From Actinomycetota bacterium (GTDB taxonomy: Bacteria > Actinomycetota > Actinomycetes > Nanopelagicales > Nanopelagicaceae), in contig JAPLBE010000012.1 of assembly GCA_026392935.1 (NCBI GenBank), positions 1 through 64,000 of the forward strand: 64,000 nt of DNA. The letters run 5' to 3'. Below the pieces are notes generated by a model that saw only the letters and a list, made by a program, of their open reading frames with translations, ran no database searches and was not told where the DNA came from. Both the position numbers and the translations under genes were made by a program. Position 1 is the stretch's first letter. Every line of letters begins with the position of its first letter. This document shows, in pieces, positions 1 through 64,000 of the stretch.

Positions 1-417
1 ATATTCTTGAGTTGATGCAATTGTCCACATTGAAATAACCACCCATGCAGGAATTCCAATTTTCCATCCTGCGTATAACCAGCATGCCTCTGCGATTCGA
101 TCCGCAATTGAGTCAAGGACTCCACCCCAATTACTTTCTCTGCCTTGAACAATTGCAACGCTGCCATCGATTCCATCCATCATCAGTGAAAGAACTAGCA
201 GCAAGAGCGCAATCTCTGGCGAATTAGTTGCAGCCATTGCCAAAGCAGTGAGCAATCCCAGGGCGGTAAGCAGATTAGGAGAAATTCGCAACACAGCACA
301 TAAGCGCGCAACACGGTAGGAAATGATCAACCAAATTCTTACTGCGCCCTTAATCGGCGCTCCCCCATGGATTTCACTCCATCGATCAGTGAATTCTTTC
401 TCACTCTTCAGTTTCAC
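1..417 (-). CDS. CDP-alcohol phosphatidyltransferase family protein (3' end beyond the window)
   Basis: This is the N-terminal 139 residues of an integral membrane enzyme of the CDP-alcohol phosphatidyltransferase superfamily, which transfers a phosphatidyl or related group from a CDP-alcohol to an acceptor alcohol. The family signature is visible at residues 81-105: D81GIDG85, A88, then G99, D102 and D106. The usual AR pair of the motif reads AI here (I89). Hydrophobic segments flank the motif, as expected. The GTG start at 415-417 overlaps the stop of the restored metF frame in a GTGA arrangement, so the two genes are translationally coupled. No stop occurs before base 1. The acceptor alcohol cannot be told from sequence. 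Confidence 0.8.
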   Translation of the reverse strand, partial: MKLKSEKEFTDRWSEIHGGAPIKGAVRIWLIISYRVARLCAVLRISPNLLTALGLLTALAMAATNSPEIALLLLVLSLMMDGIDGSVAIVQGRESNWGGVLDSIADRIAEACWLYAGWKIGIPAWVVISMWTIASTQEY

Positions 418-1243
418 CGATCATCCTTAATCTGAGAATAAATCTCACGTGTGGCAGTTGAAGAATTCATTGTGTAGAAGTGAAGTCCAGGGGCTCCGCT
501 CTCCAGTAATTGATGGCAGAGATTTGTTGCAATCTCCACACCTAACTTACTGATGTAAAGCGCTCTGCAATGGATGCAGGAATCGGTGTTCCGCCCAGCT
601 CTGCCATCCGGTTAAGTTGTTTCACATTTGTCACCGGCAAGATGCCAGCGATAATGGGAAGGCTGGAGCCCTTTGCCGCTAACTTATCTACAAGTGCTTT
701 CCACTTATCTACTTCAAAAAAGAATTGCGTGGTTGCAAATGTTGCACCACGTCTCTCTTTTTCAAGCAAGACTTCAATATCTTTATCAATATCTCCTTGA
801 GAGCTTGGGTGACCATCAGGAAATGCTGCAACACCAATAGTGAAACCACCGAACTCTGCCGCCATCGTGACTAACTCATCTGCATGATTGAGTCCACCTT
901 GCGTTGGTACCCACGGTGCTCGCGGTCCACCAGTGGGATCACCACGCAGTGCCAAAATGCTTGTGATTCCAGCATCGCGATATTTTCCAAGAATCTCAAC
1001 CAGCTCTGAACGCGTTGAACCCACACAGGTGAGATGAGCAACGGTGGGGATATGTGTTCTCGCAGTGATTTCAGAAGTGATGCGAATGGTGCGATCTCGC
1101 GTACTTCCACCCGCGCCATAGGTCACAGAGATAAAGTCAGGAGATATATTTTCCAGTTGTGACATCGCCGACCAGAGGCGCTCTTCACCTTCAACATCCT
1201 TAGGTGGGAAGAATTCAAAGGAGTATGTGACTCCGCTTCGCAC
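414..1243 (-). pseudogene. metF: methylenetetrahydrofolate reductase, frameshifted near 3' end
   Basis: MetF reduces 5,10-methylene-THF to 5-methyl-THF for methionine synthesis. The main frame runs from a GTG at 1243 (MRSGVTYSFEFFPPK) through the family segments VTYGAGGSTRDRT, HLTCVG, LALRGDP and GILPVTN to AERFTSVS, then stops at 542-544. The rest of the protein continues in another frame: KLGVEIATNL, then APGLHFYTMNSSTATREIYS, ending at the TGA at 414-416. Against E. coli MetF about six or seven residues are missing at the junction, which suggests a small out-of-frame deletion rather than a single miscalled base. The last 45 or so residues are therefore lost from the translated product. Start choice: longer in-frame starts add residues with no family likeness. 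metF lies divergent from the prenyltransferase gene. Confidence 0.8.
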
Positions 1244-1280
1244 GCTGCTTTTATCCACTGCCTCAGAGTATCGTTGCGCC

Positions 1281-2366
1281 GTGGATAAAGAGCTCACTTC
1301 AAGCATCGAAAACGTGCGTAACGCGGTCAAGGAAGAGCTCACCCAGTATTTGGCAGAACAACGCGACTATTTGACCAGCATCGCATCTGAGTTAACTCCG
1401 GTCTGCGATGCACTCGAAGATTATCTACTTGAAGGTGGCAAGCGACTTCGTCCGCTCTTTGCTTACGCCGGCTTTATGGCCACCGGCTCTACGCCCACTC
1501 GCACAGATATTCGTGCAATAGCTAGCCTTGAACTCTTGCAAGCATGTGCACTTATTCATGATGATCTAATGGATGGTTCTGATACACGCCGAGGAAAACC
1601 TGCAATACATCGCCACTTTGAATCACTGCATAGACAAGGTTCGATGGCGGGAGTGCCAGAACAATTTGGCGCAGCAGCGGCAGTGTTACTTGGCGACCTA
1701 GCTTTAGTCTGGTCTGATCACATGTTGCATAATTCAGGGCTATCTCACGAGAGTTTGATGGCTGCTCTAAAGATTCATGATGAGATGCGTATTGAATTAA
1801 TGGCAGGCCAGTATCTCGATGTACGAGAAGCAGGTGAGAAAGAATTTAGCGTGGAACGCTCTTTGCGTATTGCTCGATATAAATCTGGCAAGTACACCAT
1901 CGAACGTCCACTTCACCTGGGCGCAGTGATTGCAAGTCCGGCCCAGAGTGAACATGGTCAACTGCTCAATGTACTTTCTGCCTACGGACTGCCACTCGGT
2001 GAGGCCTTTCAATTACGTGATGATTTACTTGGAATCTTTGGAAATCCTGATGTCACAGGAAAGCCTGCCGGCGATGATTTACGTGAGGGCAAGCGCACAG
2101 TATTGATGGCGATGACTCTGGAAAAAGCCAGTACTCCCATGCGTGAAGTGTTGATGCGTGAGCTGGGAAACCCAACTCTCACCGTGCAGCGTATTGAGGA
2201 GTTGCGTACCATCATCACTGAAACTGGTGCCGTGGCAGAGGTAGAAAAGCTCATCGAAGGCTTGGCGACAGAATCAAAAATTGCAGCTCAATCATCTGCC
2301 ATCGCCGTAGATGCCCAACCTTTTCTATTGGCACTTGCCGATAGCGCTATCCGCAGGAGTTACTAA
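1281..2366 (+). CDS. crtE: geranylgeranyl/polyprenyl diphosphate synthase
   Basis: This is a trans-isoprenyl diphosphate synthase that condenses IPP onto allylic diphosphates, probably to give C20 GGPP for the phytoene synthase two genes downstream. The first Asp-rich motif is HDDLMDGSDTRRG and the second is QLRDDLLGIFGN. The GGKRLRP substrate-binding motif lies near the N-terminus. I chose the GTG at 1281. A GTG at 1314 (MRNAVKEELTQYL) also fits the family, and a GTG at 1227 has an AAGGAG close upstream but would run into the metF start. The stop overlaps the crtI start in TAATG, so translation is coupled. The product chain length is inferred from the operon context. Confidence 0.88.
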   Translation: MDKELTSSIENVRNAVKEELTQYLAEQRDYLTSIASELTPVCDALEDYLLEGGKRLRPLFAYAGFMATGSTPTRTDIRAIASLELLQACALIHDDLMDGSDTRRGKPAIHRHFESLHRQGSMAGVPEQFGAAAAVLLGDLALVWSDHMLHNSGLSHESLMAALKIHDEMRIELMAGQYLDVREAGEKEFSVERSLRIARYKSGKYTIERPLHLGAVIASPAQSEHGQLLNVLSAYGLPLGEAFQLRDDLLGIFGNPDVTGKPAGDDLREGKRTVLMAMTLEKASTPMREVLMRELGNPTLTVQRIEELRTIITETGAVAEVEKLIEGLATESKIAAQSSAIAVDAQPFLLALADSAIRRSY

Positions 2367-3850
2367 TGGTTGCACGTGTAAAAGGCCCTACTGATCATGT
2401 CGTTGTTGTCGGAGCCGGCTTAGCTGGCCTCAGCGCTGCGATGCGACTTGCTGGCGCCGGACGAAAAGTTACAGTCGTTGAACGTGAATCTGTGCCAGGC
2501 GGACGAAATGGTCTCCTTCAAAAAGATGGATATTCATTTGATACCGGACCATCTGTTTTAACAATGCCGTCCCTCATTCAAGATGCATTCTCATGCGTAG
2601 GTGAAGATATGAAGGACTGGCTTGAATTAATGCCTCTCTCTCCTTTATATCGCGCCTTCTATGCCGATGGTTCACAAATTGATGTCCATGCCAACACCGC
2701 GCAGATGGAAGAAGAGATTCGTACAAAAGTCTCTGCTGAAGAAGCACTCGGTTATCGCCAATATGTAGATTTCGTTACCAAGCTATATAAGTATGAGATG
2801 AATGACTTTATTGATAGAAACATTGACTCTCCCCTTAACTTACTGACACCAAACTTGGCGCGACTTATTGCACTGGGCGGCTTTAGAAAGTTGCAACCAA
2901 AGGTGAACCAATTTCTGAAAGATCCTCGCTTGCAGAAGGTGTATTCATTCCAAGCTATGTACGCCGGTGTAAGCCCTCAGCAAGCGCTAGCAATTTATGC
3001 TGTCATTGCCTATATGGATTCAGTTAACGGGGTCTTCTTTCCTAAAGGTGGAATGCACGCAGTTCCACGAGCACTTGCTGCAGCTGCAACTAAGCATGGC
3101 GTCGAATTTAAGTACAACACAACAGTCACGGGGCTCGATAAGCAGAACGGTCGCGTGAAGGCGGTCCTTACCAATACTGGCGAACGCATTGAATGCGATG
3201 TAGTGGTGATGAACCCAGATCTGCCTGTTGTGTGGCGCGAACTATTGGGCAAAACACCGCTCAATATTAAGCGGCTTAAGTACTCACCATCATGTGCCAC
3301 ACTCCTTGTGGGCTCTTCCAAAAAATATGACCATATTGCCCACCACAATATTCACTTCGGCAAATCCTGGGATGGCGTCTTCGATGAATTGATTAAGAAG
3401 AAGCAGTTGATGTCTGATCCTTCGGTACTTGTCACAGTACCTACCCACGATGACCCAACTCTGGCACCTGCAGGTAAGCAGTCTTATTACATCTTGTATC
3501 CAACTCCTAACTTGACTGCAGATATCGATTGGACAAAGCAAGCAGGTCCTTATCGAGATTCAATGATTAAGACTTTAGAAGAGCGTGGATATACCGGCTT
3601 TGGCGATGCCATTGAAACTGAAGTGATGACAACTCCGCTTGATTGGCAAAGACAAGGTATGGAGCAGGGTGCACCATTTGCTAGCGCGCACACCTTCTTC
3701 CAAACAGGTCCATTTAGACCTAGAAATATTGCCGCAGGTTTTGAGAACGTAGTCTTTGCAGGAAGTGGAACCCAACCGGGTGTTGGTGTTCCAATGGTGT
3801 TGATCTCTGGCCGACTAGCTGCAGAACGAATCGTTGGTCCGGTTAAGTAA
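2366..3850 (+). CDS. crtI: phytoene desaturase
   Basis: CrtI is an FAD-dependent, membrane-associated desaturase that converts phytoene stepwise to lycopene. The N-terminal Rossmann motif VVVGAGLAGLSAAMRLAG is clear, followed by the E of VVERESVPGGRNG and the CrtI-typical FDTGPSVLTMP. The C-terminal family motif appears as FAGSGTQPGVGVPMVLISGR. The length of 494 residues is normal for bacterial CrtI. The gene overlaps crtE by one base and is followed without a gap by crtB, forming a minimal lycopene operon. In related freshwater actinobacteria carotenoids supply retinal for actinorhodopsin. No cyclase or cleavage gene lies in this window. Confidence 0.95.
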   Translation: MVARVKGPTDHVVVVGAGLAGLSAAMRLAGAGRKVTVVERESVPGGRNGLLQKDGYSFDTGPSVLTMPSLIQDAFSCVGEDMKDWLELMPLSPLYRAFYADGSQIDVHANTAQMEEEIRTKVSAEEALGYRQYVDFVTKLYKYEMNDFIDRNIDSPLNLLTPNLARLIALGGFRKLQPKVNQFLKDPRLQKVYSFQAMYAGVSPQQALAIYAVIAYMDSVNGVFFPKGGMHAVPRALAAAATKHGVEFKYNTTVTGLDKQNGRVKAVLTNTGERIECDVVVMNPDLPVVWRELLGKTPLNIKRLKYSPSCATLLVGSSKKYDHIAHHNIHFGKSWDGVFDELIKKKQLMSDPSVLVTVPTHDDPTLAPAGKQSYYILYPTPNLTADIDWTKQAGPYRDSMIKTLEERGYTGFGDAIETEVMTTPLDWQRQGMEQGAPFASAHTFFQTGPFRPRNIAAGFENVVFAGSGTQPGVGVPMVLISGRLAAERIVGPVK

Positions 3851-4729
3851 ATGGAAACTCTGCTTGCGCAGTCGTACGAGGAATGTAAGCGACTTAACTC
3901 CTTACACGGAAAGACGTACTACTTAGCAACGTTATTGCTTCCAAAAAATAAGCGCCCCTACGTGCATGCGCTCTATGGCTTTGCCCGTTATGCAGATGAG
4001 ATTGTTGATGATTTAGCGTCAACGCTCTCTCCTGAAGAAAAAGCAGATGTCTTACGTACGTGGAGCTCTGGCGTACTTGCAGATCTCAAAGCCGGTACAA
4101 GTACAGATCACATTGGCCGGGCGCTAGTTGATACAGCGAAAAAATTTGATATCCCTCACCAACATTTTGTGGATTTCCTGCACTCCATGGAGATGGATTT
4201 AACTGTCACTGAATATCGCACGTACGACGATTTGCTTGAGTACGTGTACGGATCTGCTGCAGTGATTGGGCTCGAAATGGTTCCGATTCTCGGTTACTCC
4301 AATGAAGCCGCTTTTGATGCAGCTAAAAAATTAGGGATTGCTTTTCAGTTAGCAAACTTCATTCGCGATGTATCCGAAGATTTAGATCGTGGCCGCGTCT
4401 ATCTTCCCCTTGATGAACTTGCGCAATCTGGAGTAGATCGGGCCATGCTAGAACGACGCGTGCTTACTCCGCAGATTATTGAGGCACTGAAATTTCAAAT
4501 CGCACGTGTACGTTCGCTTCAACGTGAAGCAGATGCTGGAATCGGGTACTTAGATAAAGAATCTCGGCCGTGCATCAGAGCTGCCAGCGAGCTGTACTGT
4601 GGAATTGTCGATGAAGTAGAAGCAATTGGTTATGACATCTTTGAAAAGCGAGCAAAAACATCTACAGCTCGACGCGCACGTGTGGCTGGCCTTGCATATA
4701 TACAAGCGTTAGCAGCACGTATCAGATAA
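3851..4729 (+). CDS. crtB: phytoene synthase
   Basis: This squalene/phytoene synthase family enzyme joins two GGPP molecules head to head to make phytoene. Both Asp-rich motifs are present: FARYADEIVDD near residue 45 and NFIRDVSEDLDRGRVYLP near residue 170. The length of 292 residues is typical. The ATG at 3851 follows directly on the crtI stop, so the gene is the third member of the crtE-crtI-crtB operon. The next gene downstream is under its own TPP riboswitch, which suggests the carotenoid transcript ends or is re-initiated just after crtB. Confidence 0.95.
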   Translation: METLLAQSYEECKRLNSLHGKTYYLATLLLPKNKRPYVHALYGFARYADEIVDDLASTLSPEEKADVLRTWSSGVLADLKAGTSTDHIGRALVDTAKKFDIPHQHFVDFLHSMEMDLTVTEYRTYDDLLEYVYGSAAVIGLEMVPILGYSNEAAFDAAKKLGIAFQLANFIRDVSEDLDRGRVYLPLDELAQSGVDRAMLERRVLTPQIIEALKFQIARVRSLQREADAGIGYLDKESRPCIRAASELYCGIVDEVEAIGYDIFEKRAKTSTARRARVAGLAYIQALAARIR

Positions 4730-4736
4730 AGTTCGG

Positions 4737-4821
4737 CACACGGGAGCCACAGTGGCTGAGAGGACTTCACAGAAGTCGACCGTTTGACTGGTCCGGTAAT
4801 GCGGATCTAGAAATGGCAGGT
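4737..4821 (+). promoter_or_regulatory. TPP riboswitch (THI element)
   Basis: The 97-base gap after crtB carries a thiamine pyrophosphate aptamer. The conserved blocks occur in order: CGGGAGCC, then GGCTGAGAGG (the CTGAGA core), then GACCGTTTGAC, then GGTAATGCGGATCTAG. It ends only a few bases before the ATG of the PnuC-family transporter, so control is more likely at translation initiation than by a long terminator platform. Its presence assigns that transporter to thiamine rather than nicotinamide riboside. Confidence 0.9.
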
Positions 4822-4826
4822 AAAGA

Positions 4827-5417
4827 ATGTTCTCCACTTTTTTCACAGCATGGGGCTATGAAGTTTCTTATCTTGAATTTGTAGCTTCGCTTGTTTCACT
4901 CATTGGTGTCAGTCTAGGAATCACCGGCAAGAGAATTACATGGCCTTGGTGGGCAATTAGTAGCGTTCTCTATGGAATCTTCTTCTTGCAATACAAACTG
5001 TATGCAAGTGCTGCACTACAGATTATCTTTGTTATCGCTGCAATTGTTGGTTGGTTTGGGTGGGAACCTACAGGTGCCAAGCCTGGTCCTCTCAAAAACA
5101 AGTACCGCCTCTACACAGTGGTGGCAATTGTGCTGGCAACTCTGGCACTTGGACCGGTCTTAAAATCTATCGGGGCAGCATCTACATATGTAGATGCAAT
5201 TCTATTTTTTGGAAGTTTCGCTGCGCAGCTATTGATGGTGTACGAAAAAATCGAGAGCTGGACGATCTGGCTTCTCGTTGATGCAGGATATGTCGCTCTT
5301 TATGCCTCTCAAGGATTGTTATTCACCACGCTGCTCTATGCTGTATTTACTGTACTCGCAGCAATGGGATGGAGTAGTTGGTATGCAGCTCACCGACGCG
5401 CTACTAGATCTGTGTAG
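4827..5417 (+). CDS. pnuT: PnuT-type thiamine transporter (PnuC family)
   Basis: This is a 196-residue, mostly hydrophobic protein of the PnuC family of vitamin facilitators, with about seven membrane segments. Family-typical features include the early LEFVASLVSLIGVSLGITGK stretch, the Trp-rich TWPWWAISSVLYGIFF and WTIWLLVDAGYVALY. PnuC proteins usually carry nicotinamide riboside. The TPP riboswitch directly upstream points to thiamine, as in the PnuT branch. Such facilitators depend on phosphorylation of their substrate in the cell to trap it. The gene overlaps by 35 bp a P-loop kinase gene that could do this. The thiamine assignment is inferred from the riboswitch. Confidence 0.88.
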   Translation: MFSTFFTAWGYEVSYLEFVASLVSLIGVSLGITGKRITWPWWAISSVLYGIFFLQYKLYASAALQIIFVIAAIVGWFGWEPTGAKPGPLKNKYRLYTVVAIVLATLALGPVLKSIGAASTYVDAILFFGSFAAQLLMVYEKIESWTIWLLVDAGYVALYASQGLLFTTLLYAVFTVLAAMGWSSWYAAHRRATRSV

Positions 5418-5919
5418 CGCTAAAACACCTTCCATCATTGCTATCGATGGTCCAGCAGGTGCGGGGAAAACTACGCTTGCAAACAATTTGGCTCTTGCCC
5501 TCTCAACTTCTCTTCGAGTAAATGTGATTCATATGGATGATCTATACAACGGATGGGAAAATGCACTAGGTGAAGAGCTCAGTCGCACGCTGCTTCACCT
5601 CACTGGTGCACATCTAGCAGCGAAGCCGCTTAATTATTCTAAATTCAACTGGGCTGCGAACGAGTTTGATGAGTCAATCACAGTGCCCGCAGCGGATCTT
5701 CTCATTCTGGAAGGTGTCGGAAGTGGGCAGAGCGCGATTCGTGAGAATTTAACTGCACTTCTCTGGATTGATATTGACTATAACCAAGGGTTAGCAAGGG
5801 TTTTAGAACGCGATGGACAATCGCTAGAAAATCAGATGCAAAAATGGTTATTGCAACAAGAGCAACACTTTCGCGTTGAAGGCACTCAGAACGCGGCCGA
5901 TTTCATACTCACTACATAG
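5383..5919 (+). CDS. small P-loop kinase (uridine kinase-like)
   Basis: This 178-residue soluble protein has a Walker A motif, GPAGAGKTT at residues 23-31, and HMDDLYNGW near residue 50, a combination seen in uridine kinase-like nucleoside/vitamin kinases. A Walker-B-like hydrophobic stretch ending in LILEGVGSG follows. The ATG at 5383 lies inside the transporter gene (35-bp overlap); longer in-frame starts give an N-terminus without family likeness. Actinobacteria commonly encode a protein of this kind annotated only as an ATP-binding protein or uridine kinase. Because the gene is coupled to a riboswitch-controlled thiamine facilitator, a role in phosphorylating imported thiamine is possible, but the substrate is not shown by the sequence. 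Confidence 0.75.
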   Translation: MQLTDALLDLCSAKTPSIIAIDGPAGAGKTTLANNLALALSTSLRVNVIHMDDLYNGWENALGEELSRTLLHLTGAHLAAKPLNYSKFNWAANEFDESITVPAADLLILEGVGSGQSAIRENLTALLWIDIDYNQGLARVLERDGQSLENQMQKWLLQQEQHFRVEGTQNAADFILTT

Positions 5920-5929
5920 AATTATCCAT

Positions 5930-7816
5930 ATGTCTGACCTGACCGGCGAGCTCATTGATGGGCGATATCAACTCCTTCGCCAAATGGCTAGCGGTGGGAT
6001 GGCAAGCATCTACGAGGCGATTGACACTCGACTAGATAGAAAAGTTGCCGTAAAAATTATGCACGCGCATTTGGCGCAGGATGAACAATTTGTAGAGAGA
6101 TTTATTCGTGAAGCAAAAGCTGCAGCAGCGCTCTCGCATCCAAATATTGTCGCCGTTCAAGATCAAGGTTGGAATCAAAGCGGGGCACCAGCAATCTTTT
6201 TGGTCATGGAGATGATTGAAGGTCATACTCTGCGTGAATACCTCAATGAACAAGGCAAACTCTCTATCGGCGATGGAGTGAAGTTTCTTATGCCTGTTCT
6301 CAGCGCACTAGGCGCCGCGCATAAACTTGGAATCGTTCATCGAGATATTAAGCCTGAGAATATTTTGATTTCTAAAGAAGGTCGCGTCAAAATTGCTGAC
6401 TTCGGATTGGCTAAAGGACCTCTCCTTGGTTCGACCATGACAGCCGAGTCAAGCGTGATTTTGGGAAGCGTCTCGTATCTATCACCCGAGCAAGTACAAC
6501 GAGGAATCGCTGATTCAAGAAGCGATGTGTATTCAATTGGAATCACAGCATTTGAAATCTTCACCGGACAGAAGCCCTTTGAGGGTGAAGAACCAATTCA
6601 AATTGCGTACATGCACGTCAATAATCGCGTGCCTCGTATTAGTTCGCTGGTTGATGGAGTTCCAAATGAACTAGATGAATTGATCTATCGCGCAACGAGT
6701 GCGAATCCAGATGAACGTCCTCGAGACGCGGCAGTTTTTCACGAAGAATTGCGAGCCCTTAACCCTCAGAAAAGACAACTCAGCCTCGAGCTAGATCTCC
6801 CAATTTCACCACTTCGACCAAAGAAAGAATCAAAATCCTTGCGAAAGAAGATTAAAGAGCTCACTGCAGCAATTCCTGTACCCCAAGAGAAAGAAACTAC
6901 GGCACAAGTCGCTAAACGCAAGAAGCTCAGTAAGCGAGTGAAACGAAATCGTTTTATCGCAATGGGGATGGCAATTACTTTAGGTGTTGTTGGCTGGTAT
7001 GCCTTAGTGGGACCTGGATCTCGTGTTGTTGTACCTTCAACAGTCGGTGCCACACAACAGGAGGTGACCGCAGCTCTCAAACCGCTAGGTCTTACCTTCA
7101 TAGTTGCCGAGAAGCGATATAGCGAGGATATTACGGAAGGTCTTGTGATTGATTCGCAACCTGAAGCCGGCGGAAGAGTAGAGCAAGGCAGCAGCATCAA
7201 ACTTATTATTTCTAAGGGTCCAGAGCGCTTTCTCATTCCAAAGTTAGCTGGCCTCACTCCGGATGCTGCCACAAATGTGATTTCAGATTTGCCGCTTGCT
7301 CTACAGCCAATCATTGAAGAATTCAATGAAAAGATCCCAAAGGGATACGTCATTGCTTCGACTCCAGCAGCCGGAGAAAAGGTAAAGCGAAATGCCAAGG
7401 TGTATATCCGAGTATCCAAGGGTTTTGAGCAAGTAGCGCTCACCTCGTACATCGGCAAGAGTTCTGACCAGGCAATCAATGAATTAACTGATGCTGGTTT
7501 TGATGTGAAATCTAAATATGACTTTAGCGAAACGCTATTAACTGGTGAAGTGATTTCTCAGAAACCAGAAGGTGGCAAGAGCGCTGATAAGGGTTCGAAG
7601 ATAGAAATTATCATTTCTAAGGGATCTCAATTTGCCTACATTCCAGACACAATTGGTGTTGACGAAAGCAAAGTTGTCCAAGCACTTAAGGATTTAGGGC
7701 TTAAAGTTTCCGTCAAGAAGATTGGCAAGAAGAAGATTAAGAAGGTAATTGCTGTGTCACCAAAGGCCGGAAGCAAGGTTAAACGTGGCAGTACTGTGAC
7801 CATCACAGTAGGGTGA
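5930..7816 (+). CDS. pknB: PASTA-domain Ser/Thr protein kinase
   Basis: This is a membrane-bound eukaryotic-type kinase of the PknB/StkP group, which senses peptidoglycan or lipid II and regulates growth and division. The kinase domain covers residues 1-280, with the Gly-rich loop ASGGMASIYEA, Lys in KVAVKIM, catalytic HRDIKPEN near residue 133 and DFGLAKG near 157. A basic juxtamembrane linker follows. One transmembrane helix (FIAMGMAITLGVVGWYALV) lies near 341-362, and four PASTA repeats of about 65 residues reach the C-terminus. The ATG at 5930 follows the kinase gene by 10 bases; an upstream in-frame start would overlap that gene. PknB usually sits beside pbpA/rodA, which are absent here. 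Confidence 0.93.
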   Translation: MSDLTGELIDGRYQLLRQMASGGMASIYEAIDTRLDRKVAVKIMHAHLAQDEQFVERFIREAKAAAALSHPNIVAVQDQGWNQSGAPAIFLVMEMIEGHTLREYLNEQGKLSIGDGVKFLMPVLSALGAAHKLGIVHRDIKPENILISKEGRVKIADFGLAKGPLLGSTMTAESSVILGSVSYLSPEQVQRGIADSRSDVYSIGITAFEIFTGQKPFEGEEPIQIAYMHVNNRVPRISSLVDGVPNELDELIYRATSANPDERPRDAAVFHEELRALNPQKRQLSLELDLPISPLRPKKESKSLRKKIKELTAAIPVPQEKETTAQVAKRKKLSKRVKRNRFIAMGMAITLGVVGWYALVGPGSRVVVPSTVGATQQEVTAALKPLGLTFIVAEKRYSEDITEGLVIDSQPEAGGRVEQGSSIKLIISKGPERFLIPKLAGLTPDAATNVISDLPLALQPIIEEFNEKIPKGYVIASTPAAGEKVKRNAKVYIRVSKGFEQVALTSYIGKSSDQAINELTDAGFDVKSKYDFSETLLTGEVISQKPEGGKSADKGSKIEIIISKGSQFAYIPDTIGVDESKVVQALKDLGLKVSVKKIGKKKIKKVIAVSPKAGSKVKRGSTVTITVG

Positions 7817-7820
7817 GCAC

Positions 7821-8672
7821 GTGAAAAAGCCACGTATCGGAGCGCATACTCCAACTTCTGGTGGAATGGCTAAACGTTCCATTGCATATGCAGAGTTAAC
7901 CGGTGCCGAAGCAATTCAGGTCTTTACATCCAACCCTCGCGGTTGGGCAATGCCAGAGACAAACCATGAAGCCGATGCAATCTTTCGTGAAAAAGCTGAA
8001 GCTCTTGATATTGAAACTTACGTTCATGCGCCCTTCCTGATCAACTTGGGATCTCCAACGGAAGGTACATATAAGAATTCCCTTGCTTCAACTGAATACT
8101 CTCTCAAACGTGGAAAAGAAATTGGCGCACTAGGAGTTGTTGTACATACTGGCTCTGCCGTCAATGAAGATTTTATTGATAAGGCGTGGAAACAAATTAA
8201 CAAAGGCATGATGCCTATCCTGGAGGCACTTACAGATGATTCGCCATACCTATTACTAGAGCCCACCGCAGGGCAAGGTCAATCTCTCGTAAAGCGTTTG
8301 GAAGATTTAGCGCACTATTTAAAGGCGCTGGAATACCATCCAAAAGTAGGAATCTGTCTAGATACATGCCACGTTTTTGCCGCTGGACATGACATCGCAA
8401 AAAAAGGTGGCATGAAAGAGACGTTGGATTTACTCGTGGAAGTTGCTGGTATTGAAAGAATCCAACTTATTCACGCCAATGATTCAATGGATGTATGTGG
8501 CGCCCTTAAAGATCGACACCAAAATATTGGCAAGGGATTTATTGGAGAAGCTCCATTTAAAGAGTTGCTCAAGCATCCAGCCGTACAGAACGCGCCATTA
8601 ATTCTTGAAACTCCAGGAATGGAGCCTGAGCACGGAGAAGAGATCGCGCTCTTAAAGAAGTTACGAGGATGA
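7821..8672 (+). CDS. nfo: endonuclease IV (AP endonuclease family 2)
   Basis: Nfo cleaves DNA 5' to abasic sites in base excision repair, using a three-zinc site in a TIM barrel. The N-terminus IGAHTPTSGGMAKRS matches the family, as do YVHAPFLINLGSP, LLLEPTAGQG (metal Glu), GICLDTCHVFAAGHD (Asp and His ligands), LIHANDSMDVCG with DRHQNIGKGFIG, and the C-terminal LILETPGMEPEH. The length of 283 residues is normal. The start is GTG at 7821, five bases after the pknB stop. The stop overlaps the next gene in an ATGA arrangement. Confidence 0.95.
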   Translation: MKKPRIGAHTPTSGGMAKRSIAYAELTGAEAIQVFTSNPRGWAMPETNHEADAIFREKAEALDIETYVHAPFLINLGSPTEGTYKNSLASTEYSLKRGKEIGALGVVVHTGSAVNEDFIDKAWKQINKGMMPILEALTDDSPYLLLEPTAGQGQSLVKRLEDLAHYLKALEYHPKVGICLDTCHVFAAGHDIAKKGGMKETLDLLVEVAGIERIQLIHANDSMDVCGALKDRHQNIGKGFIGEAPFKELLKHPAVQNAPLILETPGMEPEHGEEIALLKKLRG

Positions 8673-9529
8673 GTTCTTCGCACGCTCTGAAAATGCGCCT
8701 TGCACCATGGGCGCTCTTGCTTGTTTCTGCAGGATGGGGCCTTGCATTCGTTGTCATGAAAGATGCAATTGAAAAACAGAGTGTTAATAGTTTTCTATTC
8801 TCTCGTTTTCTTATGGCCGTCGTCGTGATGTGGCTGATCAAACCTCGTGTTATCAAGGCCATCAACAAAGAAATTCTCACTAAAGGTTTCATCGCTGGTT
8901 TGTTTCTAGGCTCTGGATACATTCTCCAAACACTCGGATTAGCTCTCACTGGTGCTGCTATCACTGGATTCATCACTGGCTTGTACGTTGTAGCCACTCC
9001 CCTCATTGCATCGCTCGTTTTGAAAGCTCGAGTTACAGCATTTACATGGGTCTGCGTTGGAATAGCGACGATAGGTTTGGCACTGCTCTCACTCAAAGGT
9101 TGGAGCCTTGGTTTTGGTGAATTCCTTGTCTTTCTCTGCGCTGTTGCATTTGCCGCCCACATTATTGCTTTGAGTCGCTGGAGCAGCGGCCTCGATGTTT
9201 ATGCGATGACAATTGTTCAACTTGGCACATGCGCACTTATGACTGGCGTTATTTCATTTGCCCAAGGTTTTCAGGCTCCAGTAGATACTTCTGGATGGTT
9301 AGTCATTGTTTACACTGCAGTTATCTGTACCGCAGTCGCATTTGTTGTGCAGACATGGTCCCAAGCGCATATGTCGGCAACGAAAGTGGCAGTTATTCTC
9401 ACGATGGAAGTTGTTTTCGCTGCCTTCTTCGCAATCGTATTTGGAGGAGAAACACTGACTCTGCGTGCACTTACTGGTGGTGTGCTTGTCATGCTGGCTA
9501 TGTTTATGATTGTGCTCAAGGAGGATTAA
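8669..9529 (+). CDS. EamA/DMT-family transporter
   Basis: This is a 286-residue, ten-helix drug/metabolite transporter superfamily protein made of two EamA repeats. The first opens with [20 protein letters not shown], and the second repeat shows the usual Gly/Trp pattern at its start. It is translationally coupled to nfo (4-bp ATGA overlap) and ends two bases before the threonine aldolase start. The substrate cannot be read from sequence; metabolite or amino-acid export is the common role. A second EamA gene at 16068-16943 is a separate paralogue. Confidence 0.85.
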
Positions 9530-9531
9530 CC

Positions 9532-10569
9532 ATGGCAATCGATCTTCGTTCTGACACAGTCACGCGACCAAGTGATGGAATGCGCGCTGCAATGGCGCAA
9601 GCACCTGTTGGCGATGATGTCTACGGCGATGATCCAACAGTTAATTCCCTAGAAGAGCGTGTAGCTGCACTCTTTGGCAAGGAAGCAGGGTTGTTTACCC
9701 CTACAGGTTCACTTGCGAATCAACTTGCTATCCGCACGTTGGTTAAGCCAGGTGAAGAACTACTCGTTGAAACTCGTTCTCATATTGTTCGTGCAGAACT
9801 TGGTGCGGCTGCAACATTTAGCGGGATTACAACTCGCACCTGGCCTACTACCGATGGTTTGTTACGTGCCGAAGATCCACTTGCGGTTGCGCACGAGAAT
9901 GCAGGCCCATATCTAGTATCTACAACTGCTATCGCAATTGAGAACACACATAACTTTGGTGGCGGAACAATTCAGCCCATCGATGAAATTGCCGTTCTAT
10001 CACGCGCTGCTCACGCGAGAGGAATAGCTATGCACTTAGATGGTGCGCGCATCTGGAATGCTCATGTTGCATCCGGCGTATCTCTTTCAGAATACGGAAA
10101 ACACTTTGACACCATTAGCGTCTGTCTTTCAAAAGGCTTGGGAGCACCTATTGGCTCTGTCATGCTTTCAGATAAATCCCGGGTCGCAGATGCACGTATT
10201 TGGCGTAAGAGATACGGGGCTGGAATGCGCCAAGTTGGAATCATCGCAGCTGCGGGGCACTTCGCACTTGATAACAACATTAAGCGGCTTGCAGACGACC
10301 ATGACCGCGCAAAGAGATTGGCGCAAGCTCTGCACGCGATTAATAACTCTTTAGTTGATCCCGCAAAGGTGCAGACCAACATTGTTGGACTGGATCTAGT
10401 CGGCATGGGAATGACTGCTGCTGAATTTACAACTCGTTGTAAAGAAGCCGGGCTTTGGATTAGCGCGCTTGGTCCACATTATGCGCGTTTGGTCACGCAT
10501 CTTGATTTTGATGATGCGCAATGTGATCAGGCAATCGAAATATTACAGCGCGCCCTCGTGGCGAAGTAG
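9532..10569 (+). CDS. ltaE: low-specificity L-threonine aldolase
   Basis: This PLP-dependent enzyme cleaves L-threonine or allo-threonine to glycine and acetaldehyde. The N-terminus [19 protein letters not shown] is diagnostic, followed by [15 protein letters not shown]. The Asp that contacts the PLP ring is in [11 protein letters not shown], and the Schiff-base Lys is in [14 protein letters not shown] strong Shine-Dalgarno (AAGGAGGA) sits just before the ATG at 9532, which settles the start against a much longer open frame upstream. The length is 345 residues. The 3' end overlaps the convergent ogt gene by 27 bp. Confidence 0.94.
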
Positions 10570-11037
10570 CCACTCTTTTTTATCTAAACCGTACGCATAA
10601 TTTCCGAGTGATCCACCAGTTTTTACAATGCGATGGCACGGAACAATCAGAACTATGGCATTTTTTGCACAAGCGCTACCTGCGGCGCGAACAGCAGCGG
10701 CGCTACCTGCACGTTCAGCTAATTCAGTATAAGAAATGGTTACACCTGGTCTTACTTTCTTCATGGCTTTCCATGCTTCTTGAGAAAAGTGTGCACCGGG
10801 TTGCCTAACTTTTATTGAATTCAGTGCAGAGATGTCACCATCGAAATAATCTTGAAGTAAATCTGTAATAACAGGAATCTTCTTAACACTCTTAATCTCT
10901 CGCATCGAATCTTCTTCACTCAGACTCTCTTTGAGAGCCTTCAGGTTTGAGAGATTTGCAGCCAAAAGAACATGCTCATCGGAAATCAGATTAAGTGTTC
11001 CGAGAGGTGAATCGAAGCTTGATAGAAGCAGTGTCAC
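10543..11037 (-). CDS. ogt: methylated-DNA--protein-cysteine methyltransferase
   Basis: Ogt removes alkyl groups from O6-alkylguanine by transfer to its own cysteine. The active site is in IVPCHRIVKTGG, preceded by the helix-turn-helix segment SYTELAERAGSAAAVRAAG and followed by [17 protein letters not shown]. The N-terminal domain is small. I set the start at the GTG at 11037 (MTLLLSSFDSPLGTL), ten bases after the aroG stop; a longer reading would run into aroG. It is the last gene of the minus operon pfk-aroG-ogt. Confidence 0.92.
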   Translation of the reverse strand: MTLLLSSFDSPLGTLNLISDEHVLLAANLSNLKALKESLSEEDSMREIKSVKKIPVITDLLQDYFDGDISALNSIKVRQPGAHFSQEAWKAMKKVRPGVTISYTELAERAGSAAAVRAAGSACAKNAIVLIVPCHRIVKTGGSLGNYAYGLDKKEWLLRHEGAL

Positions 11038-11047
11038 GCTCGCTAAA

Positions 11048-12409
11048 TTAGCGGTCGCGCAACATTTCGGCAACCAAAAATGAGAGTTCCAGGGACTGAG
11101 AATGATTCAAGCGTGGGTCACACGCGCTCTCGTAGCGTGACTCTAGATCCTTCTCAGAGACTTCATTTCCTCCACCAAGGCATTCGGTTACATCATCGCC
11201 CGTGAGCTCAATATGGATGCCGCCTGGGTGAGTGCCCAGCTTCTTGTGAACCTCAAAGAAGCCACGAACTTCATCAAGAACATCTTCGAAGTTACGTGTC
11301 TTATAGCCATTTTTGGATTCAAAAGTGTTGCCATGCATTGGATCGCAGACCCAGAGAACGCTCGCCCCACTCTTTGTCACACCTTCGACGAGAGCTGGGA
11401 GCGCCTGGCGAATGGTCTTTGCACCCATACGTGTAATAAATGTGATGCGCCCTGGTTCATTATCTGGGCTGAGCTTTGCAATCAGAGCAAGAGCATCTTC
11501 AACTGTGGACTTTGGTCCAAGCTTTACACCGATTGGGTTACGAACCTTTGAAGCGAAATCAACATGTGCGCCATCGAGCTGGCGTGTGCGTTCGCCAATC
11601 CAGATGAAGTGACCTGAAACATCGTAAGCAAGTTGTGTGCGTGAATCGATACGAGTTAAAGCCTTCTCGTATTCAATGATGAGCGCTTCGTGGCTTGCAT
11701 AGAAATCAACGGCCTTGAACTGTTCTGGATCTACTCCAGCAGATGCCATAAATGCCAATGCGCGACCAATCTCAGTCGCCATTTGTTCGTACTTCTCACC
11801 AAATTTTGAATCGCGAATAAAGCCCTTGTTCCATTCGTGAACCTGACGCAGATCTGCAAAACCACCTTGAGTAAATGCGCGAACCAAGTTAAGAGTCGCA
11901 GCGGATGTGTTGTATACGCGAACCAATCTCTGTGGATCCGGAGTGCGTGCACTTTCAGTGAATTCAATGTCATTGACAGCATCACCACGGTATGCAGGCA
12001 GCGTTACATCACCGCGGGTTTCCAAATCGTTAGATCTCGGCTTTGCGAATTGACCAGCCATACGTCCAACTTTGATAACCGGTAAACTTGAGTGGTACTG
12101 AAGAACCGCTGCCATCTGCAAGATAGTTTTGATGCGATTACGAATAGAATCTGCAGTAGCTGATGTAAATGTCTCAGCACAGTCACCACCTTGTAACCAG
12201 AATGCACGACCAGCTGCTGCTTCTGCAATTTTCGCTTTGAGATCATCGCACTCACCTGCAAACACAAGTGGCGGTAACGCTTTGAGGTCTGCAACAGCTT
12301 TCGCTAGTGGTGCACCATCTTTGCCACCCGGCCAATTTGGTTGTTGCGATGCAACAAGGGTCGGATCAAAAAGATTATCCACATTCGAGGAAGGCGTTGT
12401 CATAGTCAT
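11048..12409 (-). CDS. aroG: class II 3-deoxy-7-phosphoheptulonate synthase
   Basis: This first enzyme of the shikimate pathway condenses phosphoenolpyruvate and erythrose 4-phosphate to DAHP. It is the plant/actinobacterial type II form, 453 residues. Characteristic segments are FWLQGGDCAETF, VGRMAGQFAKPRS, PAYRGDAVND, HFIWIGERTRQLDGAHVDF, WVCDPMHGNT and GGIHIELTGDDVTECLGG, which hold the metal and substrate residues. It lies between the phosphofructokinase and ogt genes on the minus strand; the spacing of 36 bp to the upstream gene suggests one transcript. Confidence 0.96.
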   Translation of the reverse strand: MTMTTPSSNVDNLFDPTLVASQQPNWPGGKDGAPLAKAVADLKALPPLVFAGECDDLKAKIAEAAAGRAFWLQGGDCAETFTSATADSIRNRIKTILQMAAVLQYHSSLPVIKVGRMAGQFAKPRSNDLETRGDVTLPAYRGDAVNDIEFTESARTPDPQRLVRVYNTSAATLNLVRAFTQGGFADLRQVHEWNKGFIRDSKFGEKYEQMATEIGRALAFMASAGVDPEQFKAVDFYASHEALIIEYEKALTRIDSRTQLAYDVSGHFIWIGERTRQLDGAHVDFASKVRNPIGVKLGPKSTVEDALALIAKLSPDNEPGRITFITRMGAKTIRQALPALVEGVTKSGASVLWVCDPMHGNTFESKNGYKTRNFEDVLDEVRGFFEVHKKLGTHPGGIHIELTGDDVTECLGGGNEVSEKDLESRYESACDPRLNHSQSLELSFLVAEMLRDR

Positions 12410-12445
12410 AAGCGTAGAACGTTCAGATGCAATCTCGCACGGAGA

Positions 12446-13471
12446 TTAGCCAAAGAACGAAGTAATCTCCTCGTAGCGCTCGATGGGAACTGTCTTAAGA
12501 ACATCCGTTGCTGATGCCAACGGCACGCGAGCAATTTTCGTTCCATGGAGGGCCATCATCTTCCCGAAGTCGCCTTCGTGCACTGCAGTGATTGCCTCGA
12601 GACCAAAACGTGAGCTGAGTACGCGATCAAAGGCCGATGGTGTTCCACCGCGCTGAATGTGCCCAAGTACAGTGCAACGAGTCTGATAGCCAGTTTTTGT
12701 CTCAATCTCTGCAGCGAGCCAATCGCCGATGCCTGAAAGTTGTACGTGGCCAAATGCATCAAGTGGCTGATCTTTAGTAATCATGTCCCCATCTTGCGGA
12801 ATTGCTCCTTCTGCAATGACGATAATTGGCGCTGTTCCAGTCGCAAATCGCGACTTAACGTATTCGCAGACCTTATCTACTGAGAACTTAACCTCTGGGA
12901 TAAGAATGCATGCAGCATCGCCTGCTAATCCCGAGTGAAGAGCAATCCATCCGGCGTGACGTCCCATTACTTCAACAATGAGTGGACGGTGGTGGGATTC
13001 TGCAGTTGTATGCAGGCGGTCGATTGCTTCCATTGCGATATTTACTGAAGTATCAAAACCAAATGTGAAATCCGTGTTGTTAAGGTCGTTATCGATTGTC
13101 TTTGGTACGCCAATAACTTTGACGCCAAGTGCATCAAGCTTTGTAGCAACACCAAGAGTGTCTTCGCCACCGATTGCAATAAGTACATCGATTCCCTGAT
13201 CCGCAAGGTTTTGCTTAATGCGCTCGACGCCATTTTCAATTTTAAATGGGTTGGTGCGTGAAGAACCAAGGATGGTTCCGCCCTTGGCAAGAATTGGCTT
13301 CACGGTTGCAAGATCTAGTGGCATGGTTAACGCCTCGAGCGGACCTTTCCAACCATCGCGGAAACCTACGAATTCATATCCATACTCTTTAATACCTTTA
13401 GTTACGACTCCGCGGATAACGCCGTTGAGTCCTGGGCAGTCTCCGCCACCTGTAAGAATTCCAATACGCAT
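12446..13471 (-). CDS. pfp: 6-phosphofructokinase, pyrophosphate-dependent type by sequence
   Basis: This group A phosphofructokinase of 341 residues phosphorylates fructose 6-phosphate. GGGDCPGLN (8-16) is the phosphate-donor loop and PKTIDND (123-129) holds the catalytic Asp. Two residues decide the donor. In ATP enzymes such as E. coli PfkA positions 104 and 124 are Gly; here they are Asp104 (in GGEDT) and Lys124 (in PKTIDND). This Asp/Lys pair is established as the mark of pyrophosphate-dependent enzymes, including that of Amycolatopsis methanolica. The enzyme is thus probably reversible and spares ATP. The start is the ATG at 13471; the open frame extends 12 codons further upstream without family likeness. 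Confidence 0.9.
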   Translation of the reverse strand: MRIGILTGGGDCPGLNGVIRGVVTKGIKEYGYEFVGFRDGWKGPLEALTMPLDLATVKPILAKGGTILGSSRTNPFKIENGVERIKQNLADQGIDVLIAIGGEDTLGVATKLDALGVKVIGVPKTIDNDLNNTDFTFGFDTSVNIAMEAIDRLHTTAESHHRPLIVEVMGRHAGWIALHSGLAGDAACILIPEVKFSVDKVCEYVKSRFATGTAPIIVIAEGAIPQDGDMITKDQPLDAFGHVQLSGIGDWLAAEIETKTGYQTRCTVLGHIQRGGTPSAFDRVLSSRFGLEAITAVHEGDFGKMMALHGTKIARVPLASATDVLKTVPIERYEEITSFFG

Positions 13472-13622
13472 TACGTGCTCCAAAGTTAAGTGAGATTTCG
13501 GCTGCAATTACGCCGCACTGTGGTCAACACTGACTGGGACAGTCTAGCCTTTCGCCATGGCAAAGCCCCAACTCCGCGCATGTGTGAGTTCGCAACTACC
13601 TAGAAATCTGCGTGAAAGCTAG

Positions 13623-15119
13623 GTGAAAGCGGTCCTTCTACTCAACGACCATCTCAATCGAGATTACGGTGCCCTTAAGGATGCTCACCCAAAGACTCAT
13701 CAGATTCTTTGCATTGAAAGTGAACGAATGCTCCACACGCGATCGTGGCACATACAACGGCTGTTTTTTCTTATCTCAAGCCGTGAACATTTTCTGCAAG
13801 AACTCAGGGATGAAGGATTTGTTGTCACATTCATTCAGAGCGCTGATACAAATACTGGAATAGAAGAGTTCCGAAAAGAAAATCCTGATACTGAGATTGT
13901 TACAACAGAGCCATCTTCACACAAGCAGTATCAGAGCTTGCAAGAAGCAGGTATTGCCTTTGTTGAAAATGATTTCTTTTTGACATCCAGAGTGCTCTTC
14001 GCTCAATGGGCTTCTGCACAAAAGTCATTAGTCATGGAAAATTTCTATCGCGCCCAAAGAGTGCGCCTGGATGTGTTAATGGAAGGCTCCTCTCCTGTTG
14101 GGGGCAAATGGAACTACGATGCCGATAATCGATTGCCACCTCCTAAAGGTGCGCACGCATGGCCTCAATACCTAGAGCATCAACGCGATGACATCGACAA
14201 ACGTGTACTACGTGAAATTAAAGAGCGGAAGATTCCAGTCTTTGGTGAAGATCCAGATTTAACGTGGGCCACAACTCGCGCTGGTGCATTAGCCCAACTC
14301 TCCCATTTCTGCGAAAACGTATTTGCTGAATTCGGAGCATATGAAGATGCAATGCCTCATGAGAGCTGGGCTGTGAATCATTCGCTACTGAGCCCCTATC
14401 TAAATATTGGTTTATTACATGCTGAAGAAGTAATCGAGGCAGCGCTTACGAAGTTCTCCGAAGGTGGAATTCCACTCGCCGGTGCCGAGGGATTTATTCG
14501 TCAGGTTATTGGGTGGCGTGAATACATCAACGGTCTCTATTGGTACTTCGGTGATCTTTACCGAGAAGAAAACTCTCTACAGGCCAATCGACCGCTTCTT
14601 CCACTGTATGAAGATTCAAGTAAAACTCAGATGAATTGTGTCGCTACACAAGTGAAAGATATTCAGGCGCGCGCCTGGGTTCATCACATCCCACGCTTGA
14701 TGGTTTTAAGTAACCTCGCATTAATTACTGGAACATCTCCCCAAGAGTTTCTTGATTGGATGAGACGAGCATTTATTGATGCAGCAGATTGGGTAATGGT
14801 TCCTAATGTCATTGGAATGAGTCTTCATGCAGATGGTGGACGATTGGCGACAAAACCATATGCATCTGGTGGTTCATACATTTCAAAGATGGGTAACTTT
14901 TGCAAGACTTGCGTCTTTGACCCAAAGAAGCGCGTAGGTAGCGATGCTTGTCCATTTACTACTTTGTATTGGGATTTCTTAGCACGAAATCAGGAACAAT
15001 TCTCGGGAAATCATCGTATGGGACAACAACTTGCTGGTTTACGAAGGCTAAGTGATCTTCCCGAATTACAGGAACGCGCTCAAGAAGTCTTAGAACTTCT
15101 CTCTCGCGGTGAGCTCTGA
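13623..15119 (+). CDS. phrB: FeS-BCP type photolyase / cryptochrome (PhrB-like)
   Basis: This 498-residue flavoprotein belongs to the prokaryotic FeS photolyase/cryptochrome group, whose studied members repair (6-4) photoproducts with light or act as photoreceptors. The four cluster cysteines are visible: one in QMNCVATQVKD, then CKTC followed by 12 residues and C in the segment after KMGNF. The group-typical N-terminus AVLLLNDHLNRDYGAL and the FAD-pocket stretches VIGWREYINGLYW and DWVMVPNVIGMS are present. The start is GTG at 13623, at the end of an approximately 150-bp divergent gap shared with the phosphofructokinase gene. A DNA repair role suits an organism of sunlit water; photoreception is the alternative. 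Confidence 0.92.
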   Translation: MKAVLLLNDHLNRDYGALKDAHPKTHQILCIESERMLHTRSWHIQRLFFLISSREHFLQELRDEGFVVTFIQSADTNTGIEEFRKENPDTEIVTTEPSSHKQYQSLQEAGIAFVENDFFLTSRVLFAQWASAQKSLVMENFYRAQRVRLDVLMEGSSPVGGKWNYDADNRLPPPKGAHAWPQYLEHQRDDIDKRVLREIKERKIPVFGEDPDLTWATTRAGALAQLSHFCENVFAEFGAYEDAMPHESWAVNHSLLSPYLNIGLLHAEEVIEAALTKFSEGGIPLAGAEGFIRQVIGWREYINGLYWYFGDLYREENSLQANRPLLPLYEDSSKTQMNCVATQVKDIQARAWVHHIPRLMVLSNLALITGTSPQEFLDWMRRAFIDAADWVMVPNVIGMSLHADGGRLATKPYASGGSYISKMGNFCKTCVFDPKKRVGSDACPFTTLYWDFLARNQEQFSGNHRMGQQLAGLRRLSDLPELQERAQEVLELLSRGEL

Positions 15120-15131
15120 TTCAATAGCGCA

Positions 15132-16067
15132 ATGACTTTAGCACCGGAAATAAAAGCTTTTCTCGAAGCAGGTGCCAAAGCTGGATTACCGCAAGTCTGG
15201 GAAGCGCCGATTGATGTGATTAGAAAAAACACTCAAGGCAGAATTGCTCTTGCTGGACCAGTAGAAGATATTCACGAAGTTGTTAATCGCTTTATCCCTG
15301 GCCCCACTGCAGATCTACCAATTCGAATTTACCGGCCAACAACGAATCCCGAAGCGCCAGCAATCATTTTTTTCCACGGTGGTGGATGGGTTTTAAACTT
15401 TCTCGATATCTATGATGCTGCCCTTACTCACCTAGCGAATCAAAGTGGCTTCACAATCATCAGTGTTAGCTATCAAAAAGCACCCGAGCATCCTTTTCCG
15501 GTTCCCTTTGATGATTGCTACGCAACTCTTCTTTGGGTAATCGAGAGCGCTAAAGATCTCAAGATAAATCCGCAGGCTCTCGGAGTTGCTGGTGACAGTG
15601 CTGGTGGTAATTTAGCTTCAGCTGTTGCACTCAAAGCGCGTGATAACGGAATCACACTTAGCTTTCAAATTCTTATCTACCCATGCAACGGAATGGATTT
15701 TGAACTTGAGTCCTATCGTGAGAATGCAACCGGATACGGGTTATCAACCCAAGCTATGAAGTGGTTCTGGGATCAATATCTGCAAGGTGATAGCCACAAT
15801 AACAATCCCTACGCAGTACCCATGATTGCAAACAATCACTCGAACTTAGCGCCGGCAATCATTGTTACTGCTCAATACGACCCATTGCTCTCCGATAGTC
15901 AGCGATATGCAGAATTACTTCAGCAAGCTGGTTCAAGCGTTGTTTACCGCGAGTACGCAGGAATGATTCATGGGTTCTTTGCCAACTTAGCTCTCACTCC
16001 AACATCAAAGCAAGCCATTAACTTTGTAGTTACAGAGATGAAGAAAATTACTCAAGGTGTTAACTAA
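15132..16067 (+). CDS. alpha/beta hydrolase, hormone-sensitive-lipase family
   Basis: This is a 311-residue cytoplasmic esterase-type hydrolase. The oxyanion-hole motif HGGGW (residues 82-86), typical of the HSL family, precedes the nucleophile elbow GDSAGGN. The acid lies in VTAQYDPLLSDS and the catalytic His in GMIHGF. No signal peptide is seen. It starts 12 bases after the photolyase gene and its stop abuts the next start, so it is probably cotranscribed with both. The natural substrate is unknown; short-chain acyl esters are usual for the family. Confidence 0.9.
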   Translation: MTLAPEIKAFLEAGAKAGLPQVWEAPIDVIRKNTQGRIALAGPVEDIHEVVNRFIPGPTADLPIRIYRPTTNPEAPAIIFFHGGGWVLNFLDIYDAALTHLANQSGFTIISVSYQKAPEHPFPVPFDDCYATLLWVIESAKDLKINPQALGVAGDSAGGNLASAVALKARDNGITLSFQILIYPCNGMDFELESYRENATGYGLSTQAMKWFWDQYLQGDSHNNNPYAVPMIANNHSNLAPAIIVTAQYDPLLSDSQRYAELLQQAGSSVVYREYAGMIHGFFANLALTPTSKQAINFVVTEMKKITQGVN

Positions 16068-16943
16068 ATGTCACGTCGCGGCTGGTTTCTATTTATCCTG
16101 GTCGGGTTTCTGTGGGGTATTCCCTATTTGTTTATCAAGATTGCAGTTGATCCGGATAATGGATTTTCGCCAGCAATTGTTGTCTGCCTTCGTACTGCAA
16201 TCGGGGCAGCCATTCTGATCCCGCTCGCAATCAAGCAAAAACAACTTATGCCGGCAATCCGTGGAATTAAATATGTCGCACCTTATGCGCTTCTAGAAAT
16301 GATTGGTCCGTGGATTCTGATTGGCACCGCTGAGCAGAAGATTTCTTCAGGCTTGGCTGGATTACTTATTGCATCAGTACCCATCTGGGCAACGATTTTC
16401 GCATCGATGCGTGGTGACAAAACTGTCTGGCAACGCAAACGTCTCTTTGGAATCGTCATCGGTTTCGTTGGACTTATTGCCATCGTTGGAATAGAAAGCA
16501 TCAAAGGAAGCTCAGATCCAATTTCGATTCTGATGGTTCTTGTAGCGGCTATCGGATATTCGTATGCGGTGATGATGGTGCAAAGTGGGCTTCCACATGT
16601 TTCAGGAATTGCAATCAACGCTGTCGCTATGGCAATCACAGCAATTTTCTATTTACCTTGGGCCTTTCTTCAGTGGCCAACACATGAAATTTCGGGTGAG
16701 GCAATCCGTGCAGTTCTAGGTCTAGGAATTCTCTCAACTGGCATTGCATTCGTCGCGTTTTTCTCACTTGCAGCAATTATTGGCGTTGCTCGCGGATCGC
16801 TGGTTACATATCTCAATACTGCATTTGCCGTAGTTCTTGGTGTCATAATTCTTAACGAACCGCTTACAACGGGCATGCTCCTAGGTTTGCCACTCGTATT
16901 GATCGGTTCATATTTCGCGAGCCGTAAGCCTGTAACCACATAA
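16068..16943 (+). CDS. EamA/DMT-family transporter
   Basis: This is a second ten-helix EamA-repeat transporter of 291 residues. The N-terminus (WFLFILVGFLWGIPYLFIKI) and the start of the second repeat (ILMVLVAAIGYSYAVMM) are typical. The ATG directly follows the hydrolase stop with no spacer. The next gene begins 19 bases downstream. The substrate is unknown. It is not a close duplicate of the EamA protein at 8669-9529, since the two differ clearly in sequence. Confidence 0.85.
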   Translation: MSRRGWFLFILVGFLWGIPYLFIKIAVDPDNGFSPAIVVCLRTAIGAAILIPLAIKQKQLMPAIRGIKYVAPYALLEMIGPWILIGTAEQKISSGLAGLLIASVPIWATIFASMRGDKTVWQRKRLFGIVIGFVGLIAIVGIESIKGSSDPISILMVLVAAIGYSYAVMMVQSGLPHVSGIAINAVAMAITAIFYLPWAFLQWPTHEISGEAIRAVLGLGILSTGIAFVAFFSLAAIIGVARGSLVTYLNTAFAVVLGVIILNEPLTTGMLLGLPLVLIGSYFASRKPVTT

Positions 16944-16962
16944 TTCTTGCCATACTTACTCA

Positions 16963-17772
16963 ATGCTTGAAGCACTCTTCCTCGGCCTAGTTCAAGGGCT
17001 CACAGAATTCATTCCAGTTTCATCGAGCGCACATTTGCGCATTGTTGGTGAATTTCTGCCGAATGCTAACGATCCAGGTGCGGCATTTACCGCAATTTCG
17101 CAAATTGGCACTGAGCTAGCGGTCTTGATTTACTTTAGAAAAGATATTTTCTCAATTCTTAGAGCTTGGTTTAAGCGAGATGGTTCTGCCGAAGCACGCT
17201 TAGGAACCTTAATCATTATTGGAACTCTTCCAATCGCAGTTCTCGGCTATCTAGGTCAGAGTTACATCACCAACAATTTCAGATCTCTATGGATAGTTGC
17301 AACAACGCTGATTGTTTTCGGATTGCTTCTTGGTTTTGCAGATAAGGTAGGAAGAAGCGAAAAGGTGTTGGCTAATCTGAGCGCACGTGACGGAATTGCT
17401 TATGGTCTTGCACAATCACTTGCTCTCGTCCCTGGTGTTTCTCGCTCTGGAGCAACGATTGCACTAGGCAGATTACTTGGCTACAAACGCGAAGCTGCGC
17501 TTCGGTATTCGTTTTTGCTCGCGCTTCCAGCTGTATTCGGCAGTGGATTTTATGAACTCAAGAGTGCAATCTCAGATTCATCAGTGAACGTGTATTCGAT
17601 ACCCGAAACTTTGGGTGCCACGGTTGTTGCATTCGTCGTTGGGTACAGTGTTATTGCTTGGCTAATGAAATACATTGCAACAAAGACCTTTACACCTTTT
17701 GTTATCTATCGCGTAGTGCTTGGTTCGGCGCTATTGATTGCACTTGCTACTGGTGCTCTTAGCGCTCAGTAA
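16963..17772 (+). CDS. uppP: undecaprenyl-diphosphatase
   Basis: UppP (BacA family) dephosphorylates undecaprenyl diphosphate outside the membrane, recycling the lipid carrier for peptidoglycan synthesis. Both family motifs are present: GLVQGLTEFIPVSSSAHL near the N-terminus (Glu and Ser of the active site) and PGVSRSGATI in the middle (with the catalytic Arg). About eight membrane segments fit the 269-residue length. Its 3' end overlaps the convergent era gene by 14 bp. Confidence 0.96.
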   Translation: MLEALFLGLVQGLTEFIPVSSSAHLRIVGEFLPNANDPGAAFTAISQIGTELAVLIYFRKDIFSILRAWFKRDGSAEARLGTLIIIGTLPIAVLGYLGQSYITNNFRSLWIVATTLIVFGLLLGFADKVGRSEKVLANLSARDGIAYGLAQSLALVPGVSRSGATIALGRLLGYKREAALRYSFLLALPAVFGSGFYELKSAISDSSVNVYSIPETLGATVVAFVVGYSVIAWLMKYIATKTFTPFVIYRVVLGSALLIALATGALSAQ

Positions 17773-18676
17773 AACCAAGACGTTCCAGGAGTTTAGGATC
17801 GCGCTGCCATTCTTTAGATACCTTGACATGTAATCCAAGGAATATACGTGCACCAAGCTCGCGCTCAATATCTTTTCGAGCTCGCATGCCAATATCTTTC
17901 AAACGCTCGCCTTGGTGGCCCAAAATAATTCCAGTCTGTGAATCTCGTTCAACGTGAATAGTGGCGTGGATATCAAAGAAAGGGCGACTACCCTTCTCTT
18001 CGCGCTCTGCCATTTCATCGATGGTGACCATAATCGAATGTGGAAGTTCTTCACGCGCATCGCGCATCGCAGCCTCGCGAATAAGTTCGCATATCAACTG
18101 CTGAATATCTTGATCGCTCTTCATATCCAGTGGGTAATAGGCAGGCCCGATCGGCAAATTCTTTCCGATAAGTTCTTCCAGCAAATCGATTTGTTCATGA
18201 ATTGCAGCGGAGATAGGCACAATTTCATTCCATGTAAAACCTTTAGCTAGCTCTGAAATTCCTAGTAGACGCGTTGCAATATTCTTCTTAGAAACCAAAT
18301 CTGTCTTAGTGACAAGGGCAAACTTCTTAGCACGTGGATACTTTGCAATTTCAGCTGCAATGAATTCATCTCCAGCACCCGATGTCTCATCTGCTGGCAG
18401 ACACATCATGACGATATCGACTGAATCCATGCTCTCGCTGACAACCGCATTAAGGCGATGACCAAGAAGAGTCTTTGGCTTATGGACTCCGGGAGTATCT
18501 ACAAGAACCGCTTGAAACTCTGGATTATTTACGATTCCACGAATTGCATGTCGTGTTGTGTTGGGATGCGGAGAAGTAATCGCAATCTTTTTCCCAACGA
18601 GTGCGTTAACGAGAGTCGATTTTCCGGTATTTGGGCGGCCGACTATTGCGACAAAGCCCGAACGGAATTCACTCAT
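17759..18676 (-). CDS. era: GTPase Era
   Basis: Era is a GTPase that binds the 3' end of 16S rRNA and assists 30S subunit assembly. The G1 motif is GRPNTGKST, G3 is DTPGVHKP and G4 is TKTD; the C-terminal KH domain contains GIILGHQGERLKDIGMRAR. The length of 305 residues is normal. The gene lies 32 bp downstream of dprA on the same strand and may be the last gene of the yraN-comM-dprA transcript. Confidence 0.96.
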   Translation of the reverse strand: MSEFRSGFVAIVGRPNTGKSTLVNALVGKKIAITSPHPNTTRHAIRGIVNNPEFQAVLVDTPGVHKPKTLLGHRLNAVVSESMDSVDIVMMCLPADETSGAGDEFIAAEIAKYPRAKKFALVTKTDLVSKKNIATRLLGISELAKGFTWNEIVPISAAIHEQIDLLEELIGKNLPIGPAYYPLDMKSDQDIQQLICELIREAAMRDAREELPHSIMVTIDEMAEREEKGSRPFFDIHATIHVERDSQTGIILGHQGERLKDIGMRARKDIERELGARIFLGLHVKVSKEWQRDPKLLERLGFTER

Positions 18677-18708
18677 GGGGTAAGTCTCTCATTACCCACC
18701 TGCATTAC

Positions 18709-19566
18709 CTAAAGGGCTGAAATCAACTCGATTGCATCTGCAACGGAAGTAACTAGCTCGGCTGCTCGTTCGCCAATTAATCGATGACATCCTTCTGAGG
18801 ATGGGGAATTTATCGGCCCTGGAATTGCCATAACTGGTTTCATCAACTCTGCTGCATCGCGCGCCGTGCGAAGAGATCCGCTTCTAAATGCTGCTTCTAC
18901 AACGAGAGTGCTCTTTGAGAGAGCTGCAATAACTCTATTGCGAGTGAGAAATCGATGCGGCATCGCAATTACCCCAGGCATAACTTCCGAAACAAGTGCG
19001 CCGTTCTCACAAATCTCTTCAAACAATCTGGCGTTACCAGCCGGATATTGAATATCTATTCCCGATGCAATCACTGCAATCGTGCGGCCTTCAGCAACCA
19101 GTGCGCCTCGGTGCGCAGCTGTATCGATTCCGTAGGCTCCCCCGCTGACTATCGCCCATTCGCGATCAACAAACCCTGCAGCAAAATCTCCGGCTATACG
19201 AATTCCGTACGGAGTTGGATTACGCGTGCCAACAATTGCTAGAGACCGTTGGGTAAGAAGCGCTACGTCACCTTTAACAATCAAACCAAGTGGCGGGACC
19301 TCTAAATCGTTGAGTGAGCTAGGCCAATTCTCATCATCACACGTGATGAAGACTCCACCAGATTTGATAATCGATTCCCGTGCAACATCTAGTTCAAAGG
19401 TCGCGAATCTCTCCATGAGTCCAGCATGTTTTACCGTGTCATATCTTCGAGTGGTGATTCGATCATAGACAGCGTCATGGCCTCGTTCCGCAATTTCACG
19501 TGACCACAATGCAACTCCGGGTTCGATGCAGGCAAAGAGAGCCAACTGGATATCTGCTGTATTCAA
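18709..19566 (-). CDS. dprA: DNA-processing protein DprA
   Basis: DprA loads RecA on incoming single-stranded DNA in natural transformation. The Rossmann-like core is clear: AIVGTRNPTPYGIRIAGDFA, AIVSGGAYGIDTAAHRGAL, VIASGIDIQYPAGN and FLTRNRVIAALS, then VVEAAFRSGSLRTARDA. At 285 residues it is compact and lacks a long C-terminal extension. It overlaps comM by 4 bp, so the pair is translationally coupled. Together with comM it is consistent with DNA uptake competence, although no uptake pilus genes lie in this window. Confidence 0.94.
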   Translation of the reverse strand: MNTADIQLALFACIEPGVALWSREIAERGHDAVYDRITTRRYDTVKHAGLMERFATFELDVARESIIKSGGVFITCDDENWPSSLNDLEVPPLGLIVKGDVALLTQRSLAIVGTRNPTPYGIRIAGDFAAGFVDREWAIVSGGAYGIDTAAHRGALVAEGRTIAVIASGIDIQYPAGNARLFEEICENGALVSEVMPGVIAMPHRFLTRNRVIAALSKSTLVVEAAFRSGSLRTARDAAELMKPVMAIPGPINSPSSEGCHRLIGERAAELVTSVADAIELISAL

Positions 19567-21083
19567 ATCTCTGAACCTTCGCGTAATGCATAAGCCTGTG
19601 TGACATCTGACAATGTGGGAATTTCCCGTTGCGCAAGATCAGCTAAAGTCCAGGCGAGTCGAATCACTTTATGTAAGCCGCGTGCAGTCAATCTCTCTTT
19701 ATCTAGTTCATCGTGGAGAAAGTTCATACCTAAGCGCTCGGGTTTGTAGGTTGTCCGTAATTCACGGCTTGGAATATGGGCGTTTAGTTGCCATTCTCTT
19801 CCTGCAAAACGTTGCGCTGCAGAATTACGGGCAGAGATAACTCGAGCTTTTATCTCTGCGCTACATTCGCCAAGTTCTGTCGCGGCCATTTCGACTCGTG
19901 ATACAGGTTCGACCTGAACGCGCATATCAATGCGATCCATCAAAGGACCCGAGAGTTTTCCAAGATATCTTCGAACTGAAAGTGAAGAGCATTCGCAACC
20001 TCGACCCTTTCCACTGAATTTTCCACACGGACAAGGGTTAGCTGCAAGTACAAGTAGAAACTCTGCAGGAAATGTAATGTTTCCGACGCTTCGAGTAATT
20101 GTGATGGTTCCGGTCTCAAGTGGTTGCCTTAATGAATCAAGTACCCCCGCTGCACACTCTGGAGCCTCATCGATAAATAGCACTCCGTGATGCGCCAAGG
20201 TGCATGCACCGGGTTTAATCACATACGAACCACCACCGACTATCGCAACCCGTGATGCAGTGTGATGCGGTGAAACAATCGGTGCAAGAAGTGACATTGG
20301 AGAACGTGTTGCAAAGGAACCAGAAATGGAATGTACGGCTGTAACTTCTAGCGCTTGTTCGATTGTGAGAGAGGGCAGAATCGAAGGTATGCGAGAAGCG
20401 ATCATTGTCTTTCCCGCACCAGGAGGGCCTACAAGTAAAAGATGGTGCCCACCTGTTGCCGCCACTTCTGCCGCAAACCTAGCCTTGCTCTGACCCGCAA
20501 CATCAGTGAAATCCAAATAATTCTCGTTATCAACATCTGCAAGATCAAGTTCTTGCGCTTCTGGATGCTGGCCAGTTCTGACCCACATCAACACCTCACG
20601 CAGATGATCGAAGACAAGAATCTGCATCTGTGGCATTAACTGGGCTTCGGCTTTATTCGCACGCGGGATGATTGCTCGAGTCATTCCAGCTTGGTGTGCT
20701 GCGATGAGCGCGGGAAGAACACCGCGCACCGAACGAATCTTTCCATCGAGTGCGAGCTCACCCAAAATAATCGTCTCTTCAAGCGGATCCTGTGGAATCA
20801 CTTGATGTGCGATCAAGATGCTTATCGCGATTGATAAATCGAAACTTGATCCACTCTTCGGCAGCCATGCTGGAGAGAGCGAAACTGTTACTTTGCGATT
20901 GGGCCAGATTTCGTTGCAATTAGTTATTGCCGCACGAACTCGATCTCTAGATTCTTGAAGCGCGGCATCAGGTAGACCCAGCAGTGAATACATAGGGATT
21001 CCATCAGAGATATCTACTTCAATTTCGACCACACTTCCAGAAATTCCTAGGAGTGCAACACTTTTTGTGTAACCGATACTCAT
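19563..21083 (-). CDS. comM: YifB/ComM family AAA+ ATPase
   Basis: ComM is a hexameric helicase that helps branch migration during integration of transforming DNA. The N-terminal Lon-protease-like fold runs to about residue 190. The Mg-chelatase-type AAA+ domain has Walker A LLVGPPGAGKTMIASR and Walker B GVLFIDEAPE, then AANPCPCGKFSGKG with the Cys cluster, and YLGKLSGPLMDRIDM. The length of 506 residues is typical. The gene overlaps both neighbours (yraN and dprA) by 4 bp, forming a coupled trio. Confidence 0.95.
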   Translation of the reverse strand: MSIGYTKSVALLGISGSVVEIEVDISDGIPMYSLLGLPDAALQESRDRVRAAITNCNEIWPNRKVTVSLSPAWLPKSGSSFDLSIAISILIAHQVIPQDPLEETIILGELALDGKIRSVRGVLPALIAAHQAGMTRAIIPRANKAEAQLMPQMQILVFDHLREVLMWVRTGQHPEAQELDLADVDNENYLDFTDVAGQSKARFAAEVAATGGHHLLLVGPPGAGKTMIASRIPSILPSLTIEQALEVTAVHSISGSFATRSPMSLLAPIVSPHHTASRVAIVGGGSYVIKPGACTLAHHGVLFIDEAPECAAGVLDSLRQPLETGTITITRSVGNITFPAEFLLVLAANPCPCGKFSGKGRGCECSSLSVRRYLGKLSGPLMDRIDMRVQVEPVSRVEMAATELGECSAEIKARVISARNSAAQRFAGREWQLNAHIPSRELRTTYKPERLGMNFLHDELDKERLTARGLHKVIRLAWTLADLAQREIPTLSDVTQAYALREGSEI

Positions 21084-21460
21084 AAAATGTTTCCGCGATA
21101 TTCCAGAGTATGTGCCCCATCTGCGGAAATAAGGACAGCCACTACATCAATGGCATATTCACATCCAAGGCACCCATGGGTAGCAAGCCAGGCCAGTGCA
21201 AGCCTTTGCATACGATGGGCTTTATCTTTGTTAATTGCCTCAAAAGGATGTCCGAAGGTAAGTGAGCTACGAGTTTTTACTTCGATGAAGTGAAAGATGC
21301 CATCTCGAGACAATGAGACGAGATCAATTTCACCCTCGCGAATTCTCCAATTGCGATCGAGAATTTCATCCCCGCGGTCTGTGACGAACTCTGCAGTTTT
21401 ACTTTCACCGAACGCGCCAGTTCTTTGCTTAGGTCCAGGCTTCTTCAATCGTGTGCTCAT
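21080..21460 (-). CDS. yraN: YraN family (UPF0102) endonuclease-like protein
   Basis: This 126-residue protein has the restriction-endonuclease-like fold of UPF0102, with G-E-x-x-A near the start (FGESKTAEFV), then GEIDLVSLSRDG and FIEVKTRSS forming the D-ExK nuclease-type core. The biochemical role is unsettled; it occurs regularly beside rnhB and comM, as here. A basic N-terminus (STRLKKPGPKQRTG) is visible. It is the first gene of the coupled yraN-comM-dprA group, after a 60-bp gap from rnhB. Confidence 0.9.
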   Translation of the reverse strand: MSTRLKKPGPKQRTGAFGESKTAEFVTDRGDEILDRNWRIREGEIDLVSLSRDGIFHFIEVKTRSSLTFGHPFEAINKDKAHRMQRLALAWLATHGCLGCEYAIDVVAVLISADGAHTLEYRGNIL

Positions 21461-21520
21461 GGGCGCAGATTAAAAGGGTGGTGTGATGATTAAGCGAGTA
21501 AGTAAGTGAGCTGTGTAAAA

Positions 21521-22126
21521 CTATTTAATAAGTGCAGCTATATTTGAAAAAGAAGTTCGATGTTCTACACAGGGTCCGAATTCTTTCAGTGCTGCTGTAT
21601 GGGCTGCTGTGATATAGCCCTTATGTTTTGCAAATCCATACTGCGGATACTTTGCATCAAGTTCAATCATTTCGCGGTCTCTGGTTACTTTTGCAACGAT
21701 TGATGCGGCGCTAATTGCGGTGACCACTTGATCACCTTTCCATACTGCAACATTGGGTATAGCCAACCCTTCGATTGCATAACCGTCCGTCAACACATAT
21801 GCGGGTTCGACGTGCAGGCCCTTGACTGCACGTCTCATACCATCAAGATTTGCAGCATGCACCCCTCGTTCATCAATTTCCGAAACTGAAACTCGAATAA
21901 CGCTCACACTGAGAGCGACTTTCATAATGAGATCAAATAACTCTTCGCGCTTTTTCTCGGATACTTCCTTCGAGTCACGAACTTCGGATAGCTCAGGAGC
22001 AAAAGGGTCTTCAAGAATCACCGCGGCAATTACAAGTGGTCCAGCACAGGGACCGCGACCTGCTTCATCTACTCCTGCAATCGGTGAAATTCCTGCATTG
22101 CGAAGAAGTTGCTCAATCGCTTTCAT
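21521..22126 (-). CDS. rnhB: ribonuclease HII
   Basis: RNase HII cuts RNA in RNA/DNA hybrids and starts removal of misincorporated ribonucleotides. The catalytic acidic residues are in GVDEAGRGPCAGPL (Asp, Glu), VLTDGYAI (Asp) and the later Asp/Glu segment TRDREMIELDAKYPQYGFAKHKGY. The length of 201 residues is normal. The gene starts nine bases after lepB and belongs to the rplS-lepB-rnhB order common in bacteria. Confidence 0.95.
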   Translation of the reverse strand: MKAIEQLLRNAGISPIAGVDEAGRGPCAGPLVIAAVILEDPFAPELSEVRDSKEVSEKKREELFDLIMKVALSVSVIRVSVSEIDERGVHAANLDGMRRAVKGLHVEPAYVLTDGYAIEGLAIPNVAVWKGDQVVTAISAASIVAKVTRDREMIELDAKYPQYGFAKHKGYITAAHTAALKEFGPCVEHRTSFSNIAALIK

Positions 22127-22135
22127 GAGATGAAA

Positions 22136-22789
22136 TTACTTAATGGGATTATGAGAAGAAATTATGCCAATATTTTTAAATGGCCAGATAATTGCATAGG
22201 CACGTCCAGTAACTTTTGACACTGGAACGAACCCATTATTCACATCATCTTGGTGGTAGCGAGAGTCAGCAGATGCATTTCGGTGATCGCCCATAACCCA
22301 GATTTTTCCTTGCGGAACAGTGACATTGAACTTTAGTTCACTTGGCTTATTACCCTTAAAAATATATGGCTCATCAACTGCCTTGCCATTAATTTTCATG
22401 GATCCATCCTTCGCGCAGCACACAATCGTGTCGCCCTCGACGCCAATGACGCGCTTAACTAAGTATTGTTTCGCTGGATTAGGTAATACGCCAACAATTA
22501 CTAGGCCTTCTCTGATTTTTGTGACTACTTTGTTCTCTTCAAGAGCATATGGCTCTGGAAGCCAGTTGTCCGGGTCACGAAAAACTACGACGTCACCACG
22601 CGAAATCTTTGTAGACAAAAATGGAATCTTATTAACTGCAACACGGTCTTGTATCTGAAGCGTATTTTCCATAGAACCTGAAGGAATATAGAAAAACTGA
22701 ACAAGAAATGTTTTGATTACAAGTGAGACAGCGAGCGCAACGATTATAAGAATCGGAAGCTCACGAAGGACTGAGCCCTTACGTGACAT
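22136..22789 (-). CDS. lepB: signal peptidase I
   Basis: LepB is the membrane-anchored serine protease that removes signal peptides from exported proteins. One N-terminal transmembrane segment (ILIIVALAVSLVIKTFLVQF) precedes the catalytic Ser in IPSGSMENTL and the general-base Lys in YLVKRVIGVEGD. The C-terminal box VMGDHRNASADSR is present. The length is 217 residues. It lies 12 bp after rplS. Its substrates in this window would include the secreted proteins at 37634, 41481, 41984 and 57810. Confidence 0.95.
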   Translation of the reverse strand: MSRKGSVLRELPILIIVALAVSLVIKTFLVQFFYIPSGSMENTLQIQDRVAVNKIPFLSTKISRGDVVVFRDPDNWLPEPYALEENKVVTKIREGLVIVGVLPNPAKQYLVKRVIGVEGDTIVCCAKDGSMKINGKAVDEPYIFKGNKPSELKFNVTVPQGKIWVMGDHRNASADSRYHQDDVNNGFVPVSKVTGRAYAIIWPFKNIGIISSHNPIK

Positions 22790-22801
22790 GGAGAGAATTA
22801 G

Positions 22802-23326
22802 TTACTCTGCAGGAGTTGCGTCAGCTGCTGGAGCGTCCGCTACAACTTCTGGTGTTGCTTCGGCTACTGGAGCTTCTACAACATCAGCAACAGGAGCTTC
22901 TACAACTGCCTCAACTGCTGGCTCTGGCGTAATCACTTCTGCAACCGGAGTAGAAAGAATTCCGTCGCCGTAACCTTCAACGCCATCACGCTTTTCGCGA
23001 ATCTTTGCAGCCTTACCGCGAAGATCGCGGAGGTAGTAAAGCTTTGCGCGGCGAACATCGCCCTTCTTGACGAGTTCAATCTTTTCAATAACTGGTGTGT
23101 GAACTGGGAATGTGCGCTCTACGCCAACGCCGTATGAAACTTTACGGATTGTGAAAGTCTCGCGAACTCCATCACCCTGACGACCGATAACAATTCCCTG
23201 GAATACCTGAAGACGTGACTTGCTGCCTTCGATAACACGAACGTGGATCTTAAGCTCATCGCCAGCACGGAACTGTGGAATGTCCTTGCGGAGTGAGGCA
23301 GCATCTACTACGTCGAGAATGTTCAT
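22802..23326 (-). CDS. rplS: 50S ribosomal protein L19 with acidic C-terminal tail
   Basis: L19 lies at the 30S-50S interface. Residues 1-115 match the family ([63 protein letters not shown]). Unlike the usual protein of about 115 residues, this one reaches 174 because of a tail of about 55 residues made almost only of Ala, Val, Glu, Pro, Asp and Thr, with repeated VVEAPVA-like units. The tail has no frameshift and ends at a proper stop before lepB. The 112-bp gap upstream should hold the promoter. Confidence 0.95.
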
Positions 23327-23438
23327 CTTTGGTCCTGTTCATTACTTATAAGAGGCACTGCGAGGTAACGCGGTGCAGACTGCGTATCTTGCCACAGAAG
23401 GGGCCTTGAGCGTAAATCGGGTCTGAGGACCGCGAGAA

Positions 23439-24203
23439 TTACGCGGTAAAGCCGAGAAGGGCTTCTAGCTCTGCATGCAGGTGCGGGCCGGCAGCCATAG
23501 AGATTGCCATTGGGCTATCGCCGTATTGCTTGAAGATGGCGCCCGCTTCTCTTGCTACTAATCCCCCTGCAGACCAATCCCATTCCTTTAACCCTGCTTC
23601 GTAATATCCATCAAGAGCGCCCATTGCAACATGGCAGAGGTCGACAGCAGCTGCGCCATTGCGGCGGATGTCGCGAACTATAGGAACAAGTTTTGCAAAA
23701 TCTTCAAGTTGAGTCAGACGGTACGCAACGTCGTATTGAAATCCTGTAGCAATTAGTGCGCGGTCAAGTTCGATGGGGTCATTGCATTTTATTGAATGAC
23801 CATTGTAGAAAGCACCGCCCCCTCGTGTTGCCCACCATGTTGAATTAATCGTTGGCGCAGTTACTACTCCAGCTATTGCGCCGTCTTTATCTTTTGCAGC
23901 AATCGAAACATTCCAACCTGGAAGTCCATAAAAGTAATTAACTGTGCCATCTAGTGGGTCAATAACCCAGGTAATCCCTGATGTACTTTCGATAGATGCG
24001 CCTTCTTCGCCAATCATTCCGTCATTAGGTCGGGCGGCAAGTAGAGATTCGACAATAAATGTCTCTGCCTTTTTATCCATCTGTGTTGCGATATCGATAG
24101 CTGTTGACTTGGATTCAATTTCAAATGCCTGAGGCCGATCCATCAAGAGCGCTCCTGCCTCTGCACCGACTTTCTGAGCCAAGGTCAACAAATCTTTATA
24201 CAT
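23439..24203 (-). CDS. suhB: inositol monophosphatase family protein
   Basis: This Mg-dependent sugar/inositol phosphatase of 254 residues has the family metal-binding motifs GEEGA (65-69), WVIDPLDGTVNY (79-90) and the C-terminal EWDWSAGGLVAREAG. Actinobacterial members hydrolyse inositol-1-phosphate, histidinol phosphate or related esters; which one applies is not clear. It sits upstream of rplS on the same strand with a 112-bp gap, and divergent from sepH. Confidence 0.9.
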   Translation of the reverse strand: MYKDLLTLAQKVGAEAGALLMDRPQAFEIESKSTAIDIATQMDKKAETFIVESLLAARPNDGMIGEEGASIESTSGITWVIDPLDGTVNYFYGLPGWNVSIAAKDKDGAIAGVVTAPTINSTWWATRGGGAFYNGHSIKCNDPIELDRALIATGFQYDVAYRLTQLEDFAKLVPIVRDIRRNGAAAVDLCHVAMGALDGYYEAGLKEWDWSAGGLVAREAGAIFKQYGDSPMAISMAAGPHLHAELEALLGFTA

Positions 24204-24264
24204 ATGCGCATCTTAGAGGGTCTATCTCTCGAGAAATTGACCCTATATCCGTTATTCTCACCCC

Positions 24265-25083
24265 ATGACAGAGCTTCGCCTAACAGGAAAAACTGAGGAC
24301 GGAAACCATCTCGCCCTTGTTGATACTGACGGTGCAGAATTCTCTCTTCGAATTAGCGACACACTTCGCGCGACAGTTAACCAACCGCGACTTACCTCAG
24401 TTCCAGCAGCCGATGCCGTCGAGACAATTTCTGTTAAAGAGATTCAGCGCCGTCTTCGTGCAGGTGATAGCTTTGAGCAAATTGCTCGTGATGGTCAAAC
24501 AACTCTTGAAAAAGTTGAAAGATTCTCTGGACCAATCATGCAAGAACGCGAATACATTCTGGATCGCGCCCGCGAGCTAGTGATGCGCAAGGATGTTCAT
24601 CGCATTGAAATGACATTTAAAGATGTTGCCCTCGCAAAGCTTGCCCCACGCGGTGTCGACACTGATGAAGTTAGATGGAATACGTGGCGCCTACCTGATG
24701 GCACCTGGCACATTGAATTGCATTACCCAAACCGTGATGGAAACGGAATCGCAACCTGGATTTTCGATCTCGCTCGTCGCGCACTGGATGCGTCGGATGA
24801 CAACGGAGCTTGGCTGATTGATGAAGATGCTCCTGCTCGTCCGGTTGCAACAGGAATTATTCATTCAGAACCAACTCATCCATCGCGAATTGAACCAACA
24901 AGAGTCGAAGAAATATTCCAGCCAATTATTGAAGAGAAGCCAGAGACTCCACGTCTTGCAGTGATTCGCGAGACTCCTACACCGGCAGATTCACAAGATG
25001 GAATTACTGCTCGAGCAAAAGTTCCTTCATGGGATGAAATTATGTTCGGTCACAAGACGCAAGAAGAACCAGAAGAGAACTAG
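24265..25083 (+). CDS. sepH: cell division regulator SepH
   Basis: This 272-residue protein belongs to the actinobacterial SepH (DUF3071) family, which binds FtsZ and stimulates its assembly. The N-terminal family domain covers residues 1-180: ELRLTGKTEDGNHLALVDTD, then a helix-turn-helix-like part (VKEIQRRLRAGDSFEQIARD) and the conserved WNTWRLPDGTW. The C-terminal third is a low-complexity, Pro/Glu-rich linker followed by a short conserved end (VPSWDEIMFGH), as in the family. The 3' end overlaps the convergent phosphatase gene by 4 bp. Confidence 0.9.
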   Translation: MTELRLTGKTEDGNHLALVDTDGAEFSLRISDTLRATVNQPRLTSVPAADAVETISVKEIQRRLRAGDSFEQIARDGQTTLEKVERFSGPIMQEREYILDRARELVMRKDVHRIEMTFKDVALAKLAPRGVDTDEVRWNTWRLPDGTWHIELHYPNRDGNGIATWIFDLARRALDASDDNGAWLIDEDAPARPVATGIIHSEPTHPSRIEPTRVEEIFQPIIEEKPETPRLAVIRETPTPADSQDGITARAKVPSWDEIMFGHKTQEEPEEN

Positions 25084-26180
25084 TTAACGGTTCTATTCAG
25101 CAGCGGAACTGAACTTTCAGTCTCTGTAACTCCACCGTGATGACCAACCATGGCGCCTTCTTTATCTGCACGCTCTGGATCTAGCAAAACTAGACCTGCT
25201 TGAGCGATTGCAATGACATCCCCGGCTCGATCTGCTGCATCCATAGAAACATCGCTACCAAAGAGTCCCTCTGCAATTGCTGTTGCACGGGTATGCATTA
25301 TTACTTTATCGCCCAAGGTCTGACGCCAACGATGCACGACTTCATCGGCTGCGTGCTGTGAATCCGTTGCAAGGTATAAATGTCGAGCCCGAGGTTCGCC
25401 AGCAATCACAGCAATATCAGTGAGCAAATCATTGTCTTGGCCGAGCACAACTTTCTCAGTCACATTAATCATTCCGTGATCTGCAGTAACCCAGATGCGA
25501 GTTCCGTGCGGCACCTTTTCAATCAATGACCCAACTAGTTGATCAACTCCGGTAAGCGCGGCTAACCATTTATCGGAACCGACTCCATCTGAATGCCCGG
25601 CAGAATCGAGATCATTGACATAGAGATAAACAAAAGAAGGTGTTGATTCAAGCGCAGCAATCGTTTCGCTCAGCAAGTCAGTGACAAGATTGGCACCTTT
25701 GTAATGCGCTCCCCTAAATACTGCCCGTGTAAACCCTGAATTCTCATATCTCTTTGCCGCCACATGTGTAGTTGTAATTCCTGCAGCCATAGCTCTTTCA
25801 AAGAGCGTAGGAACTGGTTGCCAGATAACTGGATCAACACGTTCATCCCACTTCAAAGTATTTAGTACTCGCCCGCCACTTCGCGGAACTTGGACTGTGT
25901 ATCCAAGCATTCCGTGAGCACCTGGCATTACACCCGTTGTAAGTGTCGCAAGGCTTGTTGCAGTCGTAGAAGGAAAAGAGGTTTGTACTTTTCCGTGTGT
26001 AACCAGTGAGGACAAGTTGGGTGCAGCTGATGAATATTTCACAAGAACATCTGCGCCAAAGCCATCTATGAGAAAAAGAAGTTCGCGGCCGCTGGGACTT
26101 TCGCCACATCCAATTGAATCCACCGCAGTGCTTAAACCCAAGGTAGAAAAAATCGAGGGCATGATTTGCGACAGGTGCAC
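25080..26180 (-). CDS. alkaline phosphatase superfamily / nucleotide pyrophosphatase-type protein
   Basis: This 366-residue protein has the alkaline phosphatase superfamily fold: the metal Asp in LFLIDGFGADVL, the nucleophile Thr in TSFPSTTATSLATLTTG, then NDLDSAGHSDG, VTADHGM and the late GHHGG, which supply the second metal site. This order matches phosphodiesterase/nucleotide pyrophosphatase proteins. No clear signal peptide is seen, so action in the cytoplasm is likely. A protein of this type often neighbours sepH in actinobacteria. The substrate is unknown. Confidence 0.88.
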   Translation of the reverse strand: MHLSQIMPSIFSTLGLSTAVDSIGCGESPSGRELLFLIDGFGADVLVKYSSAAPNLSSLVTHGKVQTSFPSTTATSLATLTTGVMPGAHGMLGYTVQVPRSGGRVLNTLKWDERVDPVIWQPVPTLFERAMAAGITTTHVAAKRYENSGFTRAVFRGAHYKGANLVTDLLSETIAALESTPSFVYLYVNDLDSAGHSDGVGSDKWLAALTGVDQLVGSLIEKVPHGTRIWVTADHGMINVTEKVVLGQDNDLLTDIAVIAGEPRARHLYLATDSQHAADEVVHRWRQTLGDKVIMHTRATAIAEGLFGSDVSMDAADRAGDVIAIAQAGLVLLDPERADKEGAMVGHHGGVTETESSVPLLNRTVN

Positions 26181-26212
26181 GGCCGTATCGTCTCACGAGT
26201 ATTGTTCCCCGT

Positions 26213-27124
26213 ATGAATTCACTCGGTTTCGTTACTTCTCCCGAGGTTGCAGCTGCATTAGCCGCTGGAAAACCTGTCGTGGCACTTGAATCAACGATCA
26301 TTAGCCACGGTCTTCCACGTCCATCCAATTTGGATGTTGCTCGCGAGGTCGAAACTATAGTTCGCGAACATGGCGCAACTCCTGCAACGATTGCGATTCT
26401 CGATGGACAGGTATGTATTGGCTTAACAGATGATCAATTAGTTGCTATTGCAAACCGAGATGACATTGCAAAGGCATCGAGTCGTGATCTAGCAATTATT
26501 GCCGCTACTAAGAAAAGCGCGGCAACAACCGTTGCCGCAACTGCCCACCTTGCTGCACTTGCTGGAATTCATGTATTTGCAACTGGTGGGCTAGGTGGTG
26601 TCCATCGCGGTGCAAACGAATCATTCGATGAATCCGCAGATTTAACGGCTCTCGCTAATTTAGACATCACAGTTGTGTGCGCCGGAGTGAAATCGATACT
26701 CGACGTTGCTGCCACTTTGGAAAGACTTGAGACTTTAGCAATTGGTGTTGTTGGCTATAAGACAACGGCTTTCCCTGGTTTTTATCTCACTGATTCAGGA
26801 TTCACAATTGAGCACCAGGTAAATAGCGCCTCAGAAATTGCAGCAATCATTGCCGCCCGTAAGGCTTTAGGGACAAATGCTCATGCACTGATTGTGGCAA
26901 ATCCAGTTGCCCACGAAATGAATCGTGCACGTCACGATGCAATCCTTAAGAGTGGTCTTGAAGGTTGTGCCAAAAATGGAATCATCGGAAAAGCTGTCAC
27001 CCCTTACCTTCTCGAGCATTTCCACACCGCATCTGAAGGTGAATCTCTAAAGGTAAATATCGAAATCATTAAATCTAATTCAGCACTCGCTGCCGATATC
27101 GCAGTAGCTGCCAACAAGAAATAG
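26213..27124 (+). CDS. psuG: pseudouridine-5'-phosphate glycosidase
   Basis: PsuG cleaves the C-C glycosidic bond of pseudouridine 5'-phosphate to uracil and ribose 5-phosphate. The N-terminal VVALESTIISHGLPRPSN and the segments GGLGGVHRG, CAGVKSILDVAATLERLET and GYKTTAFPGFYL are diagnostic. The length of 303 residues is normal. The gene pairs with a PfkB-family kinase directly downstream, forming a complete salvage route for pseudouridine from RNA turnover. Confidence 0.95.
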   Translation: MNSLGFVTSPEVAAALAAGKPVVALESTIISHGLPRPSNLDVAREVETIVREHGATPATIAILDGQVCIGLTDDQLVAIANRDDIAKASSRDLAIIAATKKSAATTVAATAHLAALAGIHVFATGGLGGVHRGANESFDESADLTALANLDITVVCAGVKSILDVAATLERLETLAIGVVGYKTTAFPGFYLTDSGFTIEHQVNSASEIAAIIAARKALGTNAHALIVANPVAHEMNRARHDAILKSGLEGCAKNGIIGKAVTPYLLEHFHTASEGESLKVNIEIIKSNSALAADIAVAANKK

Positions 27125-27132
27125 CGTTATTG

Positions 27133-28038
27133 ATGACAACCAAAGTTCTTTGCATCGGTGATGTGATGCTCGATGTTGTCACCAAAATTGCGGTCATGCC
27201 ATCAGAGATTAACTACGGCAGTGATACAGCTTCAGAGATTTCTACACACGGAGGTGGCGCAGCTGCAAATGTGGCCTCGTGGCTCACGCGCACAAATGTA
27301 GAAGCAACCATTGTTGGCCATGTTGGCGATGATGCCGCGGGTGCTGCACTGATTAGCGAATTTGATGCCCTTGGTGTTCGCCACGAAAATCTCATGGTTA
27401 GCGGTGCCCGGTCTGGGGTTGTCGTTGTACTTGTTGATCCAACCGGTGAACGAACAATGTTTCCTGACAATGGTGCAAACTCGGGGCTACACATCGGTGA
27501 CCTGCCAGATATCACTGGTTTCGATGCTGTCTATATTTCGGGCTACTCCCCCCTCGATCCGCAATCTCTTGTAGGTATTAAAGAGATGATCACAAAGATT
27601 CGTGCTGCAAACATTCCAGTTTATTTCGATCCTGCATCAGTAGGTGCCATGAAAGAAGTGGACATCAATGAAGTGAAATCGTGGCTTCCAATGATGAATG
27701 TCCTTTTACTTAATGAAGAGGAAGCGATTTATTTAACGGGCGAAAGCGATCTTGAGAAAGCTCTCGATTCTCTGCTGATTTCTTGTGAGACTGTTGTTGT
27801 CAAGCGCGGATCCTATGGAGCAATCGGGAAAAAACGAGGATCTGATTCAATTTCCGTTCTTGCTGATGCAGCAATGGTTCTCGATACCACTGGGGCTGGA
27901 GATTCATTTGCTGCAGGATTTATTTCACAATTTTGCGTGCATGGTGATTTAAGCCGCTCTTTAATGGCTGGCGCCGAGATTGCTGCCCATTGTGTGGCAA
28001 TCATTGGTGCAAGACCGCGTGTAGGTACCGAGATTTAA
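27133..28038 (+). CDS. psuK: PfkB-family carbohydrate kinase, probable pseudouridine kinase
   Basis: This is a ribokinase/PfkB family kinase of 301 residues. It has the N-terminal substrate-binding di-Gly region (STHGGGAAANVASWL) and the C-terminal anion hole with catalytic Asp, DTTGAGDSFAAGFI. The position eight bases after psuG argues that it phosphorylates pseudouridine. Substrate choice within this family cannot be read from motifs alone, so ribose or other nucleosides remain possible. I use the ATG at 27133; a TTG lies one codon upstream. Confidence 0.85.
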   Translation: MTTKVLCIGDVMLDVVTKIAVMPSEINYGSDTASEISTHGGGAAANVASWLTRTNVEATIVGHVGDDAAGAALISEFDALGVRHENLMVSGARSGVVVVLVDPTGERTMFPDNGANSGLHIGDLPDITGFDAVYISGYSPLDPQSLVGIKEMITKIRAANIPVYFDPASVGAMKEVDINEVKSWLPMMNVLLLNEEEAIYLTGESDLEKALDSLLISCETVVVKRGSYGAIGKKRGSDSISVLADAAMVLDTTGAGDSFAAGFISQFCVHGDLSRSLMAGAEIAAHCVAIIGARPRVGTEI

Positions 28039-28064
28039 CTCAATGACTTGGCAGAATACGCGCC

Positions 28065-29591
28065 ATGGCTACGAAGAAGACAGCAGCACCCAAGAAATCG
28101 GCAAAGGTCGTAGGGCCAAAGCCTGGTGAATATCCAGGAAAGATCGTCGATATCGATGTCTCTTCAGAAATGTCAGAATCATTTCTTGAATATGCATACT
28201 CTGTAATTTACTCACGCGCTCTTCCCGATGCACGTGATGGACTTAAACCAGTACACCGTCGCATCTTGCATCAGATGGCAGATATGGGACTTCGCCCAGA
28301 GCGCGGACATGTAAAGAGTGCGCGTGTAGTTGGTGAAGTAATGGGTAAGTTGCACCCACACGGTGACTCAGCAATTTACGACGCACTTGTTCGCATGGCG
28401 CAATCTTTTTCAATGCAGCTTCCACTCATCGATGGTCACGGAAACTTTGGATCACTTGATGCTGGCCCCGCAGCGATGCGTTATACCGAAGCGCGTCTTG
28501 CACCCACAGCGATGGCGATGGTTGCAGAAGCAGATGAGAACACTGTCGATTTCGGACCAAACTACGATGGTCAACTTTCAGAGCCCCTTGTACTCCCCGC
28601 AGCATTTCCTAATCTTCTTGTAAACGGTGGTTCAGGGATTGCAGTGGGTATGGCAACCAACATGGCACCACACAATCTTGGTGAAGTTATAGCTGCTACT
28701 AAGTTCCTGATTGATAACCCTAAGGCAACGCTGAATCAGCTGATGAAACATATTCCGGCGCCCGATTTTCCAACAGGTGGAGAAATTGTTGGACTTGAAG
28801 GTGTTCGTGAAGCATACGCAACAGGTAAAGGCTCATTTAAAGTTCGCGCAACAACTGAAATTTCTAAAGTTTCATCTCGCAAAATGGGAATCGTCATCAA
28901 GGAGCTTCCATTTAACATTGGCCCTGAAAAAGTTGTCGAGCGCATTGCAGACCTTGCTAAGGCAAAGAAAATTCAAGGAATCTCAGACATCATCGATCTT
29001 ACTGATGGACAAACCGGTACAAACGTTGTTATCGAACTTAAGAATGGCTTTGAACCTGAAGATGTCCTTGAAAAGCTGTTCAAACTCACACCTATGGAAG
29101 ATGCTTTTGCAATCAATGCCGTAGCACTGGTTAAAGGCAAGCCGCAGACTCTTGGACTCAAAGAATTGCTGCAAGTATTTATCGATCACCGCATTGAAGT
29201 TGTCCGCCGTCGTTCAGAGTTCCGTAAAGCAAAGGCTCAAGATCGACTTTCACTTGTTGATGGACTTCTTAAGGCAATTATCGATATCGATAAGGTCATC
29301 AAAATTATCCGCGGCAGCGATGATGCAGCTGCAGCTAAAGATAAGCTGATTAAAGACTTCAAACTTAACGATGAGCAAGCTACATATATTCTCGATATGC
29401 CTCTTCGTCGCTTGACCAAGATGAGCAAACTTGAACTAGAGACAGAATCTAAGGAACTTAAAGCGGTAATCGCAGCCCTGACAACCTTGCTTAAGAGTGA
29501 AGATGCAATTCGCAAGCAAGTCTCTGATGAACTGACAGAGGCAAGTAAATCTTTCGCAACTCCTCGCCGAACCCGTATCGGCAAGGAGTAA
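28065..29591 (+). CDS. parC: type IIA topoisomerase subunit A lacking the C-terminal domain
   Basis: This is the breakage-reunion subunit of a gyrase/topoisomerase IV pair. The winged-helix and tower domains are complete: DARDGLKPVHRRIL, KLHPHGDSAIYDALVRMAQ and the catalytic Tyr in AMRYTEARL. The coiled-coil region ends near residue 490. The protein then stops at residue 508 (PRRTRIGKE), where GyrA and ParC normally continue for about 300 more residues of beta-pinwheel. The GyrA-box QRRGGKG is absent and no remnant is seen: the next gene begins 37 bp later. Its partner is the B subunit at 31245-33332. Loss of this domain would favour a relaxing or decatenating enzyme over a supercoiling one. 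Confidence 0.9.
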   Translation: MATKKTAAPKKSAKVVGPKPGEYPGKIVDIDVSSEMSESFLEYAYSVIYSRALPDARDGLKPVHRRILHQMADMGLRPERGHVKSARVVGEVMGKLHPHGDSAIYDALVRMAQSFSMQLPLIDGHGNFGSLDAGPAAMRYTEARLAPTAMAMVAEADENTVDFGPNYDGQLSEPLVLPAAFPNLLVNGGSGIAVGMATNMAPHNLGEVIAATKFLIDNPKATLNQLMKHIPAPDFPTGGEIVGLEGVREAYATGKGSFKVRATTEISKVSSRKMGIVIKELPFNIGPEKVVERIADLAKAKKIQGISDIIDLTDGQTGTNVVIELKNGFEPEDVLEKLFKLTPMEDAFAINAVALVKGKPQTLGLKELLQVFIDHRIEVVRRRSEFRKAKAQDRLSLVDGLLKAIIDIDKVIKIIRGSDDAAAAKDKLIKDFKLNDEQATYILDMPLRRLTKMSKLELETESKELKAVIAALTTLLKSEDAIRKQVSDELTEASKSFATPRRTRIGKE

Positions 29592-29628
29592 TTTCTTATC
29601 CCACGCACACTGTGGGAGACTTCGCCAA

Positions 29629-31227
29629 ATGATCGCTACAACTGCTCTCGAACTGCGCGCCGGTGCGCGTCTTCTGGTCTCGGGAGTCACAGTTCGCATC
29701 AACAGCGGCGATCGCATCGGATTCGTTGGGCGTAATGGCGCTGGTAAATCAACTCTCGCAAAAGTTCTTGCTGGTGAAACCCTGCCTGCAGGTGGCGGCG
29801 TTCAGCGCACAGGAAAAATTGGTTATCTGCCGCAAGATCCACGCACTGGTGAAGATCAAGGAACCGCGCTAGACAGAATTTTATCTGCGCGCGACCTAGA
29901 CCAAATTGCTGCACGTATGACGCAAGTAGAACACGAGATGTCTACTACTGAAGGCGCAGAACTAGAAAAAGCTTTAGAGCGTTACACCCGCGTAGATGCT
30001 GAATTCAGTGCAGCCGGTGGTTATGCAGCAACTGCTGAAGCAGAAGCGATTGCACACTCCCTTGGAGTATCGGAAGCGGTCTTTAATAATCAACTAGACA
30101 CTCTTTCGGGTGGTCAACGCAGACGTATTGAACTTGCTCGCATCCTCTTCTCTGGTGCAGAAACTCTTCTGCTCGATGAGCCCACTAACCACTTAGATGC
30201 TGATTCCATTGTTTGGCTTCGAAACTACCTCGTCAATTACTCAGGTGGGCTTGTCATCATCTCCCACGATGTTAACTTGATCGAAACTGTCGTCAATAAA
30301 GTCTTCTACATCGATGGAAACCGTAACGTGATCGATGTCTATAACTTGGGCTGGAAGCAATACCTGCTGCAGCGTGAACAAGATGAGCATCGGCGCAAGA
30401 AGGAACGCGCGAACGCCGAAAAGAAAGCTGAAATTTTGCAGAAGCAGGGCGAGAAGATGCGCGCGAAAGCTTCTAAAGCAACGGCAGCTCAAGGCATGTT
30501 ACGTCGTGCAGAAAAACTTCGTTCATCACTCGATGATGTTCGCGTCAAAGATAAGGTCGCAAAGCTGCGCTTTCCAACTCCAGCTCCTTGCGGAAAGACT
30601 CCCCTATCCGGTGAAGAACTTTCCAAGAACTATGGATCACTTGAAATCTTCACCGACGTCTCCTGCGTTATCGATAAAGGTTCTCGCGTTGTCATTCTTG
30701 GACTCAACGGAGCCGGAAAGACAACACTTCTTAAAATCCTGGCTAACCAACTCGAATCCGATACTGGAAAAGTTGAACACGGCCACGGACTCAAACTTGG
30801 CTACTACGCCCAGGAACACGAAATGCTCGACTTCGAACGCACCATCTTAGAAAACATGATGTCTTCTAAAGATGACTTACGCGAACCAGAAGCTCGTAAC
30901 GTCCTTGGTTCTTTCCTCTTCATTGGCGATGATGTTCATAAGCCAGTGAAAGTTCTCTCTGGTGGAGAAAGAACTCGTTTAGCACTTGCAACGCTTGTCG
31001 TATCGGCTGCAAATGTTCTCTTACTCGATGAGCCTACAAATAACTTAGATCCAGCATCTCGCGAAGAAATCCTTGGGGCGCTCGGTGAATATCAAGGCGC
31101 TGTCATCATGGTTTCTCACGATGAAGGTGCCGTGCAGGCTCTTAAGCCAGAGCGCGTGATTTTGTTGCCTGATGGCGATGAAGATATCTGGAAAGACGAA
31201 TACTTCGACTTAGTCAGTATTGATTAG
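29629..31227 (+). CDS. ABC-F family ATPase
   Basis: This 532-residue soluble protein has two ABC domains and no membrane segments, the layout of ABC-F translation factors that act at the ribosomal E site. The first domain has Walker A GRNGAGKST and signature LSGGQRRRIELAR with LLLDEPTNHLD; the second has GLNGAGKTT, LSGGERTRLALA and LLLDEPTNNLD. The linker between them is a long basic, charged helix (residues 240-300), the P-site tRNA interaction motif region. It lies between the two topoisomerase genes. Whether it is a housekeeping factor or confers antibiotic protection cannot be decided. Confidence 0.92.
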   Translation: MIATTALELRAGARLLVSGVTVRINSGDRIGFVGRNGAGKSTLAKVLAGETLPAGGGVQRTGKIGYLPQDPRTGEDQGTALDRILSARDLDQIAARMTQVEHEMSTTEGAELEKALERYTRVDAEFSAAGGYAATAEAEAIAHSLGVSEAVFNNQLDTLSGGQRRRIELARILFSGAETLLLDEPTNHLDADSIVWLRNYLVNYSGGLVIISHDVNLIETVVNKVFYIDGNRNVIDVYNLGWKQYLLQREQDEHRRKKERANAEKKAEILQKQGEKMRAKASKATAAQGMLRRAEKLRSSLDDVRVKDKVAKLRFPTPAPCGKTPLSGEELSKNYGSLEIFTDVSCVIDKGSRVVILGLNGAGKTTLLKILANQLESDTGKVEHGHGLKLGYYAQEHEMLDFERTILENMMSSKDDLREPEARNVLGSFLFIGDDVHKPVKVLSGGERTRLALATLVVSAANVLLLDEPTNNLDPASREEILGALGEYQGAVIMVSHDEGAVQALKPERVILLPDGDEDIWKDEYFDLVSID

Positions 31228-31244
31228 CCAACGATATTTAAGAC

Positions 31245-33332
31245 TTAAGCGTCAATCTGCTCGCGATCAATGTCGGCTGTAGCAATAAATTCCTTACGTG
31301 GCGCTACATCTGAACCCATTAGGAGTTCGAACATCTTTTCTGCAGCCTCTGCATCTGGAACAGTGATGCGGCGCAAGGTGCGAACATCTGGATCCATTGT
31401 TGTTTCGCGAAGTTGATCTGCATCCATCTCACCTAAGCCTTTGTAGCGCTGAACTGGTTCTTTCCAACGCTTGCCGGCTTTCTTCAAATCTGCAGTGACC
31501 TTCTTCATCTCATCATCTGAATATGTGTAGATGTACTCGCCCTTTTTGCCACCAGCGCCCATAGTTTCAATACGGTGCAGTGGTGGAATAGCTGCAAATA
31601 CGCGACCGGCGTCAATCATCGGGCGCATGTAGCGATACATCAAAGTGAGTAGCAAGCAACGGATGTGAGCACCGTCAACGTCCGCATCTGACATCAAGAT
31701 GACGCGGCCATAGCGAGCATCATCTAGTTCAAATGACTTTCCTGAACCTGCACCGATTACCTGAATGATTGAGCCGCATTCTTTGTCATCAAGCATCTGT
31801 GACAGTGATGCTTTTTGTACATTAAGGATTTTGCCTCGAATTGGCAGGATTGCTTGGAACTCTGAATTTCGTGCAGCCTTAGTTGTGCCAAGTGCTGAGT
31901 CACCTTCTACGATGAAAAGTTCTGTGCGAGTGACATCCTCTGATCGGCAATCTGAAAGTTTTGTAGGAAGCGAAGATGATTCAAGAGCGTTCTTACGGCG
32001 CTGTAAATCTTTATGGGCGCGGGCGCTGATACGTGTACGCGATGCTCCGGCAATCTTTTCCATGATCAACTTGCCGTTTGCCTTGTCGATGCGGCGAGTT
32101 GTTGCAAAGAATTCTTTGAGCTTGTCAGCTACGACATTGGAAACAATCTTGGTGGCAGCAGCTGTTCCGAGTACTTCCTTAGTCTGACCTTCGAACTGTG
32201 GCTCTGACATACGAACTGTCACAACCGCGGTGAGGCCTTCCATGATGTCGTCCTTGATGACGTCGGCTTCATTCTTCTTCAAGATTCCAGAGCTACGCAT
32301 AGCTTCGTTAAAAGCCTTTGTGATTGCTCGCTCAAAGCCGAGTACATGTGAACCGCCCTTTGGGGTAGCAATAATGTTTACAAATGAGCGAAGTGTTGTA
32401 TCAAATCCTTCGCCCCACTTCATCGCAATATCAACTTCCATATCGCGCTCTACATCGGTTGACACCATATGGCCCTTGTCATCAAGGACAGGGACAGTCT
32501 CTTGGTAATGACCAGTGCCGTAAATTCTGATGACTTCGCCTACTGGCTTATCTGGTTGCAAGAAATCGCAGTATTCGGAGATTCCACCTTTATGGAAGAA
32601 GGTCTGCGTGGTCTTCTCTTTCTTGCGATTATCGTTAACAGTAATTGAAAGACCTGGGACTAAAAATGAAGTCTGGCGAGCTCGTGCGTAGACATCATCA
32701 AGGTCGAGCTCTGCATCCTTCAAGAAAATCTGACGATCTGACCACCACTTAATGCGTGTGCCCGTTACCTTGGCTGAAACTTTTCCAATTGTGCGCAAAC
32801 CTGATTGCGGCGTGAAATCAGCCTTCGGTCCATCGCCATCGAATATTCCTGCAACACCGCGCTTGAAAGACATCCAATAAATTTTGCCGTTGCGATCTAC
32901 TTCAGCATCTAGACGTTCAGCTAACGCATTTACGACAGAAGCACCAACGCCATGTAGCCCACCGGATGCTGCATACGATCCGCCACCGAATTTTCCGCCG
33001 GCGTGCAACTTTGTAAGAACTACTTCAACACCAGTAAGTCCTGTCTTTGGTTCTTTATCTACTGGAATTCCGCGGCCATCATCGTGAACTTCTACGGATC
33101 CATCTGATTCAAGATTGATTTCAATTTTCTTACAGTGCCCGGCTAATGATTCATCAACTGAGTTATCAATAATCTCCCAGAGGCAATGTTGAAGTCCGCG
33201 GGAATCAGTTGAACCGATATACATACCTGGGCGTTTGCGAACTGCATCAAGTCCTTCAAGAACAGCTAGGTCTTTTGCGGTATAGCTATCTTTGGAATCT
33301 GCCTCAGGGGTAAAGTTCAATTCATCAGCCAC
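31245..33332 (-). CDS. parE: type IIA topoisomerase subunit B (GyrB/ParE)
   Basis: This is the ATPase subunit. The GHKL domain has WEIIDNSVDESLAGHC, DDGRGIPVD, and GGKFGGGSYAASGGLHGVGASVVNAL; the TOPRIM domain has LFIVEGDSALG and LMSDADVDGAHIRCLLLTL. The C-terminal RYKGLGEMDADQLRETTMDP is conserved. The start is GTG at 33332 (MADELNFTPEADS); an upstream TTG is less likely. With 695 residues it lacks the long insert of E. coli GyrB. It converges on the ABC-F gene with a 17-bp gap and presumably pairs with the CTD-less A subunit. Confidence 0.93.
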   Translation of the reverse strand: MADELNFTPEADSKDSYTAKDLAVLEGLDAVRKRPGMYIGSTDSRGLQHCLWEIIDNSVDESLAGHCKKIEINLESDGSVEVHDDGRGIPVDKEPKTGLTGVEVVLTKLHAGGKFGGGSYAASGGLHGVGASVVNALAERLDAEVDRNGKIYWMSFKRGVAGIFDGDGPKADFTPQSGLRTIGKVSAKVTGTRIKWWSDRQIFLKDAELDLDDVYARARQTSFLVPGLSITVNDNRKKEKTTQTFFHKGGISEYCDFLQPDKPVGEVIRIYGTGHYQETVPVLDDKGHMVSTDVERDMEVDIAMKWGEGFDTTLRSFVNIIATPKGGSHVLGFERAITKAFNEAMRSSGILKKNEADVIKDDIMEGLTAVVTVRMSEPQFEGQTKEVLGTAAATKIVSNVVADKLKEFFATTRRIDKANGKLIMEKIAGASRTRISARAHKDLQRRKNALESSSLPTKLSDCRSEDVTRTELFIVEGDSALGTTKAARNSEFQAILPIRGKILNVQKASLSQMLDDKECGSIIQVIGAGSGKSFELDDARYGRVILMSDADVDGAHIRCLLLTLMYRYMRPMIDAGRVFAAIPPLHRIETMGAGGKKGEYIYTYSDDEMKKVTADLKKAGKRWKEPVQRYKGLGEMDADQLRETTMDPDVRTLRRITVPDAEAAEKMFELLMGSDVAPRKEFIATADIDREQIDA

Positions 33333-33447
33333 GGTGGCAAAGGTTAGCCAGCGAATGGTTCGCAACTGAGTAAGCGCGCCGAGGCATCTCAGATATTGGC
33401 TACCAAGGGTGAGATATCCCCTAATAATCCATATTTACGCGCTGAAA

Positions 33448-33476
33448 TTGATAAAAATTTACAATATTGGAATCAA
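33448..33476 (-). promoter_or_regulatory. candidate promoter for the topoisomerase B gene
   Basis: The 227-bp divergent gap between the topoisomerase B gene and the DUF7455 gene contains, on the minus strand, TTGATT (33476-33471) and TATCAA (33453-33448) separated by exactly 17 bases. This fits a vegetative sigma-70-type promoter reading into the topoisomerase gene about 110 bases downstream. I see no other clear structure in this gap. Confidence 0.35.
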
Positions 33477-33559
33477 TTTAACGAGCGGGGAATAAAGAGA
33501 ACTGGCATGATGTTCCATAGAAGTACAAGAACTTCCCACTAAGCCGAACGGAGAGCGCG

Positions 33560-33769
33560 ATGACCGAGCAAGTAATCCTCGAATCCACACCTCTAAATGC
33601 CCTCGATCGATGCGATCGTTGTGGTGCACAAGCTTATGTGCGTGCAACTCTGCTGAATGGTGGAGAGTTAATGTTCTGTGCTCATCATGGCAAGGAATAT
33701 GCCGAAAAACTCAAGACTGTTGCAGCTGCAATTCAGGACGAGTCAGAAAAGCTTGTAGAAGTTAAGTAA
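33560..33769 (+). CDS. DUF7455 family small zinc-ribbon-like protein
   Basis: This 69-residue protein has two CxxC-like metal ligands, C18-D-R-C21, and a second pair around C40-A-H-H43, which suggests a single zinc-ribbon. Actinobacteria carry such a protein (DUF7455) next to the principal sigma factor gene, as here. Its function is not known to me. A good AAGCCGAACGGAGAG stretch precedes the ATG. It ends before a strong bidirectional terminator shared with sigA. Confidence 0.88.
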   Translation: MTEQVILESTPLNALDRCDRCGAQAYVRATLLNGGELMFCAHHGKEYAEKLKTVAAAIQDESEKLVEVK

Positions 33770-33781
33770 TTAGGCTTAAAG

Positions 33782-33817
33782 AAAAGCCCCGATGCGATTG
33801 ATTGCATCGGGGCTTTT
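33782..33817. terminator. bidirectional rho-independent terminator
   Basis: A perfect 14-bp inverted repeat (AAAAGCCCCGATGC, 33782-33795, with its complement at 33804-33817) encloses an 8-base loop. The A-rich and T-rich ends give a U tract on both strands. It lies between the convergent DUF7455 and sigA genes and should end both transcripts. Confidence 0.92.
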
Positions 33818-33833
33818 CTTATTAATTCAGCTC

Positions 33834-35786
33834 TTAATCTAGATAGTCGCGCAGTGATTGCGAACGTGATGGGTGGCGCAACTTAGACATGGTCTTGGAT
33901 TCAATCTGACGAATACGTTCGCGAGTAACACCGTGAACTTTTCCGATTTCATCGAGCGTCTTTGGCTGGCCATCTGTAAGTCCGTAACGAGCCTTGATTA
34001 CGTCGGCCTCACGGTTAGTGAGCCCACCTAGAACCTGCATCAACTGCTCCTGCAAGATTGTGAAGGTTACTGACTCTTCTGGCTTTACAGCCTCAGAATC
34101 TTCGATCAAATCTCCGAATTCAGAGTCTCCTTCTTCACCCAGTGGTGTGTGAAGTGAGATTGGCTCGCGGCCGTACTTCTGAACTTCAACAACCTTTTCA
34201 GGTGTCATATCAAGTTCCTTAGCAAGCTCTTCTGGTGTTGGTTCGCGACCAAGGTCTTGAAGCATCTGGCGCTGAACACGTGCCAACTTATTAATGACTT
34301 CAACCATGTGAACCGGAATACGAATTGTGCGGGCCTGGTCAGCCATTGCACGTGTGATTGCCTGACGGATCCACCATGTCGCATAGGTAGAGAACTTGTA
34401 GCCCTTTGTGTAGTCGAACTTCTCGACTGCGCGGATGAGGCCCAAGTTTCCTTCCTGAATCAAGTCAAGGAAAAGCATTCCACGACCGGTGTAACGCTTT
34501 GCAAGAGATACAACGAGACGAAGGTTTGCTTCGAGCAAGTGGTTCTTTGCGCGCTTTCCATCTTCAACAATCCACTCAAGTTCACGCTTTAACTTCTTAT
34601 CAATCTTCTTTGTGTTCTTCAGTGCTTCATCTGCAAAGAGACCAGCTTCTACACGAGTAGCAAGTTCTACTTCGAGCTCTGCATTGAGCAGTGCAACACG
34701 ACCGATTTGCTTGAGGTAATCCTTAACAGGGTCAGCAGTTGCACCAGCTGTAAGAACTGTCTGCTCTGGTGGCAGGCGCTTGATTTCAATCTGAATAAAT
34801 CGAGCTTGCTCGTTAAAGAAGTACTGAAGATCATCCAAATTCTTGAGGTGGCCTTGGTTAATGGCTTCTGCAATCAGCTTTGCGGACTTTTCATTAAAAG
34901 TATTCATCGCAAATTGCTGTTGAATCTGCTTGAAAGTTAGCGCCTTTGCCTCGGCCTGATCGATGTTGTGCTTTGGTGGAACTTCAACACCTTGAATCTT
35001 GCCGTTGATGGCTTCAAGAACGAGGTTTACATTTTTTAGGTCCTTCTTATGCTTCTCGCGCTCGTTCTTATCTTCTTCTTCATCATCGGCATCTGTATCA
35101 AGAAGAGTGAATGAACCTTCTTCATTCTTGGTTTCATCGGAAAGTGTGACAACGCGTGGCTGATCTTTTCCATCTGCCTCTGCATCGATGATGTCAGTTG
35201 CCTCTGCAATGAGAGTCTCTACATCTTCTAATTCAATTTCTTCGACAACAATCTCGTTGCCATCTTCATCAAGAACTATTGCAGCCTTGGCACCTTTTGC
35301 TGGTGCCTCCGCAGATGCCTTTGGTTCTTCTTTTGGTGCAATCAGTGCAAGCTGTACCTTGGAGAGAATTCGACTTGGAGAGCCAAGTCCTGCTTTACGA
35401 GCTTTCTCGGTTGCGGCAGGAATTTCAACATCTAACTGGCGAGCTTCAAGTGCGAGCGCCATAAATTCTTTCTTAACCGCTTTGCGATAATTATCAATGC
35501 CGCTGGCAGCAAGAGTGTCAATAATTTCTTTCTGACGTGCGACTGCATTCTTGAGATCAACAAGTTGCTGTACTTCTTTTGCACTCAAATCTTTCTTCAC
35601 TTCAATTTTGACTGGCTTAGCTGCAACTTTCTTTGCGGGTGCAGCCTTTTTAGCTGGTGCTGCTTTCTTTGCAGGTGCTTTTTTAGCAACAGCCTTCTTA
35701 GCTACGGCTTTCTTGGCAGGTGCTGCCTTCTTTGTGACAGCTTTCTTGCCTTTTGCCTTGTTTTTGAGCGCACTAAATACAGCCAC
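33834..35786 (-). CDS. sigA: principal RNA polymerase sigma factor (HrdB/SigA)
   Basis: This is the vegetative sigma-70 factor. Regions 1.2-4.2 are complete: [18 protein letters not shown] (1.2), [20 protein letters not shown] (2.1-2.2), [20 protein letters not shown] (2.3-2.4), [16 protein letters not shown] (3.0) and [18 protein letters not shown] (4.2). The 650-residue length comes from a long N-terminus. Residues 8-55 are a Lys/Ala/Pro-rich tail with repeated AKKA units, resembling histone H1 tails and the N-terminus of Streptomyces HrdB; an acidic stretch follows ([15 protein letters not shown]). The start is GTG at 35786 with AAAGGAC upstream. Only 42 bp separate it from metX. Confidence 0.96.
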
Positions 35787-35828
35787 AATTGTCCTTTTGG
35801 TTTTTCTTCGAACTGCTCGAAGTAATAC

Positions 35829-36941
35829 CTATATTGTACCTGCAACATGCAAGGCGTGCCGAATCGCATCGCCCATCGCCTCGGCCTCAACTAAGAATCC
35901 ATCGTGGCCAAAGTCAGAACTGATGACTATTGGCGCTGCCGCCGTTGGAACAAGCTCTGAAATCTCAACCTGAAGTCGAGGGACGAAGAGACGATCGGTA
36001 TCAATCGAGACCACAACTACCGGCACAGTGATGCCGGCAAGGGCCTTGGCTACGCCTCCGCGGTCTCGTCCGACGTCATGAGAGTTCATGGCATCTGTAA
36101 GTGCGATGTAGGTATTGGCATCAAAGCGCTTGGCCAGCTTCTGTCCTTGGTGGTCCAGGTATGACTCCACGGCATATCGCCCGGTGTCATCTCCCTGAAG
36201 CTGGCGACCAAAGCGAACATCCATCTCTGACTCTGTGCGATATGTCAGGTGAGCAATCCGGCGAGCTATTCCCATACCTTCAACCGGGCCACGCTCTTGT
36301 TCGTAGTAATCACCGTCATTGAAATGTGGGTCAGATTTAATTGCGCGAATTTGAATCGATGCCGTGCCGATTTGATCACCAGTTGCAACGGCCGATGAAC
36401 CAATGGTGCAGATAGCACCAACTCGTTCAGGTAATTGAATTGCCCATTCCAGTGAACGCATTCCGCCAAGTGAAGGGCCGACTGCCAGCAAATACTTTTC
36501 GATTCCGAGCGCATTGCTAAATGCAACTTCGGCATTGACCATGTCGCGAATAGTGATGATTGGAAAACGTGAACCATAGCGTTTTCCATCAGGGGCGATG
36601 CTCGACGGGCCAGTTGACCCTTGACACCCACCGATGACGTTGGGACAGACGATGAAATATTTACCTGCATCACAGGGTAGACCTGGGCCAACCATCTGTG
36701 GCCACCACCCAGTGACATCAGACCAACCAGTCATTGCATGGTTTACTAAAATTGCATTTGATTTATCTGCATTGAGCGTGCCCCATGTTTGATATGCAAT
36801 GGTGATATCCGGCAATGTTTCGCCGTTTTCAAGAAGTAAGAAACCAATCTTGATAAATTTGCGATCACCGGGATCATCACCTTCAAGCCACGCACCGGTG
36901 ACATCGAAGTTAGGAACTCTACTCATCCCAAAATCATTCAT
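35829..36941 (-). CDS. metX: homoserine O-acetyltransferase
   Basis: MetX acetylates L-homoserine with acetyl-CoA in methionine synthesis. It is an alpha/beta hydrolase with nucleophile Ser in VGPSLGGMRSLEW, Asp in SIDTDRLFVP and His in DFGHDGFLVE. LVNHAMTGWSDVTGWW and NVIGGCQGSTGPSS are family motifs. The ATG at 36941 has AAGGAT eight bases upstream. A second ATG lies five codons later. The 370-residue length is normal. A SAM-IV riboswitch precedes the gene, so expression should fall when S-adenosylmethionine is high. Confidence 0.95.
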   Translation of the reverse strand: MNDFGMSRVPNFDVTGAWLEGDDPGDRKFIKIGFLLLENGETLPDITIAYQTWGTLNADKSNAILVNHAMTGWSDVTGWWPQMVGPGLPCDAGKYFIVCPNVIGGCQGSTGPSSIAPDGKRYGSRFPIITIRDMVNAEVAFSNALGIEKYLLAVGPSLGGMRSLEWAIQLPERVGAICTIGSSAVATGDQIGTASIQIRAIKSDPHFNDGDYYEQERGPVEGMGIARRIAHLTYRTESEMDVRFGRQLQGDDTGRYAVESYLDHQGQKLAKRFDANTYIALTDAMNSHDVGRDRGGVAKALAGITVPVVVVSIDTDRLFVPRLQVEISELVPTAAAPIVISSDFGHDGFLVEAEAMGDAIRHALHVAGTI

Positions 36942-36985
36942 AAATAAATCCTTCACGCACTTGCAGAAGATGGTGTGCATCTACT

Positions 36986-37071
36986 GCCTGGTCGTCACCC
37001 GGAGCACCCCACCGCGGTGGAGGGTTGCCGTCTCATCAGCCGGGGCTATCGATGAGAACTCGTGACCTGGG
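36986..37071 (-). promoter_or_regulatory. SAM-IV riboswitch
   Basis: Read on the minus strand, this segment starts CCAGGTCACGAG, continues with AGCCCCGGCTGATGAG, then CGGCAACCCTCC, ACCGCGGTGGGGTG and CTCCGGGTGACGACCAGG. These are the conserved blocks of the actinobacterial SAM-IV S-adenosylmethionine aptamer, including the CGGCAACCCTCC core and the terminal pairing of CCAGGTCA with TGACGACCAGG. It lies 44 bases before the metX start, a position that suits translational control. Confidence 0.9.
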
Positions 37072-37078
37072 GTAAATA

Positions 37079-37621
37079 TTACCCGAAAATTACGGTGACT
37101 ACTTTGGGGTGCAGATCCCTGCGCATCGCACTAAAGGATTCGGCAGGCCATCCGGCGCTAAAGACCCTACGCAGCAAAATAGCTAAGGAATAATGAGCAT
37201 CATCAGCCAAGGCGCGATCGAGGGCTCTCTGTGCCAGAGCGCTATCGCCGAGTTCATAAGCGAGTGCTGCAAAGACCGAAGCAATGGGCGCAATAAAGCC
37301 ACATGGCGCAGTAACTAATAATTCTCGCCACATTTTCCAGTACCAACCAGCACTGTCTGCATTGTGGCTGCCCAGTGCAAAATCACGCACTTGGATATCA
37401 CTCATGCGCCCAATAACTCGTGCCCGTAGATCTGAATTCTCGAGACCCTTTCCTGCTTCAAATTCAGCAGCTAAATCAATGACTGCCGTTGCACCATCTC
37501 GTTGCAGATCATTAAGTTCCTCTGAATCTGTGGCGACCCAGAACGTTTCTATCTCTGCCATCCAAGAGATATCTGTTGCAAGAGGAAGGGCTGCAATTGA
37601 ATCGATTTCATGTGTGGACAT
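37079..37621 (-). CDS. DUF4192 family protein, short form
   Basis: This 180-residue protein matches the C-terminal part of the actinobacterial DUF4192 family, which is usually about twice this length. Recognisable parts are WRELLVTAPCGFIAPIASVF and AYELGDSALAQRALDRALAD, followed by a short Leu/Arg-rich end. The function of the family is not known to me. It starts 12 bases after the secreted-protein gene upstream, and its stop lies only 8 bases before the SAM-IV aptamer, so the metX promoter may lie inside this gene. Confidence 0.72.
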   Translation of the reverse strand: MSTHEIDSIAALPLATDISWMAEIETFWVATDSEELNDLQRDGATAVIDLAAEFEAGKGLENSDLRARVIGRMSDIQVRDFALGSHNADSAGWYWKMWRELLVTAPCGFIAPIASVFAALAYELGDSALAQRALDRALADDAHYSLAILLRRVFSAGWPAESFSAMRRDLHPKVVTVIFG

Positions 37622-37633
37622 ATGTGACCTTTC

Positions 37634-38386
37634 TTAGTGGGTAAAGCGAACGGGTGATGAGAATCGAGACGGTGCAGCAACAACGCTGATTGGAAGTACT
37701 GAAACCGATTCGATTTTTCCTGGAATCCGCGTGGTCACGCCCTGCACAGTGAATTCGCCATCCCAACTTGTGATCAATTGAATTGCGTAATGACCAGCGT
37801 GTGAATATGTATGCCGTATTTCACCATCAGGAAAAGGACCTCCGGCTTTGCGAGTAAGGAAGATGACTCCATCGCCAAAGTGCCAGAGAAATGTTGGCTT
37901 AAGCCGTACTTCAACGAGCTCTCCAACAATTTCTATTTTCTTTGTGACAAGAAGTGGAATATCTGACCAGAAGTACACAGGCACTTGAATAAGCGGTGAA
38001 AAGGAAGGCGAGCAAGCGATTCCTGCAGTGGGGAGAATTTCTACCAATTTATCGCTCAGCGATGTTGCAGGTGCAGTTGAGGCAGAGCTGGCTCGCTTGC
38101 GTACGACAGGTTTCTTTGTGGAAGTTACGATCTTTGGTTTTATCTGCGCTGTGAAAACTGGCTTCGGCTTTGGCCGCACGGTTTTTCGCACAATAGGAAG
38201 TCGTGGCTTACTTGGTGCAGGCGCAACTGATTTCTTCTGCACCGCGCCCGTACCTCTTCGCCCCTCAATCACAATGGTGCCATTTTGTGTGTACACCTCG
38301 ATGCATGCTTTCTCGATGCAATCTGCGGCTTGCGCAGGATTAGTGAATAGTGCGCAAAAAAGTACGCAGATAAGTAATCTCTTCAT
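37634..38386 (-). CDS. secreted protein with PKD-like domain
   Basis: I do not recognise a named family. The 250-residue product begins with a clear signal peptide (MKRLLICVLFCALFTNPAQA, cleaved near AQA-AD). A basic, Pro/Lys-rich linker of about 70 residues follows. The C-terminal half contains a PKD-type Ig-like domain, shown by FLWHFGDG and the later HTYSHAGHYAIQLIT. Such domains bind carbohydrate or other proteins at the cell surface. The ATG at 38386 is chosen because the signal peptide begins there; an in-frame ATG eight codons upstream is possible. Confidence 0.78.
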   Translation of the reverse strand: MKRLLICVLFCALFTNPAQAADCIEKACIEVYTQNGTIVIEGRRGTGAVQKKSVAPAPSKPRLPIVRKTVRPKPKPVFTAQIKPKIVTSTKKPVVRKRASSASTAPATSLSDKLVEILPTAGIACSPSFSPLIQVPVYFWSDIPLLVTKKIEIVGELVEVRLKPTFLWHFGDGVIFLTRKAGGPFPDGEIRHTYSHAGHYAIQLITSWDGEFTVQGVTTRIPGKIESVSVLPISVVAAPSRFSSPVRFTH

Positions 38387-38465
38387 GCGCGGCAGAGTAG
38401 GTCTTTGCATTCACGAAAGCCGAAGCCAAAAAGCAATCTGTGGATAGTTATGACACTCTAGGGGT

Positions 38466-38933
38466 ATGGCTGCGCGCGATGGTGACGGATGGATCGAGTG
38501 CACTTGCGGCTCTAAACATTGGGGCAAGAATGGTGCGGCTGGCCTATTAATTATTCGTGACGGTGCAATTTTTTTACAGCATCGTGCACCATGGGTTCAT
38601 AACGGAGATACATGGGGAATTCCAGGTGGAGCTCGCGATTCTCACGAAACAGTGATTGAAGGTGCAATTCGCGAGGCAGTTGAAGAGACTGGTTTAAATC
38701 CTGATGATCTAGAACCTCTTCACACATTTACCGATGATCACAATGGCTGGAGTTACTCCACCGTAATTGCGCGTGCCAATTCCCAGTTAGAAGGGCACGA
38801 ACTCAACGATGAATCTCGCGAAGTTCGTTGGGTGAAATTCGATGATGTCACGCGCCTGCCGCTGCACCCCAGTTTTGCAAAGTCTTGGCCGTTATTGCGC
38901 CAATGTATCGATGATCTGATCACACCAAGCTAG
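38466..38933 (+). CDS. NUDIX hydrolase
   Basis: This 155-residue protein carries the NUDIX box in WGIPGGARDSH followed by the E, REAVEETGL part, matching GX5EX7REUXEEXGU. NUDIX enzymes hydrolyse nucleoside diphosphates linked to other groups; the MutT-like size fits nucleotide-pool cleaning. An N-terminal CTCGSKHWG segment is typical of an actinobacterial subgroup. Its 3' end overlaps the convergent ABC ATPase gene by 42 bp. The substrate is unknown. Confidence 0.9.
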   Translation: MAARDGDGWIECTCGSKHWGKNGAAGLLIIRDGAIFLQHRAPWVHNGDTWGIPGGARDSHETVIEGAIREAVEETGLNPDDLEPLHTFTDDHNGWSYSTVIARANSQLEGHELNDESREVRWVKFDDVTRLPLHPSFAKSWPLLRQCIDDLITPS

Positions 38934-39509
38934 AGAACTCTTATCGATATGAGCAATCACCAAGACCGTTTTACCTTTATCTCGTAGCTCTTTTAAGAGT
39001 GCAATGATGCGAGCTTTGCTCTGAACATCTTGCGCTGAGAGAGGTTCATCAAATAAGTAAATGTCTACCTCCCTTATCAACGCACGGGCGATTTCAATTC
39101 GCTGTGCCTCCCCGCCGGATAAAGTGGTAACACTTTGGTTTTCAAATCTCTTCATATCCAACTTCTGCAAAATTGAATCTACGCGTTTGCGTTCATCTCG
39201 CCCCTGACCCATTTCAATGAGTTCGCGGGTGGTGTAAGAGAGCCAATAATTTCTACTCTGCAAAACAACACTGCGCAGCTGTGATTGCTCAATTACCGAT
39301 ATCTCTTTCAGGTCGCGGCCATCGATCGCGATTCTTCCTGAACTGATTGGTAAGTCTCCGGCAAGGGCGCCTAGTAGCGAACTCTTACCGCTGCCATTGG
39401 GACCAATAATTGCGGTGATTTTTCCGGGTTCAATGGCGGCGCTGAAATCAGTGAGGACACTCTTTCCGCCGCGAATGATTGAAACGTTCTCAATATTAAT
39501 TAGCGCCAT
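38892..39509 (-). CDS. hmuV: hemin/corrinoid-type ABC transporter ATP-binding protein
   Basis: This is the ATPase of a FecCD-class importer. Walker A is IGPNGSGKSSLLGAL, the signature is LSGGEAQRIEIARAL and Walker B is DIYLFDEPLSAQD. It is short (205 residues; 250-270 is usual), with little after the switch His (VIAHID). The start overlaps the permease gene by 10 bp, so hmuT-hmuU-hmuV are coupled. Substrate class (heme, cobalamin or siderophore) is inferred from the whole operon. Confidence 0.85.
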   Translation of the reverse strand: MALINIENVSIIRGGKSVLTDFSAAIEPGKITAIIGPNGSGKSSLLGALAGDLPISSGRIAIDGRDLKEISVIEQSQLRSVVLQSRNYWLSYTTRELIEMGQGRDERKRVDSILQKLDMKRFENQSVTTLSGGEAQRIEIARALIREVDIYLFDEPLSAQDVQSKARIIALLKELRDKGKTVLVIAHIDKSSLAWCDQIIDTLAQ

Positions 39510-40474
39510 ACATCACCACTCTTTTTTAGGGTGGCAATTAAAATAGGAGCACCGATAAGTGATGTCAGCAAACCAATCGGAAGTTCAAATGGTGGAATGA
39601 GAGATCGTGCTGCGGTATCTGCAATGAGGAGAATTAGTGCACCTACGAGTCCCGAGAAAATCACCAGGATTCGATTACGTGGACCACATAAATAGCGAGC
39701 AATGTGCGGCGCAGCCAGAGAAAGAAAAGCGATAGACCCAACGCTTGACACGGTTACTGCGACAAGGACTGCCAAGATTCCAAATGCTACAAAGCGAATC
39801 CGCTGTGCGTTATGTCCAATGTGCCTTACTGATGCATCACCCAATGAGAGTAAATCAAGGGTCGGCGCACTCTTCCAAGCAATCACAGTGGCTATGACAA
39901 GCACTGGGGCTACCACGTACAGAGTCTTTGTAGTCACGAGTGAGAGCGAACCAAATGACCAAAACGAAATAGAGCGTGCATCTGGTCTGCTGACAGCCGA
40001 GAGAGTGATTCCAACAATTGCATTGAGAATTGCAGAGACACCAATACCTATGGTGATTAACTGCAGCGCAGATCGAGCTAGAGAAAATGTGAGAAGTGTT
40101 GCAGCCATTGCACCAACTGCTGCGCATACAACTGCACCAGCAGATCCGATGCCAACCAGGTTTGTGAGAACACCAATGAGAACGCCTAATGAGGCACCCG
40201 CAGAGGTTCCGAGAATTGCAGGATCTGCAAGTGGATTGTTGGTCGAACTCTGAGCAAGAGATCCTGCAATACCGAGTGCTGCACCAACAAGAATGGCTGC
40301 TGCAACACGTGGTGCGCGAATTTGCCAGATGATTTGGTGTGATGTGCTATCAGGGTTTAAAAACGGATTGAAGATGTGTCGTAAGAGTTGACTTACATCG
40401 GTTGCACCAAGAGATAAAGCAACAATAGAGATGAGTGGCAGGAGAAGAATGAGCGGAACAATCTTTTTGATCAC
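39500..40474 (-). CDS. hmuU: FecCD-family ABC transporter permease
   Basis: This 324-residue membrane protein of the FecCD/BtuC family has about nine to ten helices. Family landmarks are IWQIRAPRVAAAILVGAALG, the LADPAILGTSAGASLGVLIG segment and GSIAFLSLAAPHIAR near the ATPase-coupling loop. It joins the binding-protein gene by a one-base overlap and the ATPase gene by ten bases. Family members carry hemin, vitamin B12 or ferric siderophores. Confidence 0.9.
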   Translation of the reverse strand: MIKKIVPLILLLPLISIVALSLGATDVSQLLRHIFNPFLNPDSTSHQIIWQIRAPRVAAAILVGAALGIAGSLAQSSTNNPLADPAILGTSAGASLGVLIGVLTNLVGIGSAGAVVCAAVGAMAATLLTFSLARSALQLITIGIGVSAILNAIVGITLSAVSRPDARSISFWSFGSLSLVTTKTLYVVAPVLVIATVIAWKSAPTLDLLSLGDASVRHIGHNAQRIRFVAFGILAVLVAVTVSSVGSIAFLSLAAPHIARYLCGPRNRILVIFSGLVGALILLIADTAARSLIPPFELPIGLLTSLIGAPILIATLKKSGDVWR

Positions 40475-41394
40475 TAGGTCGCCCTCGCCATTGCAATGCT
40501 TAATTTCTGCAATAAATCAGGGGTGCGCGGACCAAAGGAAAGTAAGAGAGAATCATCAACAGCAATCACTCTCCTATTTTTGCCGGCAGTTGTCTGCGCT
40601 ATTCCAGGAAGTTGCACAAGTCCAGAAACTCCGCCCACGGATTGCAATCCTTTGCTCATAACCAAAATGACATCGGGGTTAAGTGACGCAATCAGCTCAC
40701 TTGTCATAGCGCTAAATGGTTTACTCAGAGTTGCCGCTCCAACATCTTCGGCGCCAATTGCTGCAATGAGTGAATCACCACCTGATCCTTTGCCACCGAT
40801 TAAATAGATAGAACTACCTCCGCGGAGATAGAGAAAAACAACTCGACTTTTACGTGGCGCGCTCTCTATCTGTGTCATCGAAGCATTGAGTGCTTCATTG
40901 AGTGCATCACCACTTGCAGGCACTCCAATTGCGTTCGCAATCGCAGACACTTTTGCTGACATATCACCGAGCGTCCAAGCCTCTGGTGTGGAAACAACGC
41001 GAATTCCAGCAACTCTAAGCGCATCAAGAGCGCTCTTGGGGCCACTGGATTTATCAACAATAACCACATCAGGTGTAAGAGCAATTATCTTCTCGGCAAT
41101 CACCTGATGTCCTGATGTAACAATGGGGACGCTTTTAAGGTCTTCATCTGTACTTGCAATATCTCTGCCAATTAATATTGATTTGAATCCCATCGCAGAG
41201 ATGATTTCACCCGAGCCATTAGCCAGTGCAACCACTCTCTGAGTATTCACAACATCATTGCTCGTAACTGTTGTAGCTCTTGCCGATGAAATCTCGATGG
41301 CAGTAGATTGCTTAGAACTACAACCAGTAAGTAGAAGTGCAGCGGATGTGATTGAAACAACTACGAAAGCCACCACATTCCTGTCTCTACTCAT
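40474..41394 (-). CDS. hmuT: hemin/corrinoid-type substrate-binding lipoprotein
   Basis: This is the periplasmic-binding-type lipoprotein of the importer. The lipobox LLLTGC (Cys at about residue 25) ends a signal peptide. The mature part is a type III (BtuF/HmuT-like) binding protein: RVVALANGSGEIISAMGF, TPDVVIVDKSSGPK, FLYLRGGSSIYLIGGKGSGG and a C-terminal FGPRTPDLLQKL resembling HmuT. The start overlaps nothing; an 86-bp divergent gap separates it from two secreted neocarzinostatin-like proteins. HmuT is the best match, but cobalamin or siderophore binding is not excluded. No cobalamin riboswitch is seen upstream. Confidence 0.82.
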   Translation of the reverse strand: MSRDRNVVAFVVVSITSAALLLTGCSSKQSTAIEISSARATTVTSNDVVNTQRVVALANGSGEIISAMGFKSILIGRDIASTDEDLKSVPIVTSGHQVIAEKIIALTPDVVIVDKSSGPKSALDALRVAGIRVVSTPEAWTLGDMSAKVSAIANAIGVPASGDALNEALNASMTQIESAPRKSRVVFLYLRGGSSIYLIGGKGSGGDSLIAAIGAEDVGAATLSKPFSAMTSELIASLNPDVILVMSKGLQSVGGVSGLVQLPGIAQTTAGKNRRVIAVDDSLLLSFGPRTPDLLQKLSIAMARAT

Positions 41395-41418
41395 GGATGA
41401 ATACTCTCAAATATCTTG

Positions 41419-41444
41419 CCGACACGTTGCGGCCTTGTTGTCGG
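41419..41444. promoter_or_regulatory. inverted repeat in the hmuT / neocarzinostatin-like divergent promoter region
   Basis: The 86-bp gap shared by the importer operon and the secreted-protein operon contains CCGACA (41419-41424) and its complement TGTCGG (41439-41444), 14 bases apart. This spacing places the arms about two helical turns apart, as for a dimeric repressor. It does not match the DtxR/IdeR iron box. It may be an operator, but a 6-bp repeat can arise by chance. Confidence 0.25.
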
Positions 41445-41480
41445 ATAAATGCACGAGCTATCTTCTCTATTCTTAGCAAT

Positions 41481-41969
41481 GTGCACAGCAAATATGCTCT
41501 CATCGCGGTTGTGGTTACCGCTGCCTTGATAGTGCCCACGCCTGCTTTTGCTGCAACTTCGGTCCGTGGATCAGATGGTCAAAAACTTATGGCATCTGTG
41601 ACAAGAGTTAAAAGTGGGCAAGAAATACAAGTTTCGGGGCAAGGCTTTGATGAAACGGTAGGAGTTTATCTTGCGTATTGCCTGCTACCTAAGAAAGGCC
41701 AAGCGCCATCACCATGCGGAGGTGGAGTGAATAAAGAAGGAATTGGAGATGCCTCATATTGGATCTCATCAAATGCTCCTTCCTACGCTACTGGCTTAGC
41801 AATCGCCTTCACACCTGGTGGCCGCTTTTCAGAAAAAATTCGAATAACTAAAAAGATTGGCCCGCATGATTGCAGCAAAGTTAGATGCGCCATCACCGTG
41901 AGGTCAGATCACTTGCATGAAGGTGATCGCACGCATGATCTATTTATTCCCATCACCATAAAGAAGTAG
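41481..41969 (+). CDS. secreted neocarzinostatin-fold protein
   Basis: The 162-residue product starts at GTG 41481 with a clean signal peptide (YALIAVVVTAALIVPTPAFA, cut near AFA-AT); earlier in-frame ATG starts place it behind an unlikely 28-43 residue leader. The mature domain has four cysteines, C67/C79 and C131/C136, with spacing C-x11-C and C-x4-C. These resemble the two disulfides of neocarzinostatin apoproteins (C-x9-C and C-x4-C). The end motif RSDHLHEGDRTHDLFIPI is also family-like. Neocarzinostatin folds bind hydrophobic chromophores. Beside a hemin-type importer, a role in capturing a tetrapyrrole or similar ligand is possible; this is inference. Confidence 0.75.
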   Translation: MHSKYALIAVVVTAALIVPTPAFAATSVRGSDGQKLMASVTRVKSGQEIQVSGQGFDETVGVYLAYCLLPKKGQAPSPCGGGVNKEGIGDASYWISSNAPSYATGLAIAFTPGGRFSEKIRITKKIGPHDCSKVRCAITVRSDHLHEGDRTHDLFIPITIKK

Positions 41970-41983
41970 AAACAAGGAGAAAG

Positions 41984-42964
41984 ATGTTTACATCAAGCAA
42001 GAAGGTTTTAATCGCACTCGCAATTTTCGGTTTGTTAGCTCCAGTAACCGTAATGACGCCAGCTCAGGCAGAAACATTTAAATTCTCAAGTGGCCCTCTC
42101 ACAAATCTTGATCCGGCGGGTGCGACAATTAATGGTGGCTTTACGGCCTTTCCGACAAAGGCAGGCATGTATATCCAGCAATGCATTGCACCTGTTGGCG
42201 CAGCACGCCCTGCAACATGCAGCGACACGATTCAACTCTGGGTCACTGCAGCCGGTGGTCCAGGAACTACCAGCCCTACTGGTGCGATAGCAATCAAGGT
42301 TGCAGGCTCAATTATCGGCAAGGGTGTCACGGCTGATTGCACAACTTCGCAATGTGGACTCTTCTTCCGCTTCGATCACACGGCACCTACTGATACTTCG
42401 GAAGATAAATTCTTACCGATAAGTTTTGCAAAAGGAGTAGCAGCTCCAGTACTCGCTGCAGATGAAATCACTGTGACACTCAATGGAACTCCCTTAGTTC
42501 GTAATGTGCCACGTGACTTGGCCTATCGCGCAGATGCCAAGATTGTTGCTACTGCAAAATCGGGACTAAGCGTTGCTTTAACTTCGCTCACACCTGAATG
42601 TACATACTCCAATGGAACTTTGACTGCACTTAAAGGCGCCGGTCAATGTGCACTCGCATTTTCAACTGCAGGTAATACAACTACAGCCGCAGCATCAGGA
42701 AATTTCCCATTCATTCTCGTTGCTGGCACCCAAGCCATGAGCACGCTACCCACATCTTTGAAGAGAGGCGCAACTAAAACGCTTGCGAAAGAAACAAGTT
42801 TTGGGGAGCCAATTATGTATAAGAGCGCATCAAAATCATGTTCTGTTAAAGCGAATGTGCTCAAAGCAAACAAGTCAGGAACATGTGTTGTGGATTATCA
42901 CGCAGAGGCCAAAGATGGCATGTGGCAAATGCTCCACGGCTCAGCAAGGATTCGGATTAAGTAA
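41984..42964 (+). CDS. secreted protein: neocarzinostatin-fold domain plus two Ig-like repeats
   Basis: This 326-residue protein has a signal peptide (VLIALAIFGLLAPVTVMTPA, cut near AQA-ET) and a first domain homologous to its upstream neighbour: C67/C79 (x11), C119/C124 (x4) and RFDHTAPTDTSEDKFLPI. Residues 155-326 add two repeats of the bacterial Ig-like type with a paired-Cys pattern (ECTYSNGTLTALKGAGQCAL and SCSVKANVLKANKSGTCVV). The ATG has an AAGGAGAAAG just upstream, 14 bases after the previous stop. The Ig-like repeats may attach the binding domain to the cell surface. No sortase signal or membrane anchor is seen. Confidence 0.75.
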   Translation: MFTSSKKVLIALAIFGLLAPVTVMTPAQAETFKFSSGPLTNLDPAGATINGGFTAFPTKAGMYIQQCIAPVGAARPATCSDTIQLWVTAAGGPGTTSPTGAIAIKVAGSIIGKGVTADCTTSQCGLFFRFDHTAPTDTSEDKFLPISFAKGVAAPVLAADEITVTLNGTPLVRNVPRDLAYRADAKIVATAKSGLSVALTSLTPECTYSNGTLTALKGAGQCALAFSTAGNTTTAAASGNFPFILVAGTQAMSTLPTSLKRGATKTLAKETSFGEPIMYKSASKSCSVKANVLKANKSGTCVVDYHAEAKDGMWQMLHGSARIRIK

Positions 42965-42965
42965 C

Positions 42966-44963
42966 TTACTCTTCAACACTAGAGGCAAGTCTGCGAAGTG
43001 ATTCGCGGACAGTGTCCCCATCACTGGTTCGCCACAATGGTGGCATCGAATTAAGAATGACACTTCCGTAGCGCTTTGTGACAATTCGCGAATCTAAGAT
43101 TGCGACAACGCCACGGTCGTCAATACTTCGAATGAGTCTTCCCGCACCTTGCGCCAGTAACAACGCAGCACGTGGCACCGATACTTGCATAAAACCACTG
43201 CCTCCCGATGCATCGGCTAGTGATGAACGAGCAGACATCACGGGCTCATCTGGCCGCGGAAAGGGAATCCTGTCGATCGCAACAAGGATGCACGAATTTC
43301 CCGGAACATCTACACCCTGCCACAGTGACATTGTGCCAAGCAGAATTGATGTTTCATCCTTTGCAAAACGTTCCACGAGTGGCCCAACTGCATCGCCACG
43401 TTTTTGCGTAATGATTGAAATCGGAAGATCAACAAGTACTGATCGCAGATGTGCATCCGCCGCCTCTACCCCGCGCCACGAACTAAAGAGTGCCAAGGTG
43501 CGACCGCCTGCTGCGTCAATGAGTTCGCCAAGTTCTTCAAGTACTTCTTTGCTAGGACCATCACGCCCTGGCTCTGGCAAATGTTTAGGCATATACAGCA
43601 CACCTTGGTTAGCAAAATCAAAAGGGGAACCCACATCGAGCATCTGCACATTTGCAGGATCGATATCTCCATCATCGGCTTCATCATCAGCATCTGAGCC
43701 AACAACAAAACCGATACTTCGAGCCATGGCATCAAAATTGTTTCCCACCGTCAGGGTTGCAGAGGTGGCAATGACAGGCGTTTTTGTTAACAAATTCGCA
43801 CGTAGCACATGAGAAACCGAGAGCGGTGCCAGATGCAACGTCGAAAATGTTGGTTCATACCAGAGCACATGTTCATCGCCCATTTTCAGTAACTTGCCCG
43901 CAGTAGTTGCAATCTCTTGCACCGCGCCCTTTACCCGTGCGCGTTCAGCGTTCTCATCTGGGTCAATGATTTCATCATCTGCTGCAATCAACTGAACAAA
44001 TGTTGTCGCAGTTTCTTTTAACTTTCTAATAGGCGCTTCAAGAACACTTGGTATTTCCTCTAAGCGACCTTGTGCAGCGAAATCACCTTTAATGATTTCA
44101 CCGTAATCGGCCATCGAATCGTGAAAACTATCGGCGGCATTTGTTAGTGCATCCGATGGTTTACCTGGCATGTATTTGCGTGCCATTGCGGCCGCGCGTT
44201 GCACCCGACCTGAAGTCAGTTCTTCTGTAACAGCCTGCGTTGTGCGGTCCATAAACTCGTGAGCTTCATCCAAAATAACTGCATCGCGTTCGGGCAAAAT
44301 CGGATGTGAATCAACTATTTCGATTGCAAGCAAGGTGTGGTTTGTAACTACGACATCAGCCTCTTGTGCGCGGGCTTTGGCTTTTGCTGCAAAACATTGT
44401 GCGCCCCATGCACATGAATCTGCGCCCACGCATTCACGCCCCGATAAAGAATTGGCTGCCCACACTCTTCGATCAACTTCAGGTGCATCATCACGATCCC
44501 CGGATACACCCGGAGTCTTCGCCCATGCAATTAATCGCTTCGCATCTTTCTCTAAATATGAAGATTCAAGTACTAACTCGCCATCGGGATCTGTGTCATC
44601 TGCATTCATTTTCTGCAGGCAGACATAGTTGCCAACACCTTTATAAATTCCATAGGTAATTGAACGTCCCAACGCTTTTTCTAACGCGGGCACAACTGCC
44701 GGCAAATCACGTTCGACTAACTGACGTTGCAACGCCAAGGTTGCGGTGGCTACTAATACCTTTCGGCCGTGTACAAGTGCCGGAACTAAATATGCCAGTG
44801 ACTTACCTGTTCCGGTACCTGCTTGAACCATTAAGTGATGGCTGTCAGTAAGTGCATTCGCTACTGCTTCGGCCATTTCAATCTGGCCTTCTCGAGTCGA
44901 GCCTCCAATGGCCTCAACTGCTGCATCGAGAGCAAGCCTTACCTGTGCAGATAGCTCGCTCAT
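42966..44963 (-). CDS. dinG: DinG/XPD-type ATP-dependent DNA helicase
   Basis: This is a superfamily 2 iron-sulfur helicase. Walker A is QAGTGTGKSLAYLVPAL, Walker B is VILDEAHEF, and the late motifs include GTMSLWQGVDVPG and RAALLLAQGAGRLIRS. Four cysteines of the FeS cluster lie after motif Ia: one in NYVCLQ, then CVGADSCAWGAQC. DinG resolves R-loops and branched DNA. I use the ATG at 44963 (MSELSAQVRLALD) rather than the GTG three codons upstream; 665 residues. It converges on the neocarzinostatin-like operon with a one-base gap. Confidence 0.94.
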   Translation of the reverse strand: MSELSAQVRLALDAAVEAIGGSTREGQIEMAEAVANALTDSHHLMVQAGTGTGKSLAYLVPALVHGRKVLVATATLALQRQLVERDLPAVVPALEKALGRSITYGIYKGVGNYVCLQKMNADDTDPDGELVLESSYLEKDAKRLIAWAKTPGVSGDRDDAPEVDRRVWAANSLSGRECVGADSCAWGAQCFAAKAKARAQEADVVVTNHTLLAIEIVDSHPILPERDAVILDEAHEFMDRTTQAVTEELTSGRVQRAAAMARKYMPGKPSDALTNAADSFHDSMADYGEIIKGDFAAQGRLEEIPSVLEAPIRKLKETATTFVQLIAADDEIIDPDENAERARVKGAVQEIATTAGKLLKMGDEHVLWYEPTFSTLHLAPLSVSHVLRANLLTKTPVIATSATLTVGNNFDAMARSIGFVVGSDADDEADDGDIDPANVQMLDVGSPFDFANQGVLYMPKHLPEPGRDGPSKEVLEELGELIDAAGGRTLALFSSWRGVEAADAHLRSVLVDLPISIITQKRGDAVGPLVERFAKDETSILLGTMSLWQGVDVPGNSCILVAIDRIPFPRPDEPVMSARSSLADASGGSGFMQVSVPRAALLLAQGAGRLIRSIDDRGVVAILDSRIVTKRYGSVILNSMPPLWRTSDGDTVRESLRRLASSVEE

Positions 44964-45004
44964 GAGTGGCACTTTAACGGTTCAATCGCGATACTCAATA
45001 TTCT

Positions 45005-45460
45005 TTATAGCTCAAGGAGTTTCAGTGCGGCGATTGCGCTGTCATAGCCCTTATCTTCTTTACTTCCGGGGCGACCAGAGCGAGCAATCGCTTGATCGAG
45101 ATCGTTGCACATCAAGACTCCATATCCAATCGGCTTCGAGAATTTCAATTGCACATCAATGACACCTTGCGTAACTCCTTGGCAAACGTAATCAAAGTGT
45201 GGAGTCTCGCCCTTGAGCACCAGGCCTACAGCAACTACTGCGTCGAATCCTTTTTCAAACGCTTTCTGCGCCGCCAATGGAATCTCAAAAGAACCCGGCA
45301 CATAAATAGTTTTAATCTTCTTTACATTCGCGGCTTCTAGGGCGCGTGTTGCACCAGCCACGAGATCGCCACAGATATCCATATGCCATGAGGAAGAAAT
45401 AATCGCAACCTTTGCTTTAGGCAATTGCGGAACCGAGATTGTTGGTGCGTGTCCGGCCAT
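45005..45460 (-). CDS. ribH: 6,7-dimethyl-8-ribityllumazine synthase
   Basis: RibH condenses 5-amino-6-ribitylaminouracil with dihydroxybutanone phosphate. Family motifs are VAIISSSWHMDICGDLVAGA, VPGSFEIPLAAQKA and GLVLKGETPHFDYVC (with the catalytic His), then SKPIGYGVLM. The length is 151 residues. It overlaps ribBA by one base and is the last gene of the FMN-riboswitch operon ribD-ribE-ribBA-ribH. Confidence 0.96.
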   Translation of the reverse strand: MAGHAPTISVPQLPKAKVAIISSSWHMDICGDLVAGATRALEAANVKKIKTIYVPGSFEIPLAAQKAFEKGFDAVVAVGLVLKGETPHFDYVCQGVTQGVIDVQLKFSKPIGYGVLMCNDLDQAIARSGRPGSKEDKGYDSAIAALKLLEL

Positions 45461-46677
45461 TATTTTCCTCCTAGATTTCCTGCATGCCCAAGGCGTTCTG
45501 CCTTGGTTGCAAGGTACTTCTCATTGAATTCACTTGGTGTGATCTTCAGTGAAACTTGTTCGCACATAATTCCAGCACCTTCAACTGCGCCGACTTTTTC
45601 CGGGTTATTCGTGAGCAGTTTTACTGAAGTAACTTTGAGGTTCTTTAAGATTGCAATTGCCTCTGACCAATCACGCGAATCAACGGCATGACCAAGTTCA
45701 AGATTGGCATCGACGGTATCAAGACCCTCGTTCTGCAAGGTATAGGCCTTGAGTTTTTCGGTAAGTCCAATACCGCGGCCTTCATGATCGCGCATATAGA
45801 GAATGTAGCCACAGCCATATTCTTCAATCGCAGAGATAGATGCATCCAACTGCTGGCCACAATCACAGCGCTGTGAATGAATTACATCGCCAGTAAAGCA
45901 CTCAGAGTGAATGCGCACCAAAGGTGTTTTATCACTCGTGCAATATCTCATGACAACTTGTTCGCGGTGCTTTAAAGATGGATATGTAGCAATCTCCCAC
46001 TCTCCCTTTTCAAGCTGCACTCTCACCCATTCAAATTCATGGCGTGGATACTGAGCAACTGTCGGTAGTTGTTCAAGGCTTTCTTGATATTGACGGATTT
46101 CTTCAATAGAAACAACTGGAATCGAATGTTCTGCAGCAAAATCGAGTAGCTCCTTACCGCGAGCCATGGATCCATCTTTAGCAACAATTTCAGAGAGCAG
46201 GGCTGCTGGATAAGAACCAGTTAATTGTGCAAGTGCCACACCAGCTTCCGTGTGCCCTTGGCGCTCAGATAATCCATCGGCATGTGCAATCAAAGGAAAT
46301 ATATGACCGGGGCGTATGAAATCTGTTGCACGAGATGTTGCACTGCCAAGAGCTCTAATCGTTGCTGTGCGCTCTACTGCGCTCACACCTGTTGTCAGTC
46401 CTTCAGCTAAATCAACCGAAACAGTAAATGCAGTCTTGCGAACATCTTGATTTTGTTCGACCATATACGGCAAGCGCAATCTATGTGCTTGATCTGCCGT
46501 GATTGCAACGCACAAGATTCCGGTTGTATGTCTAACAATGAACGCGGTTTTTTCGGCTGTGGCGTGCTCGGCCAGCATAATCAGATCGCCCTCGTTCTCG
46601 CGATCGTGATCATCTACAACGATAAGCATCTCTCCACGTCTGAAGCGATCGAGTGCCTCAACAAATTTACTTGGCAT
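45460..46677 (-). CDS. ribBA: bifunctional DHBP synthase / GTP cyclohydrolase II
   Basis: This 405-residue fusion supplies both precursors of riboflavin. Residues 1-200 are 3,4-dihydroxy-2-butanone-4-phosphate synthase (VVDDHDRENEGDLIMLAEHA, and later GHTEAGVALAQLTG). Residues 205-405 are GTP cyclohydrolase II, with the zinc site CFTGDVIHSQRCDCG, then MRDHEGRGIGLTEKLKAY and the C-terminal LTNNPEKVGAVE. Both active sites look intact. It overlaps ribE by 11 bp and ribH by one. Confidence 0.96.
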   Translation of the reverse strand: MPSKFVEALDRFRRGEMLIVVDDHDRENEGDLIMLAEHATAEKTAFIVRHTTGILCVAITADQAHRLRLPYMVEQNQDVRKTAFTVSVDLAEGLTTGVSAVERTATIRALGSATSRATDFIRPGHIFPLIAHADGLSERQGHTEAGVALAQLTGSYPAALLSEIVAKDGSMARGKELLDFAAEHSIPVVSIEEIRQYQESLEQLPTVAQYPRHEFEWVRVQLEKGEWEIATYPSLKHREQVVMRYCTSDKTPLVRIHSECFTGDVIHSQRCDCGQQLDASISAIEEYGCGYILYMRDHEGRGIGLTEKLKAYTLQNEGLDTVDANLELGHAVDSRDWSEAIAILKNLKVTSVKLLTNNPEKVGAVEGAGIMCEQVSLKITPSEFNEKYLATKAERLGHAGNLGGK

Positions 46678-47278
46678 CGGTAGCTCCTTTCGAAATCAAG
46701 CGTTCTACATACTTAGCCAGGATATCGACCTCGATATTTACAGCATTCCCTGGCTTCTTATGAGAAAGATTTGTCTTCGCCAGCGTTTCTGGAATCAACC
46801 AGAGCGTTACGAGATTCTTTGCATCATCTAGTGCGCCTACCGTTAAAGAAACGCCATCGACAGTAATTGAACCTTGCGCGACCACATATTTCATTAATTT
46901 TTCGGGCACAGTGATGTCAAATTGCACCCATTTTTCACCGGGCTCAGATTTCACAACTGATGCAACTCCATCAACGTGCCCCTGGACGATGTGACCACCC
47001 ATGCGCATATCCATCTGCGCAGCGAGTTCAAGATTTACTAGTGATCCCTCTTCTAACTTTCCAAGGGAAGACAATGACAAGGTCTGCACCATGACATCTG
47101 CAGTAAAGCATCCGGCCGCAATTGATGTGGCCGTTAAGCAGACCCCATTAACCGCGATTGAATCCCCCACTGATAGCTCGGCAGTAGAAGCCGGTGCTGA
47201 AATAGTAAAGATTGCTGACGTTTCCGCTCGCACAATATGAGAGACGGTGCCGAGTTCAGTAATTAGCCCTGTAAACAT
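46667..47278 (-). CDS. ribE: riboflavin synthase alpha chain
   Basis: RibE dismutates two lumazine molecules to riboflavin. Two tandem lumazine-binding repeats are seen: MFTGLITELGTVSHI with GDSIAVNGVCLTA in the first half, and GGHIVQGHVDGVASV with GSITVDGVSLTVG in the second. The 203 residues fit the family. It begins directly after the ribD stop and overlaps ribBA by 11 bp. Confidence 0.96.
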   Translation of the reverse strand: MFTGLITELGTVSHIVRAETSAIFTISAPASTAELSVGDSIAVNGVCLTATSIAAGCFTADVMVQTLSLSSLGKLEEGSLVNLELAAQMDMRMGGHIVQGHVDGVASVVKSEPGEKWVQFDITVPEKLMKYVVAQGSITVDGVSLTVGALDDAKNLVTLWLIPETLAKTNLSHKKPGNAVNIEVDILAKYVERLISKGATDAK

Positions 47279-48277
47279 TTATCGCCCCTTCACAATTCTG
47301 TAGTGAGACTTAATGTCGCCACCCATTGCACGGGCTGAGATAAGTTCAAGTTCGATGTGATCTGTCAGCGTTGAAATACCGAGATGGCTGACAAATTCTT
47401 TTCCTGCACCAAGTAACTTGGGTGCCTGATAAATAATGAGTTCATCAATATTTCCTGTAGCCATTAGCGCAGATCCAAGTGTGGGACCAGCTTCGACAAG
47501 TACCTGGTTGAATTTCTCATCGCGCAGCACACCCATGAGTTCAGGGATTGACTTTGATTTAACCGTAATCGTGCGTGCTTCATCATCAAAAACTTTATGT
47601 GTTGGTGGCACTGTTTGCTCACCACTGACAATTCGAACTGGACGCTCGGTGTGCCCACGCGGCACCAAATGAGGATTATCGACCAGTGCAGTGTTTGTGC
47701 CAATCAAAATCGCATCTGATTCTGCGCGTAGCGCTTGTACATCTTCGCGAGATTCTGGACCACTTATCCATTGCGATGTTCCGTCACTTGCAGCAACTTT
47801 GCTATCAAGAGTTGTTGCCACTTTCCAAATCATCAGCGGACGGCCGGTACGCTCTTTGCGAAGCCATGCGCGTTGTGCGAATTCCAATTCATCAGAGTGC
47901 TGAAATTCAACTTTTACACCTGCATCAGCAAGGATTTTTGCGCCGCCAGATGCAATGGGGTTGGGATCATTGACCGCGTAAACAACTCTTGTAATACCTG
48001 CATCAATAATCGCTTGCGTGCATGGCGGTGTTGTTCCGGTATGTGCACATGGTTCGAGTGAAATAACAATCGTTGCACCCATTGCAAGAGCGCCAGCTTT
48101 TTTCATCGCCACAACTTCGGCATGGTCGAAAGATTCTTTGCGATTATGAAAACCGTCAGCCATTAATTTCCCCTCGGCGCTATAAATTGCAGCTGCAACG
48201 TTGGGATTGGGATAGCTCTTACCCGCGCCGGCATGGCAGAGGGTAAGTAGATGCGCGTAGGCGTCATCGATAAACAT
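47279..48277 (-). CDS. ribD: bifunctional riboflavin deaminase/reductase
   Basis: RibD deaminates and then reduces the pyrimidine intermediate of riboflavin synthesis. The zinc deaminase domain has [11 protein letters not shown] and [14 protein letters not shown]; the reductase domain contains [18 protein letters not shown] and a late [14 protein letters not shown]. The length of 332 residues is typical of actinobacterial forms. It is the first gene after the FMN riboswitch. Confidence 0.95.
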
Positions 48278-48292
48278 GGTGCACCGATTCCG

Positions 48293-48412
48293 CTGTTATC
48301 TCTCATCCGGACTTTAACCGTCGGTCTCAGAGTTTCACTGAGTCAACCGCCCACTGGATGTGTGCGGGTCGCGGACTATAACCGCCGGTTCGAAATTACA
48401 TCGACCCCGATA
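48293..48412 (-). promoter_or_regulatory. FMN riboswitch (RFN element)
   Basis: On the minus strand the segment reads GTTATCGGGGTCGATGTAAT, then TTCGAACCGGCGGTTATAGT, CCGCGACCC, GGTTGACTCAGTGAAACTCT, GAGACCGACGGTTAAAGTCC and GGATGAGAGATAAC. These are the RFN element blocks in the expected order, closed by the GTTATC/GATAAC pairing. It ends about 16 bases before the ribD start, which favours control of translation. It should shut down the whole rib operon when FMN is abundant. Confidence 0.95.
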
Positions 48413-48449
48413 ACAACTGTGCTCATTCTACGCCAGTTGTCAGCAATGC

Positions 48450-48478
48450 AAAAACCCCGCCTTGTGAGCGGGGTTTTT
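48450..48478 (-). terminator. rho-independent terminator after the mutarotase operon
   Basis: An 11-bp perfect stem (AAAAACCCCGC with its complement GCGGGGTTTTT) encloses a 7-base loop (CTTGTGA). The T run lies on both strands. It sits 50 bases after the rhaM stop and upstream of the FMN riboswitch, so it should end the sugar operon and insulate the riboflavin operon. Confidence 0.9.
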
Positions 48479-48528
48479 GAACGGGGTTGGACAAAACCAA
48501 CTAGTTAAAGTCTACCTGCAATTACGTT

Positions 48529-48858
48529 CTATTCAATGCGCCAGATTGGCCGCATAAACTCCATTGAGCCATTTGCAACATCGCCACCGGTTTCCATGAG
48601 TGGCGTAATGATTTTGGACCACTCAGTATTGATTTCACTCTTTGAGAGATATTCATTCATCTTCTCGACACTTTCGACTTCGAAATATCCAACAACCATT
48701 CGATTATTTGGACCCCCGATATATCCGGTGTAATTGTGCATCCCAGCTGCTTGGCATTCTGCGATTATTGAAGGCCAGAGATTCTCTGGGCTGTGGGCTT
48801 TTTCGTATGCCTCTTGGCAGCCTTCTTTAATCCATTGTAAAAAGACAACTCGCTCCAT
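48529..48858 (-). CDS. rhaM: L-rhamnose mutarotase family protein
   Basis: This 109-residue protein of the RhaM/DUF718 family interconverts sugar anomers before catabolism. The family pattern is visible: EAYEKAHSPENLWPSI (His and Trp-Pro), then GMHNYTGYIGGPNNRMVVGY, and the WSKII..M block. It is the last gene of the six-gene minus operon and precedes its terminator. The rhamnulokinase and rhamnose-type importer nearby support rhamnose, but related 6-deoxy sugars are also accepted in the family. Confidence 0.88.
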   Translation of the reverse strand: MERVVFLQWIKEGCQEAYEKAHSPENLWPSIIAECQAAGMHNYTGYIGGPNNRMVVGYFEVESVEKMNEYLSKSEINTEWSKIITPLMETGGDVANGSMEFMRPIWRIE

Positions 48859-48886
48859 TTATATCTCCATTTCCTTCAGTATTTTC

Positions 48887-50089
48887 CTATATTTCTTTCC
48901 ACTGATCATCGACTACCACTAACTGCGAAGCAACTTCCTGATTCAGTTCCACTCCAAGTCCTGGTTTTTTCGAAATTAAAAGATATCCATCTTTTGCCTC
49001 TGGGTATCCTGTAAAAAGACTCCAGAAGAGTTCGTTACCAGTATCTGGCAATACATTTGGGAAGTACTCAACCACCGGACATACTGCTGGACTTTGAGAG
49101 AAAACGATTGCAGTGTTGTGTGCTTCATTTGAATGCGGATACACGGGAAGTCCAGCTGTCTCTGCAAGTGCACAAATCTTTCGTGCTTCAGTTAAGCCCC
49201 CTGCACGGTTAAAATCTGGTTGCAAGATATCGGCGGCAGATTTCTTGATTAACTCTTCGAAATCCCATTTTGTATAACTATGTTCTCCATGACTCCATCT
49301 TTGTCCGGGAGTGGTCTTGCGTAATTCGGCGTAGCAATCTACAAGTTGTGGCATGAGCGCCTCTTCAATCCAGGACAAGTTGAATTCACGTAGGCGCTTG
49401 TACATCTCCATCGCGTAGCCGTAATCCCAGCCCATGTATGCATCAGCTGCAAGTTCAACATCAGGACCTACTGCATTTCGGACTGCACGCACCAACTCAA
49501 CATTGCGCCGCATGCCTTCATAACCATCACGAGGCCCAAAGCCAAAACGTTGCTTTAATCGGGTAAATCCCTGCGCTGTGTAGCCTCGCGCCTCATCGGC
49601 GAGTTCATCTAGATCTTCCATTGCATAAAGCCGGCTTACATAACAAGGAACTTTTGTTTGAACATTGCCGCCTAAAAGTTCTGTTACGGGAACACCGAGC
49701 TCTTTCGCATGCGCATCCCACATTGCAATATCTATTGCAGAGAGAGCAGAAACTGCGGGACCACTTCTACCGAATCGAATCAAAGTTCGATAGATACGTT
49801 GCCAATTACCCTCATGGTTCTCAATGTCTTGGCCCTTAAGGAGGTCCACCACATACATATCAATAATGCTCTTTGCGGCGCCATTAAATGCTCCAGCAGT
49901 GGCTGTTCCGATTACACCTTTTTCAGTCTCGATTTCTACAACTGTGCAAAAGCCCGGACCGAACCAGCCGCTTTCTTTTGTATGAAAGTCTTCAAAATCA
50001 GAGGTGTTTGTAATCAAATTTCGACGAAGCGTGGATGGTGCTTGCGAAAAACCAATTACTCTCGTTCTGATTCTCGTGATTTTACTCAT
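48887..50089 (-). CDS. enolase-superfamily sugar acid dehydratase, L-rhamnonate dehydratase-like
   Basis: This 400-residue protein of the mandelate racemase group likely dehydrates a 6-deoxyaldonate to a 2-keto-3-deoxy acid. Metal ligands are the Asp of ELAADAYMGWDYG, the Glu of SWIEEALMPQ and the Glu of RWSHGEHSYTKWD. ILQPDFNRAGGLTEA and the catalytic-type His in PVYPHSNEAHN follow. The order and spacing, and the KPGLGVELN end, match E. coli L-rhamnonate dehydratase. Related L-fuconate or other dehydratases are alternatives. Gap to rhaM: 28 bp. Confidence 0.85.
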   Translation of the reverse strand: MSKITRIRTRVIGFSQAPSTLRRNLITNTSDFEDFHTKESGWFGPGFCTVVEIETEKGVIGTATAGAFNGAAKSIIDMYVVDLLKGQDIENHEGNWQRIYRTLIRFGRSGPAVSALSAIDIAMWDAHAKELGVPVTELLGGNVQTKVPCYVSRLYAMEDLDELADEARGYTAQGFTRLKQRFGFGPRDGYEGMRRNVELVRAVRNAVGPDVELAADAYMGWDYGYAMEMYKRLREFNLSWIEEALMPQLVDCYAELRKTTPGQRWSHGEHSYTKWDFEELIKKSAADILQPDFNRAGGLTEARKICALAETAGLPVYPHSNEAHNTAIVFSQSPAVCPVVEYFPNVLPDTGNELFWSLFTGYPEAKDGYLLISKKPGLGVELNQEVASQLVVVDDQWKEI

Positions 50090-50107
50090 TTGATTTCCCC
50101 GATCTTT

Positions 50108-51175
50108 TCATTGGTTTTTCACTTTTACAATGCTGCTTGTTGCAGCAGACTCGTATGCAGCCTCTAAGAATTCAACTGCCCACGCAGCCTGTAGTCCAGG
50201 CGCTAAATTTGTTTTTGCTTTTCCGGTAATCAAATCAACTAGGTGACGTGACGGTTCAAGAGCTGGATAGGTGTCACCGACATCTTTGCCAGCTATCTCA
50301 TACTGATGACCATTATCGTTACGAACTAGAAGCTGACCATCTCGCATGTCATGCAAGATATAGCCCTTAGTTCCGTAATACCTGAATTCCTGTTGATGCT
50401 TATCGCCATCGCGTAAATTTCCAGTTGAACCCATGTTTCCGATTGTGTTCCCCTCGCAGGTAAATGCCATGGCATCGATTAGGTCAACATTTAGATCGCG
50501 ATTTTCCATAAATGCTGCAACCTGGGTGGCTCGTTGGTTTATCGCATAGAGAATCATTCCGATCGCATGCGAAACTTGAGTTTGACCTTGACCTCCACCT
50601 GCAAGTTTTGGATCTGAAAAGGTCAGTGGATCGGGGCCGGTAATCGCCCACTTAAATATCCCCTTATACAACTCAGGAACGCCGCGGTAATAAGCCTCAG
50701 CCATGCTTGCAAACAATCCATTTACTAGAAGAATTTCACCAATCTCATCATTATCTAAAGCACGTTTCAGTGCTTTGGCGGCATTGGTATGTTGAAAGGT
50801 ATAGCCAACCGTCAGATGAATTGATTTCTGCTCCGCTAATTTAACTAACTCATGGGCATCGGCTGCAATCGTCGTAAATGGTTTTTCAACCATAACATGG
50901 ACACCATTTTCGATTAACTCTTTTGCTACTGGGTGATGCAGAGCAGATGGAGTTGCAACAATTGCTCCATCAATCTGTATCTCACCGAGAGCTTCTGTAA
51001 CAGTTGCGAAACCAGCTGGAATCTCAAACATCTCTTCAGCTTTTCTACGTTTTTCAACATTTGGATCAACGAGTGCAACTAGTTCACAATCTTCATACTT
51101 TTTTAGAGACGGGATATGGAACTCGGTTGACCACCAACCTGTGCCAACAACTGCAATTCTTGGCTTCTCTGACAC
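50108..51175 (-). CDS. Gfo/Idh/MocA family oxidoreductase
   Basis: This NAD(P)-dependent sugar dehydrogenase-type protein has 355 residues. The Rossmann motif is IAVVGTGWWSTEFHIPSL and the family EKP motif is HVMVEKPFTT, followed by TVGYTFQHTN. It could oxidise a sugar at C1 or another carbon. The stop lies 18 bp before the dehydratase gene, and the start shares one base with the DapA-type gene stop. The exact reaction is not deducible from motifs. Confidence 0.85.
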   Translation of the reverse strand: MSEKPRIAVVGTGWWSTEFHIPSLKKYEDCELVALVDPNVEKRRKAEEMFEIPAGFATVTEALGEIQIDGAIVATPSALHHPVAKELIENGVHVMVEKPFTTIAADAHELVKLAEQKSIHLTVGYTFQHTNAAKALKRALDNDEIGEILLVNGLFASMAEAYYRGVPELYKGIFKWAITGPDPLTFSDPKLAGGGQGQTQVSHAIGMILYAINQRATQVAAFMENRDLNVDLIDAMAFTCEGNTIGNMGSTGNLRDGDKHQQEFRYYGTKGYILHDMRDGQLLVRNDNGHQYEIAGKDVGDTYPALEPSRHLVDLITGKAKTNLAPGLQAAWAVEFLEAAYESAATSSIVKVKNQ

Positions 51176-52080
51176 TAGACCTTCACTCCTTCCAGCTCTT
51201 TGAGCCCGATTTGAGAAAGCAAGAGATTCAGATAAGCAATCCGCTCAGAACTAATTGGAATATGCGGTTCTCGGCAATGTGACGTTGTGAATATCTTCAT
51301 CCGTGTTAAAAGTAGCTTTTGAATTTCAATAAATGTGTCTAGGCTTGTTAACTGGAAAGTAAGTAACGGCAAAATCATCTCGTATAAAGTTCTTGCATTT
51401 CTAATCTCTCCGGAATGAAACAATTCATTTATCTGAACAAAAATTCCCGGAAGACTGCAACCGGGCATAAATCCATCGATTCCAGAAGTTAACTCTTCCA
51501 TGAGATGAATTGCACCGTATCCAGAAATAATCTGGAAGCCCAAAGGCTTAAGTAGCTTGGCCTTATCGCCAATAGGTGGTGACTCAAGTTTGATGTGATT
51601 AACATTTGGTTGCTCATTGATAATGCGCGAAAGAAGTGAAACCGGAAGCGGGACTCCAGTCCAAGCTGGCGCATCTTGAATTATCACCGGAATAGTTACT
51701 GCCGAACCAACCGCCTTGAAATAAGAAAGAACATTTGCCTCATCGGGTTTTACGAACGTAGGCGGATAGAGCATCAGTGCACTTGCTCCCAGTTTTTCAG
51801 CCTCGATACTTCTTGCGACAGCGGCCTGAGTGCCACTGTGCTCGGTTCCGACAATTACAGGAACCCTAGAATCCACGGCAGAAATAACTTTTTTAAGGAT
51901 TGTAATCCGCTCGATGTCATTAAGTTTGTAGAGTTCACTTGCGAGCCCGAAAATCACTACACCGTCTGCTTTACTTGTGATGCAATGCTCAACAAGCCGT
52001 GGAATCGAATCTAGATCGATGCTTCCATCGTTCATAAACGGAACAGCAAGTACAGGCAGAACTCCATTAATCTCACGCAT
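51175..52080 (-). CDS. DapA-family aldolase/dehydratase, atypical active site
   Basis: This 301-residue class I aldolase-like protein has the TIM-barrel layout of dihydrodipicolinate synthase and N-acetylneuraminate lyase. The Schiff-base Lys is K164 in NVNHIKLESPP. The catalytic Tyr (E. coli Tyr133) is replaced by Gln135, and the carboxylate-binding Arg138 by Trp140 (segment QDAPAWTG). The GTTGE motif reads GLASE. So lysine synthesis is unlikely. A role in cleaving a 2-keto-3-deoxy sugar acid from the adjacent dehydratase is suggested by context, yet loss of the Arg makes an acid substrate uncertain. It overlaps the alcohol dehydrogenase gene by 8 bp. Confidence 0.82.
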   Translation of the reverse strand: MREINGVLPVLAVPFMNDGSIDLDSIPRLVEHCITSKADGVVIFGLASELYKLNDIERITILKKVISAVDSRVPVIVGTEHSGTQAAVARSIEAEKLGASALMLYPPTFVKPDEANVLSYFKAVGSAVTIPVIIQDAPAWTGVPLPVSLLSRIINEQPNVNHIKLESPPIGDKAKLLKPLGFQIISGYGAIHLMEELTSGIDGFMPGCSLPGIFVQINELFHSGEIRNARTLYEMILPLLTFQLTSLDTFIEIQKLLLTRMKIFTTSHCREPHIPISSERIAYLNLLLSQIGLKELEGVKV

Positions 52081-53092
52081 CTTGAGATATCACAATCCTG
52101 TTGTATTCAAAGCTACCTTGCAGTAACTTTTCAAATATCGCTGGAGCATCCTGCATTGGAACTACGTCAGAAATAAATGGCGCAACTAATTGTGAATTGA
52201 TTCCTAACCATGTGGCAGTCTCTGAGAATTCGTTGTTTGTGTAGCAGTAGCTGCCTAATACGCTCCGTTCATCAGCACTAACTTCATAGCTAGGAATGGA
52301 GAGATCAGGGGCATCCATACCTACTAGAACTATCCGAGCCGCAACGTTTGAATGTGTGAATGCATCTCTGAAGCTATGAGCGTTTCCAACAGCATCGAAG
52401 ACAACTGTTGGCTTGTCTTTACTTCTATAGTGATCTTCTAAATCAGCCGGTGAAATACTTGTGAATCCAAACTTTGAAATGTATTCCCGCTTCGATTCTG
52501 AAGGTTCACTGATTAGAAAGTCATTCACTCCAGTTCTAGCACAAGCAAATCCAATCGCCTGGCCAATGGGGCCACCACCAATAATCAAAACCCTATCTTT
52601 TTGAGTGACTTCTGCCCGAATTACCGCGTGGTAACCGACAGATAGAGGTTCAACAGCCGTAGCAAGTGTTGGTGAGATCTCATCACTAACAAAGGCTAAA
52701 TTACGAATAGGTACAATTACGTACTGAGCGAATGCTCCATCAACGCCTTTTGTGACACCAAGAACTTTTCTCGACGGACATAAATATTCCTTGCCACCTA
52801 AACAAAGTGCGCATTCGTGACAAGCAATGACTGGATTAATAACAACCCTTTTCCCGACCAAATCAGAGCTAGTGCCATCCGAGACTTTTTCAACGATTCC
52901 GCACGTTTCGTGACCCATAACTTGATCAGGAAATCTACGTCCCGTTGAGCCATTTGCACCGTGAATGTCTGAACCACAAATAGCCGTGGCAAGAATCTTG
53001 ATAATTGCATTTGTTCCAGTTAGCTCTGCGAGAGCGCGTTCCTTTACTTCAAATTCATTAAAACGTGTAAGTACTAAACTTTGGTGGCTCAT
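52073..53092 (-). CDS. zinc-dependent medium-chain alcohol dehydrogenase
   Basis: This 339-residue protein resembles sorbitol/threonine dehydrogenases. Catalytic zinc ligands are in AICGSDIHG (Cys) and MGHETCG (His, Glu). The four structural-zinc cysteines are in CHECALCLGGKEYLC. The NAD-binding loop is LIIGGGPIGQAIG. The ATG at 53092 lies four bases after the upstream stop; a longer reading overlaps that gene. Likely substrates are sugars, sugar acids or lactaldehyde produced by the pathway; the choice cannot be made from sequence. Confidence 0.88.
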   Translation of the reverse strand: MSHQSLVLTRFNEFEVKERALAELTGTNAIIKILATAICGSDIHGANGSTGRRFPDQVMGHETCGIVEKVSDGTSSDLVGKRVVINPVIACHECALCLGGKEYLCPSRKVLGVTKGVDGAFAQYVIVPIRNLAFVSDEISPTLATAVEPLSVGYHAVIRAEVTQKDRVLIIGGGPIGQAIGFACARTGVNDFLISEPSESKREYISKFGFTSISPADLEDHYRSKDKPTVVFDAVGNAHSFRDAFTHSNVAARIVLVGMDAPDLSIPSYEVSADERSVLGSYCYTNNEFSETATWLGINSQLVAPFISDVVPMQDAPAIFEKLLQGSFEYNRIVISQDA

Positions 53093-53096
53093 AATT

Positions 53097-54026
53097 CTAT
53101 TTTGCAGAATCCTTGTAGAAGTTAATGACATTCATTACTGTCTCTTTTCGCAATTCAGGTAAAGCTTGAATTGAGCACCAGGATGAGTGAGGTGTTAATA
53201 GTGCATTAGGTGAAGAACGTAAAATGTCGTCCATCGGGAGCGGCTCCACTTCATAAACATCTAAACCGGCACCTGCTAAAGCTCCACTCTTGAGTGCCTT
53301 ATCAACTGCCGACGGGTCAATTAATCCACCTCTACTCGTATTAATCAATATTGGTTTCTTGGTTGTAGAGGCCAAAAAAGCATCATTAATTAAATGCTTA
53401 TTTTCTGAAGTTAACGGGCAGTGGAGAGAGATGAGATCTGACTCTGAAGCTATCTGGGCAAGTTCAACACTCTCAAAACCATGACTTTTTGTATAAGGAT
53501 CGTAGGCAATAACTCTCGCACCAAAAGCGCTGAAATACTTTCCGACTAAAGACCCAATGCGCCCTGTTCCAACTAAGCCGATAGTTGATTCTGAAACTTT
53601 TTTTATTGAACTCGCGTGTGAAGCTGCAGCCCACTTGCCCGAACGCATCTCTGCATCCAGTTGAGGCAACTTGCGCCAAAGCGCTAAACCGAGGGAAATT
53701 GCGTGCGTAGCAACCTCTTCGGTGCAATAGTGAGGCACATTCTTTACTGGTATCCCCGCCTTTGCTGCGGCGTCTAGGTCAATCATGTCCATGCCTATAC
53801 CTATGCGTGAAATTATCTTGACATTACCCATAAGTGAAATAGCCTTGGATTTAACAGGAGCCCACTGGACAATCACGGCATCAGGATTGAAGTCAGATAA
53901 CGATTTGATAACGTCGTCTTCGTTTTTACACTGCGCAATTAGTACTTCAGCATTTAAATGTTTTTTCAATAATTCAATTTCCAGCGCTCCGTCGCCTAAA
54001 TCATTATCAGTAAATAACACTCTCAT
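53097..54026 (-). CDS. D-2-hydroxyacid dehydrogenase (CtBP/phosphoglycerate dehydrogenase-like)
   Basis: This 309-residue NAD-dependent dehydrogenase has the dinucleotide loop LVGTGRIGSLVGKYFSAFGA and the catalytic triad: Arg in INTSRGGLID, Glu in LDVYEVEPLP and His in LTPHSSW. It lacks an ACT domain, so it is not a standard SerA. As first gene of the minus operon it may reduce or oxidise a hydroxyacid product such as lactate, or another ketoacid of the pathway. AGAGGAG precedes the ATG at 54026. Confidence 0.88.
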   Translation of the reverse strand: MRVLFTDNDLGDGALEIELLKKHLNAEVLIAQCKNEDDVIKSLSDFNPDAVIVQWAPVKSKAISLMGNVKIISRIGIGMDMIDLDAAAKAGIPVKNVPHYCTEEVATHAISLGLALWRKLPQLDAEMRSGKWAAASHASSIKKVSESTIGLVGTGRIGSLVGKYFSAFGARVIAYDPYTKSHGFESVELAQIASESDLISLHCPLTSENKHLINDAFLASTTKKPILINTSRGGLIDPSAVDKALKSGALAGAGLDVYEVEPLPMDDILRSSPNALLTPHSSWCSIQALPELRKETVMNVINFYKDSAK

Positions 54027-54083
54027 AACTTAACTCCTCTGACAAGTAGGTAATTTGCTCAAAATAAATCTAGCACTTTTCCC

Positions 54084-54108
54084 ATAAAAGAAAAGATTTT
54101 TCTTTTAT
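54084..54108. promoter_or_regulatory. palindromic candidate operator between divergent sugar operons
   Basis: A perfect 10-bp inverted repeat, ATAAAAGAAA (54084-54093) and TTTCTTTTAT (54099-54108), with a 5-base centre lies in the middle of the 137-bp gap between the two sugar operons. The total 25-bp palindrome suits a dimeric regulator that could act on both directions. It is A/T-rich, so some chance of random origin remains. Confidence 0.45.
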
Positions 54109-54112
54109 ATCC

Positions 54113-54131
54113 TTGACAACTGTCATACAAG
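54113..54131 (+). promoter_or_regulatory. -35-like box and GntR/FadR-type operator-like site
   Basis: A consensus TTGACA (54113-54118) is followed at once by CTGTCATACAA, which fits the GTnnnAC core of FadR-subfamily GntR operators. A FadR-type regulator is encoded in the downstream operon (58855-59541). A clear -10 box at 17 bases is not visible, so the promoter call is weak; TCTAGT at 54139 is a poor candidate. The site lies 33-51 bases before the ABC ATPase start, well placed for repression. Confidence 0.35.
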
Positions 54132-54163
54132 TGAGTTTTCTAGTGCATTAAGTTCAGAAGAAA

Positions 54164-55699
54164 ATGGATCATCAAAGCGGATTGGGAGAAATTGTCATTA
54201 ACGTTTTGGAGTGTAAGTCGTTATCGAAGTGGTACGGCGAAGCCGCTGTTCTGAAGAACGTTGACTTTAACCTTGCCCAAAATGAGATACACGCAATTGT
54301 TGGCGAGAATGGTGCTGGAAAAAGTACACTCGTAAAGATTATTTCTGGGCTAGTTCCCGTAGATGTCGGAACGATCAAGTTTGAAGATAGCGACCGGACT
54401 TTTGCACACATTCGTGAGATTCAAAACTCAGGAGTCGCACTTATTCATCAAGAGCCTAGACTTTTTCCAGATTTATCTGTGCTAGAAAACGTGTGTGTTG
54501 ATTACCAAGTTCGCGACGGTAAAAGCAAGCGATTTAACTGGAAGAAAGCTGAAGAAGAGACAAAAGAGTTACTAGCTCAGCTCGGATGTTCATTTAGCGT
54601 GCACTCACCGGTCAAAGCGCTTTCTGTTGCAGATCAACAGATGGTTGATATGGTTTCAGCGCTTCGAAAGAAATTAAAGCTCTTGATTGTGGATGAACCA
54701 ACTGCCTCGCTCACCCCTTCAGAGGTTGCACGATTGTTTGCAACGATTCGCAAGTTAAACGCTAGCGGCGTCGCAATCATTTTTATCGGCCACCGGCTAG
54801 AAGAAGTTCTGGAGATATCTACTCGAATCACCGTGCTGAAAGATGGCGAAGTTGTTGCGGTTAAAAAGACTTCAGAGACCACTGAAGACGAGTTAATCAG
54901 GCTTATGGTGGGTCGAAATATTGCCGCCTCGAGCACAGATTCCAGATCTTCAAGCAAGGAAGTTTCACTGAAAGTCTCACATCTAGAGAGTCCAGGATTC
55001 GTAGCTGATGTTTCATTTGAGGTTAAGAAGGGTGAGATTCTTGGCATTGGAGGTCTCGTCGGTGCCGGTCGAAGTGAATTACTAGAAACTGTTTTTGGCC
55101 TACGTAAGAGAACTGCCGGTGAGGTTGTATCGAGCAATCACGGAAGCATTAAGACTGTTAAGCAGGCGATTTCAGCAAGAGTTGCCTTGGTGCCTGAAGA
55201 CCGCGCGCACAATGGATTGTTTTTGAATCGTTCCATCGGCGAGAATCTAGTGATAACAAATTTGAATCTGACATCCAAGGGCGGTAAACGTAATTTTGGA
55301 AAAGAGACACAGATTGCTAATGAACTTATTGAAAGATTCCGAGTAAAACTCTCCAGTGCATCGCAGCTTGTCCGCGAACTGAGCGGTGGAAATCAACAGA
55401 AAGTCAGTTTAGCCAAGTGGTTAAAGCAAGAAGTTGAAATTCTGTTGATTGATGAGCCTTCTCGCGGAGTTGACGTAGGCTCAAAGTCTGAAATTCACCA
55501 ATTCCTAAACAACTCAGCTAAAGATGGCATGGCTGTTGTAATGGTTAGTAGTGATATGCGTGAGCTCATCGAACTTTCGCATCGAATAATTGTCATGCGA
55601 AATGGTCGTATTGTGGGCGAACTTTCAGGATCGGAAATTTCTGAGGAATCAGTTCTGAGATTAGCTTCCGGACTTGCAACTGCAGGAAAGGCGAATTAA
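54164..55699 (+). CDS. rhaT: sugar ABC transporter ATP-binding protein, rhamnose/ribose type
   Basis: This 511-residue double ATPase energises a monosaccharide importer of the CUT2 class. The first domain has Walker A GENGAGKSTLVKIISG and the KALSVADQQMVDMV signature region; the second has the typical degenerate P-loop GGLVGAGRSELLE and signature ELSGGNQQKVSLAKWL with LLIDEPSRGVDVG. It is the first gene of the plus operon. The ATG at 54164 has AGAAG just upstream; a TTG 13 codons later would fit the family N-terminus equally well. Confidence 0.9.
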   Translation: MDHQSGLGEIVINVLECKSLSKWYGEAAVLKNVDFNLAQNEIHAIVGENGAGKSTLVKIISGLVPVDVGTIKFEDSDRTFAHIREIQNSGVALIHQEPRLFPDLSVLENVCVDYQVRDGKSKRFNWKKAEEETKELLAQLGCSFSVHSPVKALSVADQQMVDMVSALRKKLKLLIVDEPTASLTPSEVARLFATIRKLNASGVAIIFIGHRLEEVLEISTRITVLKDGEVVAVKKTSETTEDELIRLMVGRNIAASSTDSRSSSKEVSLKVSHLESPGFVADVSFEVKKGEILGIGGLVGAGRSELLETVFGLRKRTAGEVVSSNHGSIKTVKQAISARVALVPEDRAHNGLFLNRSIGENLVITNLNLTSKGGKRNFGKETQIANELIERFRVKLSSASQLVRELSGGNQQKVSLAKWLKQEVEILLIDEPSRGVDVGSKSEIHQFLNNSAKDGMAVVMVSSDMRELIELSHRIIVMRNGRIVGELSGSEISEESVLRLASGLATAGKAN

Positions 55700-55701
55700 T
55701 C

Positions 55702-56718
55702 ATGGCTGTTCAACTTAATTCAAAAATCACCTATATTTTCAAGAAGCGCGAATTTGGAATCTTTCTTTTTATTTTGGTACTTCTTGCTGTATTTGGCTCA
55801 ATCGAACCACGCTTCTTCCGCTCCGATAATTTAAGCGCAATTTTGTCTTCAGTCGGAATCTTGATGGTCGTAGGTGCCGGGCAAACTCTTGTTATTGTTA
55901 CTAGAAATATTGACTTAAGCGTCGGAAGTACTTTAGGCATGTCGGCGATGGTTATGGGAATGGTCGCGAGAGAGAATCCTGATTTCCCAATTGTTGGACT
56001 TATTCTTGTTGCAATGCTAGTTGGTGGAATCTGCGGATTAATCAATGGGTATCTTGTCAGCTACGGAATGATTCCTTCAATTATCGCAACTCTTGGAACA
56101 CTCGCAATCTTCCGAGGTGCAATCTTTCTAGTGTCAGATAACGTACAAATCGATCCAGAAGATGTTCCAAAGGACATTATTTCGCTAGCTACTACCTCAC
56201 CGATTGGTATCCCTTGGCTTTTGATTTTCGCATTCCTATCGATAATCCTGGTTTGGTATATCTCATCTCAAACTCTTCTTGGAAAGCGAATCTACGCAGT
56301 GGGAAGCAATCCGGAAGGTGCTGTCTCTCGTGGACTCTCATTTAACAAGATAACAATCCTGGTTTTTGTCTTTGTTGGAGTCCTGGCTGGACTTGGTGGC
56401 GTTCTCTACACGGCCCGTTACGCAACTATCAATCCGGCAGACGTTGCTCGCGGACTTGAGTTCGATGTCATCTCTGCCGTAGTAATTGGTGGAACGAATA
56501 TATTTGGTGGCTCTGGAACTGCACTCGGAACTGCACTCGGCTGTGTTTTGATCGGAATCTTGTCCAACGGGTTAACTGTTGTAGGCGTATCTCCATTTTG
56601 GAAAGCATGTGCAACCGGCTTTTTAATTCTTGCTGCCGTTGCTATTGATAACTTGGTCCGAAAACGACAGGAACAAAACTTCTTACTAGCCATTAGAAAT
56701 CAGAGGGTGACCAAGTGA
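55702..56718 (+). CDS. rhaP: sugar ABC transporter permease
   Basis: This 338-residue CUT2-class (RbsC-like) permease has eight or more helices. VVGAGQTLVIVTRNIDLSVGS and VVIGGTNIFGGSGTALGTALG are the family hallmarks. It starts two bases after the ATPase stop and shares a TGATG overlap with a second permease. Two different permeases with one ATPase and one binding protein is the arrangement of RhaSTPQ rhamnose importers. Confidence 0.9.
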   Translation: MAVQLNSKITYIFKKREFGIFLFILVLLAVFGSIEPRFFRSDNLSAILSSVGILMVVGAGQTLVIVTRNIDLSVGSTLGMSAMVMGMVARENPDFPIVGLILVAMLVGGICGLINGYLVSYGMIPSIIATLGTLAIFRGAIFLVSDNVQIDPEDVPKDIISLATTSPIGIPWLLIFAFLSIILVWYISSQTLLGKRIYAVGSNPEGAVSRGLSFNKITILVFVFVGVLAGLGGVLYTARYATINPADVARGLEFDVISAVVIGGTNIFGGSGTALGTALGCVLIGILSNGLTVVGVSPFWKACATGFLILAAVAIDNLVRKRQEQNFLLAIRNQRVTK

Positions 56719-57734
56719 TGTCAAAATTAACTAATTCCCCGATTCGATTTAAGGTTCCTGGTTATTTGATAGGTCCGATTTTGATTCTGGTTGCTGCCAT
56801 GATTTATGGCTCACTCGGATCAGAGTATTTCTTGCAACCAGCTTCAATCATCTTCAACACCGGTCGTTATATAGAGATAGGACTTCTCGCCCTTGCTCTC
56901 ACATTTGTGATTATCAATGGTGATATTGATCTATCCGTAGCCTCAACTCTTGCGGCAAGCGCTGGTGTGCTTGCGAAATTGTTTGCCAATGGGGTTCCAA
57001 TTTTCTGGTGCTGTGTCGCTTCAATATTCACTGGATTCGTACTTGGTCTAATTAATGGAATCATCGTTATCAAGTTTGGCCTACCAAGCTTGGTTGTAAC
57101 TCTTGCGACTCTGGCACTTTATCGCGGCTTAACCCAGGTAATGCTTGGCGATGGCGTAGTTGCAAATTATCCAGAAAGCTTTGTGGGTTTTGATCAGAGA
57201 TTACTTATTGGTGGAAACCCTGGCCTACCTGCGCCGCTTGCACTCTTTATTGTTGCTTCAATTATTTTTTACTACGTCCTGCATCGCTCTAATTATGGAC
57301 TTAAGAACATAATGTCAGGAAGTAATCCTTCTACTAGCAACTTCTCAGGAATTAGCGTTAATAATGTCCGACTAGTTGCATTTGCATTGAGCGGAACTGT
57401 TGCAGGAATTTGTGCAGTAATGATTACATCTCGTTTAGGATCAACTATCTCTAACGTGGGACTTGGCCTTGAGCTACTTGCAATCACCGCAGTGGTTCTT
57501 GGTGGAACAGATATCTTTGGAGGACGTGGAGCTGTTTCGGGCACTGTAGTTGCATTATTCGCAATTATGGCTGTTCGTGAAGCCCTGGTAATCCAAGATA
57601 TAAATGGTCAAGTTCAAGATGCCGCAATCGGATTATTACTAATCCTTACTGTTCTGGTACCGAGAATTCGATCATATTATGTTGATAAACGAAACAGAAA
57701 GAAGAGATTTAATGAGGCACAAGCAAAGGCCTAA
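56718..57734 (+). CDS. rhaQ: sugar ABC transporter permease, second subunit
   Basis: This second CUT2-class permease of 338 residues has the same hallmarks (LALTFVIINGDIDLSVAST and VLGGTDIFGGRGAVSGTVVA). It is homologous to but clearly distinct from the preceding permease, so the channel is probably a heterodimer. The ATG at 56718 overlaps the upstream stop by one base; a GTG one codon earlier is possible. The C-terminus ends in a basic stretch (KRNRKKRFNEAQAKA). Confidence 0.9.
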   Translation: MSKLTNSPIRFKVPGYLIGPILILVAAMIYGSLGSEYFLQPASIIFNTGRYIEIGLLALALTFVIINGDIDLSVASTLAASAGVLAKLFANGVPIFWCCVASIFTGFVLGLINGIIVIKFGLPSLVVTLATLALYRGLTQVMLGDGVVANYPESFVGFDQRLLIGGNPGLPAPLALFIVASIIFYYVLHRSNYGLKNIMSGSNPSTSNFSGISVNNVRLVAFALSGTVAGICAVMITSRLGSTISNVGLGLELLAITAVVLGGTDIFGGRGAVSGTVVALFAIMAVREALVIQDINGQVQDAAIGLLLILTVLVPRIRSYYVDKRNRKKRFNEAQAKA

Positions 57735-57760
57735 CGGTTTTTGCAAAGTGAATCATTAAT

Positions 57761-57787
57761 CAATAGGGATGAAGTACATCTCTATTG
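57761..57787 (+). other. intercistronic RNA hairpin before the binding-protein gene
   Basis: CAATAGGGATG (57761-57771) pairs with CATCTCTATTG (57777-57787) across a 5-base loop, giving an 11-bp stem with one G-U pair. No T run follows on the plus strand, so it is not a standard terminator. Hairpins at this position, between permease and binding-protein genes, often protect or process the mRNA and raise the yield of binding protein. Confidence 0.6.
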
Positions 57788-57809
57788 GAACACGGAATGA
57801 GGCTAGAGA

Positions 57810-58832
57810 ATGAATAAAAAGCATAAAGCGCTAGTTCCAGTCTTGGGTATGTCACTCATCCTGACTGGAGTAAGCGCTTCAATCATGGCAACATCAGCAT
57901 CAGCAGCTACTAAGTACAAGGTCACCTATATTCCTAAGAACCTAGGTAACCCTTATTTCGACGCAATCGTTGGCGGATTCAAGAAAGCCGGCAAAGGATT
58001 GAACATGACCGTAAAGGTTGTAGCACCAGCTCAAGCAGGCGCTACAGATCAGATTCCATTTATTGAAGCTGCAATTCAGCAAAAAGTTGATGCAATTGCA
58101 ATTTCTCCAAATGATGCAAACGCTCTATGTCCAACACTAAAGCGCGCAATGAAGCTTGGAATTGTTGTACTCACAGTCAATGGTGATACAACTGCTTCAT
58201 GTCGTCACGCATCAATCACGCCAGTTGATTTCAGCGTTCTAGGAAAGTACCTAGTTGACCAGACTGCCAGCGTTATTGATGGCAAGGGTGACTGGGCGTT
58301 CCTTTCTGCAACATCAACAGCTCCAGATCAGAATGCTTGGTTAGCAGGAGCTAAGACTTACATCGACGGAGGCGGACAACCTGGCCTAAAGCTAGTTGAT
58401 ACCGTTTACGGCGACGATGCACCAGAGAAGAGTGCTACTGAAGCACAAGCACTTCTCGCTAAGTATCCAAACCTAAAGGCAATCAACGCACCAACAACTG
58501 TTGGTATCGCTGCTGCTGCACAAGTACTTTCAACTTCACCTCTTAAGGGTAAGGTTCAAGTAACTGGTCTTGGTACTCCAAACCAAATGCGTCAATACGT
58601 GAAAGATGGAACAGTTAAGTCATTCTCACTTTGGGATCCAGGTCTACAAGGTCAGATTGCTGCAAACCTAATTGTTAGCATCAAAGCTAAGAACCTAAAG
58701 CCAAAAGCTGGAGTTTCATTCTCAATTAAGGGTGTTGGTCCAGGAACATGGAAGATGGGCAAAGATGCAGGAATTATTGCGGGACCTCCGCAAGAATTTA
58801 CTTCTGCAAACATCGATAAGTTCAACTTCTAA
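57810..58832 (+). CDS. rhaS: sugar ABC transporter substrate-binding protein, rhamnose type
   Basis: This 340-residue secreted binding protein has an N-terminal signal (VLGMSLILTGVSASIMATSA, cut near ASA-A) without a lipobox Cys. The mature start YKVTYIPKNLGNPYFDAIVG resembles RhaS rhamnose-binding proteins, as do PFIEAAIQQKVDAIAISPND and KSFSLWDPGLQGQIAANLIV. It follows the two permease genes after a 75-bp gap with a hairpin. Without a lipid anchor, a Gram-positive binding protein would have to stay bound by other means, possibly the uncleaved signal helix. Confidence 0.9.
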   Translation: MNKKHKALVPVLGMSLILTGVSASIMATSASAATKYKVTYIPKNLGNPYFDAIVGGFKKAGKGLNMTVKVVAPAQAGATDQIPFIEAAIQQKVDAIAISPNDANALCPTLKRAMKLGIVVLTVNGDTTASCRHASITPVDFSVLGKYLVDQTASVIDGKGDWAFLSATSTAPDQNAWLAGAKTYIDGGGQPGLKLVDTVYGDDAPEKSATEAQALLAKYPNLKAINAPTTVGIAAAAQVLSTSPLKGKVQVTGLGTPNQMRQYVKDGTVKSFSLWDPGLQGQIAANLIVSIKAKNLKPKAGVSFSIKGVGPGTWKMGKDAGIIAGPPQEFTSANIDKFNF

Positions 58833-58845
58833 AAAGTAAAGCGAA

Positions 58846-58966
58846 TAGCGCACAGTGTCACTCAGAAAACTCAGCGATCAAATCGTTGAAGATATTCTTC
58901 AGCAACTTGGCTCAGGCCAACTTGGTGAAAGGTCTACCGTTCCTTCTGAGATGACACTGTGCGCTA
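58846..58966. repeat. 15-bp perfect inverted repeat framing the GntR gene start
   Basis: TAGCGCACAGTGTCA at 58846-58860 and its exact complement TGACACTGTGCGCTA at 58952-58966 are separated by 91 bases. The left arm covers the GTG start codon of the regulator gene and the bases before it; the right arm lies in its coding sequence. Paired in mRNA, the arms would bury the start codon. As DNA they could be two operator copies in opposite orientation. Confidence 0.6.
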
Positions 58967-59541
58967 CTTACAATGTGACTCGCGGCGTAGTTCGCGAGGC
59001 GCTGAGAAGCTTGGATGCTAAAGGATTTATCAAAGTTAGCCAGGGCATGGGCACAACTATTGCTCCTATGCACGAGTGGAACGTTTTAGACCCAATATGG
59101 GTAGCACTTAATTCGGATAGTTCCTATTTTGATGATTTACAAACAACTCGTGAGATGTTTGAACCTGAAATTGCGGCACTCGCAGCCCGAAATGCGACTC
59201 CAGAAAATTTGAAAGAACTCCAAGATATTCTTGAAGAACAGAAGCTGTGTATCGGAGATGAAACCGATCTTGCAAATATTGATATCGCTTGGCATGCCGC
59301 ACTCTCGCGTGCAACACAAAATCCGATTTTAAATCAGTTGCATAATTCAATTGCCAATCTTGGAATTAAAGTTCGAATGGAAAACGCAAAACGTCCAAAT
59401 GCAGTGGAGCACGCAACATACTGGCATGATGAAATTATGCGAGCGGTTGTCAATGGTGACTCTGATTTGGCAAAGGCAGCGATGCGGATGCATTTGAGCC
59501 AAGTCCGAGCTGATCTTGAGATTGCGCTTCAAACAACCTAA
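58855..59541 (+). CDS. FadR-subfamily GntR transcriptional regulator
   Basis: This 228-residue regulator has an N-terminal winged helix-turn-helix (VPSEMTLCATYNVTRGVVRE, then LRSLDAKGFIKVSQGMGT) and a C-terminal FCD ligand domain with the typical metal-site residues (DIAWHAALSRATQN, and later HDEIMRAVVNGDSDLAKAAM). Such regulators respond to sugar acids or other carboxylates. The start is GTG at 58855, with no good Shine-Dalgarno, inside the left arm of a 15-bp inverted repeat. It probably controls the divergent sugar operons through a GTnnnAC-type site. Confidence 0.92.
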   Translation: MSLRKLSDQIVEDILQQLGSGQLGERSTVPSEMTLCATYNVTRGVVREALRSLDAKGFIKVSQGMGTTIAPMHEWNVLDPIWVALNSDSSYFDDLQTTREMFEPEIAALAARNATPENLKELQDILEEQKLCIGDETDLANIDIAWHAALSRATQNPILNQLHNSIANLGIKVRMENAKRPNAVEHATYWHDEIMRAVVNGDSDLAKAAMRMHLSQVRADLEIALQTT

Positions 59542-59570
59542 GTAACTCAAGTAGAGACCAGGAGTAAAAA

Positions 59571-60338
59571 ATGGAATATAAGTTAACGCTTCTATCGATG
59601 GGAAGTAGTGAAGTTCCCGGTCCAGAACTTTTCTGGATGGGACAGTGGGACAATTGGTTCCGTCTGCAATTCCAGGTTGGGCTAATTCAAGGAAATGGGA
59701 TTACCGCACTTGTAAACACTGGTCCAGCAAAAGATTTAGGGCCGATGAATGAAGGCTGGGTCGCTTTTCTTGGAGAGAGAGTTAAGTTTGCTCGCCAAGA
59801 AGGCGAATACATTCTTGATCAACTTGCAAAACATAACGTTAAGCCTGAGGACATTACACATATATTCTTGACTCCCCTACAGCTATATTCAGTAAGTAAT
59901 GTTCTTGAATTTCCAAATGCCAAGATTCATATTTCAAAGCGCGGTTGGATTCACTTTCACACTACTCACAAGCATCCGCATGATGGTCGTGATACGAGCC
60001 TTCCACCACACATCTTGGCTGAACTCGTCGGTAAATCTTGGGATCGCGTAGTTCTGCTTGAAGATGAAGAGACTATCGCGCCAGGACTTCGCACCTGGTG
60101 GTCGGGTGGACACCATCGCGCTTCTATCGCAGTAGAAGTTGATACGAAAGCTGGAACTGCGGTCCTGAGTGACACATTCTTTGTTATGGAAAATGTTGTG
60201 AACAACCATCCAATTGGTATTACCGAGAACATGTATGAATGCATGGATGCTCATGCCCGTGCTCTCAAGTCTCCAATTGTCATTCCTCTCTATGATCCAA
60301 AGAATTTCGATCGCTTCAAAAATGGTGTAGTTGCATGA
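59571..60338 (+). CDS. metallo-beta-lactamase-fold protein with degenerate metal motif
   Basis: This 255-residue protein has the general layout of the metallo-beta-lactamase fold: ALVNTGPAKDLGP, THIFLTPLQLYSVSN, SGGHHRASIAVEV and VLSDTFFVMENV. The zinc motif THxHxDH, expected after HIFL, reads TPLQLYS (101-107), so its His and Asp ligands are lost; H181 and D201 of later motifs remain. It may act without the usual binuclear metal site. In the operon it sits where a lactonase of an oxidative sugar pathway would be expected, but the missing ligands argue for caution. A GGAG precedes the ATG. Confidence 0.75.
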   Translation: MEYKLTLLSMGSSEVPGPELFWMGQWDNWFRLQFQVGLIQGNGITALVNTGPAKDLGPMNEGWVAFLGERVKFARQEGEYILDQLAKHNVKPEDITHIFLTPLQLYSVSNVLEFPNAKIHISKRGWIHFHTTHKHPHDGRDTSLPPHILAELVGKSWDRVVLLEDEETIAPGLRTWWSGGHHRASIAVEVDTKAGTAVLSDTFFVMENVVNNHPIGITENMYECMDAHARALKSPIVIPLYDPKNFDRFKNGVVA

Positions 60339-61117
60339 GAGAGAAATCATTTGCCACAAAGGGAGATGCAGTAATTGTCACAGGTGCTGCGGGAGGAATT
60401 GGTGCCGCTACCGTAGAAAATCTTGTAAATCAGGGAATTTTTGTATTCGCTGTCGATAAAAATTCCGAGGCACTATCAAAAATTTTGGCAGGAATTGACC
60501 CCAAAAATGTTCTCACTCAGGCAATTGCCGCTGATGTGACTAGTGAAAAAGACTGCCAATCAGTGTGTGAAGCTGCAAAAAGTAAGGGAATTCGAGTTAA
60601 GGGCCTAGTTAATAACGCGGCTGTTGGCGCATTTAACATGAGCGTTGAAAGTACCAGCTTTGAAGATTGGCAAAGAATTATCTCAATCAACCTAACTAGC
60701 CTTTATTTGATGGCCAAATATGCTCTCCCGCTGATTCGCAGCGCTGGCGGTGGCGCAGTAGTGAATATTTCATCTATACATGCATACGCCACATCTACAG
60801 GTGTTGCGCCATATGCTGCAGCAAAAGGAGGAGTTTTAGCTCTTACGAGAACAATGGCACTAGATCTTGCGCCAGATAACATTCGCGTTGTCTGCATTAT
60901 TCCTGGTGCTACAGATACTCCCATGCTTCGACAACATGCAGAACGTGAAGGAAAAACCTTGGCAGAGTTAGGGTTCCCTTCAAGTGAAAATGCAATCGGT
61001 CGCATAGCCCAGCCAGAAGAAGTTGCAGATGTCATCGCATTCGCTCTTTCACGAGGTGCAAGTTTTATTACTGGTTCATCGCTGATTCCCGATGGAGGAA
61101 TTCTTGCCAAGTTCTAA
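60335..61117 (+). CDS. short-chain dehydrogenase/reductase
   Basis: This classical SDR of 260 residues has the cofactor motif VTGAAGGIGAAT, NNAAVG, the catalytic Ser in VNISSIHAY and YAAAK as the Tyr-Lys pair. The C-terminal end is FITGSSLIPDGG. The Asp after strand beta-2 (FAVDKN) points to NAD rather than NADP. Members of this group include sugar 1-dehydrogenases for rhamnose and fucose, consistent with the operon. It overlaps both neighbours (4 bp and 26 bp). Confidence 0.88.
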   Translation: MREKSFATKGDAVIVTGAAGGIGAATVENLVNQGIFVFAVDKNSEALSKILAGIDPKNVLTQAIAADVTSEKDCQSVCEAAKSKGIRVKGLVNNAAVGAFNMSVESTSFEDWQRIISINLTSLYLMAKYALPLIRSAGGGAVVNISSIHAYATSTGVAPYAAAKGGVLALTRTMALDLAPDNIRVVCIIPGATDTPMLRQHAEREGKTLAELGFPSSENAIGRIAQPEEVADVIAFALSRGASFITGSSLIPDGGILAKF

Positions 61118-62114
61118 GGCGGTAGTAACTACTTCAGCAAATGAATGCGCTCTTACAGATGTTTCTGTTGGTGAGCTAGGGGAAAATCAAGTTGCTATAA
61201 GAACAATCAATTCTGGAGTGAGTACCGGAACTGACAAGTGGGTGATATCTGGTCGATTTGAATGGGGTAATTTTGCCTTCCCGCTAGTGCCTGGCTATCA
61301 ACGCAGTGGAATAGTTGAAGCAATTGGCTCTAAAGTGAAAAATGTAAGTATTGGTCAGCAAGTTTTTGCCACCGCAAGTATCAATTATTTGGATGCCACT
61401 GCAGGATGGGGTGCCCATACAAGTTATGGAATCTCTGAAGATTTCGAAGTTTTCGATGCCACAGGGATTCCACCAGCGCGTGCTTCATTTGGCGTAGTTG
61501 CACAAGTGGGTTTTAACGCTGCATCGCGCATAGTTGGAAATGCTGGCGATCGAATTTTGGTTATCGGAGATGGAGTAATTGGTGCGAGTGGGGCCTTGTG
61601 TGCGAAGGCTCGAGGTTTTGAACCGCTGCTGCTCGGCAGACATGATTCACGGTTAGAGAAGATTAAATCTCTAGGAATCAAGACCGCTAACTCCAAAATT
61701 GTGTCAAGAAAAGAGCTCTCAGACTTTGCACCGATTGCAGTGATTGACACCGTTCAGAGTCCCGATGCATTTGAACTTTACTACCGTGCATTGCCAGCAA
61801 CATGGGCAGCTGAAACCTTTGGAAATGAACGAACTGGAATAGGTCAGATTATTTTTAGTGGACATACTCCAGATGGCGCAAATACCTGGGCGGATATGGC
61901 TCATCTTCAAAAACAAGAGTTAACTGTGCACTTTGTTTCGGGCTGGGTATCTAGCCGCATTGTTCAGACCCTTGAATTGATGAGAACTGGTGCGCTGAGT
62001 TTAGAGAAGATTGCAACTGAATATTCAGCAGATGATGTGAGCATTGAAAAGCTATTTGGCAATATTGCTGCTGGAAAGAATCCTGATATCGCTGCCTACC
62101 TTACTTGGGCATAA
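61092..62114 (+). CDS. medium-chain dehydrogenase-like protein without zinc ligands
   Basis: This 340-residue medium-chain dehydrogenase/reductase resembles the BchC-like branch annotated as zinc-binding alcohol dehydrogenase. The catalytic zinc Cys position reads NSGVSTGTDKW and the GHE motif reads PGYQRSG; the four structural cysteines are absent. The cofactor loop ILVIGDGVIGASGALCAK is intact. Zinc-independent redox activity is likely. It overlaps the SDR gene by 26 bp, so the two are translationally linked, and overlaps the convergent rhaB by 14 bp. The substrate is unknown. Confidence 0.8.
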   Translation: MEEFLPSSKAVVTTSANECALTDVSVGELGENQVAIRTINSGVSTGTDKWVISGRFEWGNFAFPLVPGYQRSGIVEAIGSKVKNVSIGQQVFATASINYLDATAGWGAHTSYGISEDFEVFDATGIPPARASFGVVAQVGFNAASRIVGNAGDRILVIGDGVIGASGALCAKARGFEPLLLGRHDSRLEKIKSLGIKTANSKIVSRKELSDFAPIAVIDTVQSPDAFELYYRALPATWAAETFGNERTGIGQIIFSGHTPDGANTWADMAHLQKQELTVHFVSGWVSSRIVQTLELMRTGALSLEKIATEYSADDVSIEKLFGNIAAGKNPDIAAYLTWA

Positions 62115-63501
62115 ACTCTTCACTGATAAAGCTCTTTGCAATAAGCGATCTAGCCACCTGCAAGCTAGGGACAACGCCGGCGATAAGAGCTTGCACTGCG
62201 ATATTTCCAAATAGTGTGGCTTCAACGGGACCAGTTTTAACCTTTACGCCACAGGCATCTGCTGTTAACTGATTTAACAGTGAGATTTGTGATCCACCAC
62301 CAAGCACATGAATAGTAGAAATCTTCTTACCTGTAACTTCCTCAATTTCGGAAATAGTTCGCTTATAAGCAGCCGCTAAACTCCGCAAAATACAGATTGT
62401 GAACTCCCCCTTGGTGCGCGGCGGTGTGATTGCATTCTCTAGGCAATATGCCCGGATCCGCTCGAGCATTTCACCTGGCGACCTAAATCGTGGATCATTT
62501 GGATCGATAAGAGAATCAAATTCGAGATTTTTACTGGCCTCATCTACTAGCTGTGGAATCGACCATTCTTCACCTTCGATTCGCCAATTTCTCCGACACT
62601 CTTCAAGTAACCAGAGACCGGTAACATTTTTAAGAATGCGAACCGTGTTAGCGGCACCAAGTTCATTTGTAAGATTGGCAGCAAGCGCTTGCTTGGATGT
62701 AATCGGGGTATCACTTTCAATACCAACAAGGGACCAGGTCCCACTTGAAATATAAGCCTCTGTATCACGATTATCAAATGGAATACCCGCTACCGCACTT
62801 GCGGTGTCGTGGGAAGCAATTGCAACAATCTTGATTCCATCAAGTGCGCCAAACCCCTTGATGACACCGATCTCAGTACCTGGTTCGTGTAATTGTGTGA
62901 ATAACTCGGGGCGAAGGCCCGCAAGCTCGATTAATGAATAATCCCAATTTCGAGTTTTAACATCTAGGAGTTGAGTAGTTGATGCATTCGTTACTTCCGT
63001 CGAGATTACTCCCGTTAACTCAGCATTTAACAAATCAGGAATCAATAGGAATTTATCTGCCTCTAGATATGACTTGTCTTGCTTTGCTGCATACAACTGA
63101 TACAAAGTATTGAAGTTTAGGAATTGGATGCCGGTATCTTGATAAATCCGATCTTGCCCAAGCTTTGAAACCAGCTCCTTAAATGCCGGAAGCGTTCTTG
63201 GATCTCGGTAAGAGCGCACCTTTGAAATCAATTTATTATCATTATCGAGCAGTCCATAATCTACAGCCCAGGAATCAATGGCAAGCGAAGTTGGCTGGTC
63301 CTGAGCTAAGCATTTTTCAATACCAACCAAGACTTGTGAGGTTATAAGTTTCCAATCCCACAGCACAGCGCCTTCGGCATCTTCTACGATCTCATGCGAA
63401 AAGCGATGGACAATTTCCAACGCTATTTTCTCTTTTGTCACGCGCCCTATAGCCACGCGACCGCTGGTTGCCCCAAGATCAACTGCGATGAAATTTGCCA
63501 C
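62101..63501 (-). CDS. rhaB: rhamnulokinase
   Basis: This FGGY-family kinase of 466 residues phosphorylates L-rhamnulose at C1. The N-terminal ATPase motif is IAVDLGATSGRVAIGRV, followed by LAIDSWAVDYGLLD, VASHDTASAVAGIPF, YISSGTWSLVGIE and IHVLGGGSQISLLNQL, all typical of RhaB. It lies two bases after the aldolase/dehydrogenase gene. Its presence shows a phosphorylating rhamnose route. No rhamnose isomerase gene is seen before the right edge. Confidence 0.93.
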   Translation of the reverse strand: MANFIAVDLGATSGRVAIGRVTKEKIALEIVHRFSHEIVEDAEGAVLWDWKLITSQVLVGIEKCLAQDQPTSLAIDSWAVDYGLLDNDNKLISKVRSYRDPRTLPAFKELVSKLGQDRIYQDTGIQFLNFNTLYQLYAAKQDKSYLEADKFLLIPDLLNAELTGVISTEVTNASTTQLLDVKTRNWDYSLIELAGLRPELFTQLHEPGTEIGVIKGFGALDGIKIVAIASHDTASAVAGIPFDNRDTEAYISSGTWSLVGIESDTPITSKQALAANLTNELGAANTVRILKNVTGLWLLEECRRNWRIEGEEWSIPQLVDEASKNLEFDSLIDPNDPRFRSPGEMLERIRAYCLENAITPPRTKGEFTICILRSLAAAYKRTISEIEEVTGKKISTIHVLGGGSQISLLNQLTADACGVKVKTGPVEATLFGNIAVQALIAGVVPSLQVARSLIAKSFISEEFMPK

Positions 63502-63503
63502 AA

Positions 63504-64000
63504 TTACCTTAGAAATGCAGCTGCAACACCACCGTCAACTGGAATATGTAATCCAGTAGTCAGCGGTAAATCAGATGAGCAAAGCACAAACACTGCTGCT
63601 GCAATGTGGTCTGGAAGAACTTCTTTCTTCAAAATTGTACGTTGAGCGTAATACTCTCCAAGTTTCTCTTCTTCAACTCCATACACCGCTGCACGTTGAG
63701 CACCCCAACCACTGGCAAAGATTCCAGATCCTTTAACTACGCCATCTGGATTTACTCCATTAACGCGAATTCCATATGCGCCAAGTTCTGCAGCCAGAAG
63801 TCGAACCTGGTGAGCTTGATCGGCCTTCGTTGAACCATAAGCGAGATTGTTTGGCCCAGCAAAAACGGAATTCTTAGATGAAATATAAATTATGTCTCCG
63901 CCAATGTGTGCCGCGATCATTGCCTTAGCACTCTCTCTTGAGACCAAGAAAGAACCACGAGCCATAACATCATGCTGGATATCCCAGTCTTGTGTTGAGG
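63504..64000 (-). CDS. rhaD: bifunctional rhamnulose-1-phosphate aldolase/short-chain dehydrogenase, C-terminal part
   Basis: Only the last 165 or so residues are in the window; the frame stays open to base 64000 (WDIQHDVMARGSF continues upstream). They form the end of an SDR domain: IIYISSKNSVFAGPNNLAYG (Ser and Tyr), VNPDGVVKGSGIFASGWGAQ, RAAVYGVEEEKLGEYYAQRT and a final VDGGVAAAFLR. This matches the C-terminus of YuxG-type fusions, in which an N-terminal aldolase splits rhamnulose-1-phosphate and the SDR acts on lactaldehyde. The aldolase half lies outside, so that activity is inferred. The gene is directly upstream of rhaB. Confidence 0.85.
   Translation of the reverse strand, partial: STQDWDIQHDVMARGSFLVSRESAKAMIAAHIGGDIIYISSKNSVFAGPNNLAYGSTKADQAHQVRLLAAELGAYGIRVNGVNPDGVVKGSGIFASGWGAQRAAVYGVEEEKLGEYYAQRTILKKEVLPDHIAAAVFVLCSSDLPLTTGLHIPVDGGVAAAFLR

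Follow-up and report, generated by a model that had tools for sequence, protein, structure and literature searches.

The neocarzinostatin (NCS) family (PF00960; neocarzinostatin, macromomycin, C-1027, actinoxanthin and kedarcidin) is the closest described relative, in predicted fold, secretion and the pattern of two disulfides, of two proteins, NcsA and NcsB, encoded in the genome of a freshwater member of the Nanopelagicaceae. The second disulfide pair of neocarzinostatin is spaced C-x4-C, as is that of NcsA. Unlike the members of PF00960, however, NcsA and NcsB fall below the Pfam cut-off, are set in a heme-import locus and carry a conserved Tyr/Trp/His set. The locus resembles the HtaA-HmuTUV system of Corynebacterium in its importer type, in the gene for a secreted or surface protein beside hmuT and, among relatives, in a nearby heme oxygenase, yet both locus and genome are without the HtaA domain (PF04213), and the extracellular partner is of the NCS type.

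Two further proteins bear on the comparison. A single distant relative of NcsA with a solved structure was found by sequence, namely ThiX of C. glutamicum (PDB 7qhm chain M; E=5.8e-9 to the NcsA domain), which in the alignment has the same Trp, C-x4-C and D-H residues as NcsA but is a lipoprotein on the respiratory bcc-aa3 supercomplex, with its soluble domain unresolved. Since ThiX belongs to a respiratory supercomplex, the roles of the wider family extend beyond heme import. CwpG of Actinoplanes missouriensis is a surface protein with an annotated neocarzinostatin-like domain and a sortase signal, for which no link to heme is given and whose deletion was without visible growth or sporangium phenotype (PMC13251363). 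In the literature searched (subscription papers lay outside it), no description was found of the NCS fold together with HtaA or heme uptake, nor of heme-capture proteins of abundant freshwater actinobacteria, which agrees with the suspicion of the preliminary description that the capture system was undescribed.

Positions 38892-42964 of the window (the whole stretch of 64,000 nucleotides that was analysed) are best read, with a probability of roughly 0.78, as a HmuTUV heme-uptake cassette whose extracellular part consists of NCS-fold proteins instead of HtaA. NcsA and NcsB would be exported, and their NCS-type beta-sandwich would take up heme or help to free it from extracellular hemoproteins; the heme would then be passed from NcsB/NcsA to the lipoprotein HmuT, which would feed the HmuUV importer. 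The two proteins would occupy the role of HtaA hemophores, which elsewhere are often found together with NCS-fold proteins. The cassette is a concrete candidate for heme capture in abundant freshwater actinobacteria and suggests a biological context for a fold otherwise familiar chiefly from carriers of anticancer drugs.

Gene content and predicted fold

The cassette consists of five genes (Table 1), with the two secreted proteins divergent from the importer and all reading frames located where the preliminary description had placed them. The neighbours seen around ncsA and ncsB are heme transport and housekeeping genes. For hmuV, the top NCBIfam model is a heme ABC transporter ATPase, with a score under that model's cut-off.

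Table 1. Features of the cassette and its flanks (positions in the window)
Feature	Position	Strand	Description	Evidence
NUDIX gene	38466-38933	+	Flank outside the system; 3' end forms one cassette edge	
hmuV	38892-39509	-	Heme ABC importer ATPase	Pfam ABC_tran
hmuU	39500-40474	-	FecCD-family permease	Pfam FecCD, E=2.5e-76
hmuT	40474-41394	-	Heme-binding substrate lipoprotein, periplasmic-binding-protein type	LLTGC lipobox
Inverted repeat CCGACA-N14-TGTCGG	41419-41444		Candidate shared operator in the 86-bp divergent intergenic region	
ncsA	41481-41969	+	GTG start; signal peptide and one NCS-fold domain	
NcsA NCS-fold domain	41553-41966	+		AlphaFold2 model, fold comparison, conservation
ncsB	41984-42964	+	Signal peptide, NCS-fold domain, two Ig-like domains	
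NcsB NCS-fold domain	about 42071-42433	+		AlphaFold2, fold comparison
NcsB Ig-like domains	about 42449-42727 and about 42728-42961	+		AlphaFold2, fold comparison
dinG	42966-44972	-	DinG-type helicase; flank outside the system, other cassette edge	

NcsA, with signal peptide cleavage between AFA and A (judged by eye), stops directly after the NCS-fold domain and has no anchor; NcsB extends about 170 residues beyond its NCS-type domain, and no anchor signal is visible in it; its Ig-like repeats had been put forward as a possible anchor. Two cysteine pairs and an R-x-D-H ... F-[IL]-P-I motif had been ascribed to both proteins, and they are indeed present: C67-x11-C79, C131-x4-C136, R-x-D-H at residues 141-144 and FIPI close to the C-terminus in NcsA, and C-x11-C, C-x4-C, RFDH and FLPI in NcsB. 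All four NcsA cysteines are invariant among 80 NcsA-type domains, and C67-C79 and C131-C136 would each form a disulfide bond. With NcsA as query, the position of NcsB was matched at E=3.7e-4 in the same genome and also in ten relatives (E down to 1e-9), and by this sequence similarity the two proteins are homologous.

Sequence models detect the relation to neocarzinostatin weakly. The Pfam Neocarzinostat model scores 15.3 bits against NcsA, below its cut-off of 25, and gives no match in NcsB, while NCBIfam NF040680 reaches 24 bits (E=2.7e-5; cut-off 86). Some relatives join the Pfam family and the NcsA type directly: for example, a Crossiella protein adjoining hmuT carries a domain above the Pfam Neocarzinostat cut-off, followed by an NcsA-type domain.

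The predicted structures agree with the resemblance to enediyne apoproteins noted earlier. NcsA was modelled with AlphaFold2 from a 57-sequence alignment (pLDDT 87.5, pTM 0.85; residues 58-64 form a low-confidence loop), and NcsB was modelled at a pLDDT of 89.8. Foldseek placed macromomycin at the top for the NcsA model (E=3.5e-5; neocarzinostatin, 7e-4), and in the fold comparison the best ten chains, with Z between 11.7 and 9.7, were without exception enediyne apoproteins or variants of neocarzinostatin; the first unrelated chain followed at a Z of 8.2. Against neocarzinostatin, NcsA reached a Z of 11.7 (2.2 Å over 102 residues) and the N-terminal domain of NcsB a Z of 11.0 (2.7 Å over 106 residues), with other apoproteins next; for the remainder of NcsB, towards its C-terminus, the prediction is a pair of Ig-like domains. 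On these models, both proteins have a neocarzinostatin-type beta-sandwich, and the resemblance exceeds chance.

Importer type and conservation of the linkage

The best solved relative of HmuT is C. glutamicum HmuT (5az3; E=4.7e-43), with other heme-binding proteins found too, while the first non-heme binders appear at 1e-7 and the B12 and enterochelin binders at about 1e-4. In C. glutamicum HmuT, heme is bound by His141 and Tyr240, and Arg242 is bonded to the Tyr (PMC4926363); these three residues align with H96, Y189 and R191 of the window HmuT. In a set of 75 HmuT proteins with linked NCS-like genes, which includes the window HmuT, the heme-site Tyr and Arg occur without exception, and at the position of the His there is His in 63 and Met in 12. 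Judged from its binding protein, the divergent importer is of the heme type; a corrinoid or siderophore importer was rejected in view of the HmuT alignment and the kept heme ligands. From the range of ligands first proposed (heme, corrinoid, flavin or another pigment), the evidence favours heme and disfavours corrinoid and flavin.

Co-occurrence with the importer, which had been proposed as a check, was conserved both within the genus and across actinobacteria. Within the genus, ncsA is present in 14 of 37 genomes and hmuT in exactly the same 14, the one extra hmuT match being a distant binding protein (21% identity; E=1.6e-8). The two genes adjoin in each of the 14 neighbourhoods, including one where the cassette lies elsewhere on the chromosome and encodes just one NCS protein, of greater length. 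In five genomes that lack the cassette, the NUDIX gene directly abuts dinG, thus the five genes are gained or lost as one block. Beyond the genus, 84,980 species genomes were scanned with an NCS-domain alignment and 80 loci were retained, ranging from freshwater metagenome-assembled genomes (MAGs) to Actinoplanes, Micromonospora, Nonomuraea, Actinomadura, Streptomyces, Crossiella and Georgenia. In 78 of these actinobacterial loci hmuT lies beside the NCS gene, and the remaining two are cut by contig ends. As the scan did not use hmuT, this evidence of linkage is independent. Of the two outcomes that the preliminary description had named as refuting its idea, an unrelated fold and an absence of conserved linkage with the importer, neither was observed.

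Other parts of the heme pathway accompany the relatives. Outside the freshwater/MAG set, the HtaA domain was found in 20 and heme oxygenase in 18 of 26 loci (assignments checked against Pfam on examples); the freshwater loci have neither. One Micromonospora protein carries an HtaA domain (E=1.3e-40) plus an NCS-like domain, and a protein of 1834 residues combines three HtaA domains with a Neocarzinostat match that, at 54.4 bits, exceeds the Pfam cut-off. Moreover, half of the regions picked only by Pfam Neocarzinostat within the class (18 of 36) contain HtaA, heme oxygenase or hmuT. Most NcsA relatives in other actinobacteria have a C-terminal tail of the membrane or sortase-like kind and are therefore placed on the surface; NcsA of the freshwater lineages appears to be released or otherwise held.

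The NCS fold probably has a part, little noticed so far, in heme collection by actinobacteria. A possible function thus emerges for many of their surface proteins whose NCS domain had no assigned role. A bolder proposal, which we rate a little short of even odds, is that the fold represents a separate class of heme-binding hemophores, widespread in Actinomycetia beside HmuTUV/HtaA and standing alone in heme-auxotrophic freshwater lineages; if true, this would make the carriers of enediyne drugs a specialised branch that arose within a heme-handling family.

Candidate heme ligands and alternative readings

In HtaA/CR hemophores, the iron is bound by a Tyr that is assisted by a His or another Tyr (PMC12494546). 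The conserved residues of the NcsA domain are Y63, W94, Y102, R141, D143 and H144, among which Tyr63, Trp94, Tyr102 and His144 are invariant in NcsA-type domains; the patterns used in the scan spanned Trp94-Tyr102 and Asp143-His144, so that those columns are biased while Tyr63 is unaffected. An independent set of 11 NcsA-type proteins was reached through Pfam Neocarzinostat matches lying in the same region; all four residues are present in 10 of them, and the eleventh has Phe at 102. The candidate heme ligands are probably Tyr63 and/or Tyr102 with His144. NcsB-type domains generally keep Tyr63, Trp94 and His144 and not Tyr102, many having also lost the first disulfide, and both features are absent from many HtaA-fused NCS domains, thus not all members can bind alike. 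Given these differences in conservation, NcsA is proposed as the stronger heme-binding candidate and NcsB as a helper or second-tier carrier. NcsA and NcsB may then effect surface capture through direct heme binding, and we lean towards the NCS domain itself contacting heme.

The two proteins might instead serve heme uptake without binding heme, as hemoprotein receptors or as spacers that hold capture proteins near HmuT. Such a role fits the fusion of NCS-fold domains to HtaA, a domain type with heme binding in its characterised members; it also fits the fused copies that have neither the first disulfide nor Tyr102 and the Ig-like repeats on NcsB. However, neither the freshwater loci nor this genome contains HtaA, which leaves no other known hemophore here to support, and NcsA retains Tyr and His positions that would be superfluous for a pure spacer; we consider this reading rather unlikely, at about one chance in four.

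The remaining alternatives question the cargo. Heme, corrinoid and siderophore substrates share the BtuC/FecCD transporter class, and the cassette could in principle import another tetrapyrrole or iron complex (coproporphyrin, corrinoid or siderophore) bound by NcsA/B. This is very unlikely, since HmuT aligns far better to heme binders than to BtuF or siderophore binders (E=1e-43 versus 1e-7 at best) and has retained the heme-binding residues, the loci of relatives contain heme oxygenase and HtaA, and no ferrochelatase that could use an imported porphyrin was found in this genome. Still less probable, to the point of being far-fetched, is that NcsA and NcsB sequester drugs for self-protection or scavenging and adjoin the importer incidentally: the predicted fold and the disulfide pattern are those of the enediyne apoproteins, but hmuT accompanies the NCS genes almost without exception and wherever in the genome they lie, and the cassette comes and goes as a unit.

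Heme supply of the host and the divergent intergenic region

The host is apparently unable to make its own heme. HemB was not found in this genome, nor in 37 of 38 genus genomes, and HemE and ferrochelatase were likewise not found in this genome; the assembly is 96% complete, so that single gene absences are no proof. A heme-copper oxidase (COX1) is present, and Planktophila has been reported to be heme auxotrophic (PMC12381374). HtaA is absent from the whole genome, the same search being positive in the C. glutamicum control. As no heme oxygenase was found anywhere in this genome, the imported heme is probably a cofactor rather than an iron source.

It was considered whether the cassette tracks heme auxotrophy within the genus; such an association is unsupported, as most genomes without HemB are also without the cassette, two single-contig genomes among them. 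Thus, heme auxotrophy alone does not require the cassette, and another heme route must exist.

A DtxR/IdeR iron box was sought and rejected, with no match anywhere in the window at up to 3 mismatches. The inverted repeat listed in Table 1 is the only such site in the window and in the whole 1.35 Mb genome. Of 54 divergent loci, 32 carry the same element no further than about 300 bp upstream of their NCS domain, compared with 5 sites in 567 kb outside those regions; the repeat is probably the cassette's operator. Some other loci carry tandem CCGAC..GTCGG palindromes.

Inverted repeat between hmuT and ncsA

The inverted repeat CCGACA-N14-TGTCGG has a single occurrence in the whole genome and is kept in the hmuT-ncsA interval of many freshwater loci; it is a candidate operator.

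Coordinates of the inverted repeat and of the giant proteins
Feature	Location	Context
CCGACA-N14-TGTCGG	window 41419-41444	between hmuT and ncsA
Giant protein, three HtaA domains plus NCS-type domains	L172:5820-11321	
Giant protein, three HtaA domains plus NCS-type domains	L166:7022-14569	
Giant protein, three HtaA domains plus NCS-type domains	L168:3456-10907	

Neocarzinostatin (NCS)-type domains in other proteins

The giant proteins of three compared loci, adjoined by heme oxygenase and hmuT genes, represent architectures of which no description was found in the literature searched. ThiX of C. glutamicum (PDB 7qhm chain M), a lipoprotein of the respiratory supercomplex whose soluble domain is not resolved in that structure, shows distant sequence kinship with NcsA, which suggests an NCS fold for this domain.

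Relatives without the cassette and labelling of public records

Two single-contig relatives (G015, locus L196; G014, L197) lack the heme-synthesis enzyme HemB and also the cassette. Within the genus, HemB was found only in G060 (L199), which is without hmuT and whose copy of the helicase gene dinG (L199, 3819-5861) contains one in-frame TAA stop. The cassette is carried by three public MAG records titled Bifidobacterium breve (L084, L097 and L118); these MAGs look like freshwater actinobacteria, and their titles are probably wrong.

Follow-up and report, generated by a model that had tools for sequence, protein, structure and literature searches.

The 64,000-nucleotide window analysed here holds most of an island in which a complete phosphorylating L-rhamnose route (RhaI, RhaB, RhaEW) is interleaved with a second gene set that, with two rebuilt active sites, may degrade rhamnose by an undescribed way. 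We read the island as encoding two routes for the sugar of its RhaSTPQ-type importer, the second being a non-phosphorylating variant that would act on L-rhamnose or a closely related stereo-analogue, a reading that we give slightly less than an even chance and in which the activities, substrate and products of the second arm are all predicted. That a genome of 1.35 Mb should keep two routes for seemingly one sugar is worth explaining.

Results and Discussion

Flanked by ribD and nrdJ, the island contains every open reading frame named in a first-pass annotation of the sequence at the coordinates given there, and the broad families agree with those named. Its features are as follows.

48529..48858, minus strand: RhaM-like mutarotase, 109 aa (PF05336 56.9 bits, cutoff 23.4; TIGR02625 42.3, below 99.6)
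48887..50089, minus strand: rhamnonate-dehydratase-like MR/MLE enolase (best match NF011968, 197 bits, below cutoff 393)
50108..51175, minus strand: Gfo/Idh/MocA oxidoreductase (PF01408)
51175..52080, minus strand: DHDPS/NAL-family enzyme with dehydratase-type active site (Q135, Tyr lost; K164; E166)
52073..53131, minus strand: Zn-dependent MDR, RspB/L-idonate DH-like, accessory (NF007489 148.6 bits, below cutoff 376; RspB 4ilk among PDB matches)
53097..54026, minus strand: D-2-hydroxyacid dehydrogenase (HADH), accessory (PF02826)
54120..54130, minus strand: candidate GntR operator TTGTATGACAG in the divergent HADH/RhaT promoter (motif TTGTNNGACAR)
54164..55699, plus strand: RhaT-like ABC ATPase (profile match)
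55702..56718, plus strand: RhaP-like permease (profile match)
56715..57734, plus strand: RhaQ-like permease (profile match)
57810..58832, plus strand: RhaS-like substrate-binding protein (TIGR02637 299.6 bits, below cutoff 342.25)
58855..59541, plus strand: GntR/FCD regulator (PF00392, PF07729)
59571..60338, plus strand: metallo-beta-lactamase (MBL)-fold protein without metal motif, by homology (T101-P-L-Q-L-Y-S107; H181 H182 R183; Y241)
60335..61117, plus strand: SDR, candidate sugar 1-dehydrogenase (PF13561)
61092..62114, plus strand: BchC-like MDR (MDR2), GYQ replacing GHE (TIGR01202 75.4 bits, below cutoff)
62101..63501, minus strand: rhamnulokinase RhaB (TIGR02627 497.5 bits, cutoff 527.95)
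63504..64000, minus strand: 3' part of the RhaD/RhaEW fusion (RhaD/SDR), whole gene 63504-65555 window-equivalent (TIGR02632 995.9, above 567.75)
65543-66709 window-equivalent, beyond the window end: L-rhamnose isomerase RhaI (TIGR02635 621.6, above 531.35)

Just past the window, the downstream contig carries the full RhaD/RhaEW fusion, RhaI and then nrdJ, which completes the rhamnose route earlier proposed from RhaB, the RhaD-type fusion, RhaM and the importer. RhaB scores 443.2 against the rhamnulokinase model NF007925 (cutoff 639), with 146.8 for the best other kinase family, and RhaS stays below its TIGR02637 cutoff in the window as in two family relatives (312.4 and 269.5); no NCBIfam equivalog cutoff is reached by the enolase, RhaM, RhaS or RhaB of the window.

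Queried with the enolase, a scan of genome contigs returned one unrelated locus besides five close copies. Relatives carry this block with its gene order unchanged, and across 15 gene pairs compared between the window and one of them (G144) dN/dS is at most 0.12 in 12, the other three having saturated synonymous sites with dN of 0.11-0.16; because the order is kept and dN/dS is low, the gene set is more than a chance assembly. In the sixth genome (G694) the MBL-fold gene was not found. The copy in G562, a 68% complete MAG that belongs to a different genus, comprises importer, GntR, MBL, SDR, MDR2, DapA, Gfo, enolase and RhaM genes, with 77 bases from the end of MDR2 to nrdJ. Neither rhaIDB nor RhaEW was found at this locus, and the 68% complete MAG as a whole yielded no RhaI and only a 24% FGGY kinase match. 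Seen in this one MAG without rhaIDB at the locus, the second arm is separable from these genes and, since it occurs with and without them, each half is open to separate expression tests.

Further afield, in another actinobacterial class (L040-L044), SDR, MBL and enolase genes are consecutive in all five loci with an intact MBL, and this unit stands beside a RhaS-type importer or RhaA. The two RhaS proteins tested there score 393.2 each, above the TIGR02637 cutoff, RhaA exceeds the NF002203 cutoff in 2/5 loci, a RhaM-like gene is present in three of the five, and at two loci a Tyr-type DHDPS protein follows the enolase. At L039, the one such locus from a second class of actinobacteria, a TPxQxY MBL and a Gln-type DHDPS protein recur together, the enolase there being of a different kind without DAYMGW. 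In 30 further RhaB loci retrieved from the family, many of them on short contigs, there was no trace of the arm's MBL or DHDPS-type gene.

The motif TTGTNNGACAR, defined post hoc after viewing the sequences, matches once in the 64-kb window (1.21 matches expected by chance) and, in 80 kb, at only two places, the HADH/RhaT promoter and upstream of rhaI; the HADH/RhaT promoter holds one match in all six loci. With one GntR-type motif at both promoters, the arm and rhaIDB are probably co-regulated via these candidate sites.

In the proposed second route, the RhaM-like protein would interconvert anomers and the SDR would oxidise C1 to give the lactone, whose opening may be spontaneous or helped by the MBL-derived protein, in which conserved Q, Y and HHR residues replace the metal site. 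The RhamD-like enolase would convert the aldonate to the 2-keto-3-deoxy acid, on which the DHDPS-family enzyme would act through a Schiff base, with dehydration favoured. Dehydration of L-2-keto-3-deoxyrhamnonate would give 2,5-dioxohexanoate, possibly processed by Gfo/Idh and the zinc-free MDR2; we know of no entry of 2,5-dioxohexanoate to central metabolism.

In an alignment with E. coli RhmD, the enolase shares D216, E242 and E269 and the D292-H319 dyad, residues whose catalytic roles in RhmD we take as given; the DAYMGW segment is present, and the GalD-type DFH and GalD His are absent. Its N-terminal loop, judged by eye, is RhmD/RhcD-like. The enolase tree, in which long branches meet, gives it a deep branch of its own, compatible with more than one position relative to RhcD, RhmD and the Ruegeria-type group, and its closest solved relatives are not rhamnonate dehydratases. 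By these residues the enzyme is RhamD-like and may act on L-rhamnonate. The RhaM-like gene lies 3' of the enolase in L033, L034, L035 and L037, with an SDR gene between them in L034 and L035.

Among the oxidoreductases, the SDR gene adjoins the MBL gene in all five genomes for which this stretch was available (window, G594, G144, G548, G562), as an SDR gene does in L040-L044, and the possibility that the arm occurs mostly without sugar dehydrogenases, raised in the first-pass annotation, is not borne out. None of the SDR's PDB matches at 1e-30 is named rhamnose dehydrogenase. MDR2, with GYQ for the GHE of the usual catalytic Zn-ligand motif of MDRs, is taken to be zinc-free. The arms of G144, L033, L034, L035 and L037 include a Gfo/Idh gene as well. 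The Zn-MDR at 52073 is absent between RhaT and DapA in G594 (L033) and G562 (L082), and the D-2-hydroxyacid dehydrogenase at 53097 is absent at that place in G562 and represented by two fragments only in G594. Because two of the six copies lack them there, we rejected both as core genes, and the part of necessary product dehydrogenases once given to them falls away.

The MBL-fold protein matches nothing in Pfam or NCBIfam. HxHxDH and the last His are absent, with TPLQLYS and LYD instead in all five copies of the order, which does not fit the ordinary lactonase previously suggested at 59571. The protein shares 99.2% amino acid and 85.0% nucleotide identity with its G144 counterpart and, judged from this comparison, is under extreme purifying selection. 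Among the matches listed, plasmid-borne relatives reach about 32% identity, and most carry either an AHL-lactonase family annotation or none; at the two such loci opened, no annotated enolase adjoins. A weak MBL match in the window's own genus (G121) was rejected as the same kind, its HLHFDH site being intact. We found no publication on a metallo-beta-lactamase sugar lactonase acting on rhamnonolactone, and literature matches listed for metal-independent MBL pseudoenzymes held nothing on such a protein. The structure predicted for the protein alone (pLDDT 32) was too poor for use.

The best PDB matches of the DHDPS-family protein are the L-KDA (L-2-keto-3-deoxyarabonate) dehydratase entries 3fkk/7c0c. 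In the alignment, Gln135 takes the place of the aldolase Tyr and K164 is followed at Lys+2 by E166, the L-KDA dehydratase signature; a passage in PMC9795676 states this Glu to be unique to the dehydratase, Tyr serving aldol cleavage. At the position aligned with Glu200, the dehydratase C5 base, there is no Glu. Glu200 is likewise lacking in a comparable Gln/Lys/Glu protein encoded next to an ilvD-type dehydratase on an E. coli plasmid, and the combination therefore marks a wider subgroup. Long branches meet in the DHDPS-type tree, where the window protein has no firm place, and a structure predicted from a five-row alignment (pLDDT 55) was too poor for use. Its active-site residues suggest that the protein is more probably a dehydratase than an aldolase, acting via a Schiff base; the DapA-type aldolase originally assigned to 51175 is at odds with the loss of Tyr. 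In its most specific form, our reading becomes a new L-rhamnose route in which a re-purposed class I aldolase dehydrates to 2,5-dioxohexanoate and an MBL fold with Gln, Tyr and His-His-Arg for its metal site handles the lactone, and this we consider unlikely.

Somewhat unlikely is an arm serving another sugar or acid that uses the importer (L-lyxonate, L-mannonate, a pentonate). In the manner of the route-2 pentose pathway, the enolase would form L-2-keto-3-deoxyarabonate, and its dehydration by the DHDPS-family enzyme would yield 2-oxoglutarate semialdehyde. That the DHDPS-family protein has its nearest solved relatives among L-KDA dehydratases would fit, as would a Ruegeria locus (L020) combining a related enolase with an NADP aldehyde dehydrogenase and a DHDPS protein of Gln/Lys/Glu type, RhaS and RhaM scores under their cutoffs, and an arm that can occur without rhaIDB. 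The window's arm, however, has no semialdehyde dehydrogenase, the sole ALDH match in 80 kb adjoining glutamine synthetase and sharing 25% identity with the Ruegeria enzyme (217 residues); Glu200 is missing, and the distant-class SDR-MBL-enolase unit accompanies RhaS equivalogs or RhaA.

It is also doubtful that the route is an ordinary non-phosphorylating one in which the DHDPS-family protein, despite Tyr to Gln, is an L-2-keto-3-deoxyrhamnonate aldolase yielding pyruvate and L-lactaldehyde, the latter oxidised to lactate by the RhaW domain. The end products would equal those of route 1, Tyr-type proteins follow the enolase at the two distant-class loci, and tblastn at 1e-3 with RhmA, RhcF and AraD1 (one or two queries per type) matched no RhmA-type aldolase or FAH-type hydrolase in 80 kb, so that a cleaving enzyme is otherwise missing there. 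FucH we take to be a member of the DHDPS family. This Schiff-base L-KDF aldolase is already known for L-fucose (as an extract of PMC11199699 describes), which favours cleavage and makes the novelty claimed for a DapA-type aldolase weaker. Against cleavage stand the Gln, the Glu at Lys+2 given as dehydratase-unique in the quoted passage of PMC9795676, and the G562 locus without RhaEW.

That the extra oxidoreductases trim an O-methylated or glycosidic rhamnose to feed the phosphorylating route is highly improbable: DgpA glycoside oxidoreductases among the PDB matches of Gfo/Idh and several dehydrogenases within one island would suit it, but G562 retains the arm with rhaIDB absent at the locus, and the dehydratase and DHDPS-type protein are left unexplained.

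What stands of the earlier oxidative arm is a gene set for such a route beside the phosphorylating one, an arm without rhaIDB at the G562 locus and the SDR-MBL-enolase unit of the distant class; the roles of DapA-type aldolase, ordinary lactonase and necessary product dehydrogenases are not supported. If the variant non-phosphorylating route is real, a rare shared gene block would take this kind of rhamnose use outside the known groups, with a new lower half, and the metal-less MBL-fold protein, among the island's most constrained, would be a test case for the re-use of a lost metal site.

Comparison with Known Systems

The phosphorylating half resembles the route of Rodionova et al. 2013 (PMC3870299), RhaI and the fusion scoring above curated cutoffs, and differs in the interleaved second arm; parts of that survey place RhaEW in Actinobacteria and the non-phosphorylating L-rhamnose route in only few proteobacteria. 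With the LRA1-6 and haloarchaeal Rhc routes the second arm shares a dehydrogenase, a RhamD-type dehydratase and a mutarotase-like protein, whereas it has a DHDPS-type enzyme and an MBL-derived protein, and no RhmA/RhcF-type homologue was matched in 80 kb. COG3836 is, we assume, the HpcH family. Enolase-based use of L-rhamnose and L-fucose with COG3836 aldolases is described for SAR202 in a section of PMC10444878. An L-2-keto-3-deoxyrhamnonate dehydrogenase of MDR type is reported from Sulfobacillus, a case of an MDR acting on this intermediate. Azospirillum L-KDA dehydratase (3FKK/7C0C) has the same Lys, Gln for Tyr and Glu at Lys+2, and differs in its Glu200. The L-fucose route with FucH, as far as the extract of PMC11199699 sets it out, likewise combines mutarotase, dehydrogenase, lactonase, dehydratase and a Schiff-base enzyme, while here the aldolase Tyr is absent and the dehydratase is of enolase type and tied to rhamnose genes.

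Organization of the locus

The island is best read as encoding two routes, which are probably co-regulated. The open reading frames of the window were found as the first-pass annotation had listed them, in a source genome of 1,346,855 bases on 22 contigs. A rib operon flanks the island on one side and nrdJ on the other, the latter lying in the contig continuation past the window (L006).

Features of the island and its flanks
47279–48277: ribD, rib operon
48887: enolase (NF011968 197, NCBIfam equivalog cutoff 393)
50108: Gfo/Idh oxidoreductase
51175–52080: DHDPS-type protein
52073–53131: Zn-MDR dehydrogenase
53097–54026: D-2-hydroxyacid dehydrogenase
54164–58832: RhaTPQS-like importer, with RhaS (299.6, NCBIfam equivalog cutoff 342.25) at 57810–58832
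58855–59541: GntR/FCD regulator
59571: MBL-fold protein
60335: SDR
61092: second MDR (MDR2)
Island: RhaM (42.3, NCBIfam equivalog cutoff 99.6)
Island: RhaB (TIGR02627 497.5, cutoff 527.95)
L006, past 64000, entire: RhaD/short-chain dehydrogenase fusion (TIGR02632 995.9 bits, cutoff 567.75)
L006, past 64000: RhaI (TIGR02635 621.6, cutoff 531.35)
L006, beyond RhaI: B12-dependent ribonucleotide reductase (nrdJ)

With RhaB, the fusion and RhaI, the phosphorylating route is complete, while RhaS, RhaM and the enolase are called "-like" because they score under their equivalog cut-offs. Between the window and G144, a genome listed in the same family, 31% of synonymous sites differ in RhaS versus 60–76% in the other 14 gene pairs compared, and RhaS seems to have been exchanged between genera more recently. 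In several other family genomes (L056, L071–L074), too, the rhamnose genes are found close to nrdJ, which makes this a recurrent location for them.

Distribution and gene content

RhaB was detected at E ≤ 1e-40 in 36 of 151 family genomes, and its neighbourhood was taken from 30 of these, leaving out G000 (the window's own), G144, G096, G114, G120 and G141. RhaD adjoins RhaB in all 30, and tblastn at 1e-3 returned no match to the MBL or DHDPS-type protein and one weak match (29%) to MDR2; as many of these contigs are short, the absence is a local one. DHDPS-family paralogues occur in 149 of the 151 genomes, the only orthologue beyond the window's own being that of G144 (84%; next best 33%). 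Across the order, the MBL-fold protein was found at E ≤ 1e-8 in 6 of 296 genomes, five copies being 93–100% identical across three genera (G000, G594, G144, G548, G562). The sixth, from G121, has 29% identity and an intact site and is not part of this group. Of 396 genomes sampled from the phylum, 30 matched at E ≤ 0.001; apart from the match of the window itself, six were strong (E 1.8e-58 to 5.3e-40), all from one family of another class, and the remainder were weak. Searching genome contigs with the enolase yielded six loci, five at 88–97% identity and one unrelated at 22%. Four of the five are titled Actinobacteria or Actinomycetota and one Bifidobacterium breve; L033 is a G594 contig, L034 is identical to L079 of G548 over their overlap, and L037 belongs to G562 by coordinates. 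The locus titled B. breve, L036, is identical to the contig of G144. The island is rare, yet several genera within a single order have it, with the same flank next to it.

The gene content of six copies was compared (window, G144, G594, G548, G694, G562). The importer, DHDPS-type and Gfo/Idh genes are present in all six as far as the contigs reach, the RhaM-like protein and enolase in every copy whose contig covers them, and GntR, MBL, SDR and MDR2 in all five copies whose contigs cover that side; MBL was not found in the G694 MAG. The dehydrogenases at 52073 and 53097, which had been proposed to act on the products of the route, do not occur in G594 and G562 in the stretch from RhaT to the DHDPS-type gene. 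As two short remnants of the 2-hydroxyacid dehydrogenase persist at this place in G594 (L033 2217–2393; 28 residues at 75%, 48 at 42%), it was probably lost there, the fragments representing a deletion scar; no remnant was matched at the place in G562. G548 and G694 have one more SDR gene, placed between those for enolase and RhaM (L034 9234–10019; L035 5692–6468) that is absent in the window.

In G562, MDR2 is followed 77 bases on by nrdJ (L081), RhaI was not found and the nearest thing to RhaB is an FGGY kinase at 24% (MAG 68% complete). Neither RhaI nor RhaB was found in G694, a MAG of unstated completeness. The arm, together with importer and regulator, is therefore able to occur at a locus that lacks the phosphorylating genes. 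In G562 the RhaS reading frame (L081 993–1999) is interrupted by a shift at about residue 288, which may stem from faulty assembly.

Probable co-regulation

Upstream of rhaI, the palindrome TTGTCnGACAA was present in all 4 copies. Its form TTGTNNGACAR, generalised post hoc after the sites had been seen, is found in all 6 copies of the divergent promoter that precedes RhaT. It matches the 64 kb window once (54120–54130; 1.21 matches expected by chance) and L006 at a single site, in front of rhaI. The two matches counted in L006 (both strands of one palindrome) were reached in 19 of 200 shuffled versions of it. Place and conservation are suggestive of a shared control motif, whose binder is likely the island's GntR/FCD regulator.

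Enolase and MBL-fold protein

The enolase has the ligands D216, E242 and E269, the D292–H319 dyad and a DAYMGW segment, and we take the roles of these ligands and the dyad to be those of the E. coli RhmD residues. By eye, its N-terminal loop groups in the alignment with those of E. coli RhmD and haloarchaeal RhcD rather than with those of galactonate dehydratase or the Ruegeria-type group. Its closest solved relatives (3stp/3sqs/3ssz, 263–266 bits) are named putative galactonate dehydratase or MR/MLE protein only; the best named rhamnonate dehydratases follow at 178 bits, and in the tree the window protein stands alone on a long branch.

The protein at 59571 had been considered a possible lactonase. 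In 5 of 5 order copies, however, its HxHxDH positions read P, Q, Y, S (residues 101–107, TPLQLYS) and the last His of the site is replaced by Tyr241; a glyoxylase-type MBL protein matches at 2.6e-5 and lactonases only at 0.4–0.9. Between the window and G144, 2 of 255 residues differ, giving a protein identity above that of the other 14 gene pairs, despite differences at 65% of synonymous sites, and the dN/dS of 0.004 is the lowest of the 12 pairs with a finite estimate; the protein is therefore functional. A metal-free reaction, binding or regulation would all fit. The same rebuilt site (TPxQxY, HHR, LYD) occurs in two proteins of another actinobacterial class, L039 and L065. In L039 a Gln-type DHDPS gene adjoins the MBL gene, beside which no RhaTPQS genes were matched, and the enolase, which has no DAYMGW segment, does not group with the RhamD-like rows; the 4.5 kb contig L065 is too short to judge its gene surroundings.

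Independent occurrence in another class

MBL relatives at E ≤ 1e-20 were found in 7 of 40 genomes of this class, five of which (L040–L044) keep HLHHDH. In all five the MBL gene is immediately flanked by an SDR gene on one side and a RhamD-like enolase gene on the other. Three have importer genes upstream (one with RhaS only, at a contig end), and the same three have a RhaM-like gene. In two the enolase is followed by a Tyr-type DHDPS gene, and in two RhaA lies downstream; RhaB, RhaI and the RhaD aldolase domain gave no match in the stretches covered. Because RhaS of L040 and L043 (393.2 each) is above cut-off and RhaA of L041 and L042 passes NF002203 (584.1 and 609.9, cutoff 572; just under TIGR01748 with 530.1 and 564.5, cutoff 584.95), the SDR–MBL–enolase unit is linked with L-rhamnose in a lineage distant from that of the window. 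However, the SDRs of the two lineages are only distantly alike and the enolases 37–39% identical. Between enolase and RhaA, L041 carries two sulfoquinovose/L-arabinose-isomerase-like genes (5048–7787), far under cut-off.

The proposed second route and comparison with known systems

The DHDPS-type protein, annotated at first as a DapA-type aldolase, carries Gln135 in place of the aldolase tyrosine together with Lys164 and Glu166, and its closest solved relatives are the L-2-keto-3-deoxyarabonate dehydratases 3fkk/7c0c (123 bits; aldolase YagE 102). We take it as a putative enzyme of dehydratase type. L-2-Keto-3-deoxyrhamnonate would, by derivation, lose its C4 hydroxyl and C5 proton to give 2,5-dioxohexanoate. 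To our knowledge no route takes on this compound, and the missing onward route is the weakest point of the dehydration (rather than cleavage) reading.

The window plus L006 contained no match to RhmA, RhcF, AraD1, SMP-30 or amidohydrolase-lactonase queries, and the open-licence literature yielded no publication on this island. A 2013 survey (PMC3870299) met the non-phosphorylating L-rhamnose route in just a few proteobacteria; later work includes archaea and SAR202, and an MDR-family L-KDR dehydrogenase appears as a reference title within PMC10444878. The second, oxidative route first proposed survives as a variant non-phosphorylating route, our best reading, with two rebuilt proteins and a hypothetical lower half; its aldolase and ordinary lactonase are not supported, both proteins having rebuilt active sites.

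In L-2-keto-3-deoxyarabonate dehydratase, the review PMC9795676 describes Gln143 in place of the aldolase tyrosine, the conserved Lys171 as Schiff-base lysine, and Glu173 and Glu200 as bases, of which Glu173 is not a conserved residue elsewhere in the family. The Gln/Lys/Glu set is common to G144, G594, G548, G694 and distant-class L039, and occurs in Ruegeria (L020), Pseudosulfitobacter (L022) and an E. coli plasmid protein (L021); the proteins of L043 and L044 have Tyr. The window protein thus likewise combines Gln for Tyr with Lys and Glu, but the alignment gives no counterpart of Glu200, and since L039 and L021 share this absence, a DHDPS subgroup without Glu200 exists beyond this island.
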